Origin: Gordonia terrae
Lineage (GTDB): Bacteria > Actinomycetota > Actinomycetes > Mycobacteriales > Mycobacteriaceae
Reading direction: 5' to 3'
Length of the DNA: 64,000 nt
Assembly: GCF_001698225.1 (NCBI RefSeq)
Contig: NZ_CP016594.1
Span: forward strand, 5,456,001-5,520,000
Shown here: positions 1 through 64,000 of the stretch, piece by piece
How positions within the stretch are numbered: the stretch's first letter is position 1
How the letters are laid out: each line of letters begins with the position of its first letter
The notes under the pieces: model-generated
What the model was told of the DNA's origin: nothing
Databases searched by the model: none
The model's input: only the letters and a program-made list of their open reading frames with translations
Program-made: the position numbers and the translations under genes

Positions 1-719
1 GGCATGTCGGGTCCGAGGATGCTTGCGAGTCGCAGCAGCGGCAACGCGCCCGCACCAGGCGCCAGTCGGTTCCCACGCGCTTCGGCGATGGCCGCGTTGT
101 CGTTACGCGCCGGCCCGGTGACGCGGGCATCGCACAACTGCCAGTAGGGAATCCGCTCGTTGCGGACGCCGGCTTCGAGTTCGGTCACATCGCCACCCGC
201 ACGCGACCAGTGCAGCGCATCGAGGAGGAGCCCGGCCGACGACGACCTCGCCGAGGCCTGCTCGATCATCGTCCGGCCGGTACGGAGGTCGCGTACCGCG
301 GTGAAGACCATGGGTTCGAGACAACAGCGCAGACCGTGATCGGCAGCCGCATCGGACAGCGCGGCGAGATTGTCCGCGGCCCGGTTGCGATCGTCGTCGA
401 GCACGGTGGCGATCACGAAGCGCGCTCCCAGCGCCGCGCCCGCGAACAAGACCGGCCCCCAGTCATTTCGGGACGATCCCGGATGCAGTTTGACCACCTC
501 GACATCGAGCACCTCGAGACCGTGATCGTCGAGTGCGAGCAGAGTGTCGGCGAGGAGGCGCGACCCCTCGGCGAGCTGGTGTCCGCGTCCGCCCGACCGG
601 TCGGACACCCGCACACCGACCGCGTCGAATCCGCCGGCCGCGGCGTACTCGACGAACCTCGGCGGCGGGACCGCGAGCGCCGACAACGACGCGAGCGAGA
701 CGACCGGGTTCACGCTCAT
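1..719 (-). CDS. Sugar phosphate isomerase/epimerase-like TIM-barrel protein, cut by the window edge
   Basis: The reading frame starts at ATG 717-719 behind a strong GGAGGT ribosome site (726-731) and runs off the left edge with no stop, so the C-terminus is missing. About 239 residues are visible. The pattern is that of the AP-endonuclease-family-2/xylose-isomerase-like fold: an early VEYAAAGGFDAVGVRVSD strand-helix, a central CLEPMVF strand carrying a candidate metal-ligand Glu, and LLLDALHWSRAGGD with Asp and His in the next ligand position. Family members isomerise or epimerise sugars or hydroxy-acids, usually with a divalent metal. It is divergent from the VOC gene at 812 and probably belongs to the catabolic island. 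The substrate is unknown. Confidence 0.75.
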   Translation of the reverse strand, partial: MSVNPVVSLASLSALAVPPPRFVEYAAAGGFDAVGVRVSDRSGGRGHQLAEGSRLLADTLLALDDHGLEVLDVEVVKLHPGSSRNDWGPVLFAGAALGARFVIATVLDDDRNRAADNLAALSDAAADHGLRCCLEPMVFTAVRDLRTGRTMIEQASARSSSAGLLLDALHWSRAGGDVTELEAGVRNERIPYWQLCDARVTGPARNDNAAIAEARGNRLAPGAGALPLLRLASILGPDM

Positions 720-731
720 CGCGGCACCTCC

Positions 732-811
732 TAGTTACTTTATTTTGACTAGTGTTACATGGATCATACTAGCGTTCGCCGTTCTGCTGTCCACCTCGAC
801 GAGGAGTCCTC
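732..811. promoter_or_regulatory. Divergent intergenic region with the island motif
   Basis: This gap separates two divergent genes. It contains GTTACTT at 734-740 and a second GTTAC at 754-758, matching the AAGTAAC-type motif found in six other gaps of the island. It is AT-rich compared with the flanking genes, as expected of a promoter/operator region. Confidence 0.45.
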
Positions 812-1330
812 ATGTCCCCCACCCTCGGCGCGATCGCACAGATCGCCTACGTGGTCGACGACGTCGCCACCGCTGCACAGCGCTTCTCGGCACGGACCGG
901 CGCCGGCCCGTTCTTCCTGCGTCGCAACATCATCGAGGTCGCCCACGGGCCCGCAGGCGAGGGAGGCGAGTTCGATCATTCGTCGGCCTACGGCCAGTGG
1001 GGCGCCGTTCAGGTCGAGCTCGTCGAAGTCCACTCGGCGGCACCGGCAGAGTTCGCGGCAACCACCTCCGGACGAGGACGGGTCCATCACGTGGCAACAC
1101 TGGTGCCCTCATTCGACGATGAGCAGGCGCGGCTCACCGAACTCGGGCACCCCGCACTGCTGACCGCGACGACGCCCAGCGGAAACTCGTTCGCATTCCA
1201 CGACACTCGCGCCGAGTTCGGCCATCTCGTGGAGATCTACGAGCCGGCGGCGTCGATCGTCGCGCTGTACGCGAAGGTCGCCGCGGCCGCGAACGGGTGG
1301 GACGGGCGTCGAGCCGTGCGGGACTTCTGA
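812..1330 (+). CDS. VOC-family (glyoxalase/bleomycin-resistance fold) protein
   Basis: 172 residues starting at ATG 812 with GAGGAG just upstream. Two beta-alpha-beta-beta-beta repeats can be read: the first opens with IAQIAYVVDDVATA, the second with GRVHHVATLVPSFDD. FGHLVEIYEP near the C-terminus holds the His/Glu pair that usually binds metal in VOC enzymes. The length suits a single-chain methylmalonyl-CoA-epimerase-like or glyoxalase-like protein. Such enzymes isomerise, epimerise or cleave vicinal-oxygen substrates, so a role on an intermediate of the surrounding pathway is likely, but the reaction cannot be assigned. Confidence 0.8.
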   Translation: MSPTLGAIAQIAYVVDDVATAAQRFSARTGAGPFFLRRNIIEVAHGPAGEGGEFDHSSAYGQWGAVQVELVEVHSAAPAEFAATTSGRGRVHHVATLVPSFDDEQARLTELGHPALLTATTPSGNSFAFHDTRAEFGHLVEIYEPAASIVALYAKVAAAANGWDGRRAVRDF

Positions 1331-1341
1331 GAGACCGCGCT

Positions 1342-1830
1342 CTAGACAGCCGCAGCCTCGACCTCGAGCAGTTCGGCCGCGCGTTCACGGGCCATGGTCA
1401 GCACCTGTGGGTTACCCGAATTCCACAGGACGGTGAGGCGTTTGGTACAGATCCGCCACTCACCATTCACGCGAACCACATCGTCGGTGTAGTAGCCGCC
1501 GATCGTGAACACGGCGTCGCCCGCGGTGTTCGGCAGCACGTGTTCGGCCCGCACGTAGGTCACCACCCGGCCCGTGCCGGAATCCGAGTCCACGTCTATG
1601 TCGAAGTTGGACAGGAAGTGCTGGGATGCGGCCAGCCCGGGGAACAGCATGCGACCACGCTGGACCCAGTCGTCGGCACGGAAGCGGCCGGCGTTGCCCG
1701 CGCGGTAACTGGAATAGTCGATGTCGATCTCGTCGGTGAACACCGAGCGGTACAGCGCCCAGTCGCGCAGGTCGATGCCCCGCGCGAAACGCGCCAGCAG
1801 AGACGTCAGCGCCTCGTGATCAGAGGTCAT
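1342..1830 (-). CDS. SnoaL-like / NTF2-fold protein
   Basis: About 162 residues from ATG 1828-1830, chosen because AGGA lies at the right distance; an upstream in-frame start at 1860 would overlap the aldehyde dehydrogenase stop and adds only a short unconserved tail. ALTSLLARFARGIDLRDW followed by YRSVFTDEIDIDY is the usual opening of the SnoaL-like cone-shaped fold, which includes polyketide cyclases, dehydratases and small-molecule isomerases. TIGGYYTDDVVRVNGEWR is the typical C-terminal strand pair. It lies just downstream of the aldehyde dehydrogenase, 29 nt apart, and is probably co-transcribed with it. No catalytic residues can be assigned with confidence. Confidence 0.8.
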   Translation of the reverse strand: MTSDHEALTSLLARFARGIDLRDWALYRSVFTDEIDIDYSSYRAGNAGRFRADDWVQRGRMLFPGLAASQHFLSNFDIDVDSDSGTGRVVTYVRAEHVLPNTAGDAVFTIGGYYTDDVVRVNGEWRICTKRLTVLWNSGNPQVLTMARERAAELLEVEAAAV

Positions 1831-1859
1831 GGGTGAGTCCTTTTCCTGTGGTGTGCGCA

Positions 1860-3320
1860 CTAGGCGGGCATCTGCAGCGAGATCTTCTCGAAGTACTCTT
1901 CGAGGCCGTCGGGCCCGAGCTCACGGCCGATGCCCGACTTCTTCATGCCCCCGAACGGAGCCATCGGGTTGAATCGACCTCCGTTGATCGCCACCTGCCC
2001 GGTCCGCAGCCGGCGCGCGATCGACACGGCCGCGTCGTCGTCGGCCGCGAACACCGCACCCGACAGCCCGTAGTCGGAGTCGTTCGCGATCGCCACCGCC
2101 TCGTTCACGTCCGAGTACTCGAGCACGGTCAACACCGGGCCGAAGACCTCCTCGCGGGCGATGTCCGCGGAATTGTCGACGCCGCTCACCACGGTCGGCC
2201 GCACGAAGTAGCCGCCGGACAGGCTGTCGTCGAGACCCGGGACCTCGCCCGGTCCGCCGACCAGAACCCGCGCGCCGTTCGGCAGCGAGTCGAGGAATCC
2301 GAGGACGACCCGTTGCTGGGCCGCCGACGCCATCGGGCCGACGTCGTTCGAGGGGTCGAGGGGGTCGCCGACGGTCATCGCGCCGACGAGCTCGGCCAGG
2401 CGCTCCTCGACCGCGGCGATGTCGTCGCGGGCGACGATCAGCCGGGTCGTGGCGGCACATGTCTGCCCGTTGTTGACGAAGCAGCCGCGGACCGCGGCCG
2501 CCAAAGCCGTGTCGAGATCGGCGCCCGGCGCCACGATGAACGCCGACTTGCCGCCCAACTCGAGCGTGACTTTCTTGATTCCGGTTGCAGCCAGCTCGGC
2601 AACCTTCGCGCCCGCGCCCGTCGATCCGGTCAGGCTCACGAGGTCGACTCCCGGATTGGTGGCCAGCCGCTGTCCCACCGTCCGCCCCGGACCGGACACC
2701 ACGTTCAGCACACCGGCCGGCAGACCGATGGCGTCGGCGATGTCGGCGACGACGAAGGCCGCGAGCGGCGCCACGCTGCTCGGTTTGACGACCGCCGTGC
2801 AACCGGCCGCGAGCGCAGGCGCGACCTTGGCCGCGAGTTGATAGAGCGGATAGTTCCACGGGGTGATCGCACCGACGACCCCGGCCGGCACGCGGAGAAT
2901 CCGGGAGTTGCCCCGGCGCTCTTCGAGGGGCATCGCCTCGAGGGCGTCGGCCATGGTCCGGAAGACAGTGACCCCGAGGCCCACCTGCACGCTCCGCGAG
3001 CGACCGATGGGTGTGCCCACCTCCCGCGTCATCATCGTCGCGAGCTGGTCTTCGCGTGCCGCGAGCTCGTCGGCGAACGTGCGGAGGATCGCGGCTCGTT
3101 CGGGGACCGGAACCGTCGACCACGAATCGAACGCGACGTTCGCCGCCTCCACCGCGTCGTCACAGTCGGCGGTGTCGCCGTCGGGCACATGCGCCAGCGT
3201 CGCGCCGGTCGCGGCCTCGCGCACCTCGATCCGCGCCTCCGAGACCGACGGCACCCACTTGCCGCCGATGTACAGCTCGTCCCGGTCCTCGACCGTCGTG
3301 GCCTCGTTCGTGCTGGTCAT
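1860..3320 (-). CDS. NAD(P)-dependent aldehyde dehydrogenase
   Basis: 486 residues, the normal length of a soluble aldehyde dehydrogenase. I start it at ATG 3318-3320 (MTSTNEATT), where a purine-rich GGAAGGGG precedes; a longer start at 3371 is possible. The signature motifs are intact: GAITPWNYPLYQ for cofactor binding, VTLELGGKSAF with the general-base Glu, and FVNNGQTCAATTRL with the nucleophilic Cys. APFGGMKKSGIGRELG closes the family pattern. It should oxidise an aldehyde intermediate to the acid. It is the first gene of a two-gene minus-strand unit with the SnoaL-like gene, transcribed from the motif-bearing gap that also serves the PPDK-like operon. Confidence 0.93.
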   Translation of the reverse strand: MTSTNEATTVEDRDELYIGGKWVPSVSEARIEVREAATGATLAHVPDGDTADCDDAVEAANVAFDSWSTVPVPERAAILRTFADELAAREDQLATMMTREVGTPIGRSRSVQVGLGVTVFRTMADALEAMPLEERRGNSRILRVPAGVVGAITPWNYPLYQLAAKVAPALAAGCTAVVKPSSVAPLAAFVVADIADAIGLPAGVLNVVSGPGRTVGQRLATNPGVDLVSLTGSTGAGAKVAELAATGIKKVTLELGGKSAFIVAPGADLDTALAAAVRGCFVNNGQTCAATTRLIVARDDIAAVEERLAELVGAMTVGDPLDPSNDVGPMASAAQQRVVLGFLDSLPNGARVLVGGPGEVPGLDDSLSGGYFVRPTVVSGVDNSADIAREEVFGPVLTVLEYSDVNEAVAIANDSDYGLSGAVFAADDDAAVSIARRLRTGQVAINGGRFNPMAPFGGMKKSGIGRELGPDGLEEYFEKISLQMPA

Positions 3321-3405
3321 CCCGCCGGACCCCTTCCTGCCACCCGTACTCTCGACAGTGGTGGCGATCACATCGACGACAGTAGCGCCCTAAGCGTATG
3401 CGGTG

Positions 3406-3483
3406 TCAAGTAAGTAGCCTCCACCCTAACTCTGTTCACAGTTTGGCCAACTTTCTTGACATGAACTACTATTTGGGTAACTT
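3406..3483. promoter_or_regulatory. Divergent promoter region with two motif copies and a sigma-70-like promoter
   Basis: TCAAGTAAGTAG (3406-3417) and GTAACTT (3477-3483) are copies of the island motif. On the plus strand TTGACA (3456-3461) and TAACTT (3478-3483) form a -35/-10 pair with a 16-nt spacer, so the second motif copy sits on the -10 element of the operon starting at 3585. That geometry fits repression, which is inference. Confidence 0.55.
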
Positions 3484-3584
3484 ATGAGCAGCGTCACAAC
3501 ACCGGCGGTCGCGCCGTCCTGTCACAACGCACCGGTATCAGCCCCGTCCCGGCCCGGGACCCGATCTTCGTCTGCAGGAGCATC

Positions 3585-4211
3585 ATGAACGACCTGGCGA
3601 TCAACCTCTCGGCACCGACGACCGCAACGGACGAGCTGGTGGGGCTCGTGATCAAGGGCATGTACCGGGGTCCGGTGAATCCTGTGATGCAGGAGGTCAT
3701 CGACGCGGGTCATGCCGTCGCGAAGGGGCCCATGGTGATGCCGACTCCCGCCGGCATCGCCGAGGCCGGTCGGCTCGTCCGACTCCCCGAGGGTGGCGAT
3801 CAGGAACAGGCGATGATGGACTTCTTGCGCGCGTTCCTCCCGGTCAACCGCAGGCTCCGCGAGCTGTGCACCGCGTGGCAGTGCCGGCCCGACGGGTCCG
3901 CGAACGACCACTCCGACGCGCAGTACGACGCCCGGATCCGAGACCAGCTCGACGACATCCACACCGAGGTGTCCAAGTTCCTGCGTCGCTCGGGCAAGGC
4001 CGCCCCCGAGCTGCTCGACCACCGCGACCGTCTCCGCGTCGCGCTCGAACGCTTCGACGACGGGGACACCGCGTCCCTCACCTCTCCGCTCACCGACGGC
4101 TATCACACCGTGTGGATGTGGCTGCATCAGCACGTACTCATGCTGCTCGGCCTCACCCGCGCACAGGACGAGGCCCTCGAAGAGGAGCTCGTCGCGGGCG
4201 CGGCCGGATGA
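3585..4211 (+). CDS. Uncharacterised protein coupled to the PPDK-like gene
   Basis: 208 residues from ATG 3585. I do not recognise a family. The sequence is mostly helical and charged, with no signal peptide or membrane segment. Features worth noting are an N-terminal DELVGLVIKGMYRG region and a central acidic helical stretch, DARIRDQLDDIHTEVSKFL. Its stop overlaps the start of the PPDK-like gene in an ATGA, so the two are translationally coupled, which suggests a partner subunit or a small accessory protein of that enzyme. The third phenylphosphate-synthase subunit of Thauera is a precedent for a small accessory protein, but no sequence similarity is claimed. Confidence 0.75.
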   Translation: MNDLAINLSAPTTATDELVGLVIKGMYRGPVNPVMQEVIDAGHAVAKGPMVMPTPAGIAEAGRLVRLPEGGDQEQAMMDFLRAFLPVNRRLRELCTAWQCRPDGSANDHSDAQYDARIRDQLDDIHTEVSKFLRRSGKAAPELLDHRDRLRVALERFDDGDTASLTSPLTDGYHTVWMWLHQHVLMLLGLTRAQDEALEEELVAGAAG

Positions 4212-6751
4212 CCCTCTCCGACAGCGCGGTGCACACCCTCACCCGGATCGCGGTACCCCACGGTCAGGGACGGGCACGCGGACTCGGCGCGGCGGAACTC
4301 GGCGTCCACGGGGTCGAGATGGACAACCTCGTCGGTCTCGGCCTCCCGGTCGTGCCCGGCCTGACGATCCCGGTCGGGGCGGGCGAAGAGCTCGCCAACC
4401 GCGAGACCGCCGGGGTCGCCATCGACCTGTTGGAGAAGCTCGCCGTTCGCGGCATCTGGCCCGCCGTCCGCACCGAGCGGCGCCCCATGCTGATGCACCT
4501 GAGATGCAGTGCGGCGGTACCGGTGTCGGCTCTTCCGCCAGCCATCTCGGTGATCGGCTTGTCCCCGCGCAACGTCGACGCCCTCGTCGACGTGATCGGC
4601 CGTGATCGCGACATCTACGACTCGTGGGCCGAGACGCTCCGGTTCATCGCGGAGAACGCACTCGGCGTCGACGCCGACGACCTCGACGACGTGGTCGACG
4701 ATCATTCCGACAGCCGCGCACGCGTTCCGGCTCTGCTCGATCTCATCGTGGACGCGACGGGGGTCGCCTTCCCGGCCGACCCGGCCGAACAGCTCGGGCT
4801 CGCCGCCAAGGCGATGCTGACCCGGTGGGCGTCACCGCGCGGGCAACGGGCGCGCAAGGCGTTGTCGCTGCCCGACGATCTCGGCATCGCGCTTCACCTC
4901 CGCGCCCTTCGTCTGGGTTCATGGAACGAGTCGGGCTATGGATCGGCGGTCAGCCGTGACCTCGAGACCGGCAGGTACTCCCCGAGTGGGGTGTTCCACC
5001 TCGGCGTGCGCCGCACCGATCCCGAGCCCGGCCCCGGTGAGCCGCTGGGCGCGATGCCCGGTGGCACGGCCATCCTCGACCAGATCTTCGCCACACTCGA
5101 ACCTCATCTGCGCGGCGTCGCGCAGGTCGAGTTCGAGGTTCGCGACCGCCAGCTGGCACTGCTCAGTGCAGGTGCTGTCGAACACCCCGGACCCCGGGCG
5201 ATCACCACTCTCGCCGTCGATCTCGTCAACGACCATGCCATCGGCCGTCGCGAGGCCGTCGCGATGCTCGACCCGGACCTGATGCAGGACCTCCTCCATC
5301 CGCAGATCAAGCTGACCGGTGGCGAACAGCTCGTCGCGCGTGGCCTGCCCGCGTCGCCGGGCGCGGCGACCGGCGAGATCGCACTCAGCGCCGACACCGC
5401 GCTGCAGTGGGCTGCGCAGGGCCGCAACGTGATCCTGGTGGCTTCCGAGACCAGCCCGGCCGACGTCCCCGCACTTCTCGCGGCCACCGCGGTCCTGACC
5501 TCGAACGGCGGACTGGCGTCGCATGCGGCCGTCGTCGCGCGAGGCGCCGGGCGTCCGGCGGTCTGCGGCGCCACCGACCTGCGCATCGATCGTGCTGCCG
5601 GGACGGTGACGAACGGCGACCTGACACTCACCGAGGGTGAGGTGGTGTCCCTCAACGGACGCACCGGTCACGTCTACCGCGGCGCGGTCACCATCCGCCC
5701 CGCCGAACCCTCGGCCGAGCTCGACCGGCTGCTCGGCTGGGCCGACGACATCCGCCGTCTCGGAGTGCGCGCCAATGCCGACAACGCCGAGGACGCAGCG
5801 ACCGCGTTCCGCCTGGGCGCCGAGGGAATCGGCCTGTGCCGCACCGAACATCAGTTCCTGGGCGACCAGTTGCCGCTCGTCCAGCGACTCGTGCTCGCGG
5901 AATCCGACGCCGAGGAACTCGACGCCATCGCCGCCCTGACCGCCGCGCAGCAGGCCGACTTCACCGAGCTGCTGCGCGTCGTCGGAGACCGGCCCATCAC
6001 CGTCCGGCTGCTCGACGCGCCACTCCACGAGTTCCTCCCCGCCGACGGCGACTACCGCGACGAGGCGCAGGCGCGACGTGCCGCCGACGCACACGAGTCC
6101 AATCCGATGCTCGGTCTCCGCGGCGTGCGGTTCGCGATGGTTCAGAAGCGTCTGTATCCCGCTCAGGCCGAGGCACTGTTCCGCGCCTGGGTCACCGTGC
6201 ACGCCGACGGATCGACCCCGCAGTTGGAGGTCATGATCCCACTGGTGTCGCTGCCCGGCGAGCTCTCGCGCGCGATCGCGCAGGTGCACGAGGCGGCGGC
6301 CGCCGTGACCGCCGACACCGGGGTGATGGTGCCCTACAAGGTGGGCAGCATGGTCGAGACGCCACGCGCGGCGCTCCTCGCCGGGTCACTCGCCGAGGAC
6401 GCCGACTTCCTGTCCTTCGGCACCAACGACCTCACCCAGCTCACCTACGGCTTCTCGCGCGACGATGTCGAGAAGTCTATGCTGACGCACTATCTCGAGC
6501 ACGGCCTGCTCTCCGACAGTCCGTTCGCGGTCCTCGACCCCGACGGGGTCGGCGCCCTCGTGTCCCGGGCGGTGTTGCTCGCCCGCAGTACCAAACCCGA
6601 CATCAAACTCGGGGTGTGCGGTGAGCACGGCGGTGACCCGTCGTCGATCGACTTCCTGAACTCGGTCGGCCTGCACTATGTGTCGTGCTCACCTCGACGG
6701 GTCCCGGTGGCCCGTCTGGCCGCCGCCCGTGCGGTGCTGACCGCTGACTGA
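4208..6751 (+). CDS. PPDK/PEP-synthase-like phosphotransferase with eroded ATP-grasp domain
   Basis: 847 residues from ATG 4208; pyruvate phosphate dikinases are near 875. Three regions can be read. Residues 1-370 correspond to the ATP-grasp: the N-terminal MDNLVGLGLPVVPGLTI aligns, but the SMPGMMDT loop is replaced (VSALPPA) and the QTR segment that holds ATP-site Gln and Arg in dikinases reads LALLSAGAVEHP. Residues 378-465 are the swivelling phosphohistidine domain with SNGGLASHAAVVARG, the acceptor being His439. Residues 490-847 are the PEP/pyruvate barrel with GIGLCRTEH (540-548), NPMLGLRGVRF and CGEHGGDPSS, including the catalytic Cys. It could accept phosphate from PEP, but ATP use is doubtful. 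It is followed 10 nt later by the acyl-CoA dehydrogenase gene. Confidence 0.88.
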   Translation: MTLSDSAVHTLTRIAVPHGQGRARGLGAAELGVHGVEMDNLVGLGLPVVPGLTIPVGAGEELANRETAGVAIDLLEKLAVRGIWPAVRTERRPMLMHLRCSAAVPVSALPPAISVIGLSPRNVDALVDVIGRDRDIYDSWAETLRFIAENALGVDADDLDDVVDDHSDSRARVPALLDLIVDATGVAFPADPAEQLGLAAKAMLTRWASPRGQRARKALSLPDDLGIALHLRALRLGSWNESGYGSAVSRDLETGRYSPSGVFHLGVRRTDPEPGPGEPLGAMPGGTAILDQIFATLEPHLRGVAQVEFEVRDRQLALLSAGAVEHPGPRAITTLAVDLVNDHAIGRREAVAMLDPDLMQDLLHPQIKLTGGEQLVARGLPASPGAATGEIALSADTALQWAAQGRNVILVASETSPADVPALLAATAVLTSNGGLASHAAVVARGAGRPAVCGATDLRIDRAAGTVTNGDLTLTEGEVVSLNGRTGHVYRGAVTIRPAEPSAELDRLLGWADDIRRLGVRANADNAEDAATAFRLGAEGIGLCRTEHQFLGDQLPLVQRLVLAESDAEELDAIAALTAAQQADFTELLRVVGDRPITVRLLDAPLHEFLPADGDYRDEAQARRAADAHESNPMLGLRGVRFAMVQKRLYPAQAEALFRAWVTVHADGSTPQLEVMIPLVSLPGELSRAIAQVHEAAAAVTADTGVMVPYKVGSMVETPRAALLAGSLAEDADFLSFGTNDLTQLTYGFSRDDVEKSMLTHYLEHGLLSDSPFAVLDPDGVGALVSRAVLLARSTKPDIKLGVCGEHGGDPSSIDFLNSVGLHYVSCSPRRVPVARLAAARAVLTAD

Positions 6752-6761
6752 GAGGTTCACC

Positions 6762-7832
6762 ATGACAACCGAACTCGACGACCTGAGATCGGCGGTCCGC
6801 GACGCCGTCGATTCCCTGGGCGGACCGTCGGTGTGTCGTGGCCTGGCGCCGGACGGCCCGGGCTGGGATGGACGCTCGTGGTCGCTGCTCGCCGAGCAGA
6901 TCGGTGTCGCCGCGCTCGGACTGCCCGACGAGTGCGGTGGACTCGGTGGTCTGCCCGAGCTCCTCGTCGTGGCCGAGGAGCTGGGCGCCGGCGTGATGCC
7001 CGTCCCCTTCCTGTCGACGGTGCTGGCTTCGCAGGTGCTCATCCGGTCCGGTGGCGCCGACGACGCGCTGGCGCAGATCGCCGAAGGTGCACCGGCAGCC
7101 TTCGTCGGCCTGGACCGGCACGGCTGGTTCGATGCCGACGACATCGCATTCGCCGTCGATGCCGGCTCCGGGGAGCAGACGATCAGTGGTGTCGCGACCT
7201 CGGCGCTGGGTGCTGCGGGTGCGGCATGGCTGGTCGTGGCGGCACGAACCGACACCGGTGTCGCACTGTTCCTCTGCGACGCAACGGTTCCCGGAGTGTC
7301 GATCACCCCGCTGCCCACCCTCGACCTGTCCCGGTCGCACGCCGCGGTGACGCTGTCCGGGGTGCCTGCGCGTCGACTCCCGGTGGCGGGCTCGCCGGAG
7401 TCGGCGATCGTGGCGGCGCTCGACGTCGCGTGCCTGGTCCTGGCAGCCGAGCAACTCGGCGGGGCCCAGCGCAGCCTCGACCGGACGGTCGACTACGTCA
7501 AGGAGCGCAGGCAGTTCGACCGCGCGATCGGCAGTTTCCAGGCCGTGAAGCACACGCTCGCCGACCTGCTGGTGCTGGTCGAGTCGTCCCGGTCGGCTGT
7601 CACCCGCGCCCTCGACTCCGCCGACCTCGCCGAGGCGGCCTCCCTGGCCCGCGCCTGGTGTGCCGACAGCTACCGCACGGTCACCGCCGAGGCCCTCCAG
7701 CTGCACGGCGGCATCGGCTTCACCTGGGAACACGACTCACATCTGTACTTCCGCCGGGCCCGCGCCGACGCACAGCTGTTCGGTACCAGTACCTTTCACC
7801 GGGAGCGGATCGCCCTGACGTTGGGTTGGTGA
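6762..7832 (+). CDS. Acyl-CoA dehydrogenase, short subunit
   Basis: 356 residues from ATG 6762 with GAGAGG upstream. The FadE pattern is clear: AALGLPDECGGLGGL early, a C-terminal helical bundle with DYVKERRQFDRAIGSFQAVKH, and LHGGIGFTWEHDSHLYFRRA. Aligned on the medium-chain enzyme, the position of the catalytic Glu in the IYEGTSQ motif is Phe here (QLFGTST). That is typical of the short subunits of heteromeric dehydrogenases such as those of steroid side-chain degradation. It probably pairs with the 420-residue dehydrogenase encoded convergently at 8399-9661. It desaturates an acyl-CoA using FAD; the substrate is unknown. Confidence 0.9.
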   Translation: MTTELDDLRSAVRDAVDSLGGPSVCRGLAPDGPGWDGRSWSLLAEQIGVAALGLPDECGGLGGLPELLVVAEELGAGVMPVPFLSTVLASQVLIRSGGADDALAQIAEGAPAAFVGLDRHGWFDADDIAFAVDAGSGEQTISGVATSALGAAGAAWLVVAARTDTGVALFLCDATVPGVSITPLPTLDLSRSHAAVTLSGVPARRLPVAGSPESAIVAALDVACLVLAAEQLGGAQRSLDRTVDYVKERRQFDRAIGSFQAVKHTLADLLVLVESSRSAVTRALDSADLAEAASLARAWCADSYRTVTAEALQLHGGIGFTWEHDSHLYFRRARADAQLFGTSTFHRERIALTLGW

Positions 7833-7840
7833 GCCCCCTG

Positions 7841-8096
7841 GAGGTGCGAGCGAAGCCCCACTTCTCCCTGAGGTGCGAGCGACAAACCCCCCTGCTCCCT
7901 GAGGTGCGAGCGAAGCGCCCCTCTGCTCCCTGAGGTGCGAGCGACGAACCCCCCTGCTCCCTGAGGTGCGAGCGACGAACCCCCCTGCTCCCTGAGGTGC
8001 GAGCGACGAACCCCCCTGCTCCCTGAGGTGCGAGCGACGAACCCCCCTGCTCCCTGAGGTGCGAGCGACGAACCCCTCTGCTCCCTGAGGTGCGAG
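7841..8096. repeat. Tandem array A, about nine units of 31 bp
   Basis: GAGGTGCGAG recurs at 7841, 7870, 7901, 7932, 7963, 7994, 8025, 8056 and 8087. After the first 29-bp step every spacing is exactly 31 bp. The units are nearly identical, each with head CTGCTCCCTGAGG and a C-rich tail. There are no variable spacers, so this is not a CRISPR array. It begins immediately after the stop of the short acyl-CoA dehydrogenase. Confidence 0.9.
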
Positions 8097-8181
8097 CGAA
8101 GCGAGCCACGAAGGGCTCGCGAGGTACCTCACCAGGCCCTTCGAGGCTCGTCGCTATCGCTCCTCGCACCTCAGGGAGCAG
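8078..8181. repeat. Large hairpin joining the two arrays
   Basis: Bases 8078-8096 and 8163-8181 form a perfect 19-bp inverted repeat (CTGCTCCCTGAGGTGCGAG and its complement). The 66-nt interior contains further complementary stretches, including CGAAGGGC with GCCCTTCG. It can fold into a long branched stem between two convergent genes, so a terminator or mRNA-stabilising role is plausible. Confidence 0.75.
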
Positions 8182-8376
8182 TGGGGGGTCGCTTCTCTCG
8201 GATCAGGGAGCAGAGGGGGTCACTTCTCTCGGATCAGGGAGCAGTGGGGGGTCACTTCTTTCGGATCAGGGAGCAGAGGGGGGTCACTTCTTTCGGATCA
8301 GGGAGCAGAGGGGGGGTCGCTTCTTTCGGATCAGGGAGCAGTGGGTGTGTGGTTCTTTCGGATCAGGAGCGGGGGT
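8182..8376. repeat. Tandem array B, about six units of 31-33 bp, opposite orientation
   Basis: CGGATCAGGGAGCAG or its degenerate form recurs at 8199, 8230, 8262, 8294, 8327 and 8359, spaced 31-33 bp. Read on the minus strand each unit starts CTGCTCCCTGA, the same head as array A, and ends in the same run of C, but the middle is different (TCCGAAAGAAGTG). The unit length varies through the G-run. With array A it fills the gap between two convergent acyl-CoA dehydrogenase genes; no gene is present in 7833-8398. Confidence 0.88.
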
Positions 8377-8398
8377 TGCTCTTCAAGCAGCGCCCACC

Positions 8399-9661
8399 TC
8401 AACGCCGGTCGCGGGCCGAGAACGGACGATCCTTGTCCGCACGGGGTTCCGGCGGCAGGCCGAGCACCCGTTCACCGATGATGTTGCGCTGGATCTGATC
8501 GGTACCGCCCGCCAGTCGGTACCCGGGGCTGCCGAGCAGGTGCTCGGTCCACGCGAACCGACTCGGGTTGGTCTCGACCGCGATGTCGTTGCCCAGCAGA
8601 TCCGCGGCGATCTCACCGATCTTCACGAGAACATCGGACGCCATCAACTTGCCGACGGAAGCAGCGGGACCGGGTGACCGGCCGGCGGCGGCGGCACGCG
8701 CCACCCGATCGGCGGTGGCCTTACGCAATTCCGCCCGGATGTAGACGTCGGCGAGCTGCTGGCGGACGACCGGATCCCCGGCGGCCCCGACCTGTTGCGC
8801 CAGTCCGACCAGTTCGTCGACCGAGCCGCCCTTCTTGCGGGTGACCGATCCAGAAGCGGTCCGTTCGAAAGACAGTGTCGCACCGGCGATCTTCCACCCC
8901 TGGCCGATGTCACCGAGACGGGCGGAGTCCGGGATACGGACGTCGTTCAAGAAGACCTCGTTGAACGACGCCCCGCCGCTCATCTGTCGAATCGGCCGGA
9001 TCTCGACACCGGGCGCGTCCAGCGGGATCAGGAACGCGGTGATGCCCTTGTGTTTCGGCAGATCGGGGTCGGTCCGGGCGAGCAACATGCCGAGATCCGC
9101 GAAGCGTGCGCCTGAGGACCAGACCTTCTGACCGTCGATGCGCCAGCCGTCGCCGTCGCGGACGGCCCGACAGGACAGGGAGGCCAGGTCGGAACCGGCT
9201 CCCGGTTCGCTGAACAGCTGACAGGCGAGGAGATCCGTACGCAGCAGTGGCCGCGCATAGGCCTCGCGCTGTTCGTCGGTGCCGAACATCGCGACCGCAG
9301 GACCGACCAGTCCGGTGGTGACACTGATCAGTTCGGTCGACGGGGGCACGTCGAACTCGAGTTCGGCGCGGGCCACCTCCGACGCATACGACGCGGGCAG
9401 GCCCCGCCCCCCGTGCTCGGCGGCGAGTGTCACTGCGCCGTACCCGGCGTCGTAGCGCTTGCGCCGGTACTCCCTCGCCGCATCGAGCAGCCGGCGCTCC
9501 TCGTCGTCGGACAGGTTGCGGAACACCGCGAGATCGGCGGGCCCCGACGGGGTTGCCGACTTGCGTTCCGCGATCCCGGAGAGCCATTCGCGAACCTCGG
9601 TGCGGAACACCGCGAGGTCCGACCCACCCGGGTCCGTGGGCGACAGTGCGGGTGCCGACAT
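8399..9661 (-). CDS. Acyl-CoA dehydrogenase, long subunit
   Basis: 420 residues from ATG 9659-9661 with GGAGGT upstream; a longer frame extending to 9847 overlaps the neighbour and lacks conserved sequence. The FadE pattern includes ACQLFSEPGAGSDLASLS for FAD/substrate binding, DGWRIDGQKVWSSGARFADL and the C-terminal GGTDQIQRNIIGERVLGLP. The position of the catalytic Glu of the medium-chain enzyme is Gly (LAGGTDQ), so the base must lie elsewhere, as in long-chain or heteromeric enzymes. It is the last gene of a six-gene operon (14763 to 8399) and the likely partner of the 356-residue dehydrogenase. Confidence 0.93.
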   Translation of the reverse strand: MSAPALSPTDPGGSDLAVFRTEVREWLSGIAERKSATPSGPADLAVFRNLSDDEERRLLDAAREYRRKRYDAGYGAVTLAAEHGGRGLPASYASEVARAELEFDVPPSTELISVTTGLVGPAVAMFGTDEQREAYARPLLRTDLLACQLFSEPGAGSDLASLSCRAVRDGDGWRIDGQKVWSSGARFADLGMLLARTDPDLPKHKGITAFLIPLDAPGVEIRPIRQMSGGASFNEVFLNDVRIPDSARLGDIGQGWKIAGATLSFERTASGSVTRKKGGSVDELVGLAQQVGAAGDPVVRQQLADVYIRAELRKATADRVARAAAAGRSPGPAASVGKLMASDVLVKIGEIAADLLGNDIAVETNPSRFAWTEHLLGSPGYRLAGGTDQIQRNIIGERVLGLPPEPRADKDRPFSARDRR

Positions 9662-9672
9662 CGGCAACCTCC

Positions 9673-10836
9673 TCAGACAGTCAGAACCGTGCACGCCGAC
9701 AGTCCCGGCGCGCCATAGACATGTGTGAAACCGACCTTCGGTGCGCCCGGCACCTGTTTGCCCTCGGCACGACCCTGCAGCTGGCGGACCACCTCGTGCA
9801 CCTGGCGTAGCCCGGACGCACCGATCGGCTCGCCGTTGGCGAGACAACCGCCGTCGGTGTTGATCGGTGTGGCCCCGTCGACAGCGGTTGCGCCAGAGCG
9901 GATCAGCTCAGCCTGTTCGCCGTGCCCACACAGCCCGGTCTCGGCGAGGTGGATGATCTCCGAACCGCTGTCGGTGTCCTGCACCTGTGCGACGTCGACG
10001 TCGGACGGGCCGACCCCCGCTGTCGCGAAAGCAGCTGCCGCGGCGTCGATGCTGGGGCTGTGCACCGGGTTGGTGGTCAGCCACGGCGAGAACACCTCGA
10101 AGGAACCGAAGCGTCGTGTCCGCACCTCCGCGGCCGCGAGCCGGACGGGCTTGTCGCACATGTCCGCGGCGCGGTCGCCGGACGCGAGGATCAGGGCGAC
10201 ACCGCCCTCCCCCGGCGAGCAGAACATGTATTGGGTCAGCGGGCTGTTCACCGGCGCCGCCGCCAGGATCTCGGCCTCGGTCAGGGGTTTACGACGCCAC
10301 GCCATCGGGTGCGCGGCGCCATTGGCGAATGCGCGCTCGGCGGCCGCTCCGAGCAACGACTCGTCGAGCCCATGGACGTGAAAGTACCTGCGCGTCTTCA
10401 TCGCGAAGTACTGGGTGGTGACCATCATCCCGGACCGGGCGTACCAGGGTCCGAGCCCGTACGCGGCCGGGTCGGAACCGAAGGCCCCACGTTCGTGCTT
10501 GTCGAATCCGACGACGGCCACGACGTCTGCGCGTCCGGACGTGATCATGTCGGCTGCGGTCGCCAGCGCGACACCGCCGGTGGCGCAACCGTTCTTGACG
10601 GTGACGAAGGGAATGCCCGTGAGGCCGAGTCGCGAGACGAGCGAGTCCGGCTTGCCCGACACATTGCTACCGCCGACGGCCGCGTCGATCGAGGACCAGT
10701 CGAGGCCGGCGTCGGCGAGGGCCGCGCGTAGCGCGCTCTCGCCCATGTCCATGCCGCTGACGTCGCCGTGCCGGCCGAAGGCATGCATTCCGACCCCGAC
10801 GATGTGGACGCCTGCAGCCCTTCTACCGGCGCTCAT
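9673..10836 (-). CDS. Thiolase-fold lipid-transfer/aldolase-like protein
   Basis: 387 residues from ATG 10834-10836, overlapping the DUF35 stop in an ATGA. The fold is that of SCP2-type thiolases: VHIVGVGMHAFGRH at the N-terminus, VKNGCATGGVALATAADM with the thiolase Cys position, and PINTDGGCLANGEPIGASG in the C-terminal half. Proteins of this type that are encoded beside a DUF35 partner, such as Ltp2 with ChsH2 in steroid side-chain breakdown, act as retro-aldolases rather than classical thiolases. That role is inferred here from the neighbouring gene. It most likely shortens a beta-hydroxy or beta-keto acyl-CoA made by the dehydrogenases. Confidence 0.88.
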   Translation of the reverse strand: MSAGRRAAGVHIVGVGMHAFGRHGDVSGMDMGESALRAALADAGLDWSSIDAAVGGSNVSGKPDSLVSRLGLTGIPFVTVKNGCATGGVALATAADMITSGRADVVAVVGFDKHERGAFGSDPAAYGLGPWYARSGMMVTTQYFAMKTRRYFHVHGLDESLLGAAAERAFANGAAHPMAWRRKPLTEAEILAAAPVNSPLTQYMFCSPGEGGVALILASGDRAADMCDKPVRLAAAEVRTRRFGSFEVFSPWLTTNPVHSPSIDAAAAAFATAGVGPSDVDVAQVQDTDSGSEIIHLAETGLCGHGEQAELIRSGATAVDGATPINTDGGCLANGEPIGASGLRQVHEVVRQLQGRAEGKQVPGAPKVGFTHVYGAPGLSACTVLTV

Positions 10837-11222
10837 CCGGCGACCTTCTCGAACGCGAAAGTGGTGCAGTCGCCGAGATCGAGCAGTCGCAGTTCGACCT
10901 CGTCGCCGATCCGGACCGGTGACGTCACGCGCGACTCCACCAGGACGACGCCCAGATCGACGTAGGCCACGACGAAGGGCTGGAAGCCCGAGTCGGGAAC
11001 GCGGAACGGGGGTTTCGGCGCGAAGGCCTGCTCCGTCCATGTCCACACCGTTCCGCGCTGCGGTAGCGCGACCCGCGACACCGATGTGCCGGCACAGCCG
11101 GGACAACGCGTCACGGCCGGGAACGCGACAACCGCGCACTCCGCGCAGTCCGATCCGGCGAGTACCGGCGGATCGAGCTGCGCGAACAGTGTGTCGTCGA
11201 CAACCGCTGACACCTCCGTCAC
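10833..11222 (-). CDS. DUF35 zinc-ribbon/OB-fold partner of the thiolase-like protein
   Basis: 129 residues with the rubredoxin-like zinc ribbon near the N-terminus (CAEC, then CPGC) followed by an OB-fold with GTVWTWTEQAFAPKPPF and FVVAYVDLGVVLVESRV. DUF35 proteins bind acyl-CoA and complete the active site of a neighbouring thiolase-fold protein. It overlaps the E2 gene (ATGA at 11219-11222) and the thiolase-like gene (ATGA at 10833-10836), so all three are translationally coupled. The four Cys for zinc are present. Confidence 0.92.
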   Translation of the reverse strand: MTEVSAVVDDTLFAQLDPPVLAGSDCAECAVVAFPAVTRCPGCAGTSVSRVALPQRGTVWTWTEQAFAPKPPFRVPDSGFQPFVVAYVDLGVVLVESRVTSPVRIGDEVELRLLDLGDCTTFAFEKVAG

Positions 11223-12664
11223 GCCCCCGAGAGCAGGGTGAGTGGACGGCCGAGGATCTCACCGACCGTGCGCAGGTACTCCGCCGCGGGAGCACCGTCG
11301 ACCGCGCGGTGATCGAAGGTGAGACTCAGCGTGAGCACCTGCGTACGCACCGGTGTGTCTCCGTCCCAACGGAATCCGTCCTTCACCCGGCCCACGCCCA
11401 GTATCGCGACGTTGCCCGGGTTGATGACCGGGGTGAAGAAGTCCACTCCGTAGGCACCGAGGGTGCTGACCGAGAAGGTGGCACCCTCGAGGTCGGCGAG
11501 CCCGAGCTTCCCGTTGCGTGCAGCAGCGGCCAGTTCGGCGGTGTTGCCTGCTATCTCGCCGACCGACAGCTGATCGGCGTCGCGGACGACCGGCACCACG
11601 AGACCTCCGCCGACAGCGACGGCGACGCCGATGTCGACACGCTCGGCCACCACGATCTGGTCGTCGACGATCCCGGCGTTGAGCAACGGGTGCTCGCGAA
11701 GCGCAAGCGCCGCGGCCCGGATGATGAAGTCGTTGAGACTCGGCGCTCGACGCCCCGCGGCGGCCGACTCCCCCTTGAGCGCGGCGCGCACCGCGACGAG
11801 GTCGGTGACATCGACTTCGTATCCGTGGGTGAGCTGCGCCATGGAGTGCAGGCTGTCCATCATGTTCCGGGCGATGGCACCGCGCATACCACGCAGCGGG
11901 ATCACATCACCGGGTTGCGGACCGACCGACGCCGAATCCGGCGCGGCAGCAGAGGTGTCTGCGGCGGAACGGGATCGACCTGTGGCGGCGCGTTCCACGT
12001 CGGCGCGGGTGACCCGGCCACCGATCCCGCTGCCACTCACGGTCGCGAGGTCCACCCCGAGTTCGGCGGCGAGTTTGCGGACGACCGGACCCACGAATGT
12101 CGCGGCACTCCCCGGCGCCGCGCCGGCAGACGGCGCCGACGAGGAAGCCTCCGGACCGGAGGGTTCTGCCTGCGGGCGCGCGAGGAAGTCCTCGACATCC
12201 TCGGACACGATCCGACCACCGGGCCCTGTCCCGGTGAGACGGCGCAGGTCGACGCCGGCCTCGGATGCGACGCGGCGAGCGTTCGGGGATGCCTTGAGCC
12301 GGGCGCCGTCGGTCGCGGTCGCCTCCGTGGGGGTGCCGGCAGGTGTCGCCTCCGGTGTGCTCTCGGGTGCGGTCGTCGACTCGGAATCGGGTGCGGTGGG
12401 GGTGGATCCACCGTCGGGCGCGGATTCACCGTCGGCGAGGAGCCAACCGACCACGGACCCGACCGGCAGCACCGCACCGTTCTGCGCATTGGTGGCCAGC
12501 ACACCTTCGGCCTCTGCCTCGACATCGACGTCGACCTTGTCGGTCTCGACCCGGAACAGAGTGTCGCCCAGGGCGACCCGCTGTCCGGGTTGGGCGACCC
12601 ACTCCCCGATGACACCTTCCTGCATGGTGAGCCCGAGTTTGGGCAGCACGATCTGGAAGGCCAC
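11219..12664 (-). CDS. E2 dihydrolipoamide acyltransferase of a 2-oxo-acid dehydrogenase complex
   Basis: 481 residues from a GTG at 12662-12664 with AAAGGA upstream. Domain order: one lipoyl domain (1-77) with lipoyl-Lys43 in ETDKVDVDVEAE; an Ala/Pro/Thr-rich linker; two peripheral-subunit-binding domains, ASPNARRVASEAGVDLRRL (125-161) and GPVVRKLAAELGVDLATVSG (192-228); a second linker; and the catalytic domain from about 255 with the FDHRAVDG active site (His452, Asp456). Two binding domains are unusual; most E2 chains have one. It transfers the acyl group made by E1 to CoA. It follows E1beta by 2 nt and precedes the DUF35 gene with an overlap. Confidence 0.95.
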   Translation of the reverse strand: MAFQIVLPKLGLTMQEGVIGEWVAQPGQRVALGDTLFRVETDKVDVDVEAEAEGVLATNAQNGAVLPVGSVVGWLLADGESAPDGGSTPTAPDSESTTAPESTPEATPAGTPTEATATDGARLKASPNARRVASEAGVDLRRLTGTGPGGRIVSEDVEDFLARPQAEPSGPEASSSAPSAGAAPGSAATFVGPVVRKLAAELGVDLATVSGSGIGGRVTRADVERAATGRSRSAADTSAAAPDSASVGPQPGDVIPLRGMRGAIARNMMDSLHSMAQLTHGYEVDVTDLVAVRAALKGESAAAGRRAPSLNDFIIRAAALALREHPLLNAGIVDDQIVVAERVDIGVAVAVGGGLVVPVVRDADQLSVGEIAGNTAELAAAARNGKLGLADLEGATFSVSTLGAYGVDFFTPVINPGNVAILGVGRVKDGFRWDGDTPVRTQVLTLSLTFDHRAVDGAPAAEYLRTVGEILGRPLTLLSGA

Positions 12665-12666
12665 GA

Positions 12667-13707
12667 TCAGTTCCTTTCCAGGAGTCGCCGGGCACCGGCG
12701 ACGATGCGATCCGCGTCGGGCACGTACGCCTTTTCGAGCGGCGTGCTGAACGGGACGGGTGTGAACGGAGCACCGATCCGCAGCACGGGCGCGTCCAGGT
12801 GGTCGAATGCCTCCTCCTGGATCTGCGCCGCGACCTCGGCGCCGATGCCGCCGAACGTGACCGCCTCGTGGACCACGAGGATGCGGTTGGTCTTACGCGC
12901 CGACTCGACGATCGTCGCGGTGTCGAGCGGCTGCACCGACCGCGGGTCGATGACCTCGGCGGAGATCCCCTTCTCGGCCAACGCGTCGGCCGCCTTGAGG
13001 GCCTCGGCGACCATCCGGCCGAACGCGACGATCGTCACGTCGTCACCGGTGCGGGCGACAGCCGCCTCCCCGATCGGGATCTCGTAGACTTCCTCGGGGA
13101 CTTCCCCGCGCGAACCTAGCAGCACCTTGTTCAGCATGAAGACGACGGGGTTGTCGTCGCGCACCGCGGAGACGATGAGGCCCTTGGCATCCCGTGCATT
13201 CGACGGCATGACGACCTTGAGTCCCGGCGTGTGGGCCAACCAGGACTCCAGGCTCTGCGAGTGCTGCGCCCCCGCGCTCACCCCGGCGCCGTAGGCGACG
13301 GCGATGACCATGGGCACCTTGACCTCGCCGCCGTACATGAACTTCATCTTCGCGGCCTGGTTCACGACCTGGTCGAGGGCGACGGCGAGGAAGTCCATGA
13401 ACATGATGTCGACGATCGGGCGCAGGCCACGAGCCGCCGCACCGACACCGAGGCCGATCAGACCCATCTCGGCGATGGGTGTGTCGACCATGCGGCGCTT
13501 GCCGAACTCGGCGAGCAGACCGTCGTACATGTGGAAGACGCCGCCGTATGCGGCCACGTCCTCGCCGATCACGAAGACGTTCTCGTCTTCGCGCATCACC
13601 TGCGCTACACCCTCGTTGAAGGCCTTCACGTAGGTGGTCGACCGCGCTGCCGGAGCCGCGTTGTCTGCGCCTGATTCTGTTGCGATGGTTTCTGTTGCAG
13701 TGGACAT
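12667..13707 (-). CDS. E1 beta subunit, 2-oxo-acid/acetoin dehydrogenase
   Basis: 346 residues from ATG 13705-13707. The transketolase-like pyrimidine-binding half contains VFVIGEDVAAYGGVFHMYDG with the Glu that activates thiamine diphosphate, then MVDTPIAEMGLIGLGVGAA and FMDFLAVALDQVVNQAAK. The C-terminal half has VIDPRSVQPLDTATIV and VVHEAVTFGGIGAEVAAQI. It is a standard-length beta subunit and pairs with the alpha subunit encoded 18 nt upstream. The pair resembles acetoin dehydrogenase and related branched-chain-type E1 enzymes rather than the single-chain AceE. Confidence 0.95.
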   Translation of the reverse strand: MSTATETIATESGADNAAPAARSTTYVKAFNEGVAQVMREDENVFVIGEDVAAYGGVFHMYDGLLAEFGKRRMVDTPIAEMGLIGLGVGAAARGLRPIVDIMFMDFLAVALDQVVNQAAKMKFMYGGEVKVPMVIAVAYGAGVSAGAQHSQSLESWLAHTPGLKVVMPSNARDAKGLIVSAVRDDNPVVFMLNKVLLGSRGEVPEEVYEIPIGEAAVARTGDDVTIVAFGRMVAEALKAADALAEKGISAEVIDPRSVQPLDTATIVESARKTNRILVVHEAVTFGGIGAEVAAQIQEEAFDHLDAPVLRIGAPFTPVPFSTPLEKAYVPDADRIVAGARRLLERN

Positions 13708-13725
13708 GTTCTCGGCTTCTCCGGG

Positions 13726-14763
13726 TCAGACGCTGTAGACGTTGAGCGCGATGTCGGCGGTGTCGGGGTACGGGCTGTTCTCGGCGAAGGCGACGGATTC
13801 GGCGATGTCGGCGTCGACCTCGGCCCAGATCTGGGCGAACTCGGCCTCGGTCACCACACCTTCGGCGACGGCCCGGGCCTCGAGCAGCTTGATCGCGTCG
13901 CGCTCCTTCCAGGCCTCGACCTCTTCCTGGGTCCGGTAGGTCTTGCGGAGGCCCTTGACGCCCTGGTGGTCGTAGTAGCGGTAGGTCTTCGCCTCGACCA
14001 GGGAGGGTCCCCCGCCGGCGCGGGCGCGATCGACGGCCCGCCCGACCGCGGCGCGCACCTCGATGGCGTCCATACCGTCGCAGATCTCACTGGGCATCCC
14101 GTAGGCCACGGCGCGGTCGGCGACGTTCTCGAGCTTCATGTGATCGCGCAGGGCAGTGAACTCGGCGTAACCGTTGTTCTCGCACACGAACACGACGGGG
14201 AGTTCGAGGATGCCGGCCATGTTGGCCGCCTCGTGGAAGGCGCCGATGTTGCTCGCACCGTCACCGAAGAACGGGATGGCCACCGAGTCCTCGCCGCGGT
14301 ACTTCGCCGCGAAGGCCGCACCCACGGCGATCGGGATGCCACCGCCGACGATCCCGTTGGCGCCGAGCATGCCGATCGACAGGTCGTTGATGTGCATCGA
14401 ACCGCCGCGTCCCTTGCAGTAACCGTCGACGCGGCCGAACAGTTCGGCGAACATCTGCCGGAACTGGGCACCCTTCGCGACGGCGTGGCCGTGGCCGCGG
14501 TGTGTCGAGGAGATCTGGTCGTCGTCGCGCAGGTTGCTCATCGCGCCGGCCGCGACCGCTTCCTGTCCGACGTAGAGGTGCAGGAAACCGGGAAGCCGGC
14601 CGCCCTCCATCAATCGACCCGCCTCGGTCTCGAACTGGCGGATGCGCACCATCCGGCGGTGCAGGTCGAGCACGACCTCACGGTTCGGCAACGGCTCCGC
14701 GGTCTTGGTCGCCTGTCCGGCAGGAGCAACCGGCTCGGCGCCGGTCTCTGTGGTGGTCACCAT
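13726..14763 (-). CDS. E1 alpha subunit, 2-oxo-acid/acetoin dehydrogenase
   Basis: 345 residues from ATG 14761-14763 behind AGAGAGGTG. The thiamine-diphosphate motif starts at GDGASNIGAFHEAANMAG and ends at the NN of FVCENNGYAEF. GKGRGGSMHINDLSIGMLG and ANGIVGGGIPIAVGAAFAAK match the acetoin-dehydrogenase alpha type. It decarboxylates a 2-oxo acid or cleaves an acetoin-like compound and passes the acyl group to E2 lipoyl. It is the first gene of the operon 14763 to 8399, so the complex and the retro-aldolase module are made together. The true substrate is not evident. Confidence 0.95.
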   Translation of the reverse strand: MVTTTETGAEPVAPAGQATKTAEPLPNREVVLDLHRRMVRIRQFETEAGRLMEGGRLPGFLHLYVGQEAVAAGAMSNLRDDDQISSTHRGHGHAVAKGAQFRQMFAELFGRVDGYCKGRGGSMHINDLSIGMLGANGIVGGGIPIAVGAAFAAKYRGEDSVAIPFFGDGASNIGAFHEAANMAGILELPVVFVCENNGYAEFTALRDHMKLENVADRAVAYGMPSEICDGMDAIEVRAAVGRAVDRARAGGGPSLVEAKTYRYYDHQGVKGLRKTYRTQEEVEAWKERDAIKLLEARAVAEGVVTEAEFAQIWAEVDADIAESVAFAENSPYPDTADIALNVYSV

Positions 14764-14884
14764 GACACCTCTCTGGGATGACTGTGCAGGTGGCGGCGAT
14801 GTGAACCCCGCCGAAACCGCAGAGTTTGTTGATCGCTTCTGCAGTATGTGTCACCACTGTAGACGATTGTTAGTAGAATCACTA

Positions 14885-14929
14885 TCAAGTTAGTCGACGA
14901 AAGTCGATCAGTTCGGACTGTTACTTGAC
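14885..14929. promoter_or_regulatory. Divergent control region of the E1alpha operon and the AMP ligase
   Basis: The 227-nt gap 14764-14990 holds TCAAGTTAGTCG (14885-14896) and GTTACTTGAC (14920-14929), both copies of the island motif in opposite orientation. A CACTGTAG (complement CTACAGTG) lies upstream of the E1alpha operon at about 14856-14863. The whole gap is AT-rich relative to the genes. Confidence 0.5.
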
Positions 14930-14990
14930 TTGCTCTCCAGTTAACCCGACGATGGGTGCGCAGACAACCCGTGCGAAGGAGTGGTGACCG

Positions 14991-16550
14991 ATGCTCGACC
15001 GGATTCGCGATCGAGCGAAGGCCGATCCCCAGAGCCTCGCGCTCGTCGACGATTCCGTCTCCCTCACTTGGCATCACGTCGCCGAGACCCTCGCGACCCT
15101 TGCGTCTGCGCTGCGCCGTCTCGCGCCGGGTCCCGACGATCGAGTGGCCGTGATCGGTGAGAACAGGGCGGAGACGCTGCTCGCCCATGTTGCGGCGATC
15201 GGAGCGGGGATCGGGACCGTGGCCGTGTCCCGCCAGTTGACCGCGGGTGAGATGGCCGACCAGTTCGTCGACGCGGGATGCGTCGCGGTCGTGACAGGCC
15301 CGGCGGGCCTGGCCGCCGCAGGTGAGGCGGCCGGCACTGCGTCGTTGCGGACGGTCATCACCCACAATCACGAGGGAACAGTCCCGCTCGACGGCGGAGT
15401 GGAGCATCTGACGTGGGACGGTCTGCTCACGGGTGAGCCGAGCCCGCCGAACGACCTCGCCGACCGGCCGGCGCGACCGCCGCTCGTCTACACCTCCGGC
15501 ACCACCGGGCGCGCCCGGGGCACCGAGGTTCGCTGGCTCCCCGGCCACGCAAAGGATGCCGCCGAATTCCAGGCGGCTGTGGCGGCACGGTCCGGCTACC
15601 CGACCGGTGCTCACCTGGTCGTCGGGCCGTTGCAGCACAACGGCCCCCTCACCTCCATCCGGCACCTCCTCTCCGGTGAGCCCGTCGTCGTCCTCGGCCG
15701 CTTCGACGCCGAGCGGGTCCTCCACCTCATCGACGCCCACTCGGTCACGTCGACGCTGATGGTGCCGACCCACTTTCAGCGACTGCTCGCGCTGCCGCCG
15801 CATACCCGAGACCGCTACGACGTCTCCGGCCTGCGCTACGTCGCCCACACGGGATCCGCCTGCCCGGCGGATGTGAAGCGGGCGATGATCGACTGGTTCG
15901 GACCGGTTCTGATCGAGTCCTACGGCGGGAGCGAGATCGGCACCGTGTGCAAGATCGACTCGAACGAATGGCTCGCCCACCCGAGTTCCGTCGGCCGCGT
16001 CGTCGAGCCGTTCGAGGTGGTGGTGGTCGGATCGGACGGAGACGTTCTCGGTCCCGGCGACACCGGCATCCTGGGATTCCGCACTCCCCCGGGTCGCGAG
16101 GTGGTCTATCACGGCGATCCGGAGAAGACCGCCAAGGCCTACATCCTTCCCGGCGTCGCCACCCTCGGCGACGTGGGGCATGTCGACGAAGACGGGTTCG
16201 TGTTCATCACCGACCGGGTGGCCGACATGGTGGTCTCCGGCGGAGTGAACCTCTACCCGGCCGAGAGCGAGCACGTGCTGCGCAGGCATCCCGACGTCGC
16301 CGAGGTCGCGGTCATCGGCGTACCCGACACCGATCTCGGCGAGGCACTGCTGGCCCTGGTCGTCCCCGAGACCGGCGCGAGCGTCGACACCGAGTCGCTG
16401 CGCGCCTTCGCCAGAGGGTCCATGGCGTCCTACAAGTGCCCGAAACACTATGTCGTCGTGACGGAATTGACCCGCAACGCGATGGGCAAGCTCGACAAGA
16501 AGGCCCTGCGCCGACCGTACTGGGACTCCGAGCGCACCATCGCCGGCTGA
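14991..16550 (+). CDS. AMP-dependent acyl-CoA synthetase/ligase
   Basis: 519 residues from ATG 14991 with AAGGAGTGG upstream. The ANL-superfamily motifs are complete: phosphate loop VYTSGTTGRARGTE, YGGSEIGTV, GDVGHVDEDGFVFITDR with the hinge Asp, and the C-terminal NAMGKLDKKALR with the catalytic Lys. It activates a carboxylic acid as acyl-adenylate and then the CoA thioester, which would feed the acyl-CoA dehydrogenases and retro-aldolase module nearby. It heads the plus-strand unit that also encodes two histidine phosphatases and sits divergent from the E1/E2 operon. Confidence 0.92.
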   Translation: MLDRIRDRAKADPQSLALVDDSVSLTWHHVAETLATLASALRRLAPGPDDRVAVIGENRAETLLAHVAAIGAGIGTVAVSRQLTAGEMADQFVDAGCVAVVTGPAGLAAAGEAAGTASLRTVITHNHEGTVPLDGGVEHLTWDGLLTGEPSPPNDLADRPARPPLVYTSGTTGRARGTEVRWLPGHAKDAAEFQAAVAARSGYPTGAHLVVGPLQHNGPLTSIRHLLSGEPVVVLGRFDAERVLHLIDAHSVTSTLMVPTHFQRLLALPPHTRDRYDVSGLRYVAHTGSACPADVKRAMIDWFGPVLIESYGGSEIGTVCKIDSNEWLAHPSSVGRVVEPFEVVVVGSDGDVLGPGDTGILGFRTPPGREVVYHGDPEKTAKAYILPGVATLGDVGHVDEDGFVFITDRVADMVVSGGVNLYPAESEHVLRRHPDVAEVAVIGVPDTDLGEALLALVVPETGASVDTESLRAFARGSMASYKCPKHYVVVTELTRNAMGKLDKKALRRPYWDSERTIAG

Positions 16551-16572
16551 CCATCCACCGAAAGGCACACCC

Positions 16573-17223
16573 ATGATCGAGATCCTGTTCGTCCGGCACG
16601 GACAACCGGTCTCCGGCATACGCAATCCCGACCTTGCACCCGCGGGTATCGACGACGCCCGGCGGTTGGCCACCTGGCTGCGCGGCGAACAGATCGACCT
16701 CGTCGTCGCGAGCCCGTACGCCCGCGCGTTGCAGACCGCACAGGTCGTCGCCGCCGAGCTGTCCCGCGACGTGGACCTCGTGCTCGACGATCTCCGCGAA
16801 TGGGACGACGACATCACCGCGGAGGACTACACCGCGATCGAGGACATGGCGGCCGACGATCCGCGGCTGCTCGCCGTCAGCTCCGGGCGGTACGAGGAGT
16901 ACGTCCCCTCCCTCGACCTCGGCGGATTCCGCCGGCGAGCACGGTCGGCGCTCGAGCAACTGTTCGCGCTCCGGCCCAGCGGACGGATCGTCGCCGTCGC
17001 ACACGGCGGGATCATCAACGCGGTCCTCGCCGACGTCCTCGAGATGCCGAAGACGTTCTGGCACAACCCGGCCTACACGAGCGTCGCCCGCGTGCGACGT
17101 CTCGACTCCGGGGTCGTCGTGGTCGATTCCGTCAACGACACGGCTCACCTGCGCGGCGTGCCGTTCGCGGCCGAACCGGACCACCACACCGATGCCGCCT
17201 TCGACGCCGAGCCCGCGCGATGA
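16573..17223 (+). CDS. Histidine phosphatase family protein (first of three)
   Basis: 216 residues from ATG 16573 behind GAAAGG. The branch-1 histidine phosphatase signature is at the very N-terminus, ILFVRHGQPV, with the phosphorylated His in RHG, and the second catalytic His lies in VAVAHGGIINAVLADV. ASPYARALQTAQVVAAEL supplies the phosphate-binding Arg. It lacks the mutase-specific insertions, so hydrolysis of a phosphate ester is the more likely activity. Its stop overlaps the start of the next phosphatase (ATGA). Location in the same island as two PEP-domain phosphotransferases suggests it acts on a phosphorylated intermediate or side product. Confidence 0.88.
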   Translation: MIEILFVRHGQPVSGIRNPDLAPAGIDDARRLATWLRGEQIDLVVASPYARALQTAQVVAAELSRDVDLVLDDLREWDDDITAEDYTAIEDMAADDPRLLAVSSGRYEEYVPSLDLGGFRRRARSALEQLFALRPSGRIVAVAHGGIINAVLADVLEMPKTFWHNPAYTSVARVRRLDSGVVVVDSVNDTAHLRGVPFAAEPDHHTDAAFDAEPAR

Positions 17224-17906
17224 CCACGACGTCGACATCCGTTCCCCCGACCCCCGTCGATGCCGCTCCTGCCCCGGATGCCCCTCGCACGAACGCCCCT
17301 CGCACGGACGTCCCAGACACGATCGCCGCCGCGAGCAAGATCATCCTCGTCCGCCATGGTCTCCCCGGCGGGCCGGCCGGGCCGGACCCCGGCCTCGGCG
17401 ACGAAGGCGTCGGCCAGGCCCGCCGACTCGGCACCTGGCTGCGAGGCCTCCCGGTTGTACAGGTGGTGGCGAGCTCGTACACGCGCGCCTATGAGACGGC
17501 ACGTCACGCGGCCCAGCCGCTCGGTCTCGAGGTCACGGTCGACGAACGCCTCCGCGAGTGGGAGAGCGACCGCGCGGTCTACGCCACTCCGGAGGCCATC
17601 GCCGCCACCGACCGTGGGCGGGCCTTCGCCGAGGGCCGCTACGACGACTTCATCCCCGACTACGACCGGAACGCCACCGCGGCCCGGATGCGGGATGCGG
17701 TCCTCGACGCGGCGCGCTCGGCTCCCGGCGAGCTGTCGGTGCTGGTCTCCCACGGTGGGGCCATCAACACACTCCTCACCGACATCCTGCAGGCACCGTC
17801 GCCGTTCTTCTTCAATCCCGCCTACACATCGGTGAGCCGGGTCGCGGTCCTCGGTTCGGGCCGCATGGTCATCCAGTCGGTGAACGAGACAGCACACCTC
17901 GGCTGA
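17220..17906 (+). CDS. Histidine phosphatase family protein (second of three)
   Basis: 228 residues from ATG 17220. A 38-residue Pro/Ala/Thr-rich, probably unstructured N-terminal tail precedes IILVRHGLPG. The second catalytic His is in VLVSHGGAINTLLTDI. Both this protein and the first contain an NPAYTSVSR/NPAYTSVAR segment and a closing VNETAHL/VNDTAHL, so they are tandem-duplication paralogues. Translation is coupled to the upstream gene by a 4-nt overlap. Whether both are active on the same compound cannot be told. Confidence 0.87.
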   Translation: MTTTSTSVPPTPVDAAPAPDAPRTNAPRTDVPDTIAAASKIILVRHGLPGGPAGPDPGLGDEGVGQARRLGTWLRGLPVVQVVASSYTRAYETARHAAQPLGLEVTVDERLREWESDRAVYATPEAIAATDRGRAFAEGRYDDFIPDYDRNATAARMRDAVLDAARSAPGELSVLVSHGGAINTLLTDILQAPSPFFFNPAYTSVSRVAVLGSGRMVIQSVNETAHLG

Positions 17907-17916
17907 AACGGCTTTC

Positions 17917-17930
17917 TTTACTTCGATACC
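17917..17930. promoter_or_regulatory. Island motif upstream of the maleylpyruvate-isomerase-like gene
   Basis: TTTACTTCGATACC in the 86-nt gap 17907-17992 is the complement of the form ATCGAAGTAA also seen upstream of the ThuA-like gene at 28196. It suggests that the gene at 17993 has its own promoter. Confidence 0.4.
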
Positions 17931-17992
17931 TGTTAGGGTTCTCCTCAACAGTGATGTGCAACACACGCACTCGCTCGTTTCGAGGAGATCCC

Positions 17993-18790
17993 ATGAGCCA
18001 TTCCGGCGTCGTGGCGAGTCGTACACTCGCCGATGAATACTCGACCATCGTCCGCAGCCTCTCCGGTCCCGAGTGGTCGGCCCCGAGCCGGTGCGCCGGA
18101 TGGTCCGTCAAAGACCTTGTGGCACACACCGGCTCGAACTTCGCAGCCATCGTGAACCCGCCCGAACCCGACCCTGACGTCCCGGCTCCGACGACCGCCG
18201 AGGAACTGCAGGAGCGTCTCGTCGACGAGCGCCGCGACTGGGCCCCCACCCGGGTCGCCGACGAGTTCCTCAGCACGGTCGGACCGGCCATGGAGGTGCT
18301 CTCGGCGATGCAGGCGCCGGAGATCGGTTCCGCCCCGATGACCCTCACCGACCTCGGAACCTATGACAGTCACCAACTCTCGGATGCATTCGCCTTCGAC
18401 ATGTGGTGTCACATGTACGTCGACCTGCTCGCACCCGGCGGTCCGGTGTCGCGCCCGGTCGGCGACCCGGACGACGCGGTCCTGGGTGCGGCGATCGGAT
18501 GGATGCTCGCCGGGTTGCCGCAGATGTGTCCCGACGTCAACGCAGCACTGGGTGGTCGCGCACTCGGGGTGCGGCTGACCGGCCCGGGTGGCGGCGAGTG
18601 GACCCTTCGGCCGGGTGAACGACTGCTGACCGTGGAGACCGGACTCGACCGGAGCGACACCGTGATCGATTCCTCGGCAGCCGATTTCGTCCTGTGGGGC
18701 ACGACCCGGTCACCGTGGCGGCAACACGTGTCGGTCCACGGTGACGAGGCTTATGCGGCAACAGTTCTCGACACGATGGACATCGTCTGA
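17993..18790 (+). CDS. Mycothiol-dependent maleylpyruvate-isomerase/DinB-like protein
   Basis: 265 residues from ATG 17993 behind CGAGGAG. The N-terminal MDMPI/DinB-like four-helix domain is recognisable from RCAGWSVKDLVAHTGSN (a metal-ligand His) and FAFDMWCHMYVDLL (a second His region). The C-terminal half, with GVRLTGPGGGEWTL and WGTTRSPW, is the SCP2-like domain common in actinobacterial members. The family includes mycothiol-dependent isomerases and other thiol-utilising enzymes. A specific reaction cannot be assigned. It ends just before a bidirectional terminator. Confidence 0.82.
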   Translation: MSHSGVVASRTLADEYSTIVRSLSGPEWSAPSRCAGWSVKDLVAHTGSNFAAIVNPPEPDPDVPAPTTAEELQERLVDERRDWAPTRVADEFLSTVGPAMEVLSAMQAPEIGSAPMTLTDLGTYDSHQLSDAFAFDMWCHMYVDLLAPGGPVSRPVGDPDDAVLGAAIGWMLAGLPQMCPDVNAALGGRALGVRLTGPGGGEWTLRPGERLLTVETGLDRSDTVIDSSAADFVLWGTTRSPWRQHVSVHGDEAYAATVLDTMDIV

Positions 18791-18820
18791 GCGTTCGGCC
18801 GCGCCACCCGCGATCGACAA

Positions 18821-18855
18821 CAGAGCCCGGAACGCGACAAGCGTTCCGGGCTCTG
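18821..18855. terminator. Bidirectional intrinsic terminator
   Basis: CAGAGCCCGGAACGC pairs perfectly with GCGTTCCGGGCTCTG across a 5-nt loop. It lies between the convergent genes ending at 18790 and 18869. A short T-rich tract follows only weakly, as is usual in high-GC actinobacteria. Confidence 0.9.
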
Positions 18856-18868
18856 CTGATGATCGAGG

Positions 18869-19882
18869 TCAGTTCAGTGCGACCAGCATCTTCCCGACGT
18901 TGCCACCCTCCAGCATCGACAGGAACGCCTCCACCGCGTGGTCGATGCCGGTGTGGATGGTGGACTCGGCTACGAGGTCGCCGGCGGACAGCCACCCGAG
19001 CACACGTTCCTCGAACTCGGGACGTAGGTCCTCGTGATCACGAACGATGAACCCGGTCAATGTGATCCGCTTCAGGATGGCCTGCATGAGGTGGTCCATC
19101 GACGGTCCGTCCCCACCGCCGGCGGAGATCATCCCGCACATCGCGACGCGTCCGTTGAGGCGCAGATCGTGCAGCGCGGCGACGAGGTGCTCCCCGCCGA
19201 CATTGTCGAAATAGAGATCGGTGCCGTCGGAGACCCGGCGCAACCCGGCGGCCACCGACTCGGAGCGGTAGTCGATCGCCGCGTCGAAGCCCAGACGCTC
19301 GGTCAGCAGCGCCACCTTCGCCGGTCCACCCGCGCTACCGATGACGCGCCCGGCGCCGAGAAGTTTCGCGAACTGTCCGGCCGCACTTCCGACCGCGCCC
19401 GCAGCGGCCGAGACGAACACGTCGTCCCCCGGACGCAGACCACCGGCACGCAGCAGTCCGCAGTAGGCCGTGAACCCGGGCTGTCCGAGCACGCCGAGCC
19501 AGTGGTGCAGATCGACGCCGCGCGGATCGATGACGGTGGCCGCGTCGGCATCGACGACGGCCAGTTCGCGCCAGCCGAGCCGGTGCCGCACACACGCACC
19601 GTCGGGGATGCGTGAGTTGCCGCGGACGACGATGCCGATCGCCGAGCCGTCGAGCGGCGCATCCTCCTGGAAGCTCGTGGTGTAGTGCATCTCCGAGGTG
19701 CCTAGGCGCCCGCGCATCGAGGGGTCGACGCTCATGAAGCGGTTCTCCACGACGATCTGGTCGTCGCGGACGGGCCCCAGCTCGGCCTCCCGGACCTCGA
19801 AGTTCTCCGTGCGCGGAACCCCGTCGGCGGGTCGCTGCTTCAGGAACACCGCACGTGTGGTCGTCTCGACCCCGCTCGTCAT
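18869..19882 (-). CDS. NADP-dependent MDR-family oxidoreductase (CurA/prostaglandin-reductase type)
   Basis: 337 residues from ATG 19880-19882, overlapping the upstream gene stop. It belongs to the zinc-free medium-chain reductases: VENRFMSVDPSMRGRL, the cofactor loop AAAGAVGSAAGQFAKLLGA, LYFDNVGGEHL, and LTGFIVRDHEDL near the end. These enzymes reduce the double bond of alpha,beta-unsaturated ketones or aldehydes. It is co-transcribed with the phosphohistidine-domain protein at 19879-21603, which suggests consecutive steps on the same metabolite. Confidence 0.92.
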   Translation of the reverse strand: MTSGVETTTRAVFLKQRPADGVPRTENFEVREAELGPVRDDQIVVENRFMSVDPSMRGRLGTSEMHYTTSFQEDAPLDGSAIGIVVRGNSRIPDGACVRHRLGWRELAVVDADAATVIDPRGVDLHHWLGVLGQPGFTAYCGLLRAGGLRPGDDVFVSAAAGAVGSAAGQFAKLLGAGRVIGSAGGPAKVALLTERLGFDAAIDYRSESVAAGLRRVSDGTDLYFDNVGGEHLVAALHDLRLNGRVAMCGMISAGGGDGPSMDHLMQAILKRITLTGFIVRDHEDLRPEFEERVLGWLSAGDLVAESTIHTGIDHAVEAFLSMLEGGNVGKMLVALN

Positions 19883-21603
19883 GACAGCTCCAGGATGGTG
19901 ACCGTGCCCTTGGAGCCGTCGACCTCGACCAGCGTGCCGTCGGGGATTCTCCGGGTGGCAGCGGGAACACCGGCGGCACAGGGTATCCCGAGCTCGCGGC
20001 TGACGATCATCGCGTGCGAACCCATCGCTCCGACGTCGGTGATGGCGGCCGAGGACACCATGAACAACGGCGTCCAGGACGGATCGGTCTGCGGCGCCAC
20101 CAGGACCTCGTCCACCTCGAAGCTGTCGAGGTCGTCCATCGATGTGATGGTCCGGGTGCGTCCGCGGACCACGCCCGGGGATGCCCCGGACCCGTGCAGG
20201 ACCTCACCCTCGGTCACCTCATCCACCTCGACCTGGTCCTTGCGGCGCAGACTCGAGAGCGGGGGAAGCGGCTCACGGGTGTCGAGGAAGGTCGGCAGGT
20301 CCAGACCGAACAGGCCCTTCCACGCCCGATGCCGTTCGGCAAGGGTCTCGGTCAGTGCGGCCGGTTCGCCGGCCAGGAGGTCCAGCTCGTCGTCGACGGC
20401 CATGAAGACGTGATCGGCAGCGGCGAGATGACCCTGCTCGTGCAGCCGTCGCCCGAGCTCGGCCAGCGGCACACGCGCCTCGTGCAACACCTTGATGCAG
20501 TTCGTCTTCGCACGTTCGCGCCAGGCCGCGAAGCGTCGTGCCGAGGCGAGCGCCGCGTCGAGGGTCGCCTGCCCCTCCGCGTCGTCGCCGACGATCGCAC
20601 GCGCCCGTTCCAGGGCCGAGTCGGTGTCCCCCGCGTGCTCGGCGAGACGCGCGGTGGGTGACGCCGAATCCTCCTGCAAGCGCAGGCGGTCGATGAGTCC
20701 GAGCACCAGTTCGGGTTTGGTCTCCCACGATGTCGAACCGAGGTCCCATTCGTTGGGGCCCCGGTAGCCGAACTCGGCGATGAAGTCGGCGAAGGAGGCG
20801 TCGAACTTGGGATCGAGCCCGCGCACCCGCGCCGCGACGCCGTCGATTCCCTGGTCGAATGCCTCGGTCAGGCGCTCGTCGGCGCGCACCATCCGGCCCA
20901 ACTCCCAGAGCGCGAACGACGGCAGCGCCGAGTCGACGTCGCCCGCCGAGCCCACCAGCGTGACGATGAGGTCCTGGTTGTCGGCTCCGAGAAGCTGGCC
21001 GAGCACCGACGGGCCGACCGCCGCCCCGTTCGTCGCGGCCACCTCACCCCGCCATGCGGCCCGCTCGAGGGGCATGACCGACCGCGCGCGAGCGACGAGC
21101 GCGACCGGGGTCAGGCTCGACAGGTCGGGGCGCTCGGTGCGCAGCCGATCGGCGAGCACGCGGTCCTCGTCGAGTTCTGGGAAGGTCTCGGTGGACAGAA
21201 TCCAGGCGTTGCGCGCGGCCAGGCGCGCACTGGCGTCGGCGTTTTCGTCGTCGGGGTGTCCGACGTACTCGGGGATGTCCGGATCGCCGCCGTAGAACAA
21301 CTGATCCACGAGCTCGACCGACAGACCGCCGCGGATTCCCACGAGCCGCGACATCGACAGGTTGATGTACAGATGCCCGTAGAAGATCCCCGACGAGGCG
21401 GCCACATCCGGCTTCTCCACGAGCGAGTAGCTCCCGTGGAAGGCGTAACCGGCGTTCCATCCGGGCAGGATGTTCTGAATCCACCCGAGGTCGGCGCCCA
21501 GCGGCGTGATGGGATCGGACAGCACATCGCTGGCATTGAGCCGCGTGTAGATGGGTAGACGGGCACTCGGTTCGGTGTCGACCAACCAGCGCTGTTCGGA
21601 CAT
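19879..21603 (-). CDS. PEP-synthase-type phosphohistidine protein lacking an ATP-grasp domain
   Basis: 574 residues from ATG 21601-21603. The chain starts at the linker region that in rifampicin phosphotransferase and phenylphosphate synthase PpsA follows the nucleotide domain (RLPIYTRLNASDVLSDP, ITPLGADLGWIQNIL). A long helical central part contains FADFIAEFGYRGPNEWDLGS and HLAAADHVFMAVDDELDLL, the latter typical of RPH/PEP-synthase proteins. The C-terminus is a mobile phosphohistidine domain, GSGASPGVVRGRTRTI and GAMGSHAMIVSRELGIP, with acceptor His530. No ATP-grasp and no PEP barrel are present, so the phosphate donor must be another protein. It is first in a two-gene unit with the MDR reductase. 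Confidence 0.85.
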   Translation of the reverse strand: MSEQRWLVDTEPSARLPIYTRLNASDVLSDPITPLGADLGWIQNILPGWNAGYAFHGSYSLVEKPDVAASSGIFYGHLYINLSMSRLVGIRGGLSVELVDQLFYGGDPDIPEYVGHPDDENADASARLAARNAWILSTETFPELDEDRVLADRLRTERPDLSSLTPVALVARARSVMPLERAAWRGEVAATNGAAVGPSVLGQLLGADNQDLIVTLVGSAGDVDSALPSFALWELGRMVRADERLTEAFDQGIDGVAARVRGLDPKFDASFADFIAEFGYRGPNEWDLGSTSWETKPELVLGLIDRLRLQEDSASPTARLAEHAGDTDSALERARAIVGDDAEGQATLDAALASARRFAAWRERAKTNCIKVLHEARVPLAELGRRLHEQGHLAAADHVFMAVDDELDLLAGEPAALTETLAERHRAWKGLFGLDLPTFLDTREPLPPLSSLRRKDQVEVDEVTEGEVLHGSGASPGVVRGRTRTITSMDDLDSFEVDEVLVAPQTDPSWTPLFMVSSAAITDVGAMGSHAMIVSRELGIPCAAGVPAATRRIPDGTLVEVDGSKGTVTILELS

Positions 21604-21713
21604 GTCGTTCTCGTCTCTGCTGAGACCGCATGGGATGAGCGGCCATAGTTTCTTGACAGGGTATACACGTGGGCTGTGATGTGTGACACTCTACCTGCAA
21701 GACTGTAGGCGTT

Positions 21714-21726
21714 GGCAAGTAAGTCG
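21714..21726. promoter_or_regulatory. Island motif between 19879-21603 and the SDR gene
   Basis: GGCAAGTAAGTCG lies in the divergent gap 21604-21762. TTGACA at 21653-21658 and a CTGTAG (complement CTACAG) at 21703-21708 are nearby candidate promoter parts, but no clear spacing could be fixed for either gene. Confidence 0.45.
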
Positions 21727-21762
21727 TCTCGGTCTCTCGTACAGGAAGCAAGGAGACGTTCG

Positions 21763-22539
21763 ATGAAGTTGCAGGACAAAGTTGTTGCCGTCACCGGCGG
21801 AACCCAGGGAATCGGCCGTGGGATCGCCGAGGCAGCACTCGCGGAGGGCGCGAAGGTCGCCCTGAACGGCCGGTCGAAGGAGAAGGGGGATAAAGCTCTG
21901 GCCGATCTCGGTGCAGGCGATCGTGCCGCGTTCTTTGCCGGCGACGTCACCCTGCAGGCCGATGTCGAGGACTTCATCGAGCAGACCGTGAGCACCTTCG
22001 GACGCATCGACGTCCTGGTGAACAACGCCGGTGGCGCAAACGACCTACAGCCGACGGCGCAACTCTCCGACGAGGAGTGGAACCTCGTACTGAACTGGAA
22101 CCTGAACTCCAATTTCTGGGCCACCCGCCGCGCGCTCCAACACATGATCCCCCAGTCCTACGGCCGCATCATCAACATCTCCTCGGTCGAGGGCAAGCAG
22201 GGCAAGCCGGTGTTCACGGCCTACGTCGCCGCGAAGCACGCGATCAACGGCATGACCAAATCGATTGCGCGCGAGGTGGGTACGCAGGGCATCACGGTCA
22301 ATGCGATCTGCCCGGGGCTCGTCATCACCGACATCATCAAGAACAACGGCCCGCAGACCGCGGCGGCGATGGGCATGAGCTTCGAGGAGATGGTGGACCT
22401 CTTCGCCCAGGAGTCCGCCATCAAGCGGCCCAACACCGTCGAAGAGGTCTCCGCCATGGCGATGCTTCTCGCGTCGGACGCCGGCGCGGGTATCACCGGT
22501 GCCATCCTCAGCGTCGATGGCGGTACCGCTTCCTACTGA
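21763..22539 (+). CDS. SDR-family oxidoreductase
   Basis: 258 residues from ATG 21763 with AAGGAG upstream; a longer frame from 21712 has no support. The classical short-chain dehydrogenase motifs are all present: VTGGTQGIGRGIA for NAD(P), VLVNNAGG, INISSVEGKQG with the catalytic Ser, YVAAKHAINGM with Tyr and Lys, and the C-terminal VDGGTASY. The arrangement is that of FabG-like 3-hydroxyacyl or polyol dehydrogenases. It is transcribed alone from the motif-bearing promoter and faces the ThuA-like gene. Confidence 0.93.
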   Translation: MKLQDKVVAVTGGTQGIGRGIAEAALAEGAKVALNGRSKEKGDKALADLGAGDRAAFFAGDVTLQADVEDFIEQTVSTFGRIDVLVNNAGGANDLQPTAQLSDEEWNLVLNWNLNSNFWATRRALQHMIPQSYGRIINISSVEGKQGKPVFTAYVAAKHAINGMTKSIAREVGTQGITVNAICPGLVITDIIKNNGPQTAAAMGMSFEEMVDLFAQESAIKRPNTVEEVSAMAMLLASDAGAGITGAILSVDGGTASY

Positions 22540-22546
22540 GCACCAC

Positions 22547-22600
22547 TGCTCCCTGAGGTGCGAGCGAAGCGAGCTTGCGCTCCGCACACCTCAGGGAGCA
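22547..22600. repeat. Dispersed copy of the array A repeat forming a terminator-like hairpin
   Basis: TGCTCCCTGAGGTG (22547-22560) pairs perfectly with 22587-22600, and the interior GAGCGAAGC...GCTTGCGCTC extends the stem. The sequence matches the array A unit and the hairpin at 8078-8181, so the element is dispersed. It sits between two convergent genes, where it can serve as a bidirectional terminator. Confidence 0.8.
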
Positions 22601-22625
22601 TGGGAACAGACACTTCGGGCGTTCG

Positions 22626-23393
22626 TCAGAACGTCCCGCGCACCGCCCAGGCCACGCAGCGCTCCAGGATCGTGCGGAACTGCGGGATGTCCCAACTGCC
22701 GCGGTCGACTCGGCCGAGGTCGTCGATACCGAGATCCTGCACATCGAACCTGCCCCGACAGTGCCCGAGGGTGAAGTAGCAGACGGTCCCGGGGTCGTGG
22801 TGCTTGAGGTAGAGCACCGGGCGGGGTTCGTCGGTCGAGGTGTGTCCCTCGTCGAATCCGGTTGACTCACCGACGAAATGGGTGTGTGCGAGCACCTCGA
22901 TCGGCTCGAACAGCTGGCTCACGTAGAGTTCGTCGACGGCGTCGAAGTCGTCGACGTCCGCCACCAACGGGTGGTTCCGGTCAGAGATCTCGACACGATA
23001 GGGCGCGATCGGCGGATGGCCGAGGAACTGACTGCCGACCAGCGCGGGCAGCACCCCCATGGATCGCGGGGTCACATAACGGCTTGCCGACCCCGGCGGG
23101 GTGGGTTCGATGGCCGAGTTGGTCGCGTGCAGGGCCAGCCAGCGGCCACCCCGCGCCAGGAAGCGCGTCAACGCATCCTGAGCGGCGTCATCGGGAATCC
23201 GGTTGCAGGTGTAGGTGATCAGCAGGTCCGCGGCGTCGAGGGCGGATACACATCCGTAGTCCTCGAACACCCGGGTGCGCACCGTCTCGTGCTCGCCGAG
23301 CAGTCCGAGGATCTGCAACCGGGCGTGATCGAAGTCGTGCCACTGCCCGCCGCAGATGACGACCGCATCGAGGCGGCCGGCCGGTCCGGCCAT
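22626..23393 (-). CDS. ThuA-like domain protein (first copy)
   Basis: 255 residues from ATG 23391-23393. The ThuA pattern (class-I glutamine-amidotransferase-like fold) includes VVICGGQWHDFDHAR, ADLLITYTCNRIPD, GGRWLALHATNSAI, FDAVDELYVSQLF and TVCYFTLGHCRGRF. ThuA-like proteins are associated with carbohydrate use, but their chemistry is mostly undefined. The gene lies 17 nt downstream of the E3 gene and ends the operon 26351 to 22626. Confidence 0.87.
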   Translation of the reverse strand: MAGPAGRLDAVVICGGQWHDFDHARLQILGLLGEHETVRTRVFEDYGCVSALDAADLLITYTCNRIPDDAAQDALTRFLARGGRWLALHATNSAIEPTPPGSASRYVTPRSMGVLPALVGSQFLGHPPIAPYRVEISDRNHPLVADVDDFDAVDELYVSQLFEPIEVLAHTHFVGESTGFDEGHTSTDEPRPVLYLKHHDPGTVCYFTLGHCRGRFDVQDLGIDDLGRVDRGSWDIPQFRTILERCVAWAVRGTF

Positions 23394-23410
23394 CGTGGGC
23401 TCCTCCGTCC

Positions 23411-24826
23411 TCAGGCGTGCGCGTGCAGCGGCTTGCCGGCCAGGGCCAGATGGGCTTCGCCGAGCGCCTCGGCCTGGGTCGGGTGCGCGTGCACCAGGTT
23501 CGCGACGTCGTTCGCGTTCGCTTCCCAGTTGTAGATGAGCTGCGCCTCGCCGATCAGTTCACCCACACGGTCCCCGACGAGGTGGATGCCCACCACCGGA
23601 CCGTCGGCGCCCGCCCGGATCAGCTTGACGCCACCCGCGGTCTGCAATATGCGACTCTTCCCGTTGCCGCCGAGATCGTAGACGGCGGTGGTGATCTCAC
23701 CGTACCGTTCCGCCGCCTCCGCTTCGGTCAGGCCGACGGAGGCCACCTCCGGATGCGAATAGGTCACCCGCGGGATTCCGGTGTCCGCCACGGGCGCGCA
23801 GTCGAGGCCGGCCAGCTGTTCGGCGACGAAGATGCCGTTGCCGAAACCGCGATGGGCGAGTTGAGGTCCCGGCACGATGTCGCCGATCGCGTAGACGCCC
23901 GGCACTGCGGTCTGCAACCACTCGTCGACCACGACGAAGCCACGATCGAGTCCCACACCGGCCTCTTCGAGACCCAATCCGGCAGTCCGCGGTCCCCGAC
24001 CCACGGCCACCAGCAGAACGTCCGCATGCAGTGGCGCTGACTCGTTGTCGAGCTCGACGACCACTCCGGACTCGGCGGTGCCGGCGGACGACACCATGGC
24101 CCCGGTACGAATGGTGATGCCACGCTTGCGGAACGCCCTGGTCAGTTGCTTCGACGACCACTCGTCCTCGGTCGGCAACAACCGGGGTGCGGCCTCCACG
24201 ACCGTGACCTCCACGCCGAGCGATGCCCACAGACTGGCGAACTCGCAACCGATGACACCCCCGCCGAGGACGATCGCGGTCATGGGGATCGAATCGAGCT
24301 CCAGCGCACGGTCGCTCGTCATGATCGGGCCGCCGATCTCCACGCCCGGCAGGGTCCTCGACTGGGAACCGGTCGCGATGACCAGGGCCTCACCGTGGAC
24401 GCGGGTCGTCCCGCCGTCGGTGAGCTCGACGTCGACGGTCCGCTCACCCGATACCCGTCCGAGCCCGCGGACCACCCGGATCCGACGCGACGAGATGAGA
24501 CCCTCGAGCCCTCGGTACAAGCCGTCGACGACCTTCTGCTTGTACGCGTGGACTGCGGTGATGTCGATGCCGTCGAGAGACGCCTTGATCCCGAAATCTG
24601 GGGCGTGACGCACGGATTCGGCGATACCGGCGGCATGGAGCAACGCCTTGGTCGGGATGCACCCGTTGTGTAGACATGTGCCGCCGAGCTTGTCGGACTC
24701 CACGAGGACGACCGACATGCCGAGCTGCGCTGCGCGCAGAGCACACGAGTAACCACCCGACCCGCCTCCCAGGACGACGACGTCCACAGTCTCGGTCGTG
24801 CCGGTCTTCTCCGGGTCCGTGCTCAT
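23411..24826 (-). CDS. E3 dihydrolipoamide dehydrogenase
   Basis: 471 residues from ATG 24824-24826. FAD site GGGSGGYSCALRAAQLGM, redox-active disulfide GGTCLHNGCIPTKALLH, NAD site VLGGGVIGCEFASLWASLG, second FAD motif YAIGDIVPGPQLAH, and the dimer-interface pair in VHAHPTQAEALGEA (His/Glu) are all intact. It reoxidises lipoyl groups and is the obvious E3 for the E1/E2 set 9-14 kb away, since the E1/E2 operon lacks one. It starts 1 nt after the upstream SDR stop. Confidence 0.96.
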   Translation of the reverse strand: MSTDPEKTGTTETVDVVVLGGGSGGYSCALRAAQLGMSVVLVESDKLGGTCLHNGCIPTKALLHAAGIAESVRHAPDFGIKASLDGIDITAVHAYKQKVVDGLYRGLEGLISSRRIRVVRGLGRVSGERTVDVELTDGGTTRVHGEALVIATGSQSRTLPGVEIGGPIMTSDRALELDSIPMTAIVLGGGVIGCEFASLWASLGVEVTVVEAAPRLLPTEDEWSSKQLTRAFRKRGITIRTGAMVSSAGTAESGVVVELDNESAPLHADVLLVAVGRGPRTAGLGLEEAGVGLDRGFVVVDEWLQTAVPGVYAIGDIVPGPQLAHRGFGNGIFVAEQLAGLDCAPVADTGIPRVTYSHPEVASVGLTEAEAAERYGEITTAVYDLGGNGKSRILQTAGGVKLIRAGADGPVVGIHLVGDRVGELIGEAQLIYNWEANANDVANLVHAHPTQAEALGEAHLALAGKPLHAHA

Positions 24827-24827
24827 G

Positions 24828-25589
24828 TCAGAAGTCGAATCGGTTGGTGAAGCCGCCGTCGATCACGACATTGGTACCCGTGATGTGTCCGGCGGCCGGC
24901 GACGCGAGGAAGGTCACGGCGTTCGCGATGTCCTCGGCCGAGGCGAACTTGCCGAGAGCCGCCGCCGACATCGCCGCGTCGTACAGCTGCGGTCGCTGCT
25001 CCTTGATGGTGTCCCAGGGGCCACCCTCGAAGTACACCGGTCCGGGCGAGACCGCGTTGACCCGAATACCTTTCGGCCCCAGGGCGCGAGCCTGCGCCGA
25101 CGAGTGTTGCAGCACGGCGGCTTTCAGCGCCCCGTAGCTGTTGGCGGTGGTGATCGGGCCGGCCTCGATGGCCGAGGTCGTGCTGATGGTCACGACGGAC
25201 GCGGCAGAGCTCTGCTCCAGATGCGGTGTCGCGGCCTCGATGAAGTTCACGAGGCTCATGAGGTCGACGTTGAAGCTGTTCTCCCAGGCCTGGCGCCCCT
25301 TGCCGGTCATCGCAGACGCGTTGACGATGACGATGTCGACGCCGCCGAGCGCGTCGGCCGCGTCGGTGACGAAGGAACTCACCGCTTCGGACTCACCGAC
25401 ATCGACGGCCTTCCAGAACACCGTGCCGGCTTCCGACAGCTCGTCGGCGACGGTCTTGAGCTGGTCTTCGCCCCGGGCGCAGATGCCCACCGAGGCACCT
25501 TCGGCGAGAAGACTCCTGGCGATGGCCAGGCCGATGCCCTTGCTCGCACCGCTGATGAGGGCGCGCTTTCCGTTGAGGTCGAGATCCAT
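24828..25589 (-). CDS. SDR-family oxidoreductase
   Basis: 253 residues from ATG 25587-25589 with GAAGGA upstream. LISGASKGIGLAIARSL binds NAD(P), VIVNASAM replaces the usual NNAG, ISTTSAIEAG carries the Ser, SYGALKAAVL the Tyr-Lys pair and VVIDGGFTNRFDF the C-terminus. The NAS variant in place of NAG is common in a subset of the family. It is the second gene of the operon with the third histidine phosphatase, E3 and ThuA. The substrate is not evident. Confidence 0.92.
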   Translation of the reverse strand: MDLDLNGKRALISGASKGIGLAIARSLLAEGASVGICARGEDQLKTVADELSEAGTVFWKAVDVGESEAVSSFVTDAADALGGVDIVIVNASAMTGKGRQAWENSFNVDLMSLVNFIEAATPHLEQSSAASVVTISTTSAIEAGPITTANSYGALKAAVLQHSSAQARALGPKGIRVNAVSPGPVYFEGGPWDTIKEQRPQLYDAAMSAAALGKFASAEDIANAVTFLASPAAGHITGTNVVIDGGFTNRFDF

Positions 25590-25643
25590 GTCGGGTCCTT
25601 CGTGTCGTGTCGGTGATCAGGTCGGTGGATGACTGTCGAGGGG

Positions 25644-26351
25644 CTAGAGATTCATCGCCCCGACGGAGGTCTGGAAGTCGAGGACGTGGCCGAAGTCGTT
25701 GATCGACTGGACGGCACGTCGGGTGTCGGCGCCGCGGAGCACGCTGACCGAGGTGTGGTGGACGCGGACGGGCATGTCGAAACCGCTCGCGAGCGCGTCC
25801 GCGAGTACCGCGTTGATGACGCCGCTGTGGCACGTGATGACCACCCGCTGGCCGAGATGGGCGTCGACGATGAGCCCGACCTCACCGAGTACCCGCTCGC
25901 GGAAGGCCACCGGATCCTCGGCGTAGGGGAACGCCTCATATTTGCGAGTTCGGATGTGGTCGCGGAAGATTCGCGAGATCTCCTCGTGGGGCAGCGTCTC
26001 GAAAGGCGATTGATCTGCCGGAAAGCTCTGCCACGGCTCGTATTCGGTGAGCCCCTCGCGGACGACCGGCTCGAGGCCGTGATGCTCGGCGATCGCACGG
26101 CCGGTGTCGAGGGCCCGGCGCAGTGGAGAGCTGTAGACGGCGTCGACGGCATGGGTGGACAGACGCTGGGCGACCGCCCGGACCTGACGTTGCCCGAGCT
26201 CGGAGAGCGGCGGGTCCACGGTCTGCGCCGCGCTCAGTTCCTTGCTGAGGGCCTGCTCGCCGTGCCGGATGAGCACGAGCTCGCACAAGCCGTCCAGCGG
26301 GGCGAACGGGTTGTCGAGGTCGATCGAGCGCGCACGGGTCTGATTGGGCAC
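25644..26351 (-). CDS. Histidine phosphatase family protein (third of three)
   Basis: 235 residues from a GTG at 26349-26351, with GGGGG upstream. LVLIRHGEQALS holds the catalytic RHG, SSPLRRALDTGRAIAE the phosphate-binding Arg, and VITCHSGVINAVLADAL the second His. It is more distant from the two paralogues at 16573 and 17220 than they are from each other, but shares the closing IND-FGH pattern in place of VNDTAHL. It heads the minus-strand operon to the E3 and ThuA genes. A GTG start and the lack of a better one make the first residues uncertain. Confidence 0.87.
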   Translation of the reverse strand: MPNQTRARSIDLDNPFAPLDGLCELVLIRHGEQALSKELSAAQTVDPPLSELGQRQVRAVAQRLSTHAVDAVYSSPLRRALDTGRAIAEHHGLEPVVREGLTEYEPWQSFPADQSPFETLPHEEISRIFRDHIRTRKYEAFPYAEDPVAFRERVLGEVGLIVDAHLGQRVVITCHSGVINAVLADALASGFDMPVRVHHTSVSVLRGADTRRAVQSINDFGHVLDFQTSVGAMNL

Positions 26352-26455
26352 GCCCCCAGTGAACCATAAACTGAGGCCGCTATAAAGATACTCCGCCGAT
26401 GTCCCAGTTCATCGCATCACAAGGACCGCGAGGCTATAGGCGGCGACCCGCGAGG

Positions 26456-27142
26456 TCACACACTGGCGATGTCGGTGGCCAGTTCGCGCACCTCGTCGGA
26501 GAAGCGGCGTCGGCCCAGGTTCGCCAGCACGACGTCCTCGGTGAGCCAGGAGGACGCGGACACCTCGAGAAGACTCGACAGGGCCGTCGCCGCGGCGGCC
26601 TGCTTGGCCTTCGACGTGATCCGGTCGCGCACCCGCAGTTCGGCGGAGAAGATCGCCAGCATCTCCAGCCGGACCTCCCGACGGAGCGCCTCGATCGACA
26701 GGCTCCATCCGGGTGATCGCACGAAGTAGACCAGCGAGGCGGCGCGGTGCGCGTCGGTCCACTCGAGCACGGACACGATGACGTCGCCGAGGGTGGCGTC
26801 CGGGTCCTCGTCGATCACCGTTCTGAGCTGCGCCAGCATCTGCTCGGCGAACAGGCGCAGACCCCCGAGCAGCACTTCTTCCTTGGACGGGTAGTGGTAA
26901 TAGACGGCCGCCGAGGTCATCTGCGCCTCGGCCGCGATGTCGGCGACGGTCACGTCCTCGATCGAACGCATGGAGTAGAGATGCATCGCCGCCTCCACCA
27001 CGACGTCGCGCCGGGAGGGACGGTGAGCGGCCCGCTTGGCGCCGGTCCCCGTCCCGCTCGCGGCCGCAGTCCGTGCGGCGCCGCGGCGACCAGAGGGAGT
27101 CCGCCCAGAAGGGGCCCGGCCTGAAGAATTCTTGCCCGCCAT
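26456..27142 (-). CDS. TetR-family transcriptional regulator
   Basis: 228 residues from ATG 27140-27142 (MAGKNSSG); an ATG at 27154 adds four residues. A basic, Gly/Ser/Arg-rich tail (1-40) precedes the helix-turn-helix: RRDVVVEAAMHLYSMRSIED and TVADIAAEAQMTSAAVYYHY. The C-terminal ligand domain is helical with no recognised effector. It is divergent from a second TetR gene 122 nt away. One of the two is the best candidate to bind the AAGTAA-type motif repeated through the island. Confidence 0.9.
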   Translation of the reverse strand: MAGKNSSGRAPSGRTPSGRRGAARTAAASGTGTGAKRAAHRPSRRDVVVEAAMHLYSMRSIEDVTVADIAAEAQMTSAAVYYHYPSKEEVLLGGLRLFAEQMLAQLRTVIDEDPDATLGDVIVSVLEWTDAHRAASLVYFVRSPGWSLSIEALRREVRLEMLAIFSAELRVRDRITSKAKQAAAATALSSLLEVSASSWLTEDVVLANLGRRRFSDEVRELATDIASV

Positions 27143-27264
27143 GCGATAGATCATGACAGCATCGGGACCTTGTAACCCGCTGTGCCATCCTGTTGGCACC
27201 CCGTTGTCGACGGCACAGGTCGTACCGCGGGCAGACGACGACCGGGAATCGGTGAGGAGGACGC

Positions 27265-28125
27265 GTGGCGAGATCGAGACGAACCGATCGTACGACGGAC
27301 CACACGGCGGACCCCGGGGCACCGGATTCCGACGCAACCGGGCCGGACGCGGACTGGCTCGGTTGGGACTCCTCGCCGGCCGCCGACGATACGGCCTTCG
27401 ACGATGGCGTCGACGCCGTCGCCGCCCGGGAGGTGCCGGACGACGAGTCGCCGGCATCACCGCCCGAAGACTCACCCGAACCCGAACCCTCACCCGCCGG
27501 CACCGGTAACGGCTCGACTGCGCATCGCCCGTCACGACGGCATCTGATCGTCAAGGCCGCCGTACGGGTCTTCTCTCGGAAGGGCTTCGCCGAAGCCTCG
27601 ATCCAGGAGATCGCCACGGAGGCGGGAATGGTGCCGACCGCGGTCTACTACCACTTCGCGAGCAAAGAAGAACTGTTCGAGAGCGCGTTGGGTTACGCCA
27701 TGGACGCGAGTTCGGCCGCCGCGCAGTCCGCGCGTCCCGATGATGTGTCGGCGGGCCCGGACACGTTCAAAGATGTCGTCTCGGCGGTGTGGGACTGGAC
27801 CGCCGAGCATCCCAACTCGGCCCGCATGCTGTTCCTGCAGATGGCCGGCGGCGCGACACCCGGCACCCGACTGCTGGCCAAAGAGTACGAAGAACGCCAC
27901 ATCCGGCGCGCGTTCGACTATTTCCCCGCCGGCGAGGATCCCCCGAGCCGGCGGGCCGCGACCGCTCAACATGCCGCCCGCACGCTGCGGGTCCGGACCA
28001 TGATCGCGATGACCATCGCGATCCAGCCGCTGCGCATCGAGGGCGGCCCGTTGTCGGACATACCCGTCACCAGCTTGCGCACCGCGACCACCGACGTCTG
28101 CACCAAGATGATCGAAGGACGCTGA
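27265..28125 (+). CDS. TetR-family regulator with long acidic N-terminal tail
   Basis: 286 residues from GTG 27265 behind a strong GGTGAGGAGG. Residues 1-88 are low-complexity and acidic, rich in Asp, Ala, Pro and Ser (DDESPASPPEDSPEPEP), which is unusual for TetR proteins. The helix-turn-helix follows: HLIVKAAVRVFSRKGFAEAS and EIATEAGMVPTAVYYHFAS. The C-terminal domain contains WDWTAEHPNSARMLFLQMAGG. It is divergent from the other TetR gene and precedes the ThuA-like gene at 28196 by 70 nt that contain two motif copies. Confidence 0.9.
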   Translation: MARSRRTDRTTDHTADPGAPDSDATGPDADWLGWDSSPAADDTAFDDGVDAVAAREVPDDESPASPPEDSPEPEPSPAGTGNGSTAHRPSRRHLIVKAAVRVFSRKGFAEASIQEIATEAGMVPTAVYYHFASKEELFESALGYAMDASSAAAQSARPDDVSAGPDTFKDVVSAVWDWTAEHPNSARMLFLQMAGGATPGTRLLAKEYEERHIRRAFDYFPAGEDPPSRRAATAQHAARTLRVRTMIAMTIAIQPLRIEGGPLSDIPVTSLRTATTDVCTKMIEGR

Positions 28126-28145
28126 CCACCCCGGTCGCCGGACTA

Positions 28146-28179
28146 CAGTAACTTGATCGAAGACACAGTTACTTCGATG
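28146..28179. promoter_or_regulatory. Tandem island motifs upstream of the second ThuA-like gene
   Basis: CAGTAACTTGAT (28146-28157) and CAGTTACTTCGATG (28166-28179) lie 20 nt apart. TACAGT at 28145-28150 could be a -10 element overlapping the first copy. They sit just in front of the ATG at 28196 and just behind the TetR gene ending at 28125. Confidence 0.5.
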
Positions 28180-28195
28180 CTGGTTGGAGTCCTTC

Positions 28196-28942
28196 ATGCG
28201 CATCCTCGCGATCACCGGCGGCCATTCCTTCGATCGGACGGCCTTCGCCGACTTCGCCGAGTCCCTGCCGGGTGAGGTCACCTGGCTCGAACACCCCGAT
28301 GCCGAGATCGGCCCGGATCAACTCGCGGACTTCGACGCATCTCTGCACTACGACATGCCCGGGACCCTGCCCGAGCCGTATGAACCGCCGGATGCATTAC
28401 GCGCGTGCCTTCGAGACGCACCCCGGACGGGCCACGGTTATGTGGTCTTGCACCACGCCATCGCCAGTTGGGCGACCTGGGACGAGTGGGCGGAATTCGT
28501 CGGCGGACGCTACCTCTACCGGCCCGGGACCGTCCGCGGTGCAGAACGCCCCGATTCCGGATATCGGCACGCTGTGGCACAGCGCATCTCCGTCGTCGAC
28601 GGCGAACACCCGGTCGTCGCCTGCCTGCCCACCCAGCTCGATCTCGTCGACGAGACGTACTTGTGCGAGGTGTTCGAGGATTCGGTGACCCCGCTGCTGC
28701 GGACGGATGCGCCGATGACCGAGGACGTGCACTTCTCCACCGCACTCGCCATGTCCGGTCGGCGTGACGAAAGGGCGGGATGGCACCACGAGCCCGGGTC
28801 GTCGCTGGTCGGATGGTCTCGCACCAATGGACGATCGCGACTGGTCTACCTTCAGCCCGGCGACACCGCCGCGACTCTCGGCGACCCGCATTACCGCACG
28901 CTCGTCGCGAATGCGCTGACGTGGGTCGCGCGTCGACGCTGA
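28196..28942 (+). CDS. ThuA-like domain protein (second copy)
   Basis: 248 residues from ATG 28196 with TTGGAG upstream; a TTG at 28184 is less likely. ILAITGGHSFDRTAFADF, HYVVLHHA-type sequence (GHGYVVLHHAIASWATWDEW), FVGGRYLYRPG and RLVYLQPGDTAATL follow the ThuA pattern. It is only distantly similar to the copy at 22626. Presence of two in one island suggests two related steps rather than redundancy. The biochemical function of the family is poorly known. Confidence 0.86.
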   Translation: MRILAITGGHSFDRTAFADFAESLPGEVTWLEHPDAEIGPDQLADFDASLHYDMPGTLPEPYEPPDALRACLRDAPRTGHGYVVLHHAIASWATWDEWAEFVGGRYLYRPGTVRGAERPDSGYRHAVAQRISVVDGEHPVVACLPTQLDLVDETYLCEVFEDSVTPLLRTDAPMTEDVHFSTALAMSGRRDERAGWHHEPGSSLVGWSRTNGRSRLVYLQPGDTAATLGDPHYRTLVANALTWVARRR

Positions 28943-28995
28943 CCTTTTTTGACAGTCGATACAGTTCGATGTGTCGCTGCTCACTCCCGGTGCTA

Positions 28996-29025
28996 CAGTA
29001 AGTGCATACGTTGCCAAGTAAGAGG
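28996..29025. promoter_or_regulatory. Island motifs upstream of the Rieske unit
   Basis: CAGTAAGTGC (28996-29005) and CCAAGTAAGAGG (29014-29025) lie ahead of the gene at 29055. TACAGT at 28994-28999 again overlaps the first copy, as at 28145, supporting a common promoter architecture. TTGACA occurs at 28949-28954 but too far upstream to pair with it. Confidence 0.5.
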
Positions 29026-29054
29026 CGGCAGTCCAGTCCACCGAGGAGATCCCG

Positions 29055-29360
29055 ATGCGTCAGATCCGGCATCCGATGAGTCGAGCCATCTACGAATTCG
29101 ACGAGGACTACAACGTGCTCGTCACCACCAAGGACGGGAAGACCGGCACCTTCGACCCGGAGGGCCGCTATCTGCACGGTGAGGTGAAGTCCGTCGATCC
29201 GGAGATGGCCCGGTGGGTCGGCCTCGGGCCGCGTGAACCCGTGCCCATCACCCAGAACCGCCGATTCATGGGCGCTGCAAAGCTGCTCGAGAAGATGCAG
29301 GCGGACAAACTCGCCGAAGAAGCCCGTGCCACGCGCCTGGCCGAAGGAGGCAAACTGTGA
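29055..29360 (+). CDS. Small uncharacterised protein coupled to the Rieske oxygenase
   Basis: 101 residues from ATG 29055 behind GAGGAG. No family is recognised. It has a short beta-rich N-terminal half (IYEFDEDYNVLVTTKDGKTG), a GLGPREPVPI turn and a charged helical C-terminus (LLEKMQADKLAEEARATRLA). There are no Cys or His clusters, so it is not a ferredoxin. Its stop overlaps the GTG start of the oxygenase gene, which suggests a structural or small-subunit partner. Confidence 0.75.
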   Translation: MRQIRHPMSRAIYEFDEDYNVLVTTKDGKTGTFDPEGRYLHGEVKSVDPEMARWVGLGPREPVPITQNRRFMGAAKLLEKMQADKLAEEARATRLAEGGKL

Positions 29361-30751
29361 CCGAGATCGACACTCGTACCGCCGACCAGACGGCTTCGAC
29401 GGATGAACAGTCCGACTATGCCGAGAGTTACCAGCGGTTGCTGGACACCGACACGCACCCGGTTCCCCAGGTGCTGCGCGAGGAGACCCACGACCTCTAC
29501 GAGGATCAGAACTTCGTCCCGGTCTCCCGCTACATCAGCCGGAAGTACCACGAACTCGAACGAGATCGTATGTGGTACAAGGTCTGGCAGATGGCCTGTC
29601 GCGAGGAGGAGATCCCCGAGCCCGGCGACACGCATGTCTACGAGATCTGTGAGAAGTCGATCCTGGTCGTGCGCGGACAGGACATGTCGATCCGTGCCTT
29701 CTACAACTCGTGCCTGCATCGTGGGCGCACGCTCCGCGAGGAGAGCGGCCCCGCCGGACACGACCTCCGGTGCCCGTTCCACGGCTTCTGCTGGAATCTC
29801 GACGGATCGCTGAAATCCATGACGTGCGAGTGGGATTTCCCGCACGTCGACAAGAGCACCATGAACCTCCCCCAGGTCAAGGTCGACACGTGGGGCGGTT
29901 TCGTCTTCATCAACATGGACCCGGCATCGGAGTCCCTCGCCAGCTTCCTCGGCGACCTGGGCAAGCACTTCGAGGCCTGGCCCCTGGAGGACCGCTACAT
30001 CCAGGCGCATGTGGCGAAGGTGATCGACGCGAACTGGAAGATCGCCCAGGAGGCATTCTCCGAGGCGTTCCACGTCGTGACCACCCACCCGCAACGCGTT
30101 GTGGGAACCGGTGATTCGAACAGCCAGTACGACGCCTGGGGCAACTTCAACCGCGGTATCACCGCCAACGGCGTCCCGAGCCCACACATCAAATTCGTCC
30201 CGACCGAGCAGGAGATGTTCGACTCGATGGTCGATGCCCGCATCGACGAGGACCCCATGGTGACGCTGCCCGACGGCGTCACCGCCCGCGAGATGTCCGG
30301 CCTGCTCGCCCGCGAGGGCCTGCGTGACACCATCGGCGATGTCAAGGCGGACAACATGTCCGACGCCGAGTCACTCGACAGCATCTACTACACGGTGTTC
30401 CCGAACTTCCACCCGTGGGGCGCCTACCAGCGGATCGTCTACCGGTTCCGCCCCAACGGCGACGACCACGACACCTCCATCATGGACGTCTACCTCCTCG
30501 CGCCGTTCACCGGTGAGCGGCCGCCCGCGGCCAAGGTCCAATGGCTGACCCCGGAGCAGACCTGGATCGACGCGACCGTGCTGGGCAGCTCGGCCCGCGT
30601 CTTCGACCAGGACGCCTACAACATGCCCAAGGTCCACCGCGGACTGAAGACGACGACGCAGAAGTACCTGCCGCTTGCCGGTTACCAGGAACTCAAGATC
30701 CGCCACATGCACCATCTGCTCGCGAAGTGGGTGGGCGAGGACGTCGACTGA
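29357..30751 (+). CDS. Rieske non-haem iron oxygenase, alpha subunit
   Basis: 464 residues from GTG 29357, with GAAGGAGG upstream. The Rieske cluster is bound by CLHRGRTLR and CPFHGFCW (Cys-His, Cys-His). The mononuclear iron site includes EAFSEAFHVVTTHPQ, with two His separated by four residues, and a downstream DQDAYNMPKVHRG that probably supplies the carboxylate. The start region is typical of aromatic-ring hydroxylases. No ferredoxin, reductase or beta subunit gene lies nearby, so electron delivery must come from elsewhere. It should hydroxylate or demethylate a ring or terpenoid-like substrate. Confidence 0.93.
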   Translation: MTEIDTRTADQTASTDEQSDYAESYQRLLDTDTHPVPQVLREETHDLYEDQNFVPVSRYISRKYHELERDRMWYKVWQMACREEEIPEPGDTHVYEICEKSILVVRGQDMSIRAFYNSCLHRGRTLREESGPAGHDLRCPFHGFCWNLDGSLKSMTCEWDFPHVDKSTMNLPQVKVDTWGGFVFINMDPASESLASFLGDLGKHFEAWPLEDRYIQAHVAKVIDANWKIAQEAFSEAFHVVTTHPQRVVGTGDSNSQYDAWGNFNRGITANGVPSPHIKFVPTEQEMFDSMVDARIDEDPMVTLPDGVTAREMSGLLAREGLRDTIGDVKADNMSDAESLDSIYYTVFPNFHPWGAYQRIVYRFRPNGDDHDTSIMDVYLLAPFTGERPPAAKVQWLTPEQTWIDATVLGSSARVFDQDAYNMPKVHRGLKTTTQKYLPLAGYQELKIRHMHHLLAKWVGEDVD

Positions 30752-30793
30752 TCCTCCGCCGCTGCCCGCCGGCGGTCGACCCCCATACCCGGG

Positions 30794-31009
30794 GTGATCG
30801 GCATGATGGGTGGGGTGGTGATGTTGACACTGGTACTCGTCGTCGGGGCCGCGGCCGCCGGATGCGCGATGACGGCGGCCTACGTCTACCTGCGGCCCGG
30901 TGACGATCACGTACGCGCCGAACACCTCGCCCGGCGCTGGTTGGTCGCGACCGCCGTCCTGGGTGTCACCGCGCTCTGCCTGCGGTTCGGGTGGCTGCTG
31001 CTGCGCTGA
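30794..31009 (+). CDS. Possible small membrane protein
   Basis: A 71-residue frame with a GTG at 30794 or ATG at 30803. Two hydrophobic stretches (VVMLTLVLVVGAAAAGCAM and LVATAVLGVTALCLRFGWLL) flank a charged RPGDDHVRAEHLARR loop, which reads like a real two-span membrane protein. There is no strong ribosome site and I do not recognise a family. It ends just before a bidirectional terminator. Confidence 0.4.
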   Translation: MIGMMGGVVMLTLVLVVGAAAAGCAMTAAYVYLRPGDDHVRAEHLARRWLVATAVLGVTALCLRFGWLLLR

Positions 31010-31035
31010 GTACAGACATGAGCCCCCAGCCAGAA

Positions 31036-31072
31036 TGCGGGATCCGTATCGTTCTCCGATACGAATCCCGCA
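31036..31072. terminator. Bidirectional terminator hairpin
   Basis: TGCGGGATCCGTATCG pairs with CGATACGAATCCCGCA with a single wobble pair and a 4-nt loop. It separates the Rieske unit on the plus strand from the ABC/monooxygenase operon on the minus strand. Confidence 0.88.
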
Positions 31073-31096
31073 CTCGGCATCGACGCTGCGCGCCCC

Positions 31097-32290
31097 TCAG
31101 CTCACCGGCGTCTTCAGGAACGCGCTGTAGGGCTCCTTGCTGTCGACGACGATCTTCCCGCCGGCGATGTGGCCTGGGAACGCCCACAGATTGGCCTGGC
31201 GCGGCGCGGTCAGCACCGGTCCGTCGGTGATGGTGAAGTCGATGGGATGCAGGACATCGGTCTGGAAGTCGGTCAACCCGGTGGTGTGCTCGCGGAACGT
31301 GTCGGCGTTGACGACGTCGAGCTTGCGCGCCTCCTGGGCGAAGGTCCAGACGGCGAGCCAGTCGGTGGTCACGCTGCCGTCGTGCGGGGTCTTGATCTCC
31401 CCCTCCGGGTCGTACTTGGCGAGCTGCTCCTCGTACTGCTTCCAGGTGGGGAACTGTTCGGCGTCCTCCCCCTTCTCCAACGCCACGGAGTTCGGGATTC
31501 CCGATTGCGAGACCAGCTCGATCGTCGCGTCTTCCATCACATTGTTGCTGAGTACCAACGGGATACGAAGGTTCTGGTCGATCGCGGCCCGGATGAGCGA
31601 GGTCAGCTTCTCCGGCGTGTAGATCATGCCACCCCAGACGTCGGGGTTCTGCGCCTTGACCTGCGCGATGATCGGCGCGAAATCCGTTGTCTCCGGGGGT
31701 ACCTCCACAACGGCGACGTCGTCCACACCGGCGTTGCGGTAACCAAGTTTCGCGTTCTCGATGTACGGGGTGTTACCGGCGAAGGCGACGTAGACGGCCT
31801 TACGTGGCTTGAATCGGGTACCGCCGAGGTAGGTACCCTGGCCCGCGCCCGCGCAGTTGAGCGCGGCGATCATGGACAGCTCGTTGGCGACATCGGCTGC
31901 GGCGCAACCCATCGGGAACCAGTTCACCACGCCGGCCCGCTTGCCGATCTCGGCAAGTCCGTCATTGCTGTTCCCACCGATGAACGCGACGACGTTGTCC
32001 TCGTTCACCAGCTTGCGCGCGCCGGCGACGACATTGGCCGGTTGGCCCTTGGTGTCGTAGACGATGACGTTGAGCTTCTTGCCGTTGATGCCGCCCTGAT
32101 CGTTGACGGCCTTCTCGGCGACCTTCGCGGCCAGCGCCGGATCCTGGAACGCCGATGGCGAGGACGACAGCGGCGCGACGAAGCCGACATTGATCGTGTC
32201 GGAGGTGTCCTCCGATGAGCACGCGGTCAGCAGGCCCGCGGTGACGGCCAGGGACGCCACTGCGGCGACAGGCAGTTTGATTCTGAACAT
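31097..32290 (-). CDS. ABC transporter substrate-binding lipoprotein, branched-chain-amino-acid type
   Basis: 397 residues from ATG 32288-32290. The signal peptide ends in a lipobox, LLTACSSE, so Cys24 should be lipidated and the protein anchored outside the membrane. The mature part is a LivJ/periplasmic-binding type-1 fold with INVGFVAPLSSSPSAF, GGINGKKLNVIVYDTKGQP and VNEDNVVAFIGGNSND. It is the last gene of the operon and lies 49 nt after the LivF-type ATPase. Its ligand is probably not an amino acid, given the monooxygenases in the operon. Confidence 0.92.
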   Translation of the reverse strand: MFRIKLPVAAVASLAVTAGLLTACSSEDTSDTINVGFVAPLSSSPSAFQDPALAAKVAEKAVNDQGGINGKKLNVIVYDTKGQPANVVAGARKLVNEDNVVAFIGGNSNDGLAEIGKRAGVVNWFPMGCAAADVANELSMIAALNCAGAGQGTYLGGTRFKPRKAVYVAFAGNTPYIENAKLGYRNAGVDDVAVVEVPPETTDFAPIIAQVKAQNPDVWGGMIYTPEKLTSLIRAAIDQNLRIPLVLSNNVMEDATIELVSQSGIPNSVALEKGEDAEQFPTWKQYEEQLAKYDPEGEIKTPHDGSVTTDWLAVWTFAQEARKLDVVNADTFREHTTGLTDFQTDVLHPIDFTITDGPVLTAPRQANLWAFPGHIAGGKIVVDSKEPYSAFLKTPVS

Positions 32291-32339
32291 GTTTGTGCCA
32301 CTGCTACTTTCTCGAAACGGGACGCACCGGAGAGTGCGT

Positions 32340-33062
32340 TCAGGGATGGAGATAGGTGTTCTCGACGTCGCTGGTCTGTGCGGCCAGTTCGTCGATGCTC
32401 AGGTCGAGCACGGTCCGGCCCTCGGACAGCACGAGCGTGCGGTCGGCGATGGCCAGCGCAGTCTCTACGTGTTGTTCGACAACCACGACGGCGAGCTGCC
32501 GACGGGTTGCCTCCGCGCGGACGACCCTGGCTATCAGTGCGCGAACCGCAGGGCTCAGACCGAAGGTCAGTTCGTCGAGGAGAACCACCCGGACGTCGCG
32601 CAGCAGGGCGCGGCCGACGGCCGCCAGTTGCTGTTGGCCGCCACTGAGGCTGCCCGCCACGACGTCCCGGCGTGACCCCAGCTGGGGGAAGAGGCCGAAG
32701 AACTCGTCGGCGTCGATCCTGGCGAGCGCCAGATTTTCGGCGAGTGTCAGACTCCCGAACAGCGATCGGCCCTTCACCACCAGCGACACGTGCTCACGAC
32801 AGCGCCGGTACGGCGCACCCGAGAGCTGCGCTCCGTCGACCTCGACGATGCCCCGGTCGGGCGTCACGAACCCGGAGATACCCAGCAGCGCACTCGACTT
32901 CCCCGCTCCGTTGCGGCCGATCACGCAGGTGACCTCACCGGGCTGCACACGCAGATCGAAGTCCCAGAGTCCCGCGCCGTTCCCGTAGTCCACGGTCAGC
33001 CCCGACACGCTCAGCCCCTCGGCTCGGACCGATGTCGACGCACCGACCGCTGCGGCGGTCAT
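32340..33062 (-). CDS. ABC transporter ATP-binding protein, LivF type
   Basis: 240 residues from ATG 33060-33062, overlapping the LivG-type stop by 4 nt. Walker A is CVIGRNGAGKSSALLG, the signature is LSGGQQQLAAVGRAL, Walker B is VVLLDELTFGLSP, followed by the switch His in VVVEQHVETAL. All catalytic residues are present. It powers uptake of the ligand bound by the lipoprotein. Confidence 0.93.
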   Translation of the reverse strand: MTAAAVGASTSVRAEGLSVSGLTVDYGNGAGLWDFDLRVQPGEVTCVIGRNGAGKSSALLGISGFVTPDRGIVEVDGAQLSGAPYRRCREHVSLVVKGRSLFGSLTLAENLALARIDADEFFGLFPQLGSRRDVVAGSLSGGQQQLAAVGRALLRDVRVVLLDELTFGLSPAVRALIARVVRAEATRRQLAVVVVEQHVETALAIADRTLVLSEGRTVLDLSIDELAAQTSDVENTYLHP

Positions 33063-33850
33063 GCCGGGACCCCCACGGTCTCGAGTTCGACGTCATCCGG
33101 TTGCTCGCCGAAGTAGATGGCGCGGACCTCATCGCTGTCGAGTACCTCGGTTGTCGGACCGGACGCGACCACTCTGCCGTCCTCGAGGATGTAGACGAGG
33201 TCGCAGACGGCACCGATCACGTCCAGGTTGTGTTCGACGAGGAGAATCGCGAGCCCGTCGTGATCGCGGAGCGTCGTGATCGTGTCGACCACGGCGTGCC
33301 GCGCATCGAGGCTGAGCGCCGCCGCCGGCTCGTCGAGCAGCAGGACCTGCGGGCCCTGGGCCGCAGCGCGGGCCAGATTGACGCGGGCATGCCAGCCGAG
33401 GGACAACTGCTCGACGCGACTCGTCCGGTACCTTGCCAATCCGTGTGTCTCGATGACGCGTTCGACCGTCGCGAGCGCGGCGGCCGAGGGGCGGCCGAAT
33501 CGGAACAGGTCGCGCGCGAGGATCTTGCGTACACCGATCTCCGCCGCGCACAACAGGTTCTCTTCGACGGTCAGGTCCTCGAACAGGAGGTAGTCCTGAA
33601 AGGTTCGCGTGATCCCCGCCCGTGCCCGGCGAGCCGCACCGAAGCGGTCTACGGTACGACCGTCCACCGAGATGGTGCCGCCGACCGTCTTCTGGTACCC
33701 GGTGATGGCGTCGATCGTGGTGCTCTTGCCCGCCCCGTTCGCGCCGAGAAGTCCGACCACCGTTCGCGGTGGGACGGTCAGCGAGACGTCCGAGAGGATG
33801 CGGTGCCCGCCGATCTCGACCGACAGGTCCCGGACTTCAAGCTGTGGCAT
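33059..33850 (-). CDS. ABC transporter ATP-binding protein, LivG type
   Basis: 263 residues from ATG 33848-33850 (MPQLEVRDLSVEIGG), overlapping the permease end by 14 nt; a longer start at 33919 lies inside the permease. Walker A is LLGANGAGKSTTIDA, Walker B VLLLDEPAAALSLD, switch His in ILLVEHNLDVIG. The ABC signature is atypical: LSLGWHARVNLARA where LivG proteins usually have LAYGQQRRLEIARA. The residues that contact ATP from the opposing subunit are therefore partly changed. Confidence 0.92.
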   Translation of the reverse strand: MPQLEVRDLSVEIGGHRILSDVSLTVPPRTVVGLLGANGAGKSTTIDAITGYQKTVGGTISVDGRTVDRFGAARRARAGITRTFQDYLLFEDLTVEENLLCAAEIGVRKILARDLFRFGRPSAAALATVERVIETHGLARYRTSRVEQLSLGWHARVNLARAAAQGPQVLLLDEPAAALSLDARHAVVDTITTLRDHDGLAILLVEHNLDVIGAVCDLVYILEDGRVVASGPTTEVLDSDEVRAIYFGEQPDDVELETVGVPA

Positions 33851-35777
33851 CGACTTTCCTGTTCTCTCGGCCCGGCTCGCCGCCGGTGACGGTCGGATCG
33901 GGCCCGTCGGACCGAACACGTTTACGCCGCAGTCGGTCCCGGATACGGAGATACTGTCCGACCACTCCGTCCGGCTCGGTGGTGAGTATCCAGATCATGT
34001 TGGCCGCGAAGAACAGTGACTGCCAGTCGTTGATGTCCGGGGTGAACGACAGCAAATTCGAGAGCAACCCGCCGGGAGCGAAGGCGCCCGCCAGTACCGC
34101 GCCGGTCAGATGACCTGCCCCGGCGAGGATGACGAAGGCGATGAGCGCCAGCGATTCCGAGTAGCCGAACCCTTCCAGCCGGACGTCACCCTTCGAGATG
34201 AAGCCGCGCTGGATGGCGAACAGCACCCCGGCAAGTCCCCACAGCGTGGAGGAGACGACAAGACCGATCAGCTTGGACCGGGCCGAGACGATGCCCAGCG
34301 CGGCCGGGAGTCGCTCGTCCTGCCGCACCGACAGCACGTAGCGGCCGGTGGCCGACGATCGCAGATTGGCGACGAGAACGAGCGCCACCAGCAACACGAT
34401 CCAGGCGACGACTGCGAAGGCGTGCGGGTCGGTGATGTTGCTGATCTCGATACCGAACAGCGTCGTGTCGCCGATCGTCCACCCTGTTCGACCGTTGAAG
34501 AACCAGTCGACGGAGAAGACGACGGTCTGCAGGATCGACGCGACGGCCAGCGAACCGATCGTGACCTCATAGACCTTGGCATTGACGAACAGGACGCTCA
34601 GTGCGAGGGCGACGACGACAGCCGTCGCGAGTGCGGCGAGAGCCGAGAGATACAGCGACGCTCCGGAATGGCTGACGGCGCCGAAGACGATCATCGTCAC
34701 ACCCGCGACGCCGAGCGGCAAGGCGTTGACCTGCCCGGTGTACCCGGTGGAGACGACGATCCCGAGCGCGACGAGACCGAAGATGGCGGTGAGACTGAGG
34801 GCGTCGACCACGGTTCCGGCGGCGCTGAAGATCGTCACCAGGACGACCGCCGCACCGACTACCACCCACGGCCAGCGGATGCGGCCGCTGCCGACATGGA
34901 ACACCGCCTTGACCTCACGGGTCCCCCGCGCCATGTCTGTCCTGGCGATCAGCAGCAGCACGATCAGGGTGACGACGAACGGAATCGCCCGCGCGACCTG
35001 CGCATTGACGAGGCCGGTCACCAGACCTTCCAGGACTCCGGCGCCGACCCCGACCGCCAGGGCGATCGGGAAGCTCGTGAAGCGTGCGGCGAGTGCAGCC
35101 CCGAGAGCCGGCACCAGAAGCGTCGTCAGTGATGTCGGGGAGAGCTGGGTGATCGGCAGCACCAGAATGGCACTGGTCGCGGCGAGAACGCCGGCCAAAC
35201 CCCACGCCACCGATCCCCACAAGCGGGGGTTGAGACCGATCGACTGGGCACCGAGGTCGGTGTCGCGTAGCGCAGTGGTGATGTGCCCGAACGCTGTTCG
35301 CGTGAACAGCAGGTGCAGGCCGATCGTCGCCAGCACCGCCACCGCCGCCAACAGGAGACTGATCGACTGGACCCGGACGCCGGCGACCTCGAATCCGCCG
35401 CCGACGAGGAACGGCTCGACGGTTTCCTGGTGGTTGGTCCAGATGATCCGGACGATCGCCTCCAGGACGAGCATCAACCCGATGGTGATGAGAATCTTCG
35501 TGATGGCCGGTGCGTGTGCCAGACGCCGGCCGATCAGGGCGAAGAAGGCGATCGCGATGGCCGCGCTCACCGCCAAACCGAGCACGATGGCCACGCCAAG
35601 CGGAATCCCGGCGTCCTGGTAGGACTTCCAGAATATGTAAGCGCCGAACATGCCGAGCGCACCCTGGGCGAAGTTGATGACCCCGGTTCCGCGGTAGGCG
35701 GCAACCAGCCCGAGGGCCACCAGAGCGTACGCGCCACCCGTGGAGAGCCCGAGCGAGGCGTAGGTCAACAGGTTCAT
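33837..35777 (-). CDS. Fused LivH-LivM-type ABC permease
   Basis: 646 residues from ATG 35775-35777 (MNLLTYASLG), overlapping the upstream stop in an ATGA. The N-terminal half has the LivH pattern (GGAYALVALGLVAAYRGTGV, INFAQGALGMFGAYIF); the C-terminal half has the LivM pattern (LSLTAIFGLVALGIVVSTGY, GVAGVTMIVFG, and RSKLIGLVVSSTLWGLAGVL). Normally these are two genes. About sixteen hydrophobic segments are visible. One chain thus supplies both permease halves. Confidence 0.92.
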   Translation of the reverse strand: MNLLTYASLGLSTGGAYALVALGLVAAYRGTGVINFAQGALGMFGAYIFWKSYQDAGIPLGVAIVLGLAVSAAIAIAFFALIGRRLAHAPAITKILITIGLMLVLEAIVRIIWTNHQETVEPFLVGGGFEVAGVRVQSISLLLAAVAVLATIGLHLLFTRTAFGHITTALRDTDLGAQSIGLNPRLWGSVAWGLAGVLAATSAILVLPITQLSPTSLTTLLVPALGAALAARFTSFPIALAVGVGAGVLEGLVTGLVNAQVARAIPFVVTLIVLLLIARTDMARGTREVKAVFHVGSGRIRWPWVVVGAAVVLVTIFSAAGTVVDALSLTAIFGLVALGIVVSTGYTGQVNALPLGVAGVTMIVFGAVSHSGASLYLSALAALATAVVVALALSVLFVNAKVYEVTIGSLAVASILQTVVFSVDWFFNGRTGWTIGDTTLFGIEISNITDPHAFAVVAWIVLLVALVLVANLRSSATGRYVLSVRQDERLPAALGIVSARSKLIGLVVSSTLWGLAGVLFAIQRGFISKGDVRLEGFGYSESLALIAFVILAGAGHLTGAVLAGAFAPGGLLSNLLSFTPDINDWQSLFFAANMIWILTTEPDGVVGQYLRIRDRLRRKRVRSDGPDPTVTGGEPGRENRKVDATA

Positions 35778-36994
35778 CCTCGGCCTCGTAGATCGATGCC
35801 GCTGAGCCATGTCCGATAGGGCGAGGTGCCGTTCAGGTCATGGTCCCCGATGCTCACGAGGCGGTTCGGCGTGGGGTTGTGACTCGCCAGCGTCCGGGCG
35901 TTGCGCCAGTGGCGATCCCACCCGTGGGTCCGGCCGAGCGCCGATGCCCCGCCGACGTCGAAGACCCGGGTCGCGGCGGTCAGCACCGTGTCGACGACAC
36001 TGACCTGCGCACGGTAGACCTCGATCTCCACCGCGTCGTATTGTTCGTCGGTGACGGTACCGGCGACGATCGCCGCATCGAGATCGGCCAGGACACCGGC
36101 GATCTGGCGGGCAACGGTATCGGCAACGTAGCGGGCCGAACTGATCTCACCGACCACGGACTGGACGACGGCGTCCTCGCGAGGCAGCGCCCCGCTGCCC
36201 TGACTGAAGTATCGCTTGCGGCCGCGCACGTAGTCGACGACGTCGCGATGCAGGGCGCGAGCGATACCGGTCAGTGCGGCGATGTGCCAGAACTGTGCGA
36301 GCGACGTGCCGTAGCTGCCCGGCACGACCTCGGCGGGCAGCGATGGGGAGTCGGTGATGTCGACATCTCGGAATCGGGTGGTGCCGCTGGCGGTCAGTCG
36401 CTGACCGAACCCGTCCCAGTCGTCGACGAGGTCGAGACCGTCGGCCGCAGCCGGGAGCACGACCGTCTCGATGCCCGCCGGGCCCTCACCCGTGGTGATG
36501 ATCCAGTCGGCGTACAGCGAGCCGGTGCTGTAGTACTTCTCGCCGTTGACCAGACGACGCCCGCGATCGTCGACCTCGATGCTGGTCGAGAAGTGGGTCT
36601 GGTTCGCCGCCGTTCGCTCGGTGTACGCGCCGCCGAACAGTTCACCGTTTCCGATGCGACGCAACCACTCCGACCTCGACCGCGACGCCGGCGCATGGAT
36701 GAGCGACTCGGTGTAGAGGAAGTGCGCGCGAAGAAGCTGGACGAAGTTCGGATCCGCGCTCGCCAGGTCGACGACGAGTTCGGCGAGTTCACCGACCCCG
36801 ATCTCGTCGCCGCCGAACTCACGGGGTACGCGCAGCGCGCCGAAACCGGCATGGGCCAGTTCGCGAACGAGATCGTGCGGGACTCGGCGTTCCGCGTCAC
36901 GCTCGGCCGCTCCGGCCGCCACCCGTGCCAGGATCGGGTCGAAGCGCCCGGCCAGCGGCGCGCGCGTGGCGGCGGTGTTCTCGGTGATGGTCAC
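35774..36994 (-). CDS. DszC/SfnC-like flavin-dependent monooxygenase (acyl-CoA dehydrogenase fold)
   Basis: 406 residues from GTG/ATG at 36992-36994. The fold is acyl-CoA dehydrogenase-like, but the C-terminus carries the hallmark of the dibenzothiophene-monooxygenase group: VFDVGGASALGRTHGWDRHW, RNARTLASHNPTPNRLVSIG and DHDLNGTSPYRTW. FGALRVPREFGGDEIGVGEL and NGEKYYSTGSLYADW are the flavin-fold parts. Such proteins use FMNH2 from a separate reductase to oxygenate sulfur or related heteroatom compounds. It is coupled to the permease gene by an overlap and follows the LLM monooxygenase by 3 nt. Confidence 0.88.
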   Translation of the reverse strand: MTITENTAATRAPLAGRFDPILARVAAGAAERDAERRVPHDLVRELAHAGFGALRVPREFGGDEIGVGELAELVVDLASADPNFVQLLRAHFLYTESLIHAPASRSRSEWLRRIGNGELFGGAYTERTAANQTHFSTSIEVDDRGRRLVNGEKYYSTGSLYADWIITTGEGPAGIETVVLPAAADGLDLVDDWDGFGQRLTASGTTRFRDVDITDSPSLPAEVVPGSYGTSLAQFWHIAALTGIARALHRDVVDYVRGRKRYFSQGSGALPREDAVVQSVVGEISSARYVADTVARQIAGVLADLDAAIVAGTVTDEQYDAVEIEVYRAQVSVVDTVLTAATRVFDVGGASALGRTHGWDRHWRNARTLASHNPTPNRLVSIGDHDLNGTSPYRTWLSGIDLRGRG

Positions 36995-36997
36995 CGC

Positions 36998-38386
36998 TCA
37001 CACCCCCGCCGGTGCGAGGCCGACCTGGTGCACACGATGCCCGGAGTCGATGCGGTCTCCGTTGCCGAAGATCTTGTCGCGCAGCGTTCCCGGTGCGTAG
37101 TCGCGCTGCGCCAACCCGCGTTCCTGCAGAACCGGGACGACGTGGTCGACCCACTCGTCCCACCAGCCCAGGGTGGTGATCGGCACGACGTTGAAGCCGT
37201 CGGCGCCGGCGGCGACCCACTCCGCGACGTGGTCGGCGATCTGCTCCGGCGTGCCGGCGAACTTGCCGGGCAGGAGGCCGTTGGTCAGCAGGTAGTCGCG
37301 CCACGAGACGGTGGACGCGTCGGCGGTCGAATCGGCGGCCGCACGGAAGATGGACTGCACGTGATCGCCGAGCTGGACCCGTCGGGCCAGTTCGGCGAGG
37401 GGGGTGTCGGGATCGACGGCAGAGAGGTCGATGCCGCTGCCACCGCTCCAGAACGCCTGCAGCGCCTCGAAGTCGATGTTCTCGCGGAAGTACTCCTGCT
37501 TGCGGCGCGCCTCCTCCTCGGTCGAGCCGATGACGGTCGACAGCGCGACGATCTTCTTCAGCGCGTCGGGCGTCCGTCCCACCGAGCGGAGGTGGTCGTC
37601 GAGGGTGGCGATGTCGGCGCTCGCGGTGGCCGGGCTCATCGACGGCAAGAACGTCACCTCGGCATTGCGTGCCGCGAAGTCCCTTCCCGCGGGGGAGTTC
37701 CCGGCCTGGAACAGCACCGGGGTCCGCTGCGGCGAGGGTTCGACGAGGTGGGGTCCCTGCACTTTGTACCAGCGACCCTCGTGGTCGATGGTGTGGATGC
37801 GATCGGGGTCGAAGAACCGACCGGTCTCGGCGTCGTGGAGAACCGCACCGTCCTCCCAGGAGTGTTCCCACAGCTTGTAGGTGACGTCCACGTACTCCTG
37901 TGCCCAGGCGTACCGCTCGTCGTGGCCGACGATCGTGTCGTACCCGTAGTTGCGGAAGCCGTTGCTCAGGTACGACGTCACGATGTTCCACGCCACCCGA
38001 CCGTGCGTGAAGTGGTCCAGGGAGGACAATCGGCGCGCGAACGAGAACGGGTGGTCTTGGATGATGTTGCTGGTCACTGCGATTCCGAGATCGGTGGTGA
38101 CATGGCCGAGCGCTGAGACGATGGTGATCGGGTCGTTCTCGGGGAACTGGGAGCCGGCCCGGATCGTCGTCGAGCCGTCGCCGAAATCCAGGTCGTACAC
38201 GCCGACGACGTCGGCGATGAACAGTGTGTCGATGCGACCGCGCTCCAGGGTGCGGACCACATCGATATAGGGATCGAGATCCTTGTATCCGTACTGCACG
38301 CGACCCTCGGGGGTGCGCCAGAACCCGTGACTGTGGTGATTCGGGGTCAGATGCAGGAACGCGTTGTAGATGGGCGGTCTGGACAC
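36998..38386 (-). CDS. LLM-class flavin-dependent monooxygenase (NtaA/SnaA/DszA type)
   Basis: 462 residues from GTG 38384-38386 (MSRPPIYNAFLHLT) with AGAAGG upstream; a frame to 38455 exists but is not conserved-looking. Family features are NHHSHGFWRTPEGR, YGYKDLDPYIDVVRTLERGR, FIADVVGVYDLDFG, SSLDHFTHGRVAWNIVTSY, NYGYDTIVGHDERYAWAQEY and SPQRTPVLFQAGNSPAGRDF. NtaA, SnaA and DszA-type enzymes use reduced FMN from a partner. It is the first gene of the six-gene operon with DszC-like, permease, two ATPases and binding protein, so the imported substrate is probably oxidised at sulfur, nitrogen or carbon by these two enzymes. Confidence 0.92.
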   Translation of the reverse strand: MSRPPIYNAFLHLTPNHHSHGFWRTPEGRVQYGYKDLDPYIDVVRTLERGRIDTLFIADVVGVYDLDFGDGSTTIRAGSQFPENDPITIVSALGHVTTDLGIAVTSNIIQDHPFSFARRLSSLDHFTHGRVAWNIVTSYLSNGFRNYGYDTIVGHDERYAWAQEYVDVTYKLWEHSWEDGAVLHDAETGRFFDPDRIHTIDHEGRWYKVQGPHLVEPSPQRTPVLFQAGNSPAGRDFAARNAEVTFLPSMSPATASADIATLDDHLRSVGRTPDALKKIVALSTVIGSTEEEARRKQEYFRENIDFEALQAFWSGGSGIDLSAVDPDTPLAELARRVQLGDHVQSIFRAAADSTADASTVSWRDYLLTNGLLPGKFAGTPEQIADHVAEWVAAGADGFNVVPITTLGWWDEWVDHVVPVLQERGLAQRDYAPGTLRDKIFGNGDRIDSGHRVHQVGLAPAGV

Positions 38387-38487
38387 GGAGGAACCTTCTC
38401 TCACGAACACGGTCGAAGCTCGACGCGGCGGTGCACACACGTGGCACTCACACATCGCTGCGGCCAGTATCGGAGCGCAAAGGCGAT

Positions 38488-38542
38488 ACTTACAAGCTGA
38501 AGGCTGGAACTTCGTGACTATTAATCATCACTTCTTGTAAGT
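38488..38542. promoter_or_regulatory. Inverted repeat upstream of the monooxygenase operon
   Basis: ACTTACAAG (38488-38496) and CTTGTAAGT (38534-38542) are perfect 9-bp complements separated by 37 nt. The interval includes an AT-rich TATTAATCAT at 38517-38526. The arrangement suits looping by a dimeric regulator such as the XRE protein encoded next door. The operon promoter should be in this gap (38387-38582). Confidence 0.5.
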
Positions 38543-38582
38543 CGAATCGAACCCGTTTCGAATGCTAACGACCGTTCCCTCA

Positions 38583-39605
38583 TCACGAGATGAACACGAC
38601 CGCGGGAACGGCGCCGAGGTTCGTGACCGCGCACCCGATGGCGCGGTCGATGTCGACGATGTCGCCGGCCCGGACCAGCGCCCGCTGCGGCGCCCGCTCG
38701 ACCCGCAGCAACCCCCCACCCACCAGGAGCGTCAACCGCCCCGACGCCGACACCGGCGGGATGAGCGTGCCGCCCGGGGCGACGAGGGTGCTCCGCAGCG
38801 GGGGGCGAGGCACCGCATTCGCCGTCGACTCCCTCCGCACCGGGGATCTTTCGCTCGCGATGCCCGGACGTTCCTCGACGACGATGTGGTCCGTGCCGGG
38901 TCCGCGGAGCAACTCGTCGAAGTCGATCCCCAACCGGTCGGCGACTTCGATCGCGGTTTCCAGCGACAACCCGAGCCGACCCCGCTCCATCTGCGAGATC
39001 GCACTCGCGCTCACACCGACCCGCCGTCCCAATTCCGCCTGGCTCCAGCCGAGTTCGACACGGCGGGCGCGGATACCGCGACCCAGGTTGCCGGCTCTGA
39101 TCGAGGCTCGCCGACTCGCACCGTTGCCCTCGCCGTGTCCGGTCTGGATCACCGAGTCCGCGGCCCGACGCCCGTCCGCACGATGGACGATCACCTCGCC
39201 GGAGTCCGCCGACAGCACGCACTGGGCCGACCAGAGCCACTCGGCGCTGTCGAGTTGTTCACGGTCGAGCAGCCAGTGGCAGATCGCCGCCGAACCGAAG
39301 ACAGCCCGGACCGCCTCCCCGATTCGGGAGGACGAGCGTACGAGATCCGACGGCCCGATCTGCGTGAGGTCCGTCAGCCAGACGGTCGTGGACTCTGCCG
39401 ACGGCGCGGGCAGTTCGTCGAGACTCGCGGTCAGCAGCGGAACCCCAGCCCCTGACGTCACCCGGCCGACGACATCGTCCCGACATCCAGGGGCGACACC
39501 CCAGACGATGTTCTCCCCCGGCACGAGCGGCCCGAGGAGGTCATCCAGTTCGGCGATTCCGCAGCCGACGCGCTCCGACCGTGCGGGGCCCGACCCCAAT
39601 TCCAT
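38583..39605 (-). CDS. XRE-family regulator with KaiC-like N-terminal and cupin-like C-terminal regions
   Basis: About 340 residues from ATG 39603-39605; GTG 39647 or ATG 39731 are alternatives and the start is uncertain. Residues 15-135 resemble a KaiC/RecA-type module (GCGIAELDDLLGPLVPGENI, then TVWLTDLTQIG), but the Walker A loop is missing. Residues 175-233 are a helix-turn-helix: RARRVELGWSQAELGRRVGV and SASAISQMERGRLGLSLETA. The last 70 residues (GGTLIPPVSASGRLTLLVGG, RALVRAGDIVDIDRAIG) look like a small cupin. It lies next to the monooxygenase operon, which it may control. Confidence 0.75.
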   Translation of the reverse strand: MELGSGPARSERVGCGIAELDDLLGPLVPGENIVWGVAPGCRDDVVGRVTSGAGVPLLTASLDELPAPSAESTTVWLTDLTQIGPSDLVRSSSRIGEAVRAVFGSAAICHWLLDREQLDSAEWLWSAQCVLSADSGEVIVHRADGRRAADSVIQTGHGEGNGASRRASIRAGNLGRGIRARRVELGWSQAELGRRVGVSASAISQMERGRLGLSLETAIEVADRLGIDFDELLRGPGTDHIVVEERPGIASERSPVRRESTANAVPRPPLRSTLVAPGGTLIPPVSASGRLTLLVGGGLLRVERAPQRALVRAGDIVDIDRAIGCAVTNLGAVPAVVFIS

Positions 39606-39718
39606 CCAGTCCGCCACTTCCCCCGAGATCCGGATCGACGCCGACACCCGCCCGCGATCGCCGGAGATGTCTCCGAGCGACGATGGGCCGCAGCACCGTC
39701 GACCATTACGCTGGTCCC

Positions 39719-40270
39719 GTGACCGGAGCACAGGACTCAGACGACGATTCGCTGAACGGTATCAGCGCCGCGCATCGTCGTGAACTCTCCGCTCGGCTCG
39801 GGGACCGCGAGCGGGTGTCGACGTTCAGCGGTCCCTGGGAGGTCGAAACGGTCTGGCGCGGCGGCTTCCGCGTCGACGCGAAGGCGCGCGGTCACTCGAT
39901 CGAGTTCGACGAACCCGCCGATCTCACAGCGCAGGACTCGGCGCCGACGCCGCACGAGTACGTGTTGTCGGCGGTCGCCGCCTGCATCACCGACGGCGTC
40001 GTACTGCACGCGACGACCCAGGGGATCCGCATCGACGATCTGGAGGTTCGGGTGACCGGGACGTTCGAGAACATCCTGCGCTGGGCGGGCCTGGCGACCG
40101 ACGGCAACCCCGGCTTCGGGGCATTGCAGGTGTCCGGGCGCATCTCCGGCGACGCGGACGCATCGACGCTGACCGAGCTGTGGAACCGAGCGATCGCGGG
40201 ATCACCCGTGGCACAGACGATCAGCCGTCCGACGACGATCACGTCCCAGCTGTACGTCGACCCACGGTGA
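39719..40270 (+). CDS. OsmC-family protein
   Basis: 183 residues if started at GTG 39719; an ATG at 39683 would add 12. TACGCT six bases before the GTG could be a -10 box, compatible with leaderless translation. OsmC features are VDAKARGHSIEFDEPADLTA, the APTPHEYVLSAVAACITDGV stretch with the redox Cys, and ILRWAGLATDGNPGFGALQV. Only one clear peroxidatic Cys position (AACITDG) is seen and the second Cys typical of Ohr is absent. It is divergent from the XRE regulator. Confidence 0.8.
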   Translation: MTGAQDSDDDSLNGISAAHRRELSARLGDRERVSTFSGPWEVETVWRGGFRVDAKARGHSIEFDEPADLTAQDSAPTPHEYVLSAVAACITDGVVLHATTQGIRIDDLEVRVTGTFENILRWAGLATDGNPGFGALQVSGRISGDADASTLTELWNRAIAGSPVAQTISRPTTITSQLYVDPR

Positions 40271-40405
40271 GCCGGTGACGATCGCTGCGCCACAGCGGCG
40301 TTCGGCAAGTATCGTCGCAGAGCCCACCACCGGGTCCAACTGGTGCCGGACTACGAAGCCGCCCCCGGAGTCGTGGTGGAAACCGTTTGCGGTCAGGCCT
40401 AGGCG

Positions 40406-41800
40406 ATGACTGAACCAGGAGTTCCGTCGACTCCTGCCGGGGCAGAGCGAACTGCCCGTCGCCGGGAGGCACTCCTGCTGATCGCGGCCACCTCGACGAT
40501 GGTCCTGCTCGTTCTCGATTCCAGCATCCTCGGCGTCATGCTGCCCACCATGATGCGGGATCTGGATCTCAGCGTGGGCCAGTCGTCGTGGCTGGTATCG
40601 GTCTATCTGCTGATGCTCGCGGTGTTCGCCCCGGTGGGCGGCCGCCTCGCCGATGCGCACGGTGCGGCGAGGATGTTCCGAATCGGGATGGTCGGCTTCG
40701 TCGCCGCGTCGACGATGATCGCGGCGGTGCCGACCTTCGAAGCGGTCGTGGCCGGTCGAGCACTGGCCGGCATCGCCGGTGCGATGCTCATGCCGGCAAC
40801 CCTCGCTCTGCTCATCCAGACCGTCGACGAAGCGCGACGGGCGAGCGCGATGGCGGTCTACACGGGAGTCGGCCAGGGTTTCGCCCTCGTCGGACCCGTC
40901 ATCGGAGGAGTCTGTGCCCAGATCCTCACCTGGCAGGTGGGTTTTCTCGTCAACGTTCCGGTCGGGATCGCCGCCGTGGTCCTCAGCCATCTCGCCCGCC
41001 CGACACCTCACACGCACACGACACAACCGTGGGATCTGCCCGGGATGGCGTTGCTGGTGACCGGACTCGGCGCGGTCGTCGCCGCACTGCTGCAGGGACC
41101 CGCCTGGGGGTGGCGATCGCCGCCGGTCCTCGTCCTGCTCGTGGTGGGGGTCGGCGCATTGGCTGCGTTCCCGATCGCAACACGACGCGCAGCCGTTCCC
41201 GTTCTCGACATCGGTCTGCTCCGTGATCGCGACTTCGCGGTCCACACAGCCGCTCTCGCCGCGATCGGTTTCGCCATGACCGCCGCGACGGTCTACGGCG
41301 CGGTGATGCTGCAGGAGGCCATGCACCTACAACCCGTCGAGTCCGGCCTCGCTCTCCTGCCGCTGGTGGTCCCGCTCCTGGCTGCCACCCGCCTGGTCGG
41401 AGGGCGATACCAGCGCTACGGACTGAAACGCGTCGTCGTGGCCGGGAGCCTGTGCCTGGCAGCCGGAATGCTGATCGTGGCAACCGGTTTCGCGGTGTCG
41501 TCGGTGGCGGTCACAGCCATCGGACTCGCTCCCGTCGGTGTCGGGATCGGTGCGCTGCTCAGTCCGCTGACCACCGCAACCGTCGCCTCCGTCCCGGCCG
41601 GACAACGCGGTCAGGCATCGGGAGTCATCACCACCAGCAGACAGATGGGCGCCATCCTCGGCGTCGCAGTGTTCGCGGCCCTTCTCGCGGCCTACCCGGG
41701 TCGCCCCGGGACCACGATCGGATTCGTCGTCACCTGCGCGTTGCTCATTGCTGTCGCGGTCGTCGCCGCCACCACCTCGTCGCGCGATACCGCATGGTGA
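40406..41800 (+). CDS. MFS drug-type efflux transporter (QacA/EmrB-like)
   Basis: 464 residues from ATG 40406. Multiple hydrophobic spans are present, starting with LLLIAATSTMVLLVLDSSIL. VLDSSILGVMLPTMMRDLDL is the family-specific motif D1, GGRLADAHGAARMFRIGM motif A, and AVYTGVGQGFALVGPVIGG motif C of drug antiporters. It probably exports a toxic compound by proton antiport. It follows the OsmC gene by 135 nt and is convergent with the AMP ligase gene. Confidence 0.9.
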   Translation: MTEPGVPSTPAGAERTARRREALLLIAATSTMVLLVLDSSILGVMLPTMMRDLDLSVGQSSWLVSVYLLMLAVFAPVGGRLADAHGAARMFRIGMVGFVAASTMIAAVPTFEAVVAGRALAGIAGAMLMPATLALLIQTVDEARRASAMAVYTGVGQGFALVGPVIGGVCAQILTWQVGFLVNVPVGIAAVVLSHLARPTPHTHTTQPWDLPGMALLVTGLGAVVAALLQGPAWGWRSPPVLVLLVVGVGALAAFPIATRRAAVPVLDIGLLRDRDFAVHTAALAAIGFAMTAATVYGAVMLQEAMHLQPVESGLALLPLVVPLLAATRLVGGRYQRYGLKRVVVAGSLCLAAGMLIVATGFAVSSVAVTAIGLAPVGVGIGALLSPLTTATVASVPAGQRGQASGVITTSRQMGAILGVAVFAALLAAYPGRPGTTIGFVVTCALLIAVAVVAATTSSRDTAW

Positions 41801-41833
41801 CGGATGCGTTTCGGTTCGATGGGCATCCCCTCC

Positions 41834-43336
41834 TCACCGTGTTCGGTCGTCGCCGAACAGCTGGGCGATGATGGCCGGCCGACTCGGCTTACCCTGCTCG
41901 GTGACCGGGACGGTGTCGACAATCTCGAGTAGCACGTCGACGGGGTCTGGGATCGACGCACGCAGCTGCACGGAGATCTCCTCGACGGTCAGCGAGGCTG
42001 CGGAATCCAGCACGACGACCGCCCCGAACACCGCATCGGCCCCGTCAGGCGCCGGCACCGCCACCGCGTAGCGAACCTGCGGGAGGTCACACAGCGCCTC
42101 TTGGATGTCGACCGGAAAGACGGAGCCCACGGCCGTGTCACGACGGTCGTCAGCGCGACCCCGCACGAGCAGATAACCCTCGTCGTCGACCATCCCGACG
42201 TCGCCGGTGGCGAACCACCCGTCGTCGGTGAACCCGGAGTGCGGTGGCGCAACGCTGTATCCGTGGGCCTGTGCCGGTGTCCGGACATGGATGGCGCCCT
42301 CTTCCAGCGGCGGGCAGAGCCGCCCATCGCTCGCCCTGATCTGCAGTTCTGTCGACGGCAGCGGTCGTCCCGAGGTACCGAGACGGGGCGAGTCGACGAC
42401 GTAGTCCGGGCCGGAGAGCATGCTGATCACGCCGAATTCGCTTGCTCCATAGGGATTGACGAGTATCGGTCGGCCAGCCAGCCGTAGTAGCCGACGCCGT
42501 AGCGACGGCGCCGCGTCCGCACCGACGTGACTGATTCCGACGACGGAGGACAGGTCTGCTTCGGCGAGGTCGACACTGTCCAGGAGTTCGACGAGGAGCG
42601 GTTCGACCAGCGCGAGGTGGGTGATCCGCGCGTCGACGATCGTCTGCAGGACCGACATCGGTGTGAACTCGTTCTGCAGATACACATGTCCCCCGCCGAG
42701 AAGAACTGTGTCGACCAGTGTCTGGGCGATGTAGGCCAACGGAGTGCAGACCAGTTGGCGCCTGCCCGGCGTCGGGCCGAGGTCGACCAGCCGACGGTAC
42801 TCTCCCTGTGTCCGGACACTGGCCTTGGAGACTCCGGTTGTGCCTCCGGTGGCGACCAGAACGCATTCGTCGTCGGACGAGATGGTCACGACTCCCGGCT
42901 CGGCCGCCTCGGCTGTCAGCAGATTCGGCAGTCCGGGAACTCCCCCGACCGCAAGCACATTCAGATCCGCGGCACCCGCGATCGATGGTGCGGTGTCCGG
43001 GAAGACGATCACCGCGTCCGCGCCGATGCGCGACAGGAACACCCTCAATCTCGCGGGTGACCCCGCATCGGGGCAGTACACGGTGGCCGCGCCGAGAACC
43101 GACGCGGCGTACCGAGCCGCGATCGCCTCACCGGTCACCGGCGCGACGAGTGCGACGCGATGTCCCTGTCGGACACCGTGAGTGGACAGAGCACCCACGA
43201 GACCCTGAATGAGCTCGAGGAGCTCGCGCCCGGTGAAGCGCCTGCGGTCGTCGACCAGGACCACATCGTCCGAGTCGCGGCGGAGCCGGTGCACGATGTC
43301 GTCCAGGTAGGTCGCGAAGCCCTCGGCGTCGGCCAT
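41834..43336 (-). CDS. AMP-dependent acyl/aryl-CoA ligase
   Basis: 500 residues from ATG 43334-43336 behind AAAGGAG. Motifs are VATGGTTGVSKASVRTQ (phosphate loop), NPYGASEFGVIS, GDVGMVDDEGYLLVRGRADD and the C-terminal TEQGKPSRPAI with the catalytic Lys. The adenylation domain is shorter than average and the hinge region differs from the ligase at 14991, so the substrate is different. No carrier protein or ketosynthase is nearby. It stands alone and converges with the MFS gene. Confidence 0.88.
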   Translation of the reverse strand: MADAEGFATYLDDIVHRLRRDSDDVVLVDDRRRFTGRELLELIQGLVGALSTHGVRQGHRVALVAPVTGEAIAARYAASVLGAATVYCPDAGSPARLRVFLSRIGADAVIVFPDTAPSIAGAADLNVLAVGGVPGLPNLLTAEAAEPGVVTISSDDECVLVATGGTTGVSKASVRTQGEYRRLVDLGPTPGRRQLVCTPLAYIAQTLVDTVLLGGGHVYLQNEFTPMSVLQTIVDARITHLALVEPLLVELLDSVDLAEADLSSVVGISHVGADAAPSLRRRLLRLAGRPILVNPYGASEFGVISMLSGPDYVVDSPRLGTSGRPLPSTELQIRASDGRLCPPLEEGAIHVRTPAQAHGYSVAPPHSGFTDDGWFATGDVGMVDDEGYLLVRGRADDRRDTAVGSVFPVDIQEALCDLPQVRYAVAVPAPDGADAVFGAVVVLDSAASLTVEEISVQLRASIPDPVDVLLEIVDTVPVTEQGKPSRPAIIAQLFGDDRTR

Positions 43337-43403
43337 ACAGGTGGCTCCTTTGCGGTGATGTCGTCGCCGGAGTGTCGCACGGTGTGCTCCGTCGTCTCAC
43401 GTG

Positions 43404-43717
43404 TCAGCGAATGATGTTGTGCGGGACGAGGGGTCCGATGTCGAGCGGGGGCAGCACCCGGACTCCGACCATGATCCCGTCGCACAGCAGGGCGGTCGGC
43501 GCGGCCGTGGTGCAGACGTAGTTCGAACGCTTGTCCCAACTGTCGCAGTAACCCTCGAAGCAATAGGTCAACCCATCGGCGGACTTGCTCCACGGGGCGT
43601 CTGGGGCTTGGGCACGTTCACCGGCTCGGCACCGGCGACGCCGACCCCGAGGGTGGCTCCACCCGCGGTGAGGAGAGCGATGGCGGCGGCCTTGGCGAGT
43701 GTTGGCGGGGTCTTCAT
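43404..43717 (-). pseudogene. Small secreted Cys-rich protein interrupted by a -1 frameshift
   Basis: From ATG 43715-43717 frame one encodes a clean signal peptide, MKTPPTLAKAAAIALLTAGG and onward to a VAGAEP cleavage region, but ends at a TGA at about 43568 after 49 residues. The neighbouring frame continues without stop to 43404 and reads APDAPWSKSADGLTYCFEGY with four Cys downstream. Joining them needs a -1 shift, or one extra base in a C-rich stretch near 43600. The combined length is about 104 residues. The protein would be exported. Either the gene is broken or the consensus has lost one base. Confidence 0.6.
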
Positions 43718-43939
43718 CTGTAGTCCTGTCATCCGGGGATCGGTGAGACAAGCATGCTGCTCCCCTCCGTCAGCAATCGTCTGCGCAATGACGTAGGTTT
43801 CGGTGCCATCGTGCGCGACGAGTCCCCCTCTGCGCGCGGCTCAGCGTGCGACGGATCTGAAGTGCGGATGCGCCGCACCGTGGTGCCATACGATGCCGAC
43901 CAGGCATATCACCGTTCCACCCCACAGATTCGGAGCAGC

Positions 43940-44806
43940 ATGCGACTCGGACTCCACGCTCTGGGCATCGGCACCGGAGCGCGCCGCGACATCATCGACG
44001 CCGTTGCCCACCATGCCGAGACGCGCGGCTTCCGCACATTGTGGTGCGGGGAGCACGTGGTGATGGTCGATGACCCGGCCTCGCCGTACCCGTACACCCC
44101 GGACAAGAGAATCGCGGTCCCCGCCGAGGCCGACTGGCTCGACCCGACGATCGCGCTCTCGTTCGCCGCCGCGGTCACCGACACGATCCGCCTCGCCACC
44201 GGGGTGCTGCTCCTTCCCGAACACAACCCCGTCATCGTGGCCAAACAGGCCGCCTCACTCGACCGTCTGAGCGGCGGACGACTGACCCTCGGTGTCGGAG
44301 TCGGTTGGTCCCGTGAAGAATTCGACGCGTTGGGAGTCCCATTCGAGCAGCGCGGAGCCCGGGCCGACTCCTACGCGGACGCGATGCGTGTGCTCTGGCG
44401 CGACGAGGTCGCCTCCTACCACTCGGAATTCGTCGCCTTCGAGAACATCCGGGTGAATCCGAGACCGGCGGCCGGCCACATTCCGTTCGTCGTGGGCGGC
44501 AACAGCGATCGCGCTCTGCGCCGTGTCGTCGGCTGGGGTGATGGCTGGTACGGGTTCAACCTCGACGACGTCGACGCGGTGGCCGATCGGATCAACACGA
44601 TCGAGCGGCTGTGTTCCGAGAAGGGTCGTGACCGCACCGAGCTCGATGTCGCGGTCGCTCTTCGTGATCCCCATCCCGCGGATCGCGACCGACTCGCTGC
44701 TCTCGGCGTCGACGAACTCGTGCTCGTGGAGTCACCGCCTGCGGAGGCCGACGCGGTCCCCGGGTGGTTGGACGAGCTGGTGAGCCGCTGGGGCGTCGAG
44801 GACTAA
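43940..44806 (+). CDS. LLM-class F420-dependent oxidoreductase
   Basis: 288 residues from ATG 43940 with CGGAGC upstream; the frame extends upstream to 43754 without conserved sequence. Family features are MRLGLHALGIGTGARRDIID, FRTLWCGEHVVM, TIRLATGVLLLPEHNP, ASLDRLSGGRLTLGVGVGWS and HIPFVVGGNSDRALRR. The pattern is that of F420-dependent TIGR03619-type proteins found in actinobacteria. The reaction is not known. Its stop overlaps the stop of the convergent MFS gene by 3 nt. Confidence 0.9.
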   Translation: MRLGLHALGIGTGARRDIIDAVAHHAETRGFRTLWCGEHVVMVDDPASPYPYTPDKRIAVPAEADWLDPTIALSFAAAVTDTIRLATGVLLLPEHNPVIVAKQAASLDRLSGGRLTLGVGVGWSREEFDALGVPFEQRGARADSYADAMRVLWRDEVASYHSEFVAFENIRVNPRPAAGHIPFVVGGNSDRALRRVVGWGDGWYGFNLDDVDAVADRINTIERLCSEKGRDRTELDVAVALRDPHPADRDRLAALGVDELVLVESPPAEADAVPGWLDELVSRWGVED

Positions 44807-46083
44807 CGCAGCCCCGGGTCCGGTTCCTCACGCAACAGGCGTGCGCGCCCTTTGCGTCGATAGCGATAGATCTGAACGGCCCCGAGTCCCCAGAGCACGA
44901 ACTGCGCCGACATCGCCCAGGTGAACGCCTCGGGCGGATACCCCTGGACACCGTCGGGGGTTCGCCAGTCGAGAATCACACCGATGAGCCCCGCGAGGAT
45001 CAGACTCGCGATGAAACCCGCCTGATTGATGATCCCGGTCGCCGTGCCCGCCCGCGACGCCGGATTGGACGTGCGGCCGACATCGAAACCGATCATCGAC
45101 GCGGGGCCGCCCATCCCACAGACCACCACGAGGAGCACGAGAAGCCAGAACGGCGCACCCCCGGGCCACGCCAGTACCACCGTCCAGGTGGCCGCGATGC
45201 CGGCGAGCACCGCCAACACCACCGTCGATCGATGCCAGGGCCACCGGGTGATGAGCCACGCGAAGATCGGCCCGAAAGCCATGATGGCGAAGACCATGAT
45301 CGTCAGGAGCGAACCCGCCGCAGCGGAACTCACCCCCTGGCCCTCCACGAAGAACGGGTACCCCCACAGCAAACCCAGCACAGTGGCGCTGAAATGCGTC
45401 GAGAAGTGCATCCAGAAACCCAGCCGGGTCCCCGGGTGCTCCCACGATTCGCTGAGACTGCGCCGGATTCCGGCCAACCCGAGCAAGGGTCCCGACACCG
45501 ATCGGGTTGCCGCAGAATCCCGCACGACGAGCGCGGACGCCACGAGCAGGACGACCCCGAGCCCGGCGGTTGCCATGTATGCGCGACTCCATCCCCACGA
45601 GGACAGCGCCCAGGTCATCGGTATGGCGGCCGCGACCGCGCCGAGCTGGCCGAGCACCCCGGTGAGCTGGGTCAACAACGGAACACGTCGCGCCGGGAAC
45701 CAACTCGAGACCAGCCGCAGAACACACACGAAGGTCATGGCATCGCCGACCCCGACGAAGAACCGAGACGAGAGGGCCCACGTGTAGCTGTCCGCAAAGG
45801 CGAAGCTGAGCTGGGCCAGCGAGAGGATCAACGTGCCGGTGAGAAGAACCCGTCGCGGACCGAACCTGTCGACGAGGAGGCCGACCGGTACCTGCATCAA
45901 CGCGTACACCAGCAGCTGGAGCACGACGAACGTCGACAGCTGGGAGGCGCTGATCTCGAAACGCTCAGCCGCCAGCAGACCGGCAACGGCCAATGATGAT
46001 CGCTGCAGCACGGCGACGAAGTAGACCGTGACGCCGACGATCCAGATGATCATCGCCTGCCGCGAACTGGATGACGAGGTCAT
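44803..46083 (-). CDS. MFS transporter
   Basis: 426 residues from ATG 46081-46083. Twelve hydrophobic spans are visible. MQVPVGLLVDRFGPRRVLLT is motif A between spans two and three, and its repeat lies near SNPASRAGTATGIINQAG. RFFVGVGDAMTFVCVLRLVS resembles the hexuronate/nitrate-permease-like group of the superfamily. The exported or imported solute cannot be predicted. It stands alone and converges with the F420-type gene. Confidence 0.88.
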   Translation of the reverse strand: MTSSSSSRQAMIIWIVGVTVYFVAVLQRSSLAVAGLLAAERFEISASQLSTFVVLQLLVYALMQVPVGLLVDRFGPRRVLLTGTLILSLAQLSFAFADSYTWALSSRFFVGVGDAMTFVCVLRLVSSWFPARRVPLLTQLTGVLGQLGAVAAAIPMTWALSSWGWSRAYMATAGLGVVLLVASALVVRDSAATRSVSGPLLGLAGIRRSLSESWEHPGTRLGFWMHFSTHFSATVLGLLWGYPFFVEGQGVSSAAAGSLLTIMVFAIMAFGPIFAWLITRWPWHRSTVVLAVLAGIAATWTVVLAWPGGAPFWLLVLLVVVCGMGGPASMIGFDVGRTSNPASRAGTATGIINQAGFIASLILAGLIGVILDWRTPDGVQGYPPEAFTWAMSAQFVLWGLGAVQIYRYRRKGRARLLREEPDPGLR

Positions 46084-46231
46084 CTCAGCGTCTCACCGAC
46101 GGGCCGGGCCTCAGGAACTCTTTCGATCACCTAACTATTGTCCGACACGCTGCGCTTTCGTTGCGAGCGCCCCGCAGGGTGCGGCCTCGATGCCGGATTC
46201 CGCGACAGATCCCGCACTCTGCAGCGCCTTG

Positions 46232-47281
46232 TCAGCGGTCCGCGCCCGCCGACGCTCCGACCAGTTCGGCGTCATCGGCTTCGTTGCCGAGTGCACCATC
46301 GCTCGGTCCCTCGCGTCGCGTCCGGGCCATTCGAATCAGGAGCAGCGCCAACAGGATTGCGCCCACCCCCGAACCCGCGATGACCGCCCAGCTCACACGT
46401 TCGGCGACACTGCCGGCGGACTGGTTCGACGCGGGAGACGCGGTGTCGCCGGGGGTGGCCGGGGTCAGATTGGTAGACGCGTTGTCGAGGTCCTCGTTGA
46501 TCGAGTTGAGCACGCCCTGGAGTTGCTTGACCCCGGCGTTCACCTTGTCGGTGGCACTCAGGGTGTCTTCCCGCGCCGATGCGAGGCGGTTGAGTCCGGT
46601 GGACAACTGGCCGGCGGCCGTCTGTGCTTGCGTGATCGCGGAGTCGATGCCGGCGGCCGAGGACTCGAGCGACTTCCGCATCGTCGCCAACTCGCCTTGC
46701 AGCGAATCGAGGGAGCCGAGCTGCTCACTGATCTCCCGACTCGAACCCTGAAGCGCTCGGAGCCGTTCGAGGGCGTCCGCCGACCCGGGGGTCCGGGTGT
46801 TCTCGAGGTAACCGATGAGCGGTGTCACCAGTAAATCGAGCTCGGTGACGGAGTTCGAGAGCGAGGACACCTGCCCGAGGACCGCTGACACCGCCAACGC
46901 ACCGTCGTTGACCTGGCGGGTCGCCGACGACACATCCGGAGCATTGCCCAGACCTCGCACCAGCTGGTCCGAGGCGGAGGCGGCGGTGTCGACGGCGTCG
47001 AAGATGTCGCGCGCACTCCCGGTCGCCGTCGCGATGCCGCCGGTCGCGCTGTTCAGGCCCGCGGACATCAGTTGGAACATCATCTTGGCCGACGACACGG
47101 AGTCACCGGCCGCATCGATCTGCTCGGCGGGCGGTCTGGTGTCCTGGGCGTCTGTCGTGTCCGTGGGCAGCGCCAGGTAGACCACCCCGCCGACCAGCAG
47201 CGCCGTCAGCAACACCGCAAGAGCACCCACCGGCATCATCGTCGCCGGGACACGCTTGCTCACAACAGTTTTCACACTCAC
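46232..47281 (-). CDS. Two-span membrane protein with long coiled-coil ectodomain
   Basis: About 349 residues from GTG 47279-47281; starts at 47239 or 47359 are alternatives. An N-terminal span (MMPVGALAVLLTALLVGGVV) and a C-terminal span (AVIAGSGVGAILLALLLIRM) flank roughly 250 residues of Ser/Ala/Leu-rich helical sequence, for example LRALQGSSREISEQLGSLDS and MRKSLESSAAGIDSAITQAQ. The pattern resembles the extracellular stalk of YhgE/Pip or ESX-type membrane proteins, but no family is certain. A Thr/Ser/Pro-rich linker precedes the last span. It is transcribed alone. Confidence 0.72.
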   Translation of the reverse strand: MSVKTVVSKRVPATMMPVGALAVLLTALLVGGVVYLALPTDTTDAQDTRPPAEQIDAAGDSVSSAKMMFQLMSAGLNSATGGIATATGSARDIFDAVDTAASASDQLVRGLGNAPDVSSATRQVNDGALAVSAVLGQVSSLSNSVTELDLLVTPLIGYLENTRTPGSADALERLRALQGSSREISEQLGSLDSLQGELATMRKSLESSAAGIDSAITQAQTAAGQLSTGLNRLASAREDTLSATDKVNAGVKQLQGVLNSINEDLDNASTNLTPATPGDTASPASNQSAGSVAERVSWAVIAGSGVGAILLALLLIRMARTRREGPSDGALGNEADDAELVGASAGADR

Positions 47282-47431
47282 AACGCCGACCGATCCGAAC
47301 TCCACCACGACTCTCGTGGACACGTCCCGGACGCACGGTACCCGGCCGACCGCCGGCATCCCTCATCGAGAAGCACCGGGCGGCGCGATTATCAGCGAGT
47401 TCTCACCCCACACTCAGCGGAAGCGGCGAGC

Positions 47432-47459
47432 TACCCCCGCGCCATGTCCACGAACCGGG
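47432..47459. repeat. Left 28-bp direct repeat copying the dnaB 3' end
   Basis: These 28 bases are identical to 48342-48369, the last eight codons plus stop of dnaB (starting CTACCCCCGCGCCATG). The copy here is outside any gene. Bases beyond either side do not match, so the boundaries are sharp. Confidence 0.92.
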
Positions 47460-48341
47460 ACATGCCAGAACTTCGGCATTACGAAGATGTCGGTACCGTC
47501 TCGTAGCTTCTCGGCATGACTACACGCGACTGGCTGGTGGCCATTCCCGCACTAATTGCGGCACTCTCGCCGTTCCTCCACGCTGAACCTGGTTCGCGAG
47601 TGGCTCGGCGCCAAGACGCGAGGATTCGCACGCTATCAGAACAAGCAGAGACAATCGGCCTTCGGACCGCCGTTCGGCAAACTCTGCAGTCCGAGGCCAA
47701 CGATCTGATCGCCTGGGAAGCGGCCCGTCGGAAGTATCCTTCCCGAGGTGGGTTCTGGCCCGCGTACCTGATGTTCGTAGTCTTCGCGATCGCCTACCTT
47801 GGACTCTCGTTTGCAGGACTGATGGGCAACACATCGCTGGAAATACTCACCTGGACAATGTGGGCAGGACTGCTTTTCTCAGTCGTGGCGCTACTTCGCG
47901 TTGTCCTGCGGACGGCCGCAGAAACCACCCGGGTGCGTCTGTGCAAAGCAACCGATATGGGAGACATTGACTTCATCGATCCGCTGTTCTCGACTCGTCG
48001 AACGATGATTAACGCTTTTAAGTTGCCTCGTTACCGAGACGAAGAAATCGCTGCATCGGCGACCACCGTGATCCTCCGGCGCGCACACCTACGACAGCTT
48101 CGGGACGACGGCGTTGACACTGCGACCATGGAGCTCATCCAGACTTCACTTCCCGCACTCAGCGATTACGACCGCTGGACAGCAATGGCGCCGAGGATCG
48201 GATGCTCGGCTATCAATGCGACTATCCGGGAATTGAACCGGTCGTAAAACCCGACCATCGTCGAGGGCCCGACGCTGCGGCACTTGAGGCGGCCACAAGG
48301 CACGTAGTCCTCGAGCTGAAAGCCAGCCTCACTTCGGCCTC
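47460..48341. mobile_element. Probable integrated or residual element at the dnaB 3' end
   Basis: The segment between the two 28-bp repeats is 882 bp, visibly richer in A and T than its surroundings, and contains one gene (47516-48247). Integration at the 3' end of a conserved gene with restoration of its last codons is the usual product of site-specific recombination by an integrase. No integrase is encoded inside, so it is either a deleted remnant or a passenger mobilised by an integrase elsewhere. That is inference from the repeat structure. Confidence 0.65.
47516..48247 (+). CDS. Uncharacterised membrane protein carried by the dnaB-3'-end insert
   Basis: 243 residues from ATG 47516. A hydrophobic N-terminus (WLVAIPALIAALSPFL), a charged segment, then two spans at about 81-103 (WPAYLMFVVFAIAYLGLSF) and 108-131 (EILTWTMWAGLLFSVVALLR), and a soluble C-terminal 110 residues with RRTMINAFKLPRYRDEEI. 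No family is recognised. Codon use is less GC-biased than the neighbours, in line with recent transfer. As the only gene of the element it may give a selectable trait such as phage defence, which is speculation. Confidence 0.75.
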   Translation: MTTRDWLVAIPALIAALSPFLHAEPGSRVARRQDARIRTLSEQAETIGLRTAVRQTLQSEANDLIAWEAARRKYPSRGGFWPAYLMFVVFAIAYLGLSFAGLMGNTSLEILTWTMWAGLLFSVVALLRVVLRTAAETTRVRLCKATDMGDIDFIDPLFSTRRTMINAFKLPRYRDEEIAASATTVILRRAHLRQLRDDGVDTATMELIQTSLPALSDYDRWTAMAPRIGCSAINATIRELNRS

Positions 48342-48369
48342 CTACCCCCGCGCCATGTCCACGAACCGG
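48342..48369. repeat. Right 28-bp direct repeat, the native dnaB 3' end
   Basis: Identical to 47432-47459. It encodes the last eight residues (RFVDMARG) and stop of dnaB on the minus strand, so this is the functional copy that keeps the gene intact. Confidence 0.92.
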
Positions 48370-50573
48370 CTCAGGTGCAGCTGGTGTGCGACGGTGATCG
48401 TGGCGGTCGGGCCGTTACGGTGCTTGCCGACGATGATGTCGGCCTCGCCGGCGCGCGGGTCGTCGCGCTCGATGGAATCGGGACGGTGCAGCAGGATGAC
48501 CATGTCGGCGTCCTGCTCCAGTGAACCGGACTCGCGGAGGTCCGACACCTGGGGTTTCTTGTCGGTACGTTGCTCCGGACCACGGTTCAGCTGACTGATC
48601 GCGATCACCGGGACCTCGAGTTCCTTGGCCAGCAGCTTCAGCTGACGGGAGAACTCCGACACCTCCTGCTGGCGGGACTCCACCTTCTTGCCCGAGGTCA
48701 TCAGCTGCATGTAGTCCACCGCAACGACTTTCAGGTCGTGGCGCTGTTTGAGACGCCGCGCCTTGGCGCGGATCTCCATCATCGTGAGGTTGGGCGAGTC
48801 ATCGATGAAGAACGGCGCCTCCGAGATTTCCCCCATCCGGCGGGCGAGGCGGGTCCAGTCGTCGTCGCTCATCGTGCCGGCACGCATGTCGGCGAGCTTG
48901 ATCTTCGCTTCCGCCGACAACAGACGCATGACGATCTCGGTCTTGCTCATCTCCAGCGAGAACATGGCGGCGGTCAGGCCGTGGCCGATCGCCGCGGAGC
49001 GCAGGAAGTCCATGGCGAGCGTCGAATTGTGGGTCGGGACCATCGCCTCGCCCGCGAGGTACAGGTGTTCGGCGTTGTCGACCTGGACGCAGCGCACGGG
49101 AACCGGGTCGACGGGGCGGACGGCGACGACGCGCCGGACACCGGCCCGCCTGCGCAGCTCTTTGTGCCGAATCGCCTTGTGGTGCACGGTGAACACGTCA
49201 TCGTCGGCGTCGACGCGCAACCAACCGGTGGCCGACCGCTTGTAGTTGAATCCGAGTCCGGCCACGAGATCGGCGACGACGGCCGTCATGTGCCGGGTCG
49301 CGGCCGGGACGGTGATCCAGCCGTCGTCGTCGACCGAGGCACGGGCGTCGAGCAACCCTGCGAGCAGGGCCCGGCGCTGCGCGATCGAACCGCGCAGGTA
49401 CTCGTACGGGATGCGCCCACCGAGGTCGGCCATCAGCGTCATGACGTCGACCGGGCCCTCCGCGTCGATCCGCATGCTGATCTCGGGATCGTCGAAGGCC
49501 ATCCCGGCCAGCGCCGCCACCGTGTAGGGGCCGTAGGCGAAACGCTTGCGCGGCAACTCGAGCGGCGCGGTGTTGCGCACGACAGCGCAGCCGACGTGTG
49601 CCCGCAGACCGGCTGTGGTGACAACGCGGCGTTTGCCGTCGATCTCGGCCGCCCACTGGTGCTGCTCGTCCGCGACGATCATCGCGCCGTCGCTGAATTC
49701 GATTTCGTAGCAAGGGCGTTCGGTCATCACCTCGGTGGCGGCGACAACCCGGGTGGGTCGGCCGTGCGCATCGAGGAGATGATCGCCGACCCCCACCTTG
49801 CCCATCGTTGTCCACCCGGCGGGCGTCGGCAGCGGGGTGTCGAGCGCGAGTGCCTTTCCGACACCCGGACGGGCCGCGACAATGATCATCTGGCCGGGGT
49901 GCAGGCCGTTGGTGAGCTTGTCGAAGTCGGCGAACCCCGTCGGGACGCCCAGCGAGATGCCGCCCCGCGATGCGATGGAGTCGATCTCGTCCATCGTCGG
50001 CTGCAGCAGATCCTCGAGGGGGACGTAGTCCTCCGCGGTGCGCTTCTCGGTGACCTCGTACACCTCGGCCTGGGCCCGGTCGACCACCTCGGCGACGTCC
50101 TGGCCGTCGGCACCGGCGTAGCCGTACTGGACGATGCGGGTGCCGGCCTCCACGAGTCGCCGCAGCAGCGCCTTCTCCGCGACGATCTCCGCGTAATAAC
50201 CGGCATTGGCGGCAGTGGGCACCGTCGAGATCAGCGTGTGCAGATAGGGCGCACCACCGATCCGTTTGAGTTCGCCCGCGCGCTCGAGTTCCGCGGCGAC
50301 CGTGACGGCGTCGGCGGGCTCACCCTTCGAGTACAGCGTGAGGACCGCTTCGAACACCGCCTGGTGAGCGGGACGGTAGAAGTCGTTGGTACGGATCTTC
50401 TCGACGACGTCGGCGACCGCATCCTTGGACAGCAGCATGCCGCCGAGCACCGACTGCTCGGCGGCCAGATCCTGCGGGGGCTGCCGGCCGAAGTCCTCCG
50501 CGGGGATCTCTTCTTCTCCCCGTGCTCGGCCTCCGGCGGCGGGGCCGCGCCCGCGGTCATCCACAACAGCCAC
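48342..50573 (-). CDS. dnaB: Replicative DNA helicase DnaB, intein-containing
   Basis: 743 residues from GTG 50571-50573 with GAGAGG upstream; a longer frame to 50942 is not coding. The N-terminal domain begins at about residue 30 (RQPPQDLAAEQSVLGGMLLS) and the RecA-like domain at about 205 (LGVPTGFADFDKL). Walker A, AARPGVGK at 233-240, is split by a 276-residue intein (241-516); the extein resumes STLAMDFLRSAAIGHG. Walker B is VVAVDYMQLM, and SQLNRGPEQR carries the arginine-finger region. The extein is 467 residues, the normal length for actinobacteria. The last 28 bp are duplicated at 47432. It unwinds the replication fork. Confidence 0.97.
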   Translation of the reverse strand: MAVVDDRGRGPAAGGRARGEEEIPAEDFGRQPPQDLAAEQSVLGGMLLSKDAVADVVEKIRTNDFYRPAHQAVFEAVLTLYSKGEPADAVTVAAELERAGELKRIGGAPYLHTLISTVPTAANAGYYAEIVAEKALLRRLVEAGTRIVQYGYAGADGQDVAEVVDRAQAEVYEVTEKRTAEDYVPLEDLLQPTMDEIDSIASRGGISLGVPTGFADFDKLTNGLHPGQMIIVAARPGVGKALALDTPLPTPAGWTTMGKVGVGDHLLDAHGRPTRVVAATEVMTERPCYEIEFSDGAMIVADEQHQWAAEIDGKRRVVTTAGLRAHVGCAVVRNTAPLELPRKRFAYGPYTVAALAGMAFDDPEISMRIDAEGPVDVMTLMADLGGRIPYEYLRGSIAQRRALLAGLLDARASVDDDGWITVPAATRHMTAVVADLVAGLGFNYKRSATGWLRVDADDDVFTVHHKAIRHKELRRRAGVRRVVAVRPVDPVPVRCVQVDNAEHLYLAGEAMVPTHNSTLAMDFLRSAAIGHGLTAAMFSLEMSKTEIVMRLLSAEAKIKLADMRAGTMSDDDWTRLARRMGEISEAPFFIDDSPNLTMMEIRAKARRLKQRHDLKVVAVDYMQLMTSGKKVESRQQEVSEFSRQLKLLAKELEVPVIAISQLNRGPEQRTDKKPQVSDLRESGSLEQDADMVILLHRPDSIERDDPRAGEADIIVGKHRNGPTATITVAHQLHLSRFVDMARG
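49026..49853 (-). other. Class 3 intein in DnaB (residues 241-516)
   Basis: The insert begins ALALDTPLPTPAGWTTMGKV and ends AMVPTHN before Ser of the extein. Position 1 is Ala, not Cys or Ser. The class 3 triplet is complete: Trp67 in block B (VADEQHQW), Cys255 in block F (VPVRCVQVDN) and Thr274 in block G (VPTHN), with His65 and His275/Asn276 in their usual places. One degenerate LAGLIDADG motif (LLAGLLDARASVDDDG, 163-178) remains, so the homing endonuclease is probably inactive. 276 residues lie between mini- and full-length inteins. Confidence 0.93.
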
Positions 50574-51144
50574 GCGTGTCAAACCTCTCGCAACGCTCGA
50601 TCCCACCCGACATCGAATGAGTACGACCTTGAGTCTGGTGTCGGCCCCGGTAGGCCACGTCGCGAGTCCCCGGTGTCGACGTCGTGTTTCGGTCAGTCTC
50701 TTCCTATCGGGTGGCACCGACATCGACTGTCGTGTGCGCCGAGACGGACGGAGACGCTGAGGCGTGACACTAGGACGTCTGCGACCCCGACTCAAACCGA
50801 CCTGTTGACGAATCTGGGGATCACTTGTGGAGCGTGTGTGAGTGGCCAGGGGACGCGTTGTGCACCCTTTGTGGACAACCTGAGGAATTCGGGTGTGAAC
50901 AACGCTGTTTCTGCAGCTCAGAGGGCTGACTAATTTCCACAATCAAGGAATTGGAAATCCTTTGGACTTCCTCGGCGCGTCGCCTTGCGGGCGTGTTGCG
51001 GGTGCCCGTTCAACCACCCGTGGCGAATATTCGGGTGAACATCCGGTGTGGTCTGCGTTACACCTGGCCAGACGAGGTCCCGAGCATCTTCAGTCGTGCG
51101 ACTTACCGGTGAACGCCGACGACACGCCTGCCGGGTGTGATGCA
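50574..51144. promoter_or_regulatory. Gap upstream of dnaB with DnaA-box-like sites
   Basis: No gene is seen in these 571 bases; open frames across it are GC artefacts. At 50870-50878 TGTGGACAA is a perfect complement of the actinobacterial DnaA box TTGTCCACA. TTGTGGAGC (50825), TTGTGCACC (50858-50866) and TTTCCACAA (50934-50942) are near matches. The 50780-50960 stretch is markedly AT-richer than average. It probably holds divergent promoters of dnaB and the gene at 51145. Confidence 0.55.
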
Positions 51145-51807
51145 ATGTCGATCGTGTCGAGGTTGGGGTCCAAGTCGGTCGTCGTCCGTCGCGTGGTCAC
51201 CGTGCTGGCCGCCCTGAGTGCTGCCGCCGGGCTCGCGACGGCCCCGTCGGCCGACGCCGCACCGGGTCCCTCGATGCCCGTCGAATTCGATCTGTCGCGG
51301 TATCAACCGGTCGACCCGACGACGTTCCGGTCTGTGGCCTACGTCGACAACGGGCGCTCCTTCTTCACGACCGGCCGATGGGTGTGCCAGGTCGGCCCCG
51401 GCTACCGCTACGTGGGTTGTGCGGGCCGCCCGGCGACCGCCCCGCCGAATGCCATCGGTGCGGTCATCTCCGACGACCAGCAGGGACCCTGGTGGGCGCG
51501 CACGGACCAGACCTATCGCTTCGGTCCGAAGAGCGGCTTCCGGCCGCCGCTCCTCGGCGTCGGCAAGCGGGTGACCATCGAGGGCGTCACGTGCACCGTC
51601 CCCCGCCGCGACACCGTGGCCTGCCGGACCGGCGAGCGCGCGCTGATCTTCACGCCGGCCTGGCACAAGTTCTTCTTCCCGTCGTGGGACACCCTCGGTC
51701 CGGGCAACAACGCGGTCGACCACAGCGCCAACCCGGCGCCGCGGTACCTCCCGCCCCGATTGCAGTACTGGAACCAGCTGCCTGCCAATCCGCCGGCACC
51801 GAAGTAG
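51145..51807 (+). CDS. Secreted protein of unknown function
   Basis: 220 residues from ATG 51145, chosen because it starts directly before a signal peptide: basic SRLGSKSVVVRRVV, a hydrophobic TVLAALSAAAGLATA and a cleavage region PSADAAPG. The mature protein is beta-rich with four Cys (VCQVGPGYRYVGCAG, VTCTVPRRDTVACRTG), likely two disulfides. The pattern VPRRDTVACRTGERALIFTP and AWHKFFFPSW recurs in small exported proteins of mycolic-acid bacteria. No function is known. It ends at a strong terminator shared with rplI. Confidence 0.85.
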   Translation: MSIVSRLGSKSVVVRRVVTVLAALSAAAGLATAPSADAAPGPSMPVEFDLSRYQPVDPTTFRSVAYVDNGRSFFTTGRWVCQVGPGYRYVGCAGRPATAPPNAIGAVISDDQQGPWWARTDQTYRFGPKSGFRPPLLGVGKRVTIEGVTCTVPRRDTVACRTGERALIFTPAWHKFFFPSWDTLGPGNNAVDHSANPAPRYLPPRLQYWNQLPANPPAPK

Positions 51808-51816
51808 GGACAGACG

Positions 51817-51852
51817 ACGAAGGCCGGGTGGAGATCTCCACCCGGCCTTCGT
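51817..51852. terminator. Bidirectional terminator between 51145-51807 and rplI
   Basis: A perfect 36-bp palindrome, each arm reading ACGAAGGCCGGGTGGAGA, lies between the two convergent genes. It serves the rpsF-ssb-rpsR-rplI operon on the minus strand and the secreted-protein gene on the plus strand. Confidence 0.93.
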
Positions 51853-51867
51853 GCGTGAATGCTGAGG

Positions 51868-52323
51868 TCAGCTCGCGGCGACGACGGCGAGCTGGACGGT
51901 CGCCGAGACCTGCGGGTGCAGGTTGACGACGACCGGGTAGCTACCGGTGGCCTTGATGTGCCCCTTGGGCAGCTCGACGCTGCGCTTGTCGACGGTCGGG
52001 CCGCCTGCGGTCTTGATGGCACCGGCGACATCTGCCGCGGTGACCGAACCGAAGAGCTTGCCCGAGTCGTGGGTCTTGACGTCCAGCGAGACATCGGCGA
52101 GGCCCTCGAGGGCCTGCTTCAGCTCGTTGGCGTGCTCGAGACCGCGGACCTCGCGGGCTTCCTGCGAACGGCGGATGCCCTCGACCTGCTTCTCGGCTCC
52201 GCGGGTGGCCTTGATGGCCAGGCCGCGAGGCAGCAGGTAGTTGCGGCCGTAGCCGTCCTTGACCACGACGATGTCGCCGGCTTCGCCGAGGTTCTCCACG
52301 GCGGCGGTGAGGATGAGCTTCAT
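51868..52323 (-). CDS. rplI: 50S ribosomal protein L9
   Basis: 151 residues from ATG 52321-52323. [20 protein letters not shown] and [19 protein letters not shown] are the L9 signature; a central helix and the C-terminal 23S-binding domain ([16 protein letters not shown]) follow. Length is normal. It lies 19 nt after rpsR in the rpsF-ssb-rpsR-rplI operon. It stabilises the large subunit near the L1 stalk. Confidence 0.97.
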
Positions 52324-52342
52324 GTCAACTGATCCTTTCCGC

Positions 52343-52600
52343 TTATCGGCTGGTCGAGGTGAAGGGCAGCAGGGCCACCTCACGCGAGTTCTTCACTGCC
52401 ACAGCGACGTCGCGCTGATGCTGCACGCAGTTACCGGTCACGCGACGCGACCGGATCTTGCCACGGTCGGACAGGAAACGACGCAGAAGCGCGGTGTCCT
52501 TGTAGTCGATGACGGCCTTCTTGTCCTTGCAGAAGCTGCACGCCTTGGTCTTGGTGACCTTCTCGACGCGAGGCTTCCGGCTCGGCTTTGCCTTTGCCAT
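52343..52600 (-). CDS. rpsR: 30S ribosomal protein S18
   Basis: 85 residues from ATG 52598-52600. [20 protein letters not shown] and [20 protein letters not shown] are the S18 core. The CSFC pair plus Cys in GNC are present, so this is the zinc-ribbon (C+) form; an additional zinc-free paralogue may exist elsewhere in the genome. It binds 16S rRNA next to S6. Confidence 0.97.
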
Positions 52601-52684
52601 GTGTGTGTTGCTCCAGTCAATGCTTCGGGGACGGTCGCTGCCGTTCCCGGGTGTTCGGGGCGGGTGATCGTGCCCCGAGCGCTA

Positions 52685-53209
52685 TCAGAAAGGTGGTTCG
52701 TCGTCCCCGCCGCCGAACGATCCCCCGCTGTTGCTGGCAGGCGCGCTGCCCCAGGGATCGTCGGCAACCTGCTGGTTCGAGTTCCCGCCGCCGCGGCTAC
52801 CGCCGCCGCCACCGGACCCGAATCCGCCGCCACCACCGCCACCGCGCGAGGCGCGGTTGACCTTGGCGGTGGCATACCGCAGGGAGGGGCCGATCTCGTC
52901 GACCTCGAGTTCCACGACCGTGCGTCGTTCGCCCTCTTTGGTTTCGTAGGACCGCTGCTTGAGCCGTCCCTGCACGATCACCCGGGATCCCTTGGTCAGG
53001 CTCTCGGTCACGTTCTCCGCGGCGTCGCGCCAGATGTTGCAGCGGAGGAACAGCGCTTCGCCGTCCTTCCACTCATTGGTCTGGCGGTCGAAGGTGCGCG
53101 GAGTGGAAGCCACCGTGAAGTTGGCAACCGCTGCGCCCGACGGCGTGAACCGCAGTTCCGGGTCGGCGGTGAGGTTGCCGATGACGGTGATGACCGTGTC
53201 GCCTGCCAT
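52685..53209 (-). CDS. ssb: Single-stranded DNA-binding protein
   Basis: 174 residues from ATG 53207-53209 ([19 protein letters not shown]). The OB-fold occupies about 1-115 ([38 protein letters not shown]). A Gly/Ser/Asn-rich linker follows and the chain ends DDEPPF, the acidic tip that recruits repair and replication proteins. A frame to 53284 upstream is not conserved. It coats single-stranded DNA and lies between rpsF and rpsR as in most actinobacteria. Confidence 0.97.
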
Positions 53210-53333
53210 GTGTTTCCCCTTGGGTCGTGTGGTGGGCACTCGCTGATCGACATGCACCGGGTTGTGTTGAACTGTCGGGTCCAACCCTAGAACCCGGTAC
53301 CGACGTGTTCAGACGATCAAGAAAGCCTGTGGA

Positions 53334-53615
53334 TTACTTCCGCAGGACCTTGGTGCGCAGAACCGACTCGTTCAGCTTCAGCTGACGATCGAGCTCGGTG
53401 ACCGTGGCGGGCTCGGCGTTGAGATCGATGACGGCGTAGATGCCCTCGTTGTGCTTGAGGATCTCGTAGGCAAGACGGCGCTTGCCCCAGATGTCGACGC
53501 CGTCCACCGAACCGCCATCCTTGCGGACAACATTGAGGAAAGTATCGAGTGAGGGTGCGACGGTGCGCTCGTCCAGATTCGGATCGAGGATGACCATCAA
53601 TTCGTAGTGACGCAT
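53334..53615 (-). CDS. rpsF: 30S ribosomal protein S6
   Basis: 93 residues from ATG 53613-53615. [17 protein letters not shown] and [20 protein letters not shown] are the S6 signature. It is the first gene of the rpsF-ssb-rpsR-rplI operon; its upstream gap (53616-53782) is divergent from the GT87-type gene and must hold the operon promoter. It pairs with S18 on the 30S platform. Confidence 0.96.
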
Positions 53616-53782
53616 AAGACCACATCACCTCCTATGGGCTAGGTCGGCCACGGACTGTCCGTGGCAGGAGGGTCGCCTGCGTCGGCAACCGGTCCAAGAT
53701 ACATGACCTGCCCGTTCGCAGTGAAATCCGTGGTCACGGGTCGCTGCGGCGACGTCCTGCCGGACCACCTACGCTGTTGCCC

Positions 53783-55267
53783 ATGTCGGAGCGGCGGACA
53801 ACCCCGGGAAGGTGGTCCGCACGGTTGTCCGGCCGTGGCGAGACGGCCGTCATCGTTCTGGTCTCGGTGCTGGCGACCGCGGCCACGATGTTCTGGAGCT
53901 TCCAGGCCAAGCTCCGGTGCGGCGGCGCCCCCTTCGACGCGTTCGGGCGCAGCGACAACTGGCCGACGGGTGATCCCGACGCGGTGATCCCCTGCTACTC
54001 GGACCTGATCTACCTGTGGCTCGGCCGCGACATCAACACCCACGTCTTCCCCTACATCCACGGCGGGATCGCCTCCGACGGCACCCTGTTCGGCGGTGTC
54101 GTCGAGTACCCGGTGCTCTCCGGCGTGCTCATGTTCTTGGGCGCGACCGGGGCCGACACCGACACCGACTTCTTCATCCAGTCCGCACTCCTGTTGGCGC
54201 CGTTCGGTTTCGCGATCACGGTGATGCTCGCGCTGATGGTCCGATGGTGGGCGTTGCTCTGGGCCGCGACACCCCCGCTGGTGCTGTACTCCTTCCACAA
54301 CTGGGAACTGCCGGTTGTCGCGACGGCCGTCGGGGCGGTCGCCGTGATGGCCTGGGGCGCATCTGTCCAGCCCGGTACAGGTCGACGACGGCTGCCGCTC
54401 CGCACGTCCGCGGCCATCGCGGCAGTCCTGCTCGCGGTCGGCTTCTGCCTCAAGCTCTACCCCGGCATCTTCGTATTGCCGCTCGCCGCATACGTTCTCA
54501 CCCGCGGCGCCGGTGGTGCACGCACCGGCGGGCAACGACGGCGCGGTGGAAGCGGCCTGGACTGGACGGGCGCCGGTTGGGTTGGCGGCGCCGCCGTCGT
54601 GACGGTGGCCGCGATCCAGTTGCCGTTCATGGTCCTCGGATTCGACGGATGGAAGGCGGCACTGTCCTTCCAGGGCCGCCGCCGAGCCGACGTCGACACC
54701 AATTCCATCTGGTACTGGGGGCTGCGGTACCTCACCGGGACCGGAGACACTTACAACTCCGTGGTCAGCGTGCTGTCCCCGCTGCTGATCCTTGCCTCGT
54801 TCGCGGTGGCGATGTACCTCGGGTGGCGCCGGTTCGAGCGCGTCGGCATCTTCCCGTGGATCGGCGTGAGCGGCGCGATGCTGGCGGGTTTCATGCTGTT
54901 CCACAAGGTGCACTCGCCGCAGTACACGCTCTGGATTCTGCCGTTCTTCGTTCTCATGAAGGTGCGCTGGCCGGTGATCCTGACCTATCTCCTCGCCGAC
55001 CTCGCCCTCGACCTGACGATCTTCCGCCTGTTCCCGATCCGGGATGCCGGCGATCCGCTGCCATGGTGGATCGTCACCGGCGTCGCCGGTTCGGTGTGGG
55101 TGCACGCGGTTCTGCTCGCCTACCTGATCGTGACCTTCGTGGGCACCCCGCTCCGTGAGCCGTTGGCTGTCCGAATGGCCGCACGGGTTCCCGGTGCCGT
55201 CGACCCGTCCTCCGACGGGGAGCGGTTCCGTTCACCGCGCGACACGATCACGAGAGGTTCGGCATGA
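53783..55267 (+). CDS. GT87/DUF2029-type polyprenol-linked glycosyltransferase, membrane
   Basis: 494 residues from ATG 53783; a TTG six bases upstream is an alternative. About ten hydrophobic spans are visible. HKVHSPQYTLWILPFFVLM is the SPQ-Y-WLLP motif of the family, which includes mannosyltransferases such as PimE. An Asp-rich first loop (NTHVFPYIHGGIASDGTLFG) probably holds the catalytic Asp. It is divergent from rpsF and followed by an overlapping GNAT gene. It should add a mannose or arabinose to a lipid acceptor in cell-wall synthesis; the exact acceptor is unknown. Confidence 0.9.
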   Translation: MSERRTTPGRWSARLSGRGETAVIVLVSVLATAATMFWSFQAKLRCGGAPFDAFGRSDNWPTGDPDAVIPCYSDLIYLWLGRDINTHVFPYIHGGIASDGTLFGGVVEYPVLSGVLMFLGATGADTDTDFFIQSALLLAPFGFAITVMLALMVRWWALLWAATPPLVLYSFHNWELPVVATAVGAVAVMAWGASVQPGTGRRRLPLRTSAAIAAVLLAVGFCLKLYPGIFVLPLAAYVLTRGAGGARTGGQRRRGGSGLDWTGAGWVGGAAVVTVAAIQLPFMVLGFDGWKAALSFQGRRRADVDTNSIWYWGLRYLTGTGDTYNSVVSVLSPLLILASFAVAMYLGWRRFERVGIFPWIGVSGAMLAGFMLFHKVHSPQYTLWILPFFVLMKVRWPVILTYLLADLALDLTIFRLFPIRDAGDPLPWWIVTGVAGSVWVHAVLLAYLIVTFVGTPLREPLAVRMAARVPGAVDPSSDGERFRSPRDTITRGSA

Positions 55268-55836
55268 GTACATGGTTGGCGACCGGCCCACTGGTGCACG
55301 ATCGGGTCACCCTGCGGCCGATCGGCATCGAGGACATCGGACCGTTGGCGCGCGTCGTCGACGACCCCGCCCTCTTCCGGTGGGTTCCGGGCGTGCCGAC
55401 CGACGAGGACAGTGCGCGCCGGTACGTCCGGTCGGCTCTCGACTCACGCGTCGCCTTCACCGTCGTCGACAACGCCGACGGCAGCGTGGTCGGGTCGACG
55501 AGTTACTACGAGATCGACGAGACCAATCGGTCCGCGTGCATCGGTTACACGTTCTACAGCGAACGCGTCCAGGGGACCGCGGTGAATCCCACCGCCAAGT
55601 TCCTGTTGATGCGCCACGCATTCGAGGACTGCGGCGCCGTCCGCCTCACCTGGCACACCCATGAGCTGAACGCTCAGTCGCGCGCTGCGATCTCGAAGCT
55701 GGGTGCGAGCTTCGAGGGTCTGCTGCGCAAGCACCGCCGATTCGGTGACGGCTGGCGCACGACCGCCCTGTACGCCATGACCGATGACGATTGGCCCGCG
55801 GCCAGAGATCGCCTGCTGCAGCGGATCACCGTCTGA
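55264..55836 (+). CDS. GNAT-family N-acetyltransferase (RimJ/RimL-like)
   Basis: 190 residues from ATG 55264, overlapping the GT87 stop in an ATGA. VTLRPIGIEDIGPLARVVDD opens the GNAT fold and CIGYTFYSERVQGTAVNPTA carries the pyrophosphate-binding V-Q-G-T loop, followed by LTWHTHELNAQSRAAISKLG. These enzymes acetylate N-terminal amino groups of proteins or small amines using acetyl-CoA. No target is evident. It converges with the 135-residue protein at 55844. Confidence 0.92.
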   Translation: MSTWLATGPLVHDRVTLRPIGIEDIGPLARVVDDPALFRWVPGVPTDEDSARRYVRSALDSRVAFTVVDNADGSVVGSTSYYEIDETNRSACIGYTFYSERVQGTAVNPTAKFLLMRHAFEDCGAVRLTWHTHELNAQSRAAISKLGASFEGLLRKHRRFGDGWRTTALYAMTDDDWPAARDRLLQRITV

Positions 55837-55843
55837 GCGAGAC

Positions 55844-56251
55844 CTACGGGTTCTTGGTGTGTTTTGAATGTCCCCGGGTGCGCCGATCTTCTTTCATCCG
55901 CGCCTCGTGCACGTGCCGCTCGCCGTCGGTCAGATCGGCTCGCACCCGGTCGACGTACTCGCGCAACGGGCCCCAGTAGGTGTCGTCGAATTCCTCGACG
56001 ACCTGGAACGTCCAGCGCCCCTCCAGCACATTGCGGCCCACCAGTTCGGTGGACAGCTCATCGGCGAACTCGGCATGGCCCGCCTCGCGGAGTTCGTCGA
56101 CGGCCTCCCCCAGCAGCAGATCGCCACGCCCGATGAGCTGATGGAACGAGTAGAGGTGGCCGCGGGCGCGCTCGATGTACTCCAGCGCCTCCCCCACCTT
56201 GCCGACCGCCTCCGCGGTGTCGTCCGAGATGTGTGGTGCGGTATCCGACAT
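55844..56251 (-). CDS. Conserved actinobacterial protein of unknown function
   Basis: 135 residues from ATG 56249-56251. It is highly charged and helical, with EALEYIERARGHLYSFHQLI, EFADELSTELVGRNVLEGRW and TWTFQ-type VVEEFDDTYWGPLREYV, and a basic, His-rich C-terminus. No domain is recognised by me. Location between the GNAT gene and the second GT87-type gene in a cell-wall neighbourhood suggests co-conservation with ponA in mycolic-acid bacteria. It lies 45 nt upstream of the GT87 stop on the same strand. Confidence 0.85.
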   Translation of the reverse strand: MSDTAPHISDDTAEAVGKVGEALEYIERARGHLYSFHQLIGRGDLLLGEAVDELREAGHAEFADELSTELVGRNVLEGRWTFQVVEEFDDTYWGPLREYVDRVRADLTDGERHVHEARMKEDRRTRGHSKHTKNP

Positions 56252-56296
56252 GACCGGTCAGTACCCAGGGACGCGGTCACCCAATCGTCAGGAGAC

Positions 56297-57958
56297 CTAG
56301 AACGTGCATGACCGCTGACCGACCACCGGTTCCGGTTCTCGCGCTGTGTCTGCCGTCCTGGTCGTCGGCGACCGTCGACCGATCCGGTCCGGCGCGCCGT
56401 CGAGGACGCCGCCCGCCGGATCGTCGTACCACTTTCCACCGTTCCCGTGACGGACCAGATCGTCACGTGGGTGCCAGATCTGCCACAGGACGACGGCGCA
56501 GAGTGCGAGCACCATCAGTCCGCGGAGCACCACAGCAGCGGTGAACCACTGGTCCGGGAGCCAACGACGTTCGGCATCGAGGAACAGACTCATCCGCGGC
56601 ACCCAGATGAGCGCGTCGATCGCCATCCAGGCCAGCAGCAGGCGAGCGTGTGGAATGGCAAGTACCGCAAGCGGAACCAGCCACAACGAATACTGCGGAC
56701 TCCACACCTTGTTCACCAGCAGGAAGCCGGCCACGGCGAGGAACGCCAACTGCGCGACACGAGGCCGGTACGGCGCCAGGACACCGATCGCGGCCACCGC
56801 GGCGATCACGACCACGGTCAACCCCACCGACAGCGCATTCAGATAGCCGGTGTTCCAGGTGAAACCGGCGGCGTCGGCGACGACCCGGTAGATCGTGTCG
56901 GGGTCCGCGGACCGGTCGCCGTTGAACCGGAAGAACTCCCACCACCCCGACGGGTACGGGATCAGGATCGGCAGATTCACCGCGAGCCAGGCGGCGATCG
57001 CGGTCGCGGCCGCGACGCCGAACTCGCGGACCTTCCCGGTTCGCAGGCACAGCGCGCCCAGCACCACCAGCAGCAGCGCCGGATACAGCTTGGCCGCGGC
57101 GCCGAGTCCGATGAAGACACCCGCCAGCCAGAAGCGCTCCCGCGACCAGGCCAGCAGCGCGACCGCCACCGCCGCGGTGGCGATGGCGTCGAAGTTGGTG
57201 AACGCATGCACGAAGACGAGCGGGGACAACGCGGCCAGCCACACCGACCACATGCGGGTTCGCGCGGTGAGCGCGGTGGCCCAGATGGTCACCAACCAGA
57301 ATGCCGCCAGTCCCAACGCGACGATCGTGAAGAACAGCACGACGTCGAGCGCCCCGGGCACGCCCCAGTGGGTCTCGGCCCAGAGCCACCCCTGGGTCAG
57401 CTGCGCCGCGCCGTACATGAACATCCCGGTGAGGACCGGGTACTCCATGTACCGCTTGATGGTCTGTCCCGCGGAGTCCTCCTGGAGCCAGAAGTCCCGG
57501 TAGGGCAGCGCGCCCTGGTTGAGCCGCTCGGCGCCGAACAGGCTGATGACGTCGGAGTAGCAGAGGTTGGTGAACTGGCGCTGATCGTCCCAGTCGAGCC
57601 GCATCTCCGCGCCCGCGGTGGTGCCGCCGTCGGCCGGTGCCTGTTGCAGGCAGGCGGCTTTGCCGAACCATCCGAGTGCGAGTCCGCACAGCGCCAGGAC
57701 GAAGAGCACCCGCAGGGGTGTCAGATGTCGGGTCCGGCCGATGACAGCGTGTGCTCCCACCGGTCCACCGACGAGCGAACTCGCCTCGCGCACCATGCCG
57801 TCCGTGCGTGTCGGCAGGATCCGCGCGTCGTCGACACGCTGATCACTCGCAAGGGGTGCAGGGCTGTCCCAGACGGGGTCGGGGCCGCTCGCCGCGGAGT
57901 CGGCCGCCGGATCCGGGTCAGCCGATGGGCGGTTCAGGGACTCCTCCGCCTCCGTCAC
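56297..57958 (-). CDS. GT87/DUF2029-type polyprenol-linked glycosyltransferase, membrane (second copy)
   Basis: About 553 residues if started at GTG 57956-57958, which overlaps the ponA end by 41 nt; a frame to 58054 is possible and the true start is uncertain. A charged cytoplasmic tail precedes about ten hydrophobic spans. NKVWSPQYSLWLVPLAVLA is the SPQ-Y-WL-P motif shared with the copy at 53783, and the loop DVISLFGAERLNQGALPYRD lies where the catalytic Asp is expected. It is co-transcribed with ponA, so a role in envelope polysaccharide or glycolipid synthesis is likely. Confidence 0.85.
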   Translation of the reverse strand: MTEAEESLNRPSADPDPAADSAASGPDPVWDSPAPLASDQRVDDARILPTRTDGMVREASSLVGGPVGAHAVIGRTRHLTPLRVLFVLALCGLALGWFGKAACLQQAPADGGTTAGAEMRLDWDDQRQFTNLCYSDVISLFGAERLNQGALPYRDFWLQEDSAGQTIKRYMEYPVLTGMFMYGAAQLTQGWLWAETHWGVPGALDVVLFFTIVALGLAAFWLVTIWATALTARTRMWSVWLAALSPLVFVHAFTNFDAIATAAVAVALLAWSRERFWLAGVFIGLGAAAKLYPALLLVVLGALCLRTGKVREFGVAAATAIAAWLAVNLPILIPYPSGWWEFFRFNGDRSADPDTIYRVVADAAGFTWNTGYLNALSVGLTVVVIAAVAAIGVLAPYRPRVAQLAFLAVAGFLLVNKVWSPQYSLWLVPLAVLAIPHARLLLAWMAIDALIWVPRMSLFLDAERRWLPDQWFTAAVVLRGLMVLALCAVVLWQIWHPRDDLVRHGNGGKWYDDPAGGVLDGAPDRIGRRSPTTRTADTAREPEPVVGQRSCTF

Positions 57959-60260
57959 CGCCGCCGGGTACACCGTCGCCGGAGTCGCCGCCGCCGTCAC
58001 CGCCGTCGCCGGGGGCCAATCCGCCGCCGCCCGGGCTGTTGCCACCGCCGCCACCGCCGCCGTTCCGCGGGGCGCCCGGGATGGGGATCGTCACGCCCGG
58101 AGCGAGGGTGAGGTTGCCGTCCCCGCCCTGGTCGGGGATGTCGAAGGTCGGCACGGAGGGTCCGCGGGTCCGCGTGGGCGCCTCGGTGGTGACAGGGGCC
58201 TCGTAGGGCACGCCGGCCACACCGCCGACCGATTCCGGCTCGGGGAACTGCTTGATCTCCTTGCCCTCGAGGGCGGCGTCCATCGCCGACTTCCAGATCG
58301 ACGACGGCAGCCCGCTGCCGTAGATCGAGGCACCGTTGTAGTTGGTCAGGGCCGTGCCGTCATTGGTACCGACCCACACCGCGGTCGACAACTGCGGTGT
58401 GTAACCGACCATCCACGCGTCCTTGTTCTGCCCGGTGTCGCCGAGCTGGACGGTGCCGGTCTTGGCGGCCGAGGGACGCGAGCCGAGGGACGAGTCGTAC
58501 AGCGAGTTCCCGTTGGAGTAGGCCGCGATCGGCTGCAGGGCGGCGCTCACGTTGTCGGCGACCTTCGCGGGGAAGACGCGCTTGCCCTCGGTCTTGCGCT
58601 CGTAGAGGACCTGCCCCTCCGAGTCGACGACCTTCTGGACGAAGTACGGCTCGTGATAGACGCCCGACGCCGCGAGGGTGGCGTACGCCGAGGCCATGTC
58701 GATCACCCGCGACTGGTACTGACCGAGCACCACGCCGCCCTCGGGCTGACCGTTCGCCTCCTGCAGCGTCTTCTCGATGTTGCCGAACGACTCCGCGACA
58801 CCGGCCTTGTGCGCGGCGTCGGCGACCGCCCGGGCACCACCGTCGAGATCCATCATCAGGCGGTAGTACACGGTGTTGAGCGACATTTTCATCGCCGTGG
58901 CGAGGTTGCAGGTGCCGCAGCTCTCACCGTCGGAGTTCTCGACCGTCAGACCACCACTGGCCTCGAACGGCGCCGAGCTGTAGGTCTTCGACAGCGGGAT
59001 GTCCTGTTCGAGCGCCGCGACGAGTGCGAACACCTTGAACGACGAACCGGTCTGGAGGCCGGCCTGGGCGAGGTCCCAACCGCCCGGGTTGTCGCCGCCG
59101 TAATAACCGCGCACACCACCGGTCTGCGGATCGATGGACACCGCCGACGCGAGCAGATCGTCGGGCTCGCCGTTCAGTTCACCGTTCGGGCACTTGTAGA
59201 TCCGGTTCTTGCGACAGGCTGCCTGCACGACGCCGTTCTGGACCTGCGGATCGATCGTGGTGCTGATCTTCAGGCCGCCGGTGCGCAGCTGCTTGTCGGT
59301 GATGCCGATGCGGTTGAGCTCGGCGAGTACCTGCCGCTTGATGAGTCCGTTCGGGCCGGGTGTCTCGTCGGAATCGCTGACGCGGGCCTTGACCGTCTTG
59401 GGGAAGACGGCGTTGTCGGCCTGCGCACGGGTGATGGCACCGGTGGCGACCATGCCGTCGAGCACGTAACGCCAACGCGCCTCGGTGACCTCGCGGTTGG
59501 TGTCGGGATCGTAGTACGACGGCGCGCGGATGACGGCCGACAGCAGCGCGGCCTCCTCGAAGGTCAACGGATTGCGCTCGGCGCGACGCTTGTCGGTGAT
59601 GGACTTGTTGAAGAACTTCTGCGCGGCGACCGCGACGCCGTAGGCACCCCGGCCGAAGTAGATCGTGTTGAGATAGGCCTCGAGGACCTTCTCCTTGGAC
59701 CAGCCGTGCCGGTCGTTCATCTTCGCCGCGATGGCGAGTTCTTTGAACTTGCGGTCGAAACTGCGCTCGTCGCCGACGATCGCGTTCTTGACGTACTGCT
59801 GCGTGATGGTCGAGCCACCGCCGGCGGTCTGGTTGCCGGTGATCTGCCCGATAGCCGCACGGGACAGACCGCGCGGCGAGAATCCGTTGTTGGTCCAGAA
59901 TTCGCGGTCCTCGGCGGCGACGATGGCCTGCTTCATCGTCTCGGGGATCTCGTCGAAGGGGACGACCGTGCGGTTGCCGTCCGGCGAGGTGACATCGGCC
60001 AGCGTGCGTCCGGAGGTGTCGACGATGGTGGCCTTCTGGCTCACCTCGGGTTCCGGGATCTCGGCGGTGAAGTAGGTGAACGCGAACGCGACGATGAGCA
60101 CCAGCACGATCGCCGGGACGATCGCGCCCACGATCCCCAGCGCCCATGCGAACCGCCGATGTCTGGTCGCCGTCTCACTTCTGTTCTGACCGCCACCGCC
60201 CGGACCGGGTCGGATGCCGGTGCGCCGGGGCGTGGGCGAAGACCCGCGTGCCTCGCTCAT
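57918..60260 (-). CDS. ponA: Class A penicillin-binding protein (bifunctional peptidoglycan synthase)
   Basis: 780 residues from ATG 60258-60260. One membrane anchor at about 38-63, then the glycosyltransferase-51 domain with the catalytic Glu in EDREF (117-121), GGSTITQQYVKN (148-159) and AYLNTIYFGRGAYGV. The transpeptidase domain has SSFK (Ser406-Lys409), SLN (460-462) and KTGTVQLG near 610. The C-terminal 100 residues are Pro/Gly/Thr-rich and unstructured, which is common in mycolic-acid bacteria. It lies divergently spaced from DUF5318 by 127 nt on the same strand. It polymerises and cross-links peptidoglycan. Confidence 0.96.
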   Translation of the reverse strand: MSEARGSSPTPRRTGIRPGPGGGGQNRSETATRHRRFAWALGIVGAIVPAIVLVLIVAFAFTYFTAEIPEPEVSQKATIVDTSGRTLADVTSPDGNRTVVPFDEIPETMKQAIVAAEDREFWTNNGFSPRGLSRAAIGQITGNQTAGGGSTITQQYVKNAIVGDERSFDRKFKELAIAAKMNDRHGWSKEKVLEAYLNTIYFGRGAYGVAVAAQKFFNKSITDKRRAERNPLTFEEAALLSAVIRAPSYYDPDTNREVTEARWRYVLDGMVATGAITRAQADNAVFPKTVKARVSDSDETPGPNGLIKRQVLAELNRIGITDKQLRTGGLKISTTIDPQVQNGVVQAACRKNRIYKCPNGELNGEPDDLLASAVSIDPQTGGVRGYYGGDNPGGWDLAQAGLQTGSSFKVFALVAALEQDIPLSKTYSSAPFEASGGLTVENSDGESCGTCNLATAMKMSLNTVYYRLMMDLDGGARAVADAAHKAGVAESFGNIEKTLQEANGQPEGGVVLGQYQSRVIDMASAYATLAASGVYHEPYFVQKVVDSEGQVLYERKTEGKRVFPAKVADNVSAALQPIAAYSNGNSLYDSSLGSRPSAAKTGTVQLGDTGQNKDAWMVGYTPQLSTAVWVGTNDGTALTNYNGASIYGSGLPSSIWKSAMDAALEGKEIKQFPEPESVGGVAGVPYEAPVTTEAPTRTRGPSVPTFDIPDQGGDGNLTLAPGVTIPIPGAPRNGGGGGGGNSPGGGGLAPGDGGDGGGDSGDGVPGGGDGGGGVPEPPIG

Positions 60261-60386
60261 CGTCCACCTTCCTACCGGATCGGGCGGACGTCATCGTCCG
60301 TGGATCTCGGTTACCTTCTCTGGCCTCGTGCCGCTCCACTGTGACAGCAGGCAACGGCCCGGGCAAAAAAACCGCAGGCCGGCGCC

Positions 60387-60779
60387 CTACTTGGCGACGC
60401 GTCGGGAGCGACGCGTGGACTGGGGCGGCAGCCCGGCAACGTATGACTGGACCAGATGGTTCCAACTACAGGTCCGGCACACCTCGACGACATGTACCGA
60501 GAACTCCTCGGCGGTCGTCGCGAGTCGCGCGATCTCCTCGTTGCTCCGTGCCGAGCCGCTGACCTGGCCCAGACGTTCGCCGAACACCCATGACACCAGG
60601 GTGACCTGCTCTTTTCGGCAGATCGGGCACATCGTGGTGCTGGGCCGACCATGGAACTTCGCCGCGCGCAGGAGGTACGGACTCGCGTCGCAGACCTCGG
60701 CAACGGCGGTCCGGCCCGCATGGACCGAGGACAGCCGAGCGCGCCGCTGCAGGGCGTAGTCGACGATCTGGCGTTGCAC
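60387..60779 (-). CDS. DUF5318 family protein
   Basis: 130 residues if started at GTG 60777-60779; the frame reaches 61040 but only the last 130 residues look conserved. Two zinc-ribbon-like pairs, MCPICRKEQ and VCRTCSWN, lie around VSWVFGERLGQVSGSARSNE, and the chain ends LVQSYVAGLPPQS. This is a conserved protein encoded just upstream of ponA in mycolic-acid bacteria. It is probably a zinc-binding protein that acts with or regulates PonA, but function is unknown. Confidence 0.85.
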   Translation of the reverse strand: MQRQIVDYALQRRARLSSVHAGRTAVAEVCDASPYLLRAAKFHGRPSTTMCPICRKEQVTLVSWVFGERLGQVSGSARSNEEIARLATTAEEFSVHVVEVCRTCSWNHLVQSYVAGLPPQSTRRSRRVAK

Positions 60780-61066
60780 GGTTTTCAGGGTACGTGGTCT
60801 CTGCCGGGGCGTCGGCGCGACGGGTCCGGCGAGGAGGCCGCGGAAGCCGGCCCGTGCGCGTCCCGAGATGTCCGTCACGCCAACCGCCGGATGCCCTCCC
60901 GGCCATCTGTCCTTCTCCTGACCGACCGCTCGTGGACACCAGTTATATCGGTGCGATACATTGGCAAATACATCGGAATGAGGTGTCGGCGCGTCAGAGC
61001 GCGTCGGTACATCAAGTCCGAGGAAGAAGTGACAGATCATCGGCAGGACGTGAAGGGGGTGGCGAA
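60780..61066. promoter_or_regulatory. Divergent promoter region of DUF5318-ponA and PadR-ino1
   Basis: The 287-nt gap is AT-rich between 60945 and 61000 and contains two ATACAT direct repeats 12 nt apart (60955-60972), a candidate for -10 elements or a PadR site. No other gene is seen. Confidence 0.4.
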
Positions 61067-61828
61067 GTGCTCGAGCTGGCCATTCTCGGATTGCTTCTCG
61101 AATCCCCCATGCACGGCTACGAGTTGCGCAAGCGACTCACCGGGCTGCTCGGCGCCTTCCGTGCGTTCTCGTATGGATCGCTCTACCCGACGCTGCGTCG
61201 CATGCAGGCCGACGGCCTCATCGATGAACCCGAGACGCCCCTGGGCGTCAAGGTGCGGCGTGGCCGGCGTGTCTACCAGCTCACCGACGCAGGCCGGGAA
61301 CGGTTTGCCGAGCTGGTCGCCGACACCGGACCCCAGAACTACACCGACGACGGTTTCGGTGTGCACCTGGCGTTCTTCAGCCGCACCCCCGCGGTTGCGC
61401 GTATGCGCATCCTCGAGGGCCGCCGTCGGCAGGTGGAGGAGCGTCGGGAGGGGTTGCGGGAGATCGTCGGACGGTCCAACCGGACCGTCGACCGGTACAC
61501 CCGTCAGCTGCATCAGCTCAGCCTCGAGTCCAGCGAACGCGAAGTCCGCTGGCTCAACGAGCTGATCGCGGCCGAGAGCTCCCAGCAGGACGGGGCGCCC
61601 GACCCGTTCGACACACAGTTCGACGACGACCTCGCCGACAGCGAACGGTCACAGTTCGATTCGGGGAAGCCCACGGCCTCCACCGGACGAGCCGATGACG
61701 AATATCAAGACCCGGACTCGATGCAGAGCCGGGACGCACAGCTCGACGAACCCGAGCAACGGAAAACACCGGTTGCGCAGCGAACGACTGCGATGCCGCG
61801 AGAAGAAGGAGAACCCGACCATGGGTGA
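61067..61828 (+). CDS. PadR-family transcriptional regulator
   Basis: 253 residues from GTG 61067 behind AAGGGGGTGG; upstream in-frame sequence to 60794 is not conserved-looking. The winged helix begins at once: [40 protein letters not shown] and [20 protein letters not shown]-terminal Vir-like helix region follows, ending in a 70-residue acidic tail ([20 protein letters not shown]). The gene ends inside the start of ino1 (8-nt overlap). The pair is conserved in mycolic-acid bacteria, so PadR probably controls inositol synthesis. Confidence 0.92.
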
Positions 61829-62912
61829 GCCCAATAAGGTGCGCGTTGCCATTGTGGGCGTAGGAAACTGCGCTTCATCCCTGGTGCAGGGCGTGCAGTA
61901 CTACAAGGACGCCGACGAGAACTCCAGCGTTCCCGGCCTGATGCACGTGAAGTTCGGCCCGTACCACGTCCGCGACGTCGAGTTCGTCGCCGCGTTCGAC
62001 GTGGACGCCAAGAAGGTCGGCTTCGACCTGTCCGACGCGATCTTCGCGAGCGAGAACAACACCATCAAGATCGCCGACGTCCCGCCGACCGGTGTCACCG
62101 TCCAGCGCGGACACACCCTCGACGGTCTCGGCAAGTACTACCTCGAGACCATCACCGAGGCCGACGGTTCGGGTGTCGACATCGTCCAGGCCCTGAAGGA
62201 CAACGAGGTCGACGTCCTCGTCAGCTACCTCCCGGTCGGCTCGGAGCAGGCCGACAAGTTCTACGCCCAGTGCTGCATCGACGCCGGCGTCGCCTTCGTC
62301 AACGCACTCCCCGTGTTCATCGCCTCGGACCCCGAGTGGGCCCAGAAGTTCGCCGACGCCGGCGTCCCGATCGTCGGCGACGACATCAAGAGCCAGGTCG
62401 GTGCCACCATCACCCACCGCGTGATGGCGAAGCTGTTCGAGGATCGCGGCGTCACCCTCGACCGCACCTACCAGCTCAACGTCGGCGGCAACATGGACTT
62501 CAAGAACATGCTCGAGCGCGAGCGTCTGGAGTCCAAGAAGGTCTCGAAGACCCAGGCCGTCACCTCCAACCTGACCGGCTCGCTCGCCGGCAAGGTCGAG
62601 GACAAGAACGTCCACATCGGCCCGTCGGACCACGTCGCGTGGCTCGACGACCGCAAGTGGGCCTACGTCCGCCTCGAAGGCCGCGCCTTCGGCGACGTGC
62701 CGCTGAACCTCGAGTACAAGCTCGAGGTCTGGGACTCCCCCAACTCGGCCGGCATCATCATCGACGCCGTGCGCGCCGCCAAGATCGCCAAGGATCGCGG
62801 CATCGGCGGACCGGTCATCCCGGCCTCGGCCTACCTGATGAAGTCCCCGCCGAAGCAGCTCGCCGACGACGTCGCGCGCGCCCAGCTCGAGGAGTTCATC
62901 ATCGAGGCCTGA
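61821..62912 (+). CDS. ino1: myo-Inositol-1-phosphate synthase
   Basis: 363 residues from ATG 61821 with AAGGAG upstream. NAD site [76 protein letters not shown] and [20 protein letters not shown] are all canonical. It converts glucose-6-phosphate to inositol-1-phosphate, the first step towards phosphatidylinositol mannosides and mycothiol. It is translationally coupled to PadR and ends before a terminator. Its codon use is strongly biased to C-ending codons, which suggests high expression. Confidence 0.98.
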
Positions 62913-62932
62913 GCCTTGTAGAACGCAACCCG

Positions 62933-62965
62933 GCGGCGCTTCCTGATCTGATCAGGGAGCGCCGC
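62933..62965. terminator. Intrinsic terminator after ino1
   Basis: GCGGCGCTTCCTGAT pairs with ATCAGGGAGCGCCGC through one G-T wobble and a 3-nt loop, followed by a TTCTGTT tract. It separates ino1 from terD. The core ATCAGGGAGC is also present in the array B repeat. Confidence 0.9.
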
Positions 62966-63134
62966 TTCTGTTGTCGCCGTCCCGCCACCCCACTCGACGG
63001 AAACCGCAGGTCATCCAACCAAATCAGTGACCGCGTCAAACCCTTCACATAGAGTGTTGTCGATTGCTCCGAGTGGCCCGGTATCGGGCACATCGGACAT
63101 CACGAGACCCCGTACCAACAGAAAGGCGCAAACC

Positions 63135-63710
63135 ATGGGCGTGAGCCTGAGCAAGGGCGGCAACGTTTCCCTCAGCAAGGAGGCTCCGGGCCTGACTGCG
63201 GTCTCCGTCGGCCTCGGCTGGGACATCCGGACCACCACCGGAACCGACTTCGACCTGGACGCCAGCGCCATCGCGCTCGGTACCGACAAGAAGGTCGTCT
63301 CCGATCAGCACTTCGTCTTCTTCAACAACCTGCGTTCGCCCGACGGCTCGATCGAGCACACCGGCGACAACCTGACCGGTGAGGGCGAAGGCGACGACGA
63401 GGTCATCAAGGTCGACCTCGCCGGCGTGCCGCCGAACATCGACTCCATCGTCTTCCCCGTCTCGATCTACGACGCCGACGCACGCTCGCAGTCCTTCGGT
63501 CAGGTGCGCAACGCGTTCATCCGCGTCGTGAACCAGGCCGGCGGTGCCGAGATCGCCCGCTACGACCTCAGCGAGGACGCCTCCACCGAGACCGCGATGG
63601 TCTTCGGTGAGCTGTACCGTCATGGGTCGGAGTGGAAGTTCCGCGCGGTCGGCCAGGGCTACGCCTCGGGTCTCGCGGGCATCGCCCGCGATTTCGGTGT
63701 GAACGTCTGA
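63135..63710 (+). CDS. TerD-family calcium-binding stress protein
   Basis: 191 residues from ATG 63135. [40 protein letters not shown] with the DLDASA Ca-binding loop, [20 protein letters not shown] and [17 protein letters not shown] are characteristic of TerD/CABP proteins. The predicted metal ligands are Asp in FDLDASA and the acidic DDEVIKVDL region. TerD-type proteins act in tellurite and other envelope-stress resistance, usually together with TerC-like membrane proteins, one of which follows. It has its own promoter region after the ino1 terminator. Confidence 0.94.
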
Positions 63711-63748
63711 GTCCTCTCGGACTCCGGCTGTCCGCCTGACATGCCCGT

Positions 63749-63785
63749 GGATGCCGCACTCGCCCTACTGGCGGGTGCGGCATCC
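63749..63785. terminator. Intrinsic terminator after terD
   Basis: GGATGCCGCACTCGCC pairs with GGCGGGTGCGGCATCC with one wobble pair and a 5-nt loop. The stem is long enough to attenuate transcription into the terC-like gene, which has its own ribosome site. Confidence 0.88.
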
Positions 63786-63854
63786 GCATGTCACACTCCT
63801 CTCCGACGATGCGGTCGGCTGGACCACACACACCCTTAGAAAGGCCACAATCCG

Positions 63855-64000
63855 GTGGTAGTAAGAATTTTCGGCCTCTCGGTCGTCGTGACGATCGTGT
63901 CGCTGATCATCGCGTTCCTCTATGGCGGTGTCGAAGCGCTGATCCTGACCGCCATCCTCGGCGTCTTCGAGATCTCGCTCTCCTTCGACAACGCGGTCAT
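63855..64000 (+). CDS. TerC/DUF475-type membrane protein, cut by the window edge
   Basis: Only about 48 residues are inside the window, from GTG 63855 behind AGAAAGG. They read VVVRIFGLSVVVTIVSLIIA and then FLYGGVEALILTAILGVFEI, SLSFDNAV, which is the N-terminal span and the conserved SFDNA loop of TerC/DUF475-family proteins (Asp for metal transport). It follows terD by 144 nt including a terminator. The family handles metal ions in the exocytic pathway or in tellurite resistance. Confidence 0.88.
   Translation, partial: MVVRIFGLSVVVTIVSLIIAFLYGGVEALILTAILGVFEISLSFDNAV

Follow-up and report, generated by a model that had tools for sequence, protein, structure and literature searches.

A candidate PEP-powered split kinase built on a PPDK-derived protein in Gordonia terrae

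The two-component kinases of phenol catabolism that have been characterised are ATP dikinases. HpeHI is described as converting ATP to AMP and as lacking the PEP-binding fold of pyruvate phosphate dikinase (PPDK), with acceptor and swivel domains making up HpeH; HpeH by itself transfers phosphate between phosphophenols, and the characterised H components discussed there are ATP-charged (available portion of PMC12167813). VadK (Rv1127c) is presented as a histidine kinase with a regulatory function that autophosphorylates on its own histidine and whose solubility is improved by its operon partner (available portion of PMC13400623). The same portion states that the PPDK reaction is reversible and gives a one-line mention to two mycobacterial full-length PPDKs without kinase motifs.

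An island in the window, a 64,000-nt stretch of Gordonia terrae DNA, combines features of these systems in a different arrangement. Its His530 protein, PPSAL, resembles the H components of HpeHI, CreHI and PpsAB in being a separate protein with RPH-like acceptor domain and swivel phosphohistidine, and the catabolic setting is also common to them (available portions of PMC12167813 and PMC9618137). Those systems have a separate ATP-grasp I component, whereas here a PEP-barrel protein, PPDKL, together with the small protein SMALL, seems to be its replacement. Both the Hpe pathway and the island include a phosphatase, although HpeD is NagD-like and those of the island are histidine phosphatases. 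Like PPDKL, VadK is PPDK-derived, carries a phosphohistidine and has lost one of two active sites (available portion of PMC13400623), but VadK kept the ATP site and lost the PEP barrel while PPDKL did the reverse. Each has a small coupled partner, Rv1126c and SMALL respectively, a likeness of gene coupling. Rifampin phosphotransferase (RPH) shares the acceptor and swivel domains of PPSAL, but only RPH has an ATP-grasp in the same chain. Enzyme I of the PTS resembles PPDKL in pairing a PEP barrel and phosphohistidine without an ATP site, but differs in that the N-terminal half of PPDKL is a relic of the PPDK ATP-grasp.

Active-site residues of the PPDK-derived protein

PPDKL aligned over its whole length with solved PPDKs (5jvn, query residues 18-843), with which it shares the phosphohistidine (His439, within GGLASH) and the PEP site. 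Its TIGR01828 score of 678.5 bits nevertheless fell below the pyruvate phosphate dikinase cut-off of 843.45. PEP-utilizers and PEP-utilizers_C were the only domains returned by a Pfam scan, in which PPDK_N was not found.

Active-site residues were counted in 74 PPDKL sequences, one being that of the window and the others coming from 73 of 78 loci; the sequences are not independent of one another. Short or partial sequences (PPDKL loci L056, L073, L091, L092 and L097; PPDK rows L021 and L027) were left out, and L089 was retained although aberrant, with a branch length of 3.53 on the tree. Residues are given in C. symbiosum numbering, with the ATP-site and PEP-site roles that we take them to have. 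K22, D321 and Q335 were kept in none of the 74, R337 in one, R92 in 18 and E323 in 19. None of these six ATP-site residues was kept in 54 sequences, one in two and two in 18, and no sequence kept more than two; true PPDKs, in contrast, kept all six in 15 of 16 cases and five in the remaining one. Two of the six positions are still occupied in the window protein, by R99 and E308. At the position of the former ATP lysine, histidine was found in 64/74 sequences and arginine in 10/74. R561, R617, E745, N768, D769, C831 and the phosphohistidine were kept in all 74. Columns invariant in PPDK were retained at 45/203 in the ATP half, 43/77 in the His domain and 125/189 in the PEP barrel. The N-terminal half had a mean column identity of 0.71 and contained 37 positions that were at least 95% conserved yet unlike PPDK, including R206, R214, H230, R268 and E310. 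PPDKL formed a single group on the tree (support 100/100).

As read from these alignments, loss of the ATP-grasp site is a conserved trait of the whole PPDKL family. The first-pass annotation had described a PPDK-like protein with an intact PEP barrel, a phosphohistidine at His439 and an eroded ATP-grasp, and all of these held across the family; an intact ATP-grasp fold with bound nucleotide had been named beforehand as an observation that would speak against its reading, and the ATP-grasp site of PPDKL, judged by its residues, is not intact. In Streptomyces, Frankia, Rhodococcus, Williamsia, Dietzia and others, such proteins now go by the names 'pyruvate, phosphate dikinase' and 'putative PEP-binding protein'.

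Gene map and partner proteins

The features of the island are listed in Table 1. PPDKL and PPSAL are not neighbours: some 13 kb separates them, and they are encoded on opposite strands. Homologues of several intervening genes recurred among the 78 PPDKL loci: ACAD356 in 64 (at least 45% identity), the E2-like protein in 63 (at least 45%), E1 beta in 60 (at least 60%) and THIO in 59 (at least 55%). The three histidine phosphatases proposed earlier are all present, each scoring above the Pfam cut-off and containing, besides RHG, a second candidate catalytic histidine; the RHG motif is presumably the catalytic signature of such phosphatases. Another PpsA-like gene, located outside the window, stops roughly 5 kb ahead of its first position.

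Table 1 Features of the Gordonia terrae island (positions in the 64,000-nt window).
Feature	Position	Strand	Basis or remark
SMALL, 208 aa, predicted winged-helix and helical-bundle	3585..4211	+	Start-stop coupled to PPDKL
PPDKL, PPDK-derived, 847 aa	4208..6751	+	ATP site lost, His439 and PEP barrel kept
His439 codon	5522..5524	+	Computed from gene start 4208 and residue 439
Acyl-CoA dehydrogenase ACAD356	6762..7832	+	Family profiles; same strand, downstream of PPDKL
ACAD2, second acyl-CoA dehydrogenase	8399..9664	-	Top family pimC_large, below that cut-off
THIO, thiolase / lipid-transfer-like	9673..10836	-	Family profiles
OB-fold protein, ChsH2 C-terminal type	10833..11222	-	PF01796
2-oxoacid dehydrogenase E2-like	11219..12664	-	Assigned by reading the translation, without family scan
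2-oxoacid dehydrogenase E1 beta	12667..13707	-	NF006667, above cut-off
2-oxoacid dehydrogenase E1 alpha	13726..14763	-	TIGR03182, below cut-off
LIG, AMP-forming acyl-CoA ligase	14991..16550	+	Family profiles
Histidine phosphatase HP1	16573..17223	+	PF00300; RHG motif
Histidine phosphatase HP2	17220..17906	+	PF00300; RHG motif
Alkenal/curcumin-reductase-like dehydrogenase	18869..19882	-	NF058644, below cut-off; start overlaps PPSAL stop
PPSAL, acceptor-binding and swivel, 574 aa, His530	19879..21603	-	No ATP-grasp, no PEP barrel
Dihydrolipoamide dehydrogenase-like	23411..24826	-	Assigned by reading the translation, without family scan
Histidine phosphatase HP3	25644..26351	-	PF00300; RHG motif

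The small protein noted in the first-pass annotation is indeed coupled to PPDKL, its stop overlapping the PPDKL start (ATGA), and this overlap was observed in 68 of 77 loci. The AlphaFold2 model of SMALL had a mean pLDDT of 92.5, and N107, H109, D111, Y114, D115, H174 and H181 were invariant in 56 sequences including that of the window. We know of no relation between SMALL and HPr. Distant relatives of SMALL stand next to VadK-type loaders: of 15 fetched loci that hold a SMALL relative but lack PPDKL, 13 contained such a loader, directly adjacent in nine. Some SMALL relatives carry MarR-family or other regulator annotations.

PPSAL returned the PEP mobile domain alone in Pfam. His530, which sits in GAMGSH, was invariant in 44 sequences including that of the window. 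The top Foldseek matches of its AlphaFold2 model (pLDDT 90.6) were RPH (5fbu, E 9.2e-21, TMq 0.68), and the predicted fold resembles the acceptor and swivel domains of that enzyme. The earlier description of a second protein with His530 and without ATP-grasp or PEP barrel was thus correct, but its designation as PEP-synthase-type was not retained, as the term HpeH/RPH-type acceptor component suits it better.

Co-occurrence and candidate phosphate donors

The expectation that the two genes co-occur in other genomes was borne out. Among 246 class-wide genomes, PPDKL and SMALL were found in the same eight, and a PPSAL homologue was present in 8/8 of these versus five of the remaining 238 (Fisher 4e-12, with no correction for relatedness). 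A PPSAL homologue was also detected at E<=1e-60 in 80/80 genomes with SMALL loci, to which several of the class-sample positives also belong. It lay at most 35 kb away in 71 of 73 examined loci (median 14 kb), a count that accepts PPSAL homologues of any kind, covers L115 and L116 too, leaves out seven of the 80 loci (L056, L072, L074, L083, L087, L088 and L091) and reads contig identity from coordinates, so that short MAG contigs may yield false neighbours. Identity reached at least 48% in just 34 of the 80 genomes; the best homologue was 38-42% identical in the other 46, and two of these (G116 and G121) were partial. PPSAL homologues without PPDKL were found in the five class-wide genomes and at L115 and L116, and SMALL relatives occurred without a PPSAL homologue in 29 of 42 genomes.

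Of 22 genomes with both PPDKL and PPSAL, six (five named isolates and one MAG) gave no PPDK_N hit at E<=0.001, while the same search was positive in 13 of 14 control genomes. The 23 swivel domains of the six genomes belong to PPSAL-type proteins, PPDKL and one further protein each. Since these genomes hold the pair without a detected PPDK_N, PPDKL remains as the linked donor. Some PPDK_N protein was detected in 18/20 and 16/22 genomes with the pair, counts in which three genomes appear under two handles, as judged by identical coordinates (G157/G093, G294/G096 and G309/G113), and two handles were searched twice. The window genome encodes two other PPDK_N proteins, of 905 aa and 503 aa (VadK-type), either of which could charge PPSAL in trans; a separate ATP-grasp of I-component size was not found there. 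Five fetched separate ATP-grasp genes each directly adjoin a different H-type protein, and these H-type proteins match PPSAL mostly toward the swivel end. VadK-type loaders kept the ATP site and lack the PEP barrel (16 rows compared, five of which are one gene of the window genome, leaving 12 distinct).

Proposed phosphate flow and its alternatives

The favoured reading, to which a probability of roughly 0.55 is assigned, is a PEP-powered split kinase. PEP bound in the C-terminal barrel of PPDKL would phosphorylate His439 with release of pyruvate. The phosphate would then pass to His530 in the swivel domain of PPSAL, and that domain would bring it to an acceptor bound in the RPH-like helical domain. 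The group receiving it would be a hydroxyl, most likely a phenolic or an enolic one, on a substrate or intermediate of catabolism, and at least one of the histidine phosphatases would strip the phosphate after tagging or trapping. SMALL would be a stoichiometric partner of the loader, a part that its relatives next to VadK-type loaders also seem to play, and would probably dock or relay. Counting against this reading are the other PPDK_N proteins of the window genome and of most genomes with the pair, the many PPSAL homologues of 38-42% identity, the occurrence of PPSAL homologues without PPDKL and of SMALL relatives without PPSAL, and the distance between the two genes; in addition, a regulatory role is proposed for VadK (available portion of PMC13400623), so that PPDKL could phosphorylate proteins as well. 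What the analysis itself establishes is the residues lost and kept, the domains, the modelled folds of the two partner proteins, the coupling of genes, their co-occurrence and the six PPDK_N-free genomes; the acceptor, every transfer and what SMALL and the phosphatases do are inferred. The split PEP-dependent phosphotransfer suggested in the first-pass annotation is therefore supported in part, through the loss of the ATP site, the co-occurrence of the genes and, as the strongest further point, the six PPDK_N-free genomes, with the transfers themselves still conjectural. A broader version, held tentatively and at somewhat less than even odds, is a PTS-like catabolic phosphorelay in which PPDKL with SMALL charges several acceptor-specific PPSAL paralogues, His to His, much as PTS enzyme I is one loader for several acceptor proteins.

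PPDKL might instead be a regulatory PEP sensor, with phosphorylated His439 reporting PEP/pyruvate status to SMALL or to pathway enzymes and PPSAL acting as a separate pathway kinase. Such signalling is proposed for VadK and methylcitrate enzymes, and VadK is called a regulatory histidine kinase (available portion of PMC13400623); the secondary structure of the AlphaFold2 model predicts a SMALL N-terminus resembling a winged helix, SMALL relatives are partly annotated as regulators and many genomes with such relatives (29/42) lack PPSAL. This explanation is considered unlikely given the distribution of PPSAL homologues (8/8 versus 5/238) and the six genomes that offer PPSAL no PPDK-type ATP-grasp domain, and the SMALL/PPDKL overlap (68/77 loci) suits a subunit at least equally well. 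The same six genomes, in which PPSAL would then have no known donor, weigh against PPDKL working alone, with its former ATP-grasp domain binding the acceptor, phosphate moving from PEP through His439 to a metabolite in one chain, and PPSAL having a separate donor and target. The conserved N-terminal half (0.71), its 37 own conserved positions and the replacement of the ATP lysine by His (64/74) or Arg (10/74) fit that arrangement, but it leaves the PPDKL/PPSAL co-occurrence unexplained and is judged quite unlikely.

Very unlikely is the charging of PPSAL from ATP by a VadK-type or PEP-synthase-type protein encoded elsewhere in the genome or by an ATP-grasp family that PPDK_N misses, with PPDKL as a side enzyme of pyruvate/PEP exchange. 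Characterised H components do take phosphate from ATP (available portion of PMC12167813), and PPDK_N proteins occur in the window genome (905 aa and 503 aa) and in 18/20 and 16/22 genomes with the pair; against this, PPDK_N was missing at E<=0.001 from five isolates and one MAG with 13/14 controls positive, and the five fetched separate ATP-grasp genes all adjoin other H-type proteins. Flow in reverse, from a phosphorylated metabolite through PPSAL and PPDKL to form PEP from pyruvate and save energy, would draw on the reversibility of PPDK (available portion of PMC13400623) and on phosphate shifting between phosphophenols by HpeH alone (available portion of PMC12167813), but the catabolic setting, phosphatases and ligase suggest no obvious high-energy phosphorylated substrate, and it is regarded as extremely unlikely.

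If the PEP-powered split kinase is correct, it would be a variant of the two-component small-molecule kinases that runs on PEP in place of ATP, and would account for HpeH-like proteins in genomes that lack any PPDK-type ATP-grasp domain. It would couple the uptake or trapping of a growth substrate to the state of glycolysis, much as happens with sugars in the PTS, and the defined two- or three-protein system could be reconstituted from purified parts. A role would also be provided for the 'putative PEP-binding protein' and 'pyruvate, phosphate dikinase' entries of the genera named above. Should the phosphorelay hold, it would constitute a further PEP-driven small-molecule phosphotransferase system besides the sugar PTS, originating from a PPDK that lost its ATP site, as VadK-type loaders lost PEP and kept ATP: one chassis with exchangeable power sources.

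ATP and PEP sites of the PPDK-like protein

Sixteen actinobacterial PPDKs were aligned with 74 PPDK-like proteins (PPDKL) of the type encoded in the window, and their residues were compared. K22, R92, D321, E323, Q335 and R337, which we take to be the six ATP-grasp residues by C. symbiosum numbering, were all present in 15/16 PPDKs, and five were present in the remaining one. K22, D321 and Q335 were each kept in 0/74 PPDKLs, R337 in 1/74, R92 in 18/74 and E323 in 19/74, and the position of the former ATP lysine is occupied by His (64/74) or Arg (10/74). The phosphohistidine His439 and the six tested PEP-site residues (R561, R617, E745, N768, D769 and C831) were found in 74/74, bearing out the first-pass annotation, which had described an eroded ATP-grasp together with an intact PEP barrel and phosphohistidine. 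Of the PPDK-invariant columns, 45/203 survive in the ATP half, 43/77 in the His domain and 125/189 in the PEP barrel. PPDKL forms one group on the tree (support 100/100). ATP use has very probably been lost in PPDKL, and PEP is used with a probability of roughly 0.8. Conservation persists in the N-terminal half, with a mean column identity of 0.71 (0.78 and 0.80 in the other two parts), so this half probably serves some function other than its former one.

Gene layout and co-occurrence

The window genome is a single contig of 5.70 Mb in which a genome search detected seven PEP mobile (swivel) domains. The reading frames of the coupled small protein (SMALL) and PPDKL overlap by ATGA, and overlap of these two frames was observed at 68/77 loci. 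The gene for the His530 protein (PPSAL) lies ~13 kb from PPDKL on the opposite strand, its stop overlapping the start of an alkenal-reductase-like gene. A second PPSAL-like gene (42-43% identity to PPSAL) is flanked by pyruvate carboxylase-like and luciferase-like oxidoreductase genes, as named from their translations.

Coordinates of features in the window and window genome, with the seven swivel domains numbered (L, fetched locus)
Feature	Coordinates	Strand	Remarks
SMALL	window 3585-4211	+	
PPDKL	window 4208-6751	+	one of swivel domains 1-2
PPSAL	window 19879-21603	-	one of swivel domains 1-2
Second PPSAL-like gene	genome 5449245-5450960 = L033:13212-14960		swivel domain 3; ~5 kb before window
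Third PPSAL-like gene			swivel domain 4; 617 aa
VadK-type frame			swivel domain 5; 503 aa
PEP-synthase-like frame			swivel domain 6; 905 aa
Putative PTS enzyme I, so labelled from a compatible match pattern			swivel domain 7; 649 aa
VadK-type system	L034:6228-16501		617-aa PPSAL relative, SMALL relative, acyl-CoA ligase, aldehyde dehydrogenase, loader (ATP-grasp and His protein without PEP barrel)
2-oxoacid dehydrogenase genes	window 11219-14763		
Two tandem arrays	window 7836-8367		31-32 bp units, 8.5 and 6.2 copies; separate the two acyl-CoA dehydrogenase genes
DnaB-like helicase ORF	window 48342-50942		carries an apparent intein insertion (translation only)

The 2-oxoacid dehydrogenase genes recur near PPDKL (L077, L081, L085), even in MAG loci without an acyl-CoA dehydrogenase match in the available flanks; the complex might consume pyruvate that PPDKL would free from PEP.

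PPDKL was found in 1/36 other genomes of the genus. In the class sample, SMALL (E<=1e-57) was present in 8/246 genomes, and PPDKL (at least 50% identity) was confined to the same eight, the next matches listed being ordinary PPDKs at 45% or less. PPSAL homologues (E<=1e-60) were present in 13/246, namely these eight and five genomes from one family, which lack PPDKL and carry weaker SMALL relatives. The anticipated co-occurrence of both genes in other genomes was thus observed in 8/8 class genomes with PPDKL (Fisher p = 4e-12, relatedness not corrected for, with the eight positives coming from four families). Genomes found via SMALL carried a PPSAL homologue in 80/80 cases, at 48% identity or more in only 34; the best homologue in the rest reached 38-42%, about the level of the second copy before the window (43%), and two of the 80 (L115, L116) have VadK-type systems without PPDKL. 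SMALL and the homologue are no more than 35 kb apart in 71/73 examined genomes (contig identity inferred). Among genomes with any SMALL relative, 29/42 have no PPSAL homologue, which counts against a fixed three-part unit. Functional pairing of PPDKL and PPSAL is likely.

ATP-grasp partners and VadK-type loaders

The PPDK-type ATP-grasp profile (PPDK_N) was searched in 20 and 22 genome handles carrying PPDKL and PPSAL and in 14 control genomes. It was detected in 13/14 controls and was absent at E<=0.001 from six pair-carrying genomes (G070, G071, G074, G075, G076 and G137, the genomes of L046, L047, L050, L051, L052 and L113). Five of the six have four swivel domains each and the MAG G137 has three. 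These domains belong to the PPSAL type, to PPDKL and to one other protein, located on a different contig or, in G074, ~340 kb away. In the six genomes, PPDKL is the sole linked candidate donor for PPSAL indicated by these searches. Five inspected loci have a separate ATP-grasp gene directly adjoined by a distinct H-type frame of 615-750 aa, resembling PPSAL chiefly toward the swivel end; three further separate ATP-grasp genes fall outside these loci. At L200-L204, in MAGs that also carry the PPDKL system, separate ATP-grasp genes each adjoin an H-type protein, and these pairs are candidate uncharacterised HpeHI-like kinases.

Of 15 fetched loci having a distant SMALL relative without PPDKL, 13 held a PPDK derivative whose loss is the reverse of that in PPDKL, directly adjacent in 9. 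These VadK-type loaders (16 rows, 12 distinct genes) kept K22, R92, E323, Q335 and R337 in 16/16 rows and D321 in 13/16, without a PEP barrel, although one row extends into the R561 column. VadK (Rv1127c) has the same architecture; PMC13400623 reports that it autophosphorylates on His422, that its operon partner Rv1126c raises its solubility and that the two are separated by a 2 M salt wash. On two Rhodococcus plasmids, VadK-type loaders are grouped with acyl-CoA ligases and PEP-utilizing enzymes, with biotin carboxylase genes in one locus and a P450 in the other, a setting that recalls the Hpe pathway (PMC9618137). At L196 (Rhodococcus oxybenzonivorans plasmid pRB98), a SMALL relative overlaps a "pyruvate, phosphate dikinase" gene, accompanied by short PEP-utilizing proteins, biotin carboxylase subunits, OB-fold, thiolase and phosphatase genes; this is possibly a carboxylating phosphophenol pathway.

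A role for SMALL beyond DNA binding is hinted at by a set of residues that do not vary among SMALL and its relatives: N107, H109, D111, Y114, D115, H174, W177 and H181. The His/Asp set H109, D111, H174 and H181, invariant in both PPDKL-linked and VadK-linked relatives, could form a phosphocarrier or metal site. The predicted structure reads as a winged helix plus a helical bundle.

Proposed phosphate route and known systems

The AlphaFold2 model of PPSAL (pLDDT 90.6) best matched Listeria rifampin phosphotransferase (5fbu, E 9.2e-21, TMq 0.68), and matches to PPDK and pyruvate kinase span only ~110-130 columns. The PPSAL layout is the one that PMC12167813 describes for HpeH, which serves as acceptor component in HpeHI, a two-component phenolic dikinase. 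The same paper describes ATP as bound by the other component in HpeHI, CreHI and PpsAB, and HpeHI as lacking the PEP-binding fold of PPDK.

Assignment of the PPDKL/PPSAL system as a PPDK, a VadK or an HpeHI-type dikinase was ruled out by the features tested. Its components each belong to a known kind. A search of open-licence papers turned up neither their combination nor the power source. A one-line mention in PMC13400623 of two full-length mycobacterial PPDKs that lack kinase motifs may refer to PPDKL.

In the most economical reading, phosphate would pass from PEP to His439 of PPDKL, then to His530 of PPSAL and on to an acceptor hydroxyl, with SMALL acting as a partner of the loader PPDKL and a histidine phosphatase completing the cycle. 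By analogy with HpeHI alone, the hydroxyl may be phenolic. Direct phosphate transfer is somewhat more likely than not. Alternatively, the PPSAL swivel would dock straight at the PPDKL barrel, and the data fit both routes equally. On the reading in which His439 passes its phosphate to His530, the system would combine the workings of enzyme I with those of HpeH.
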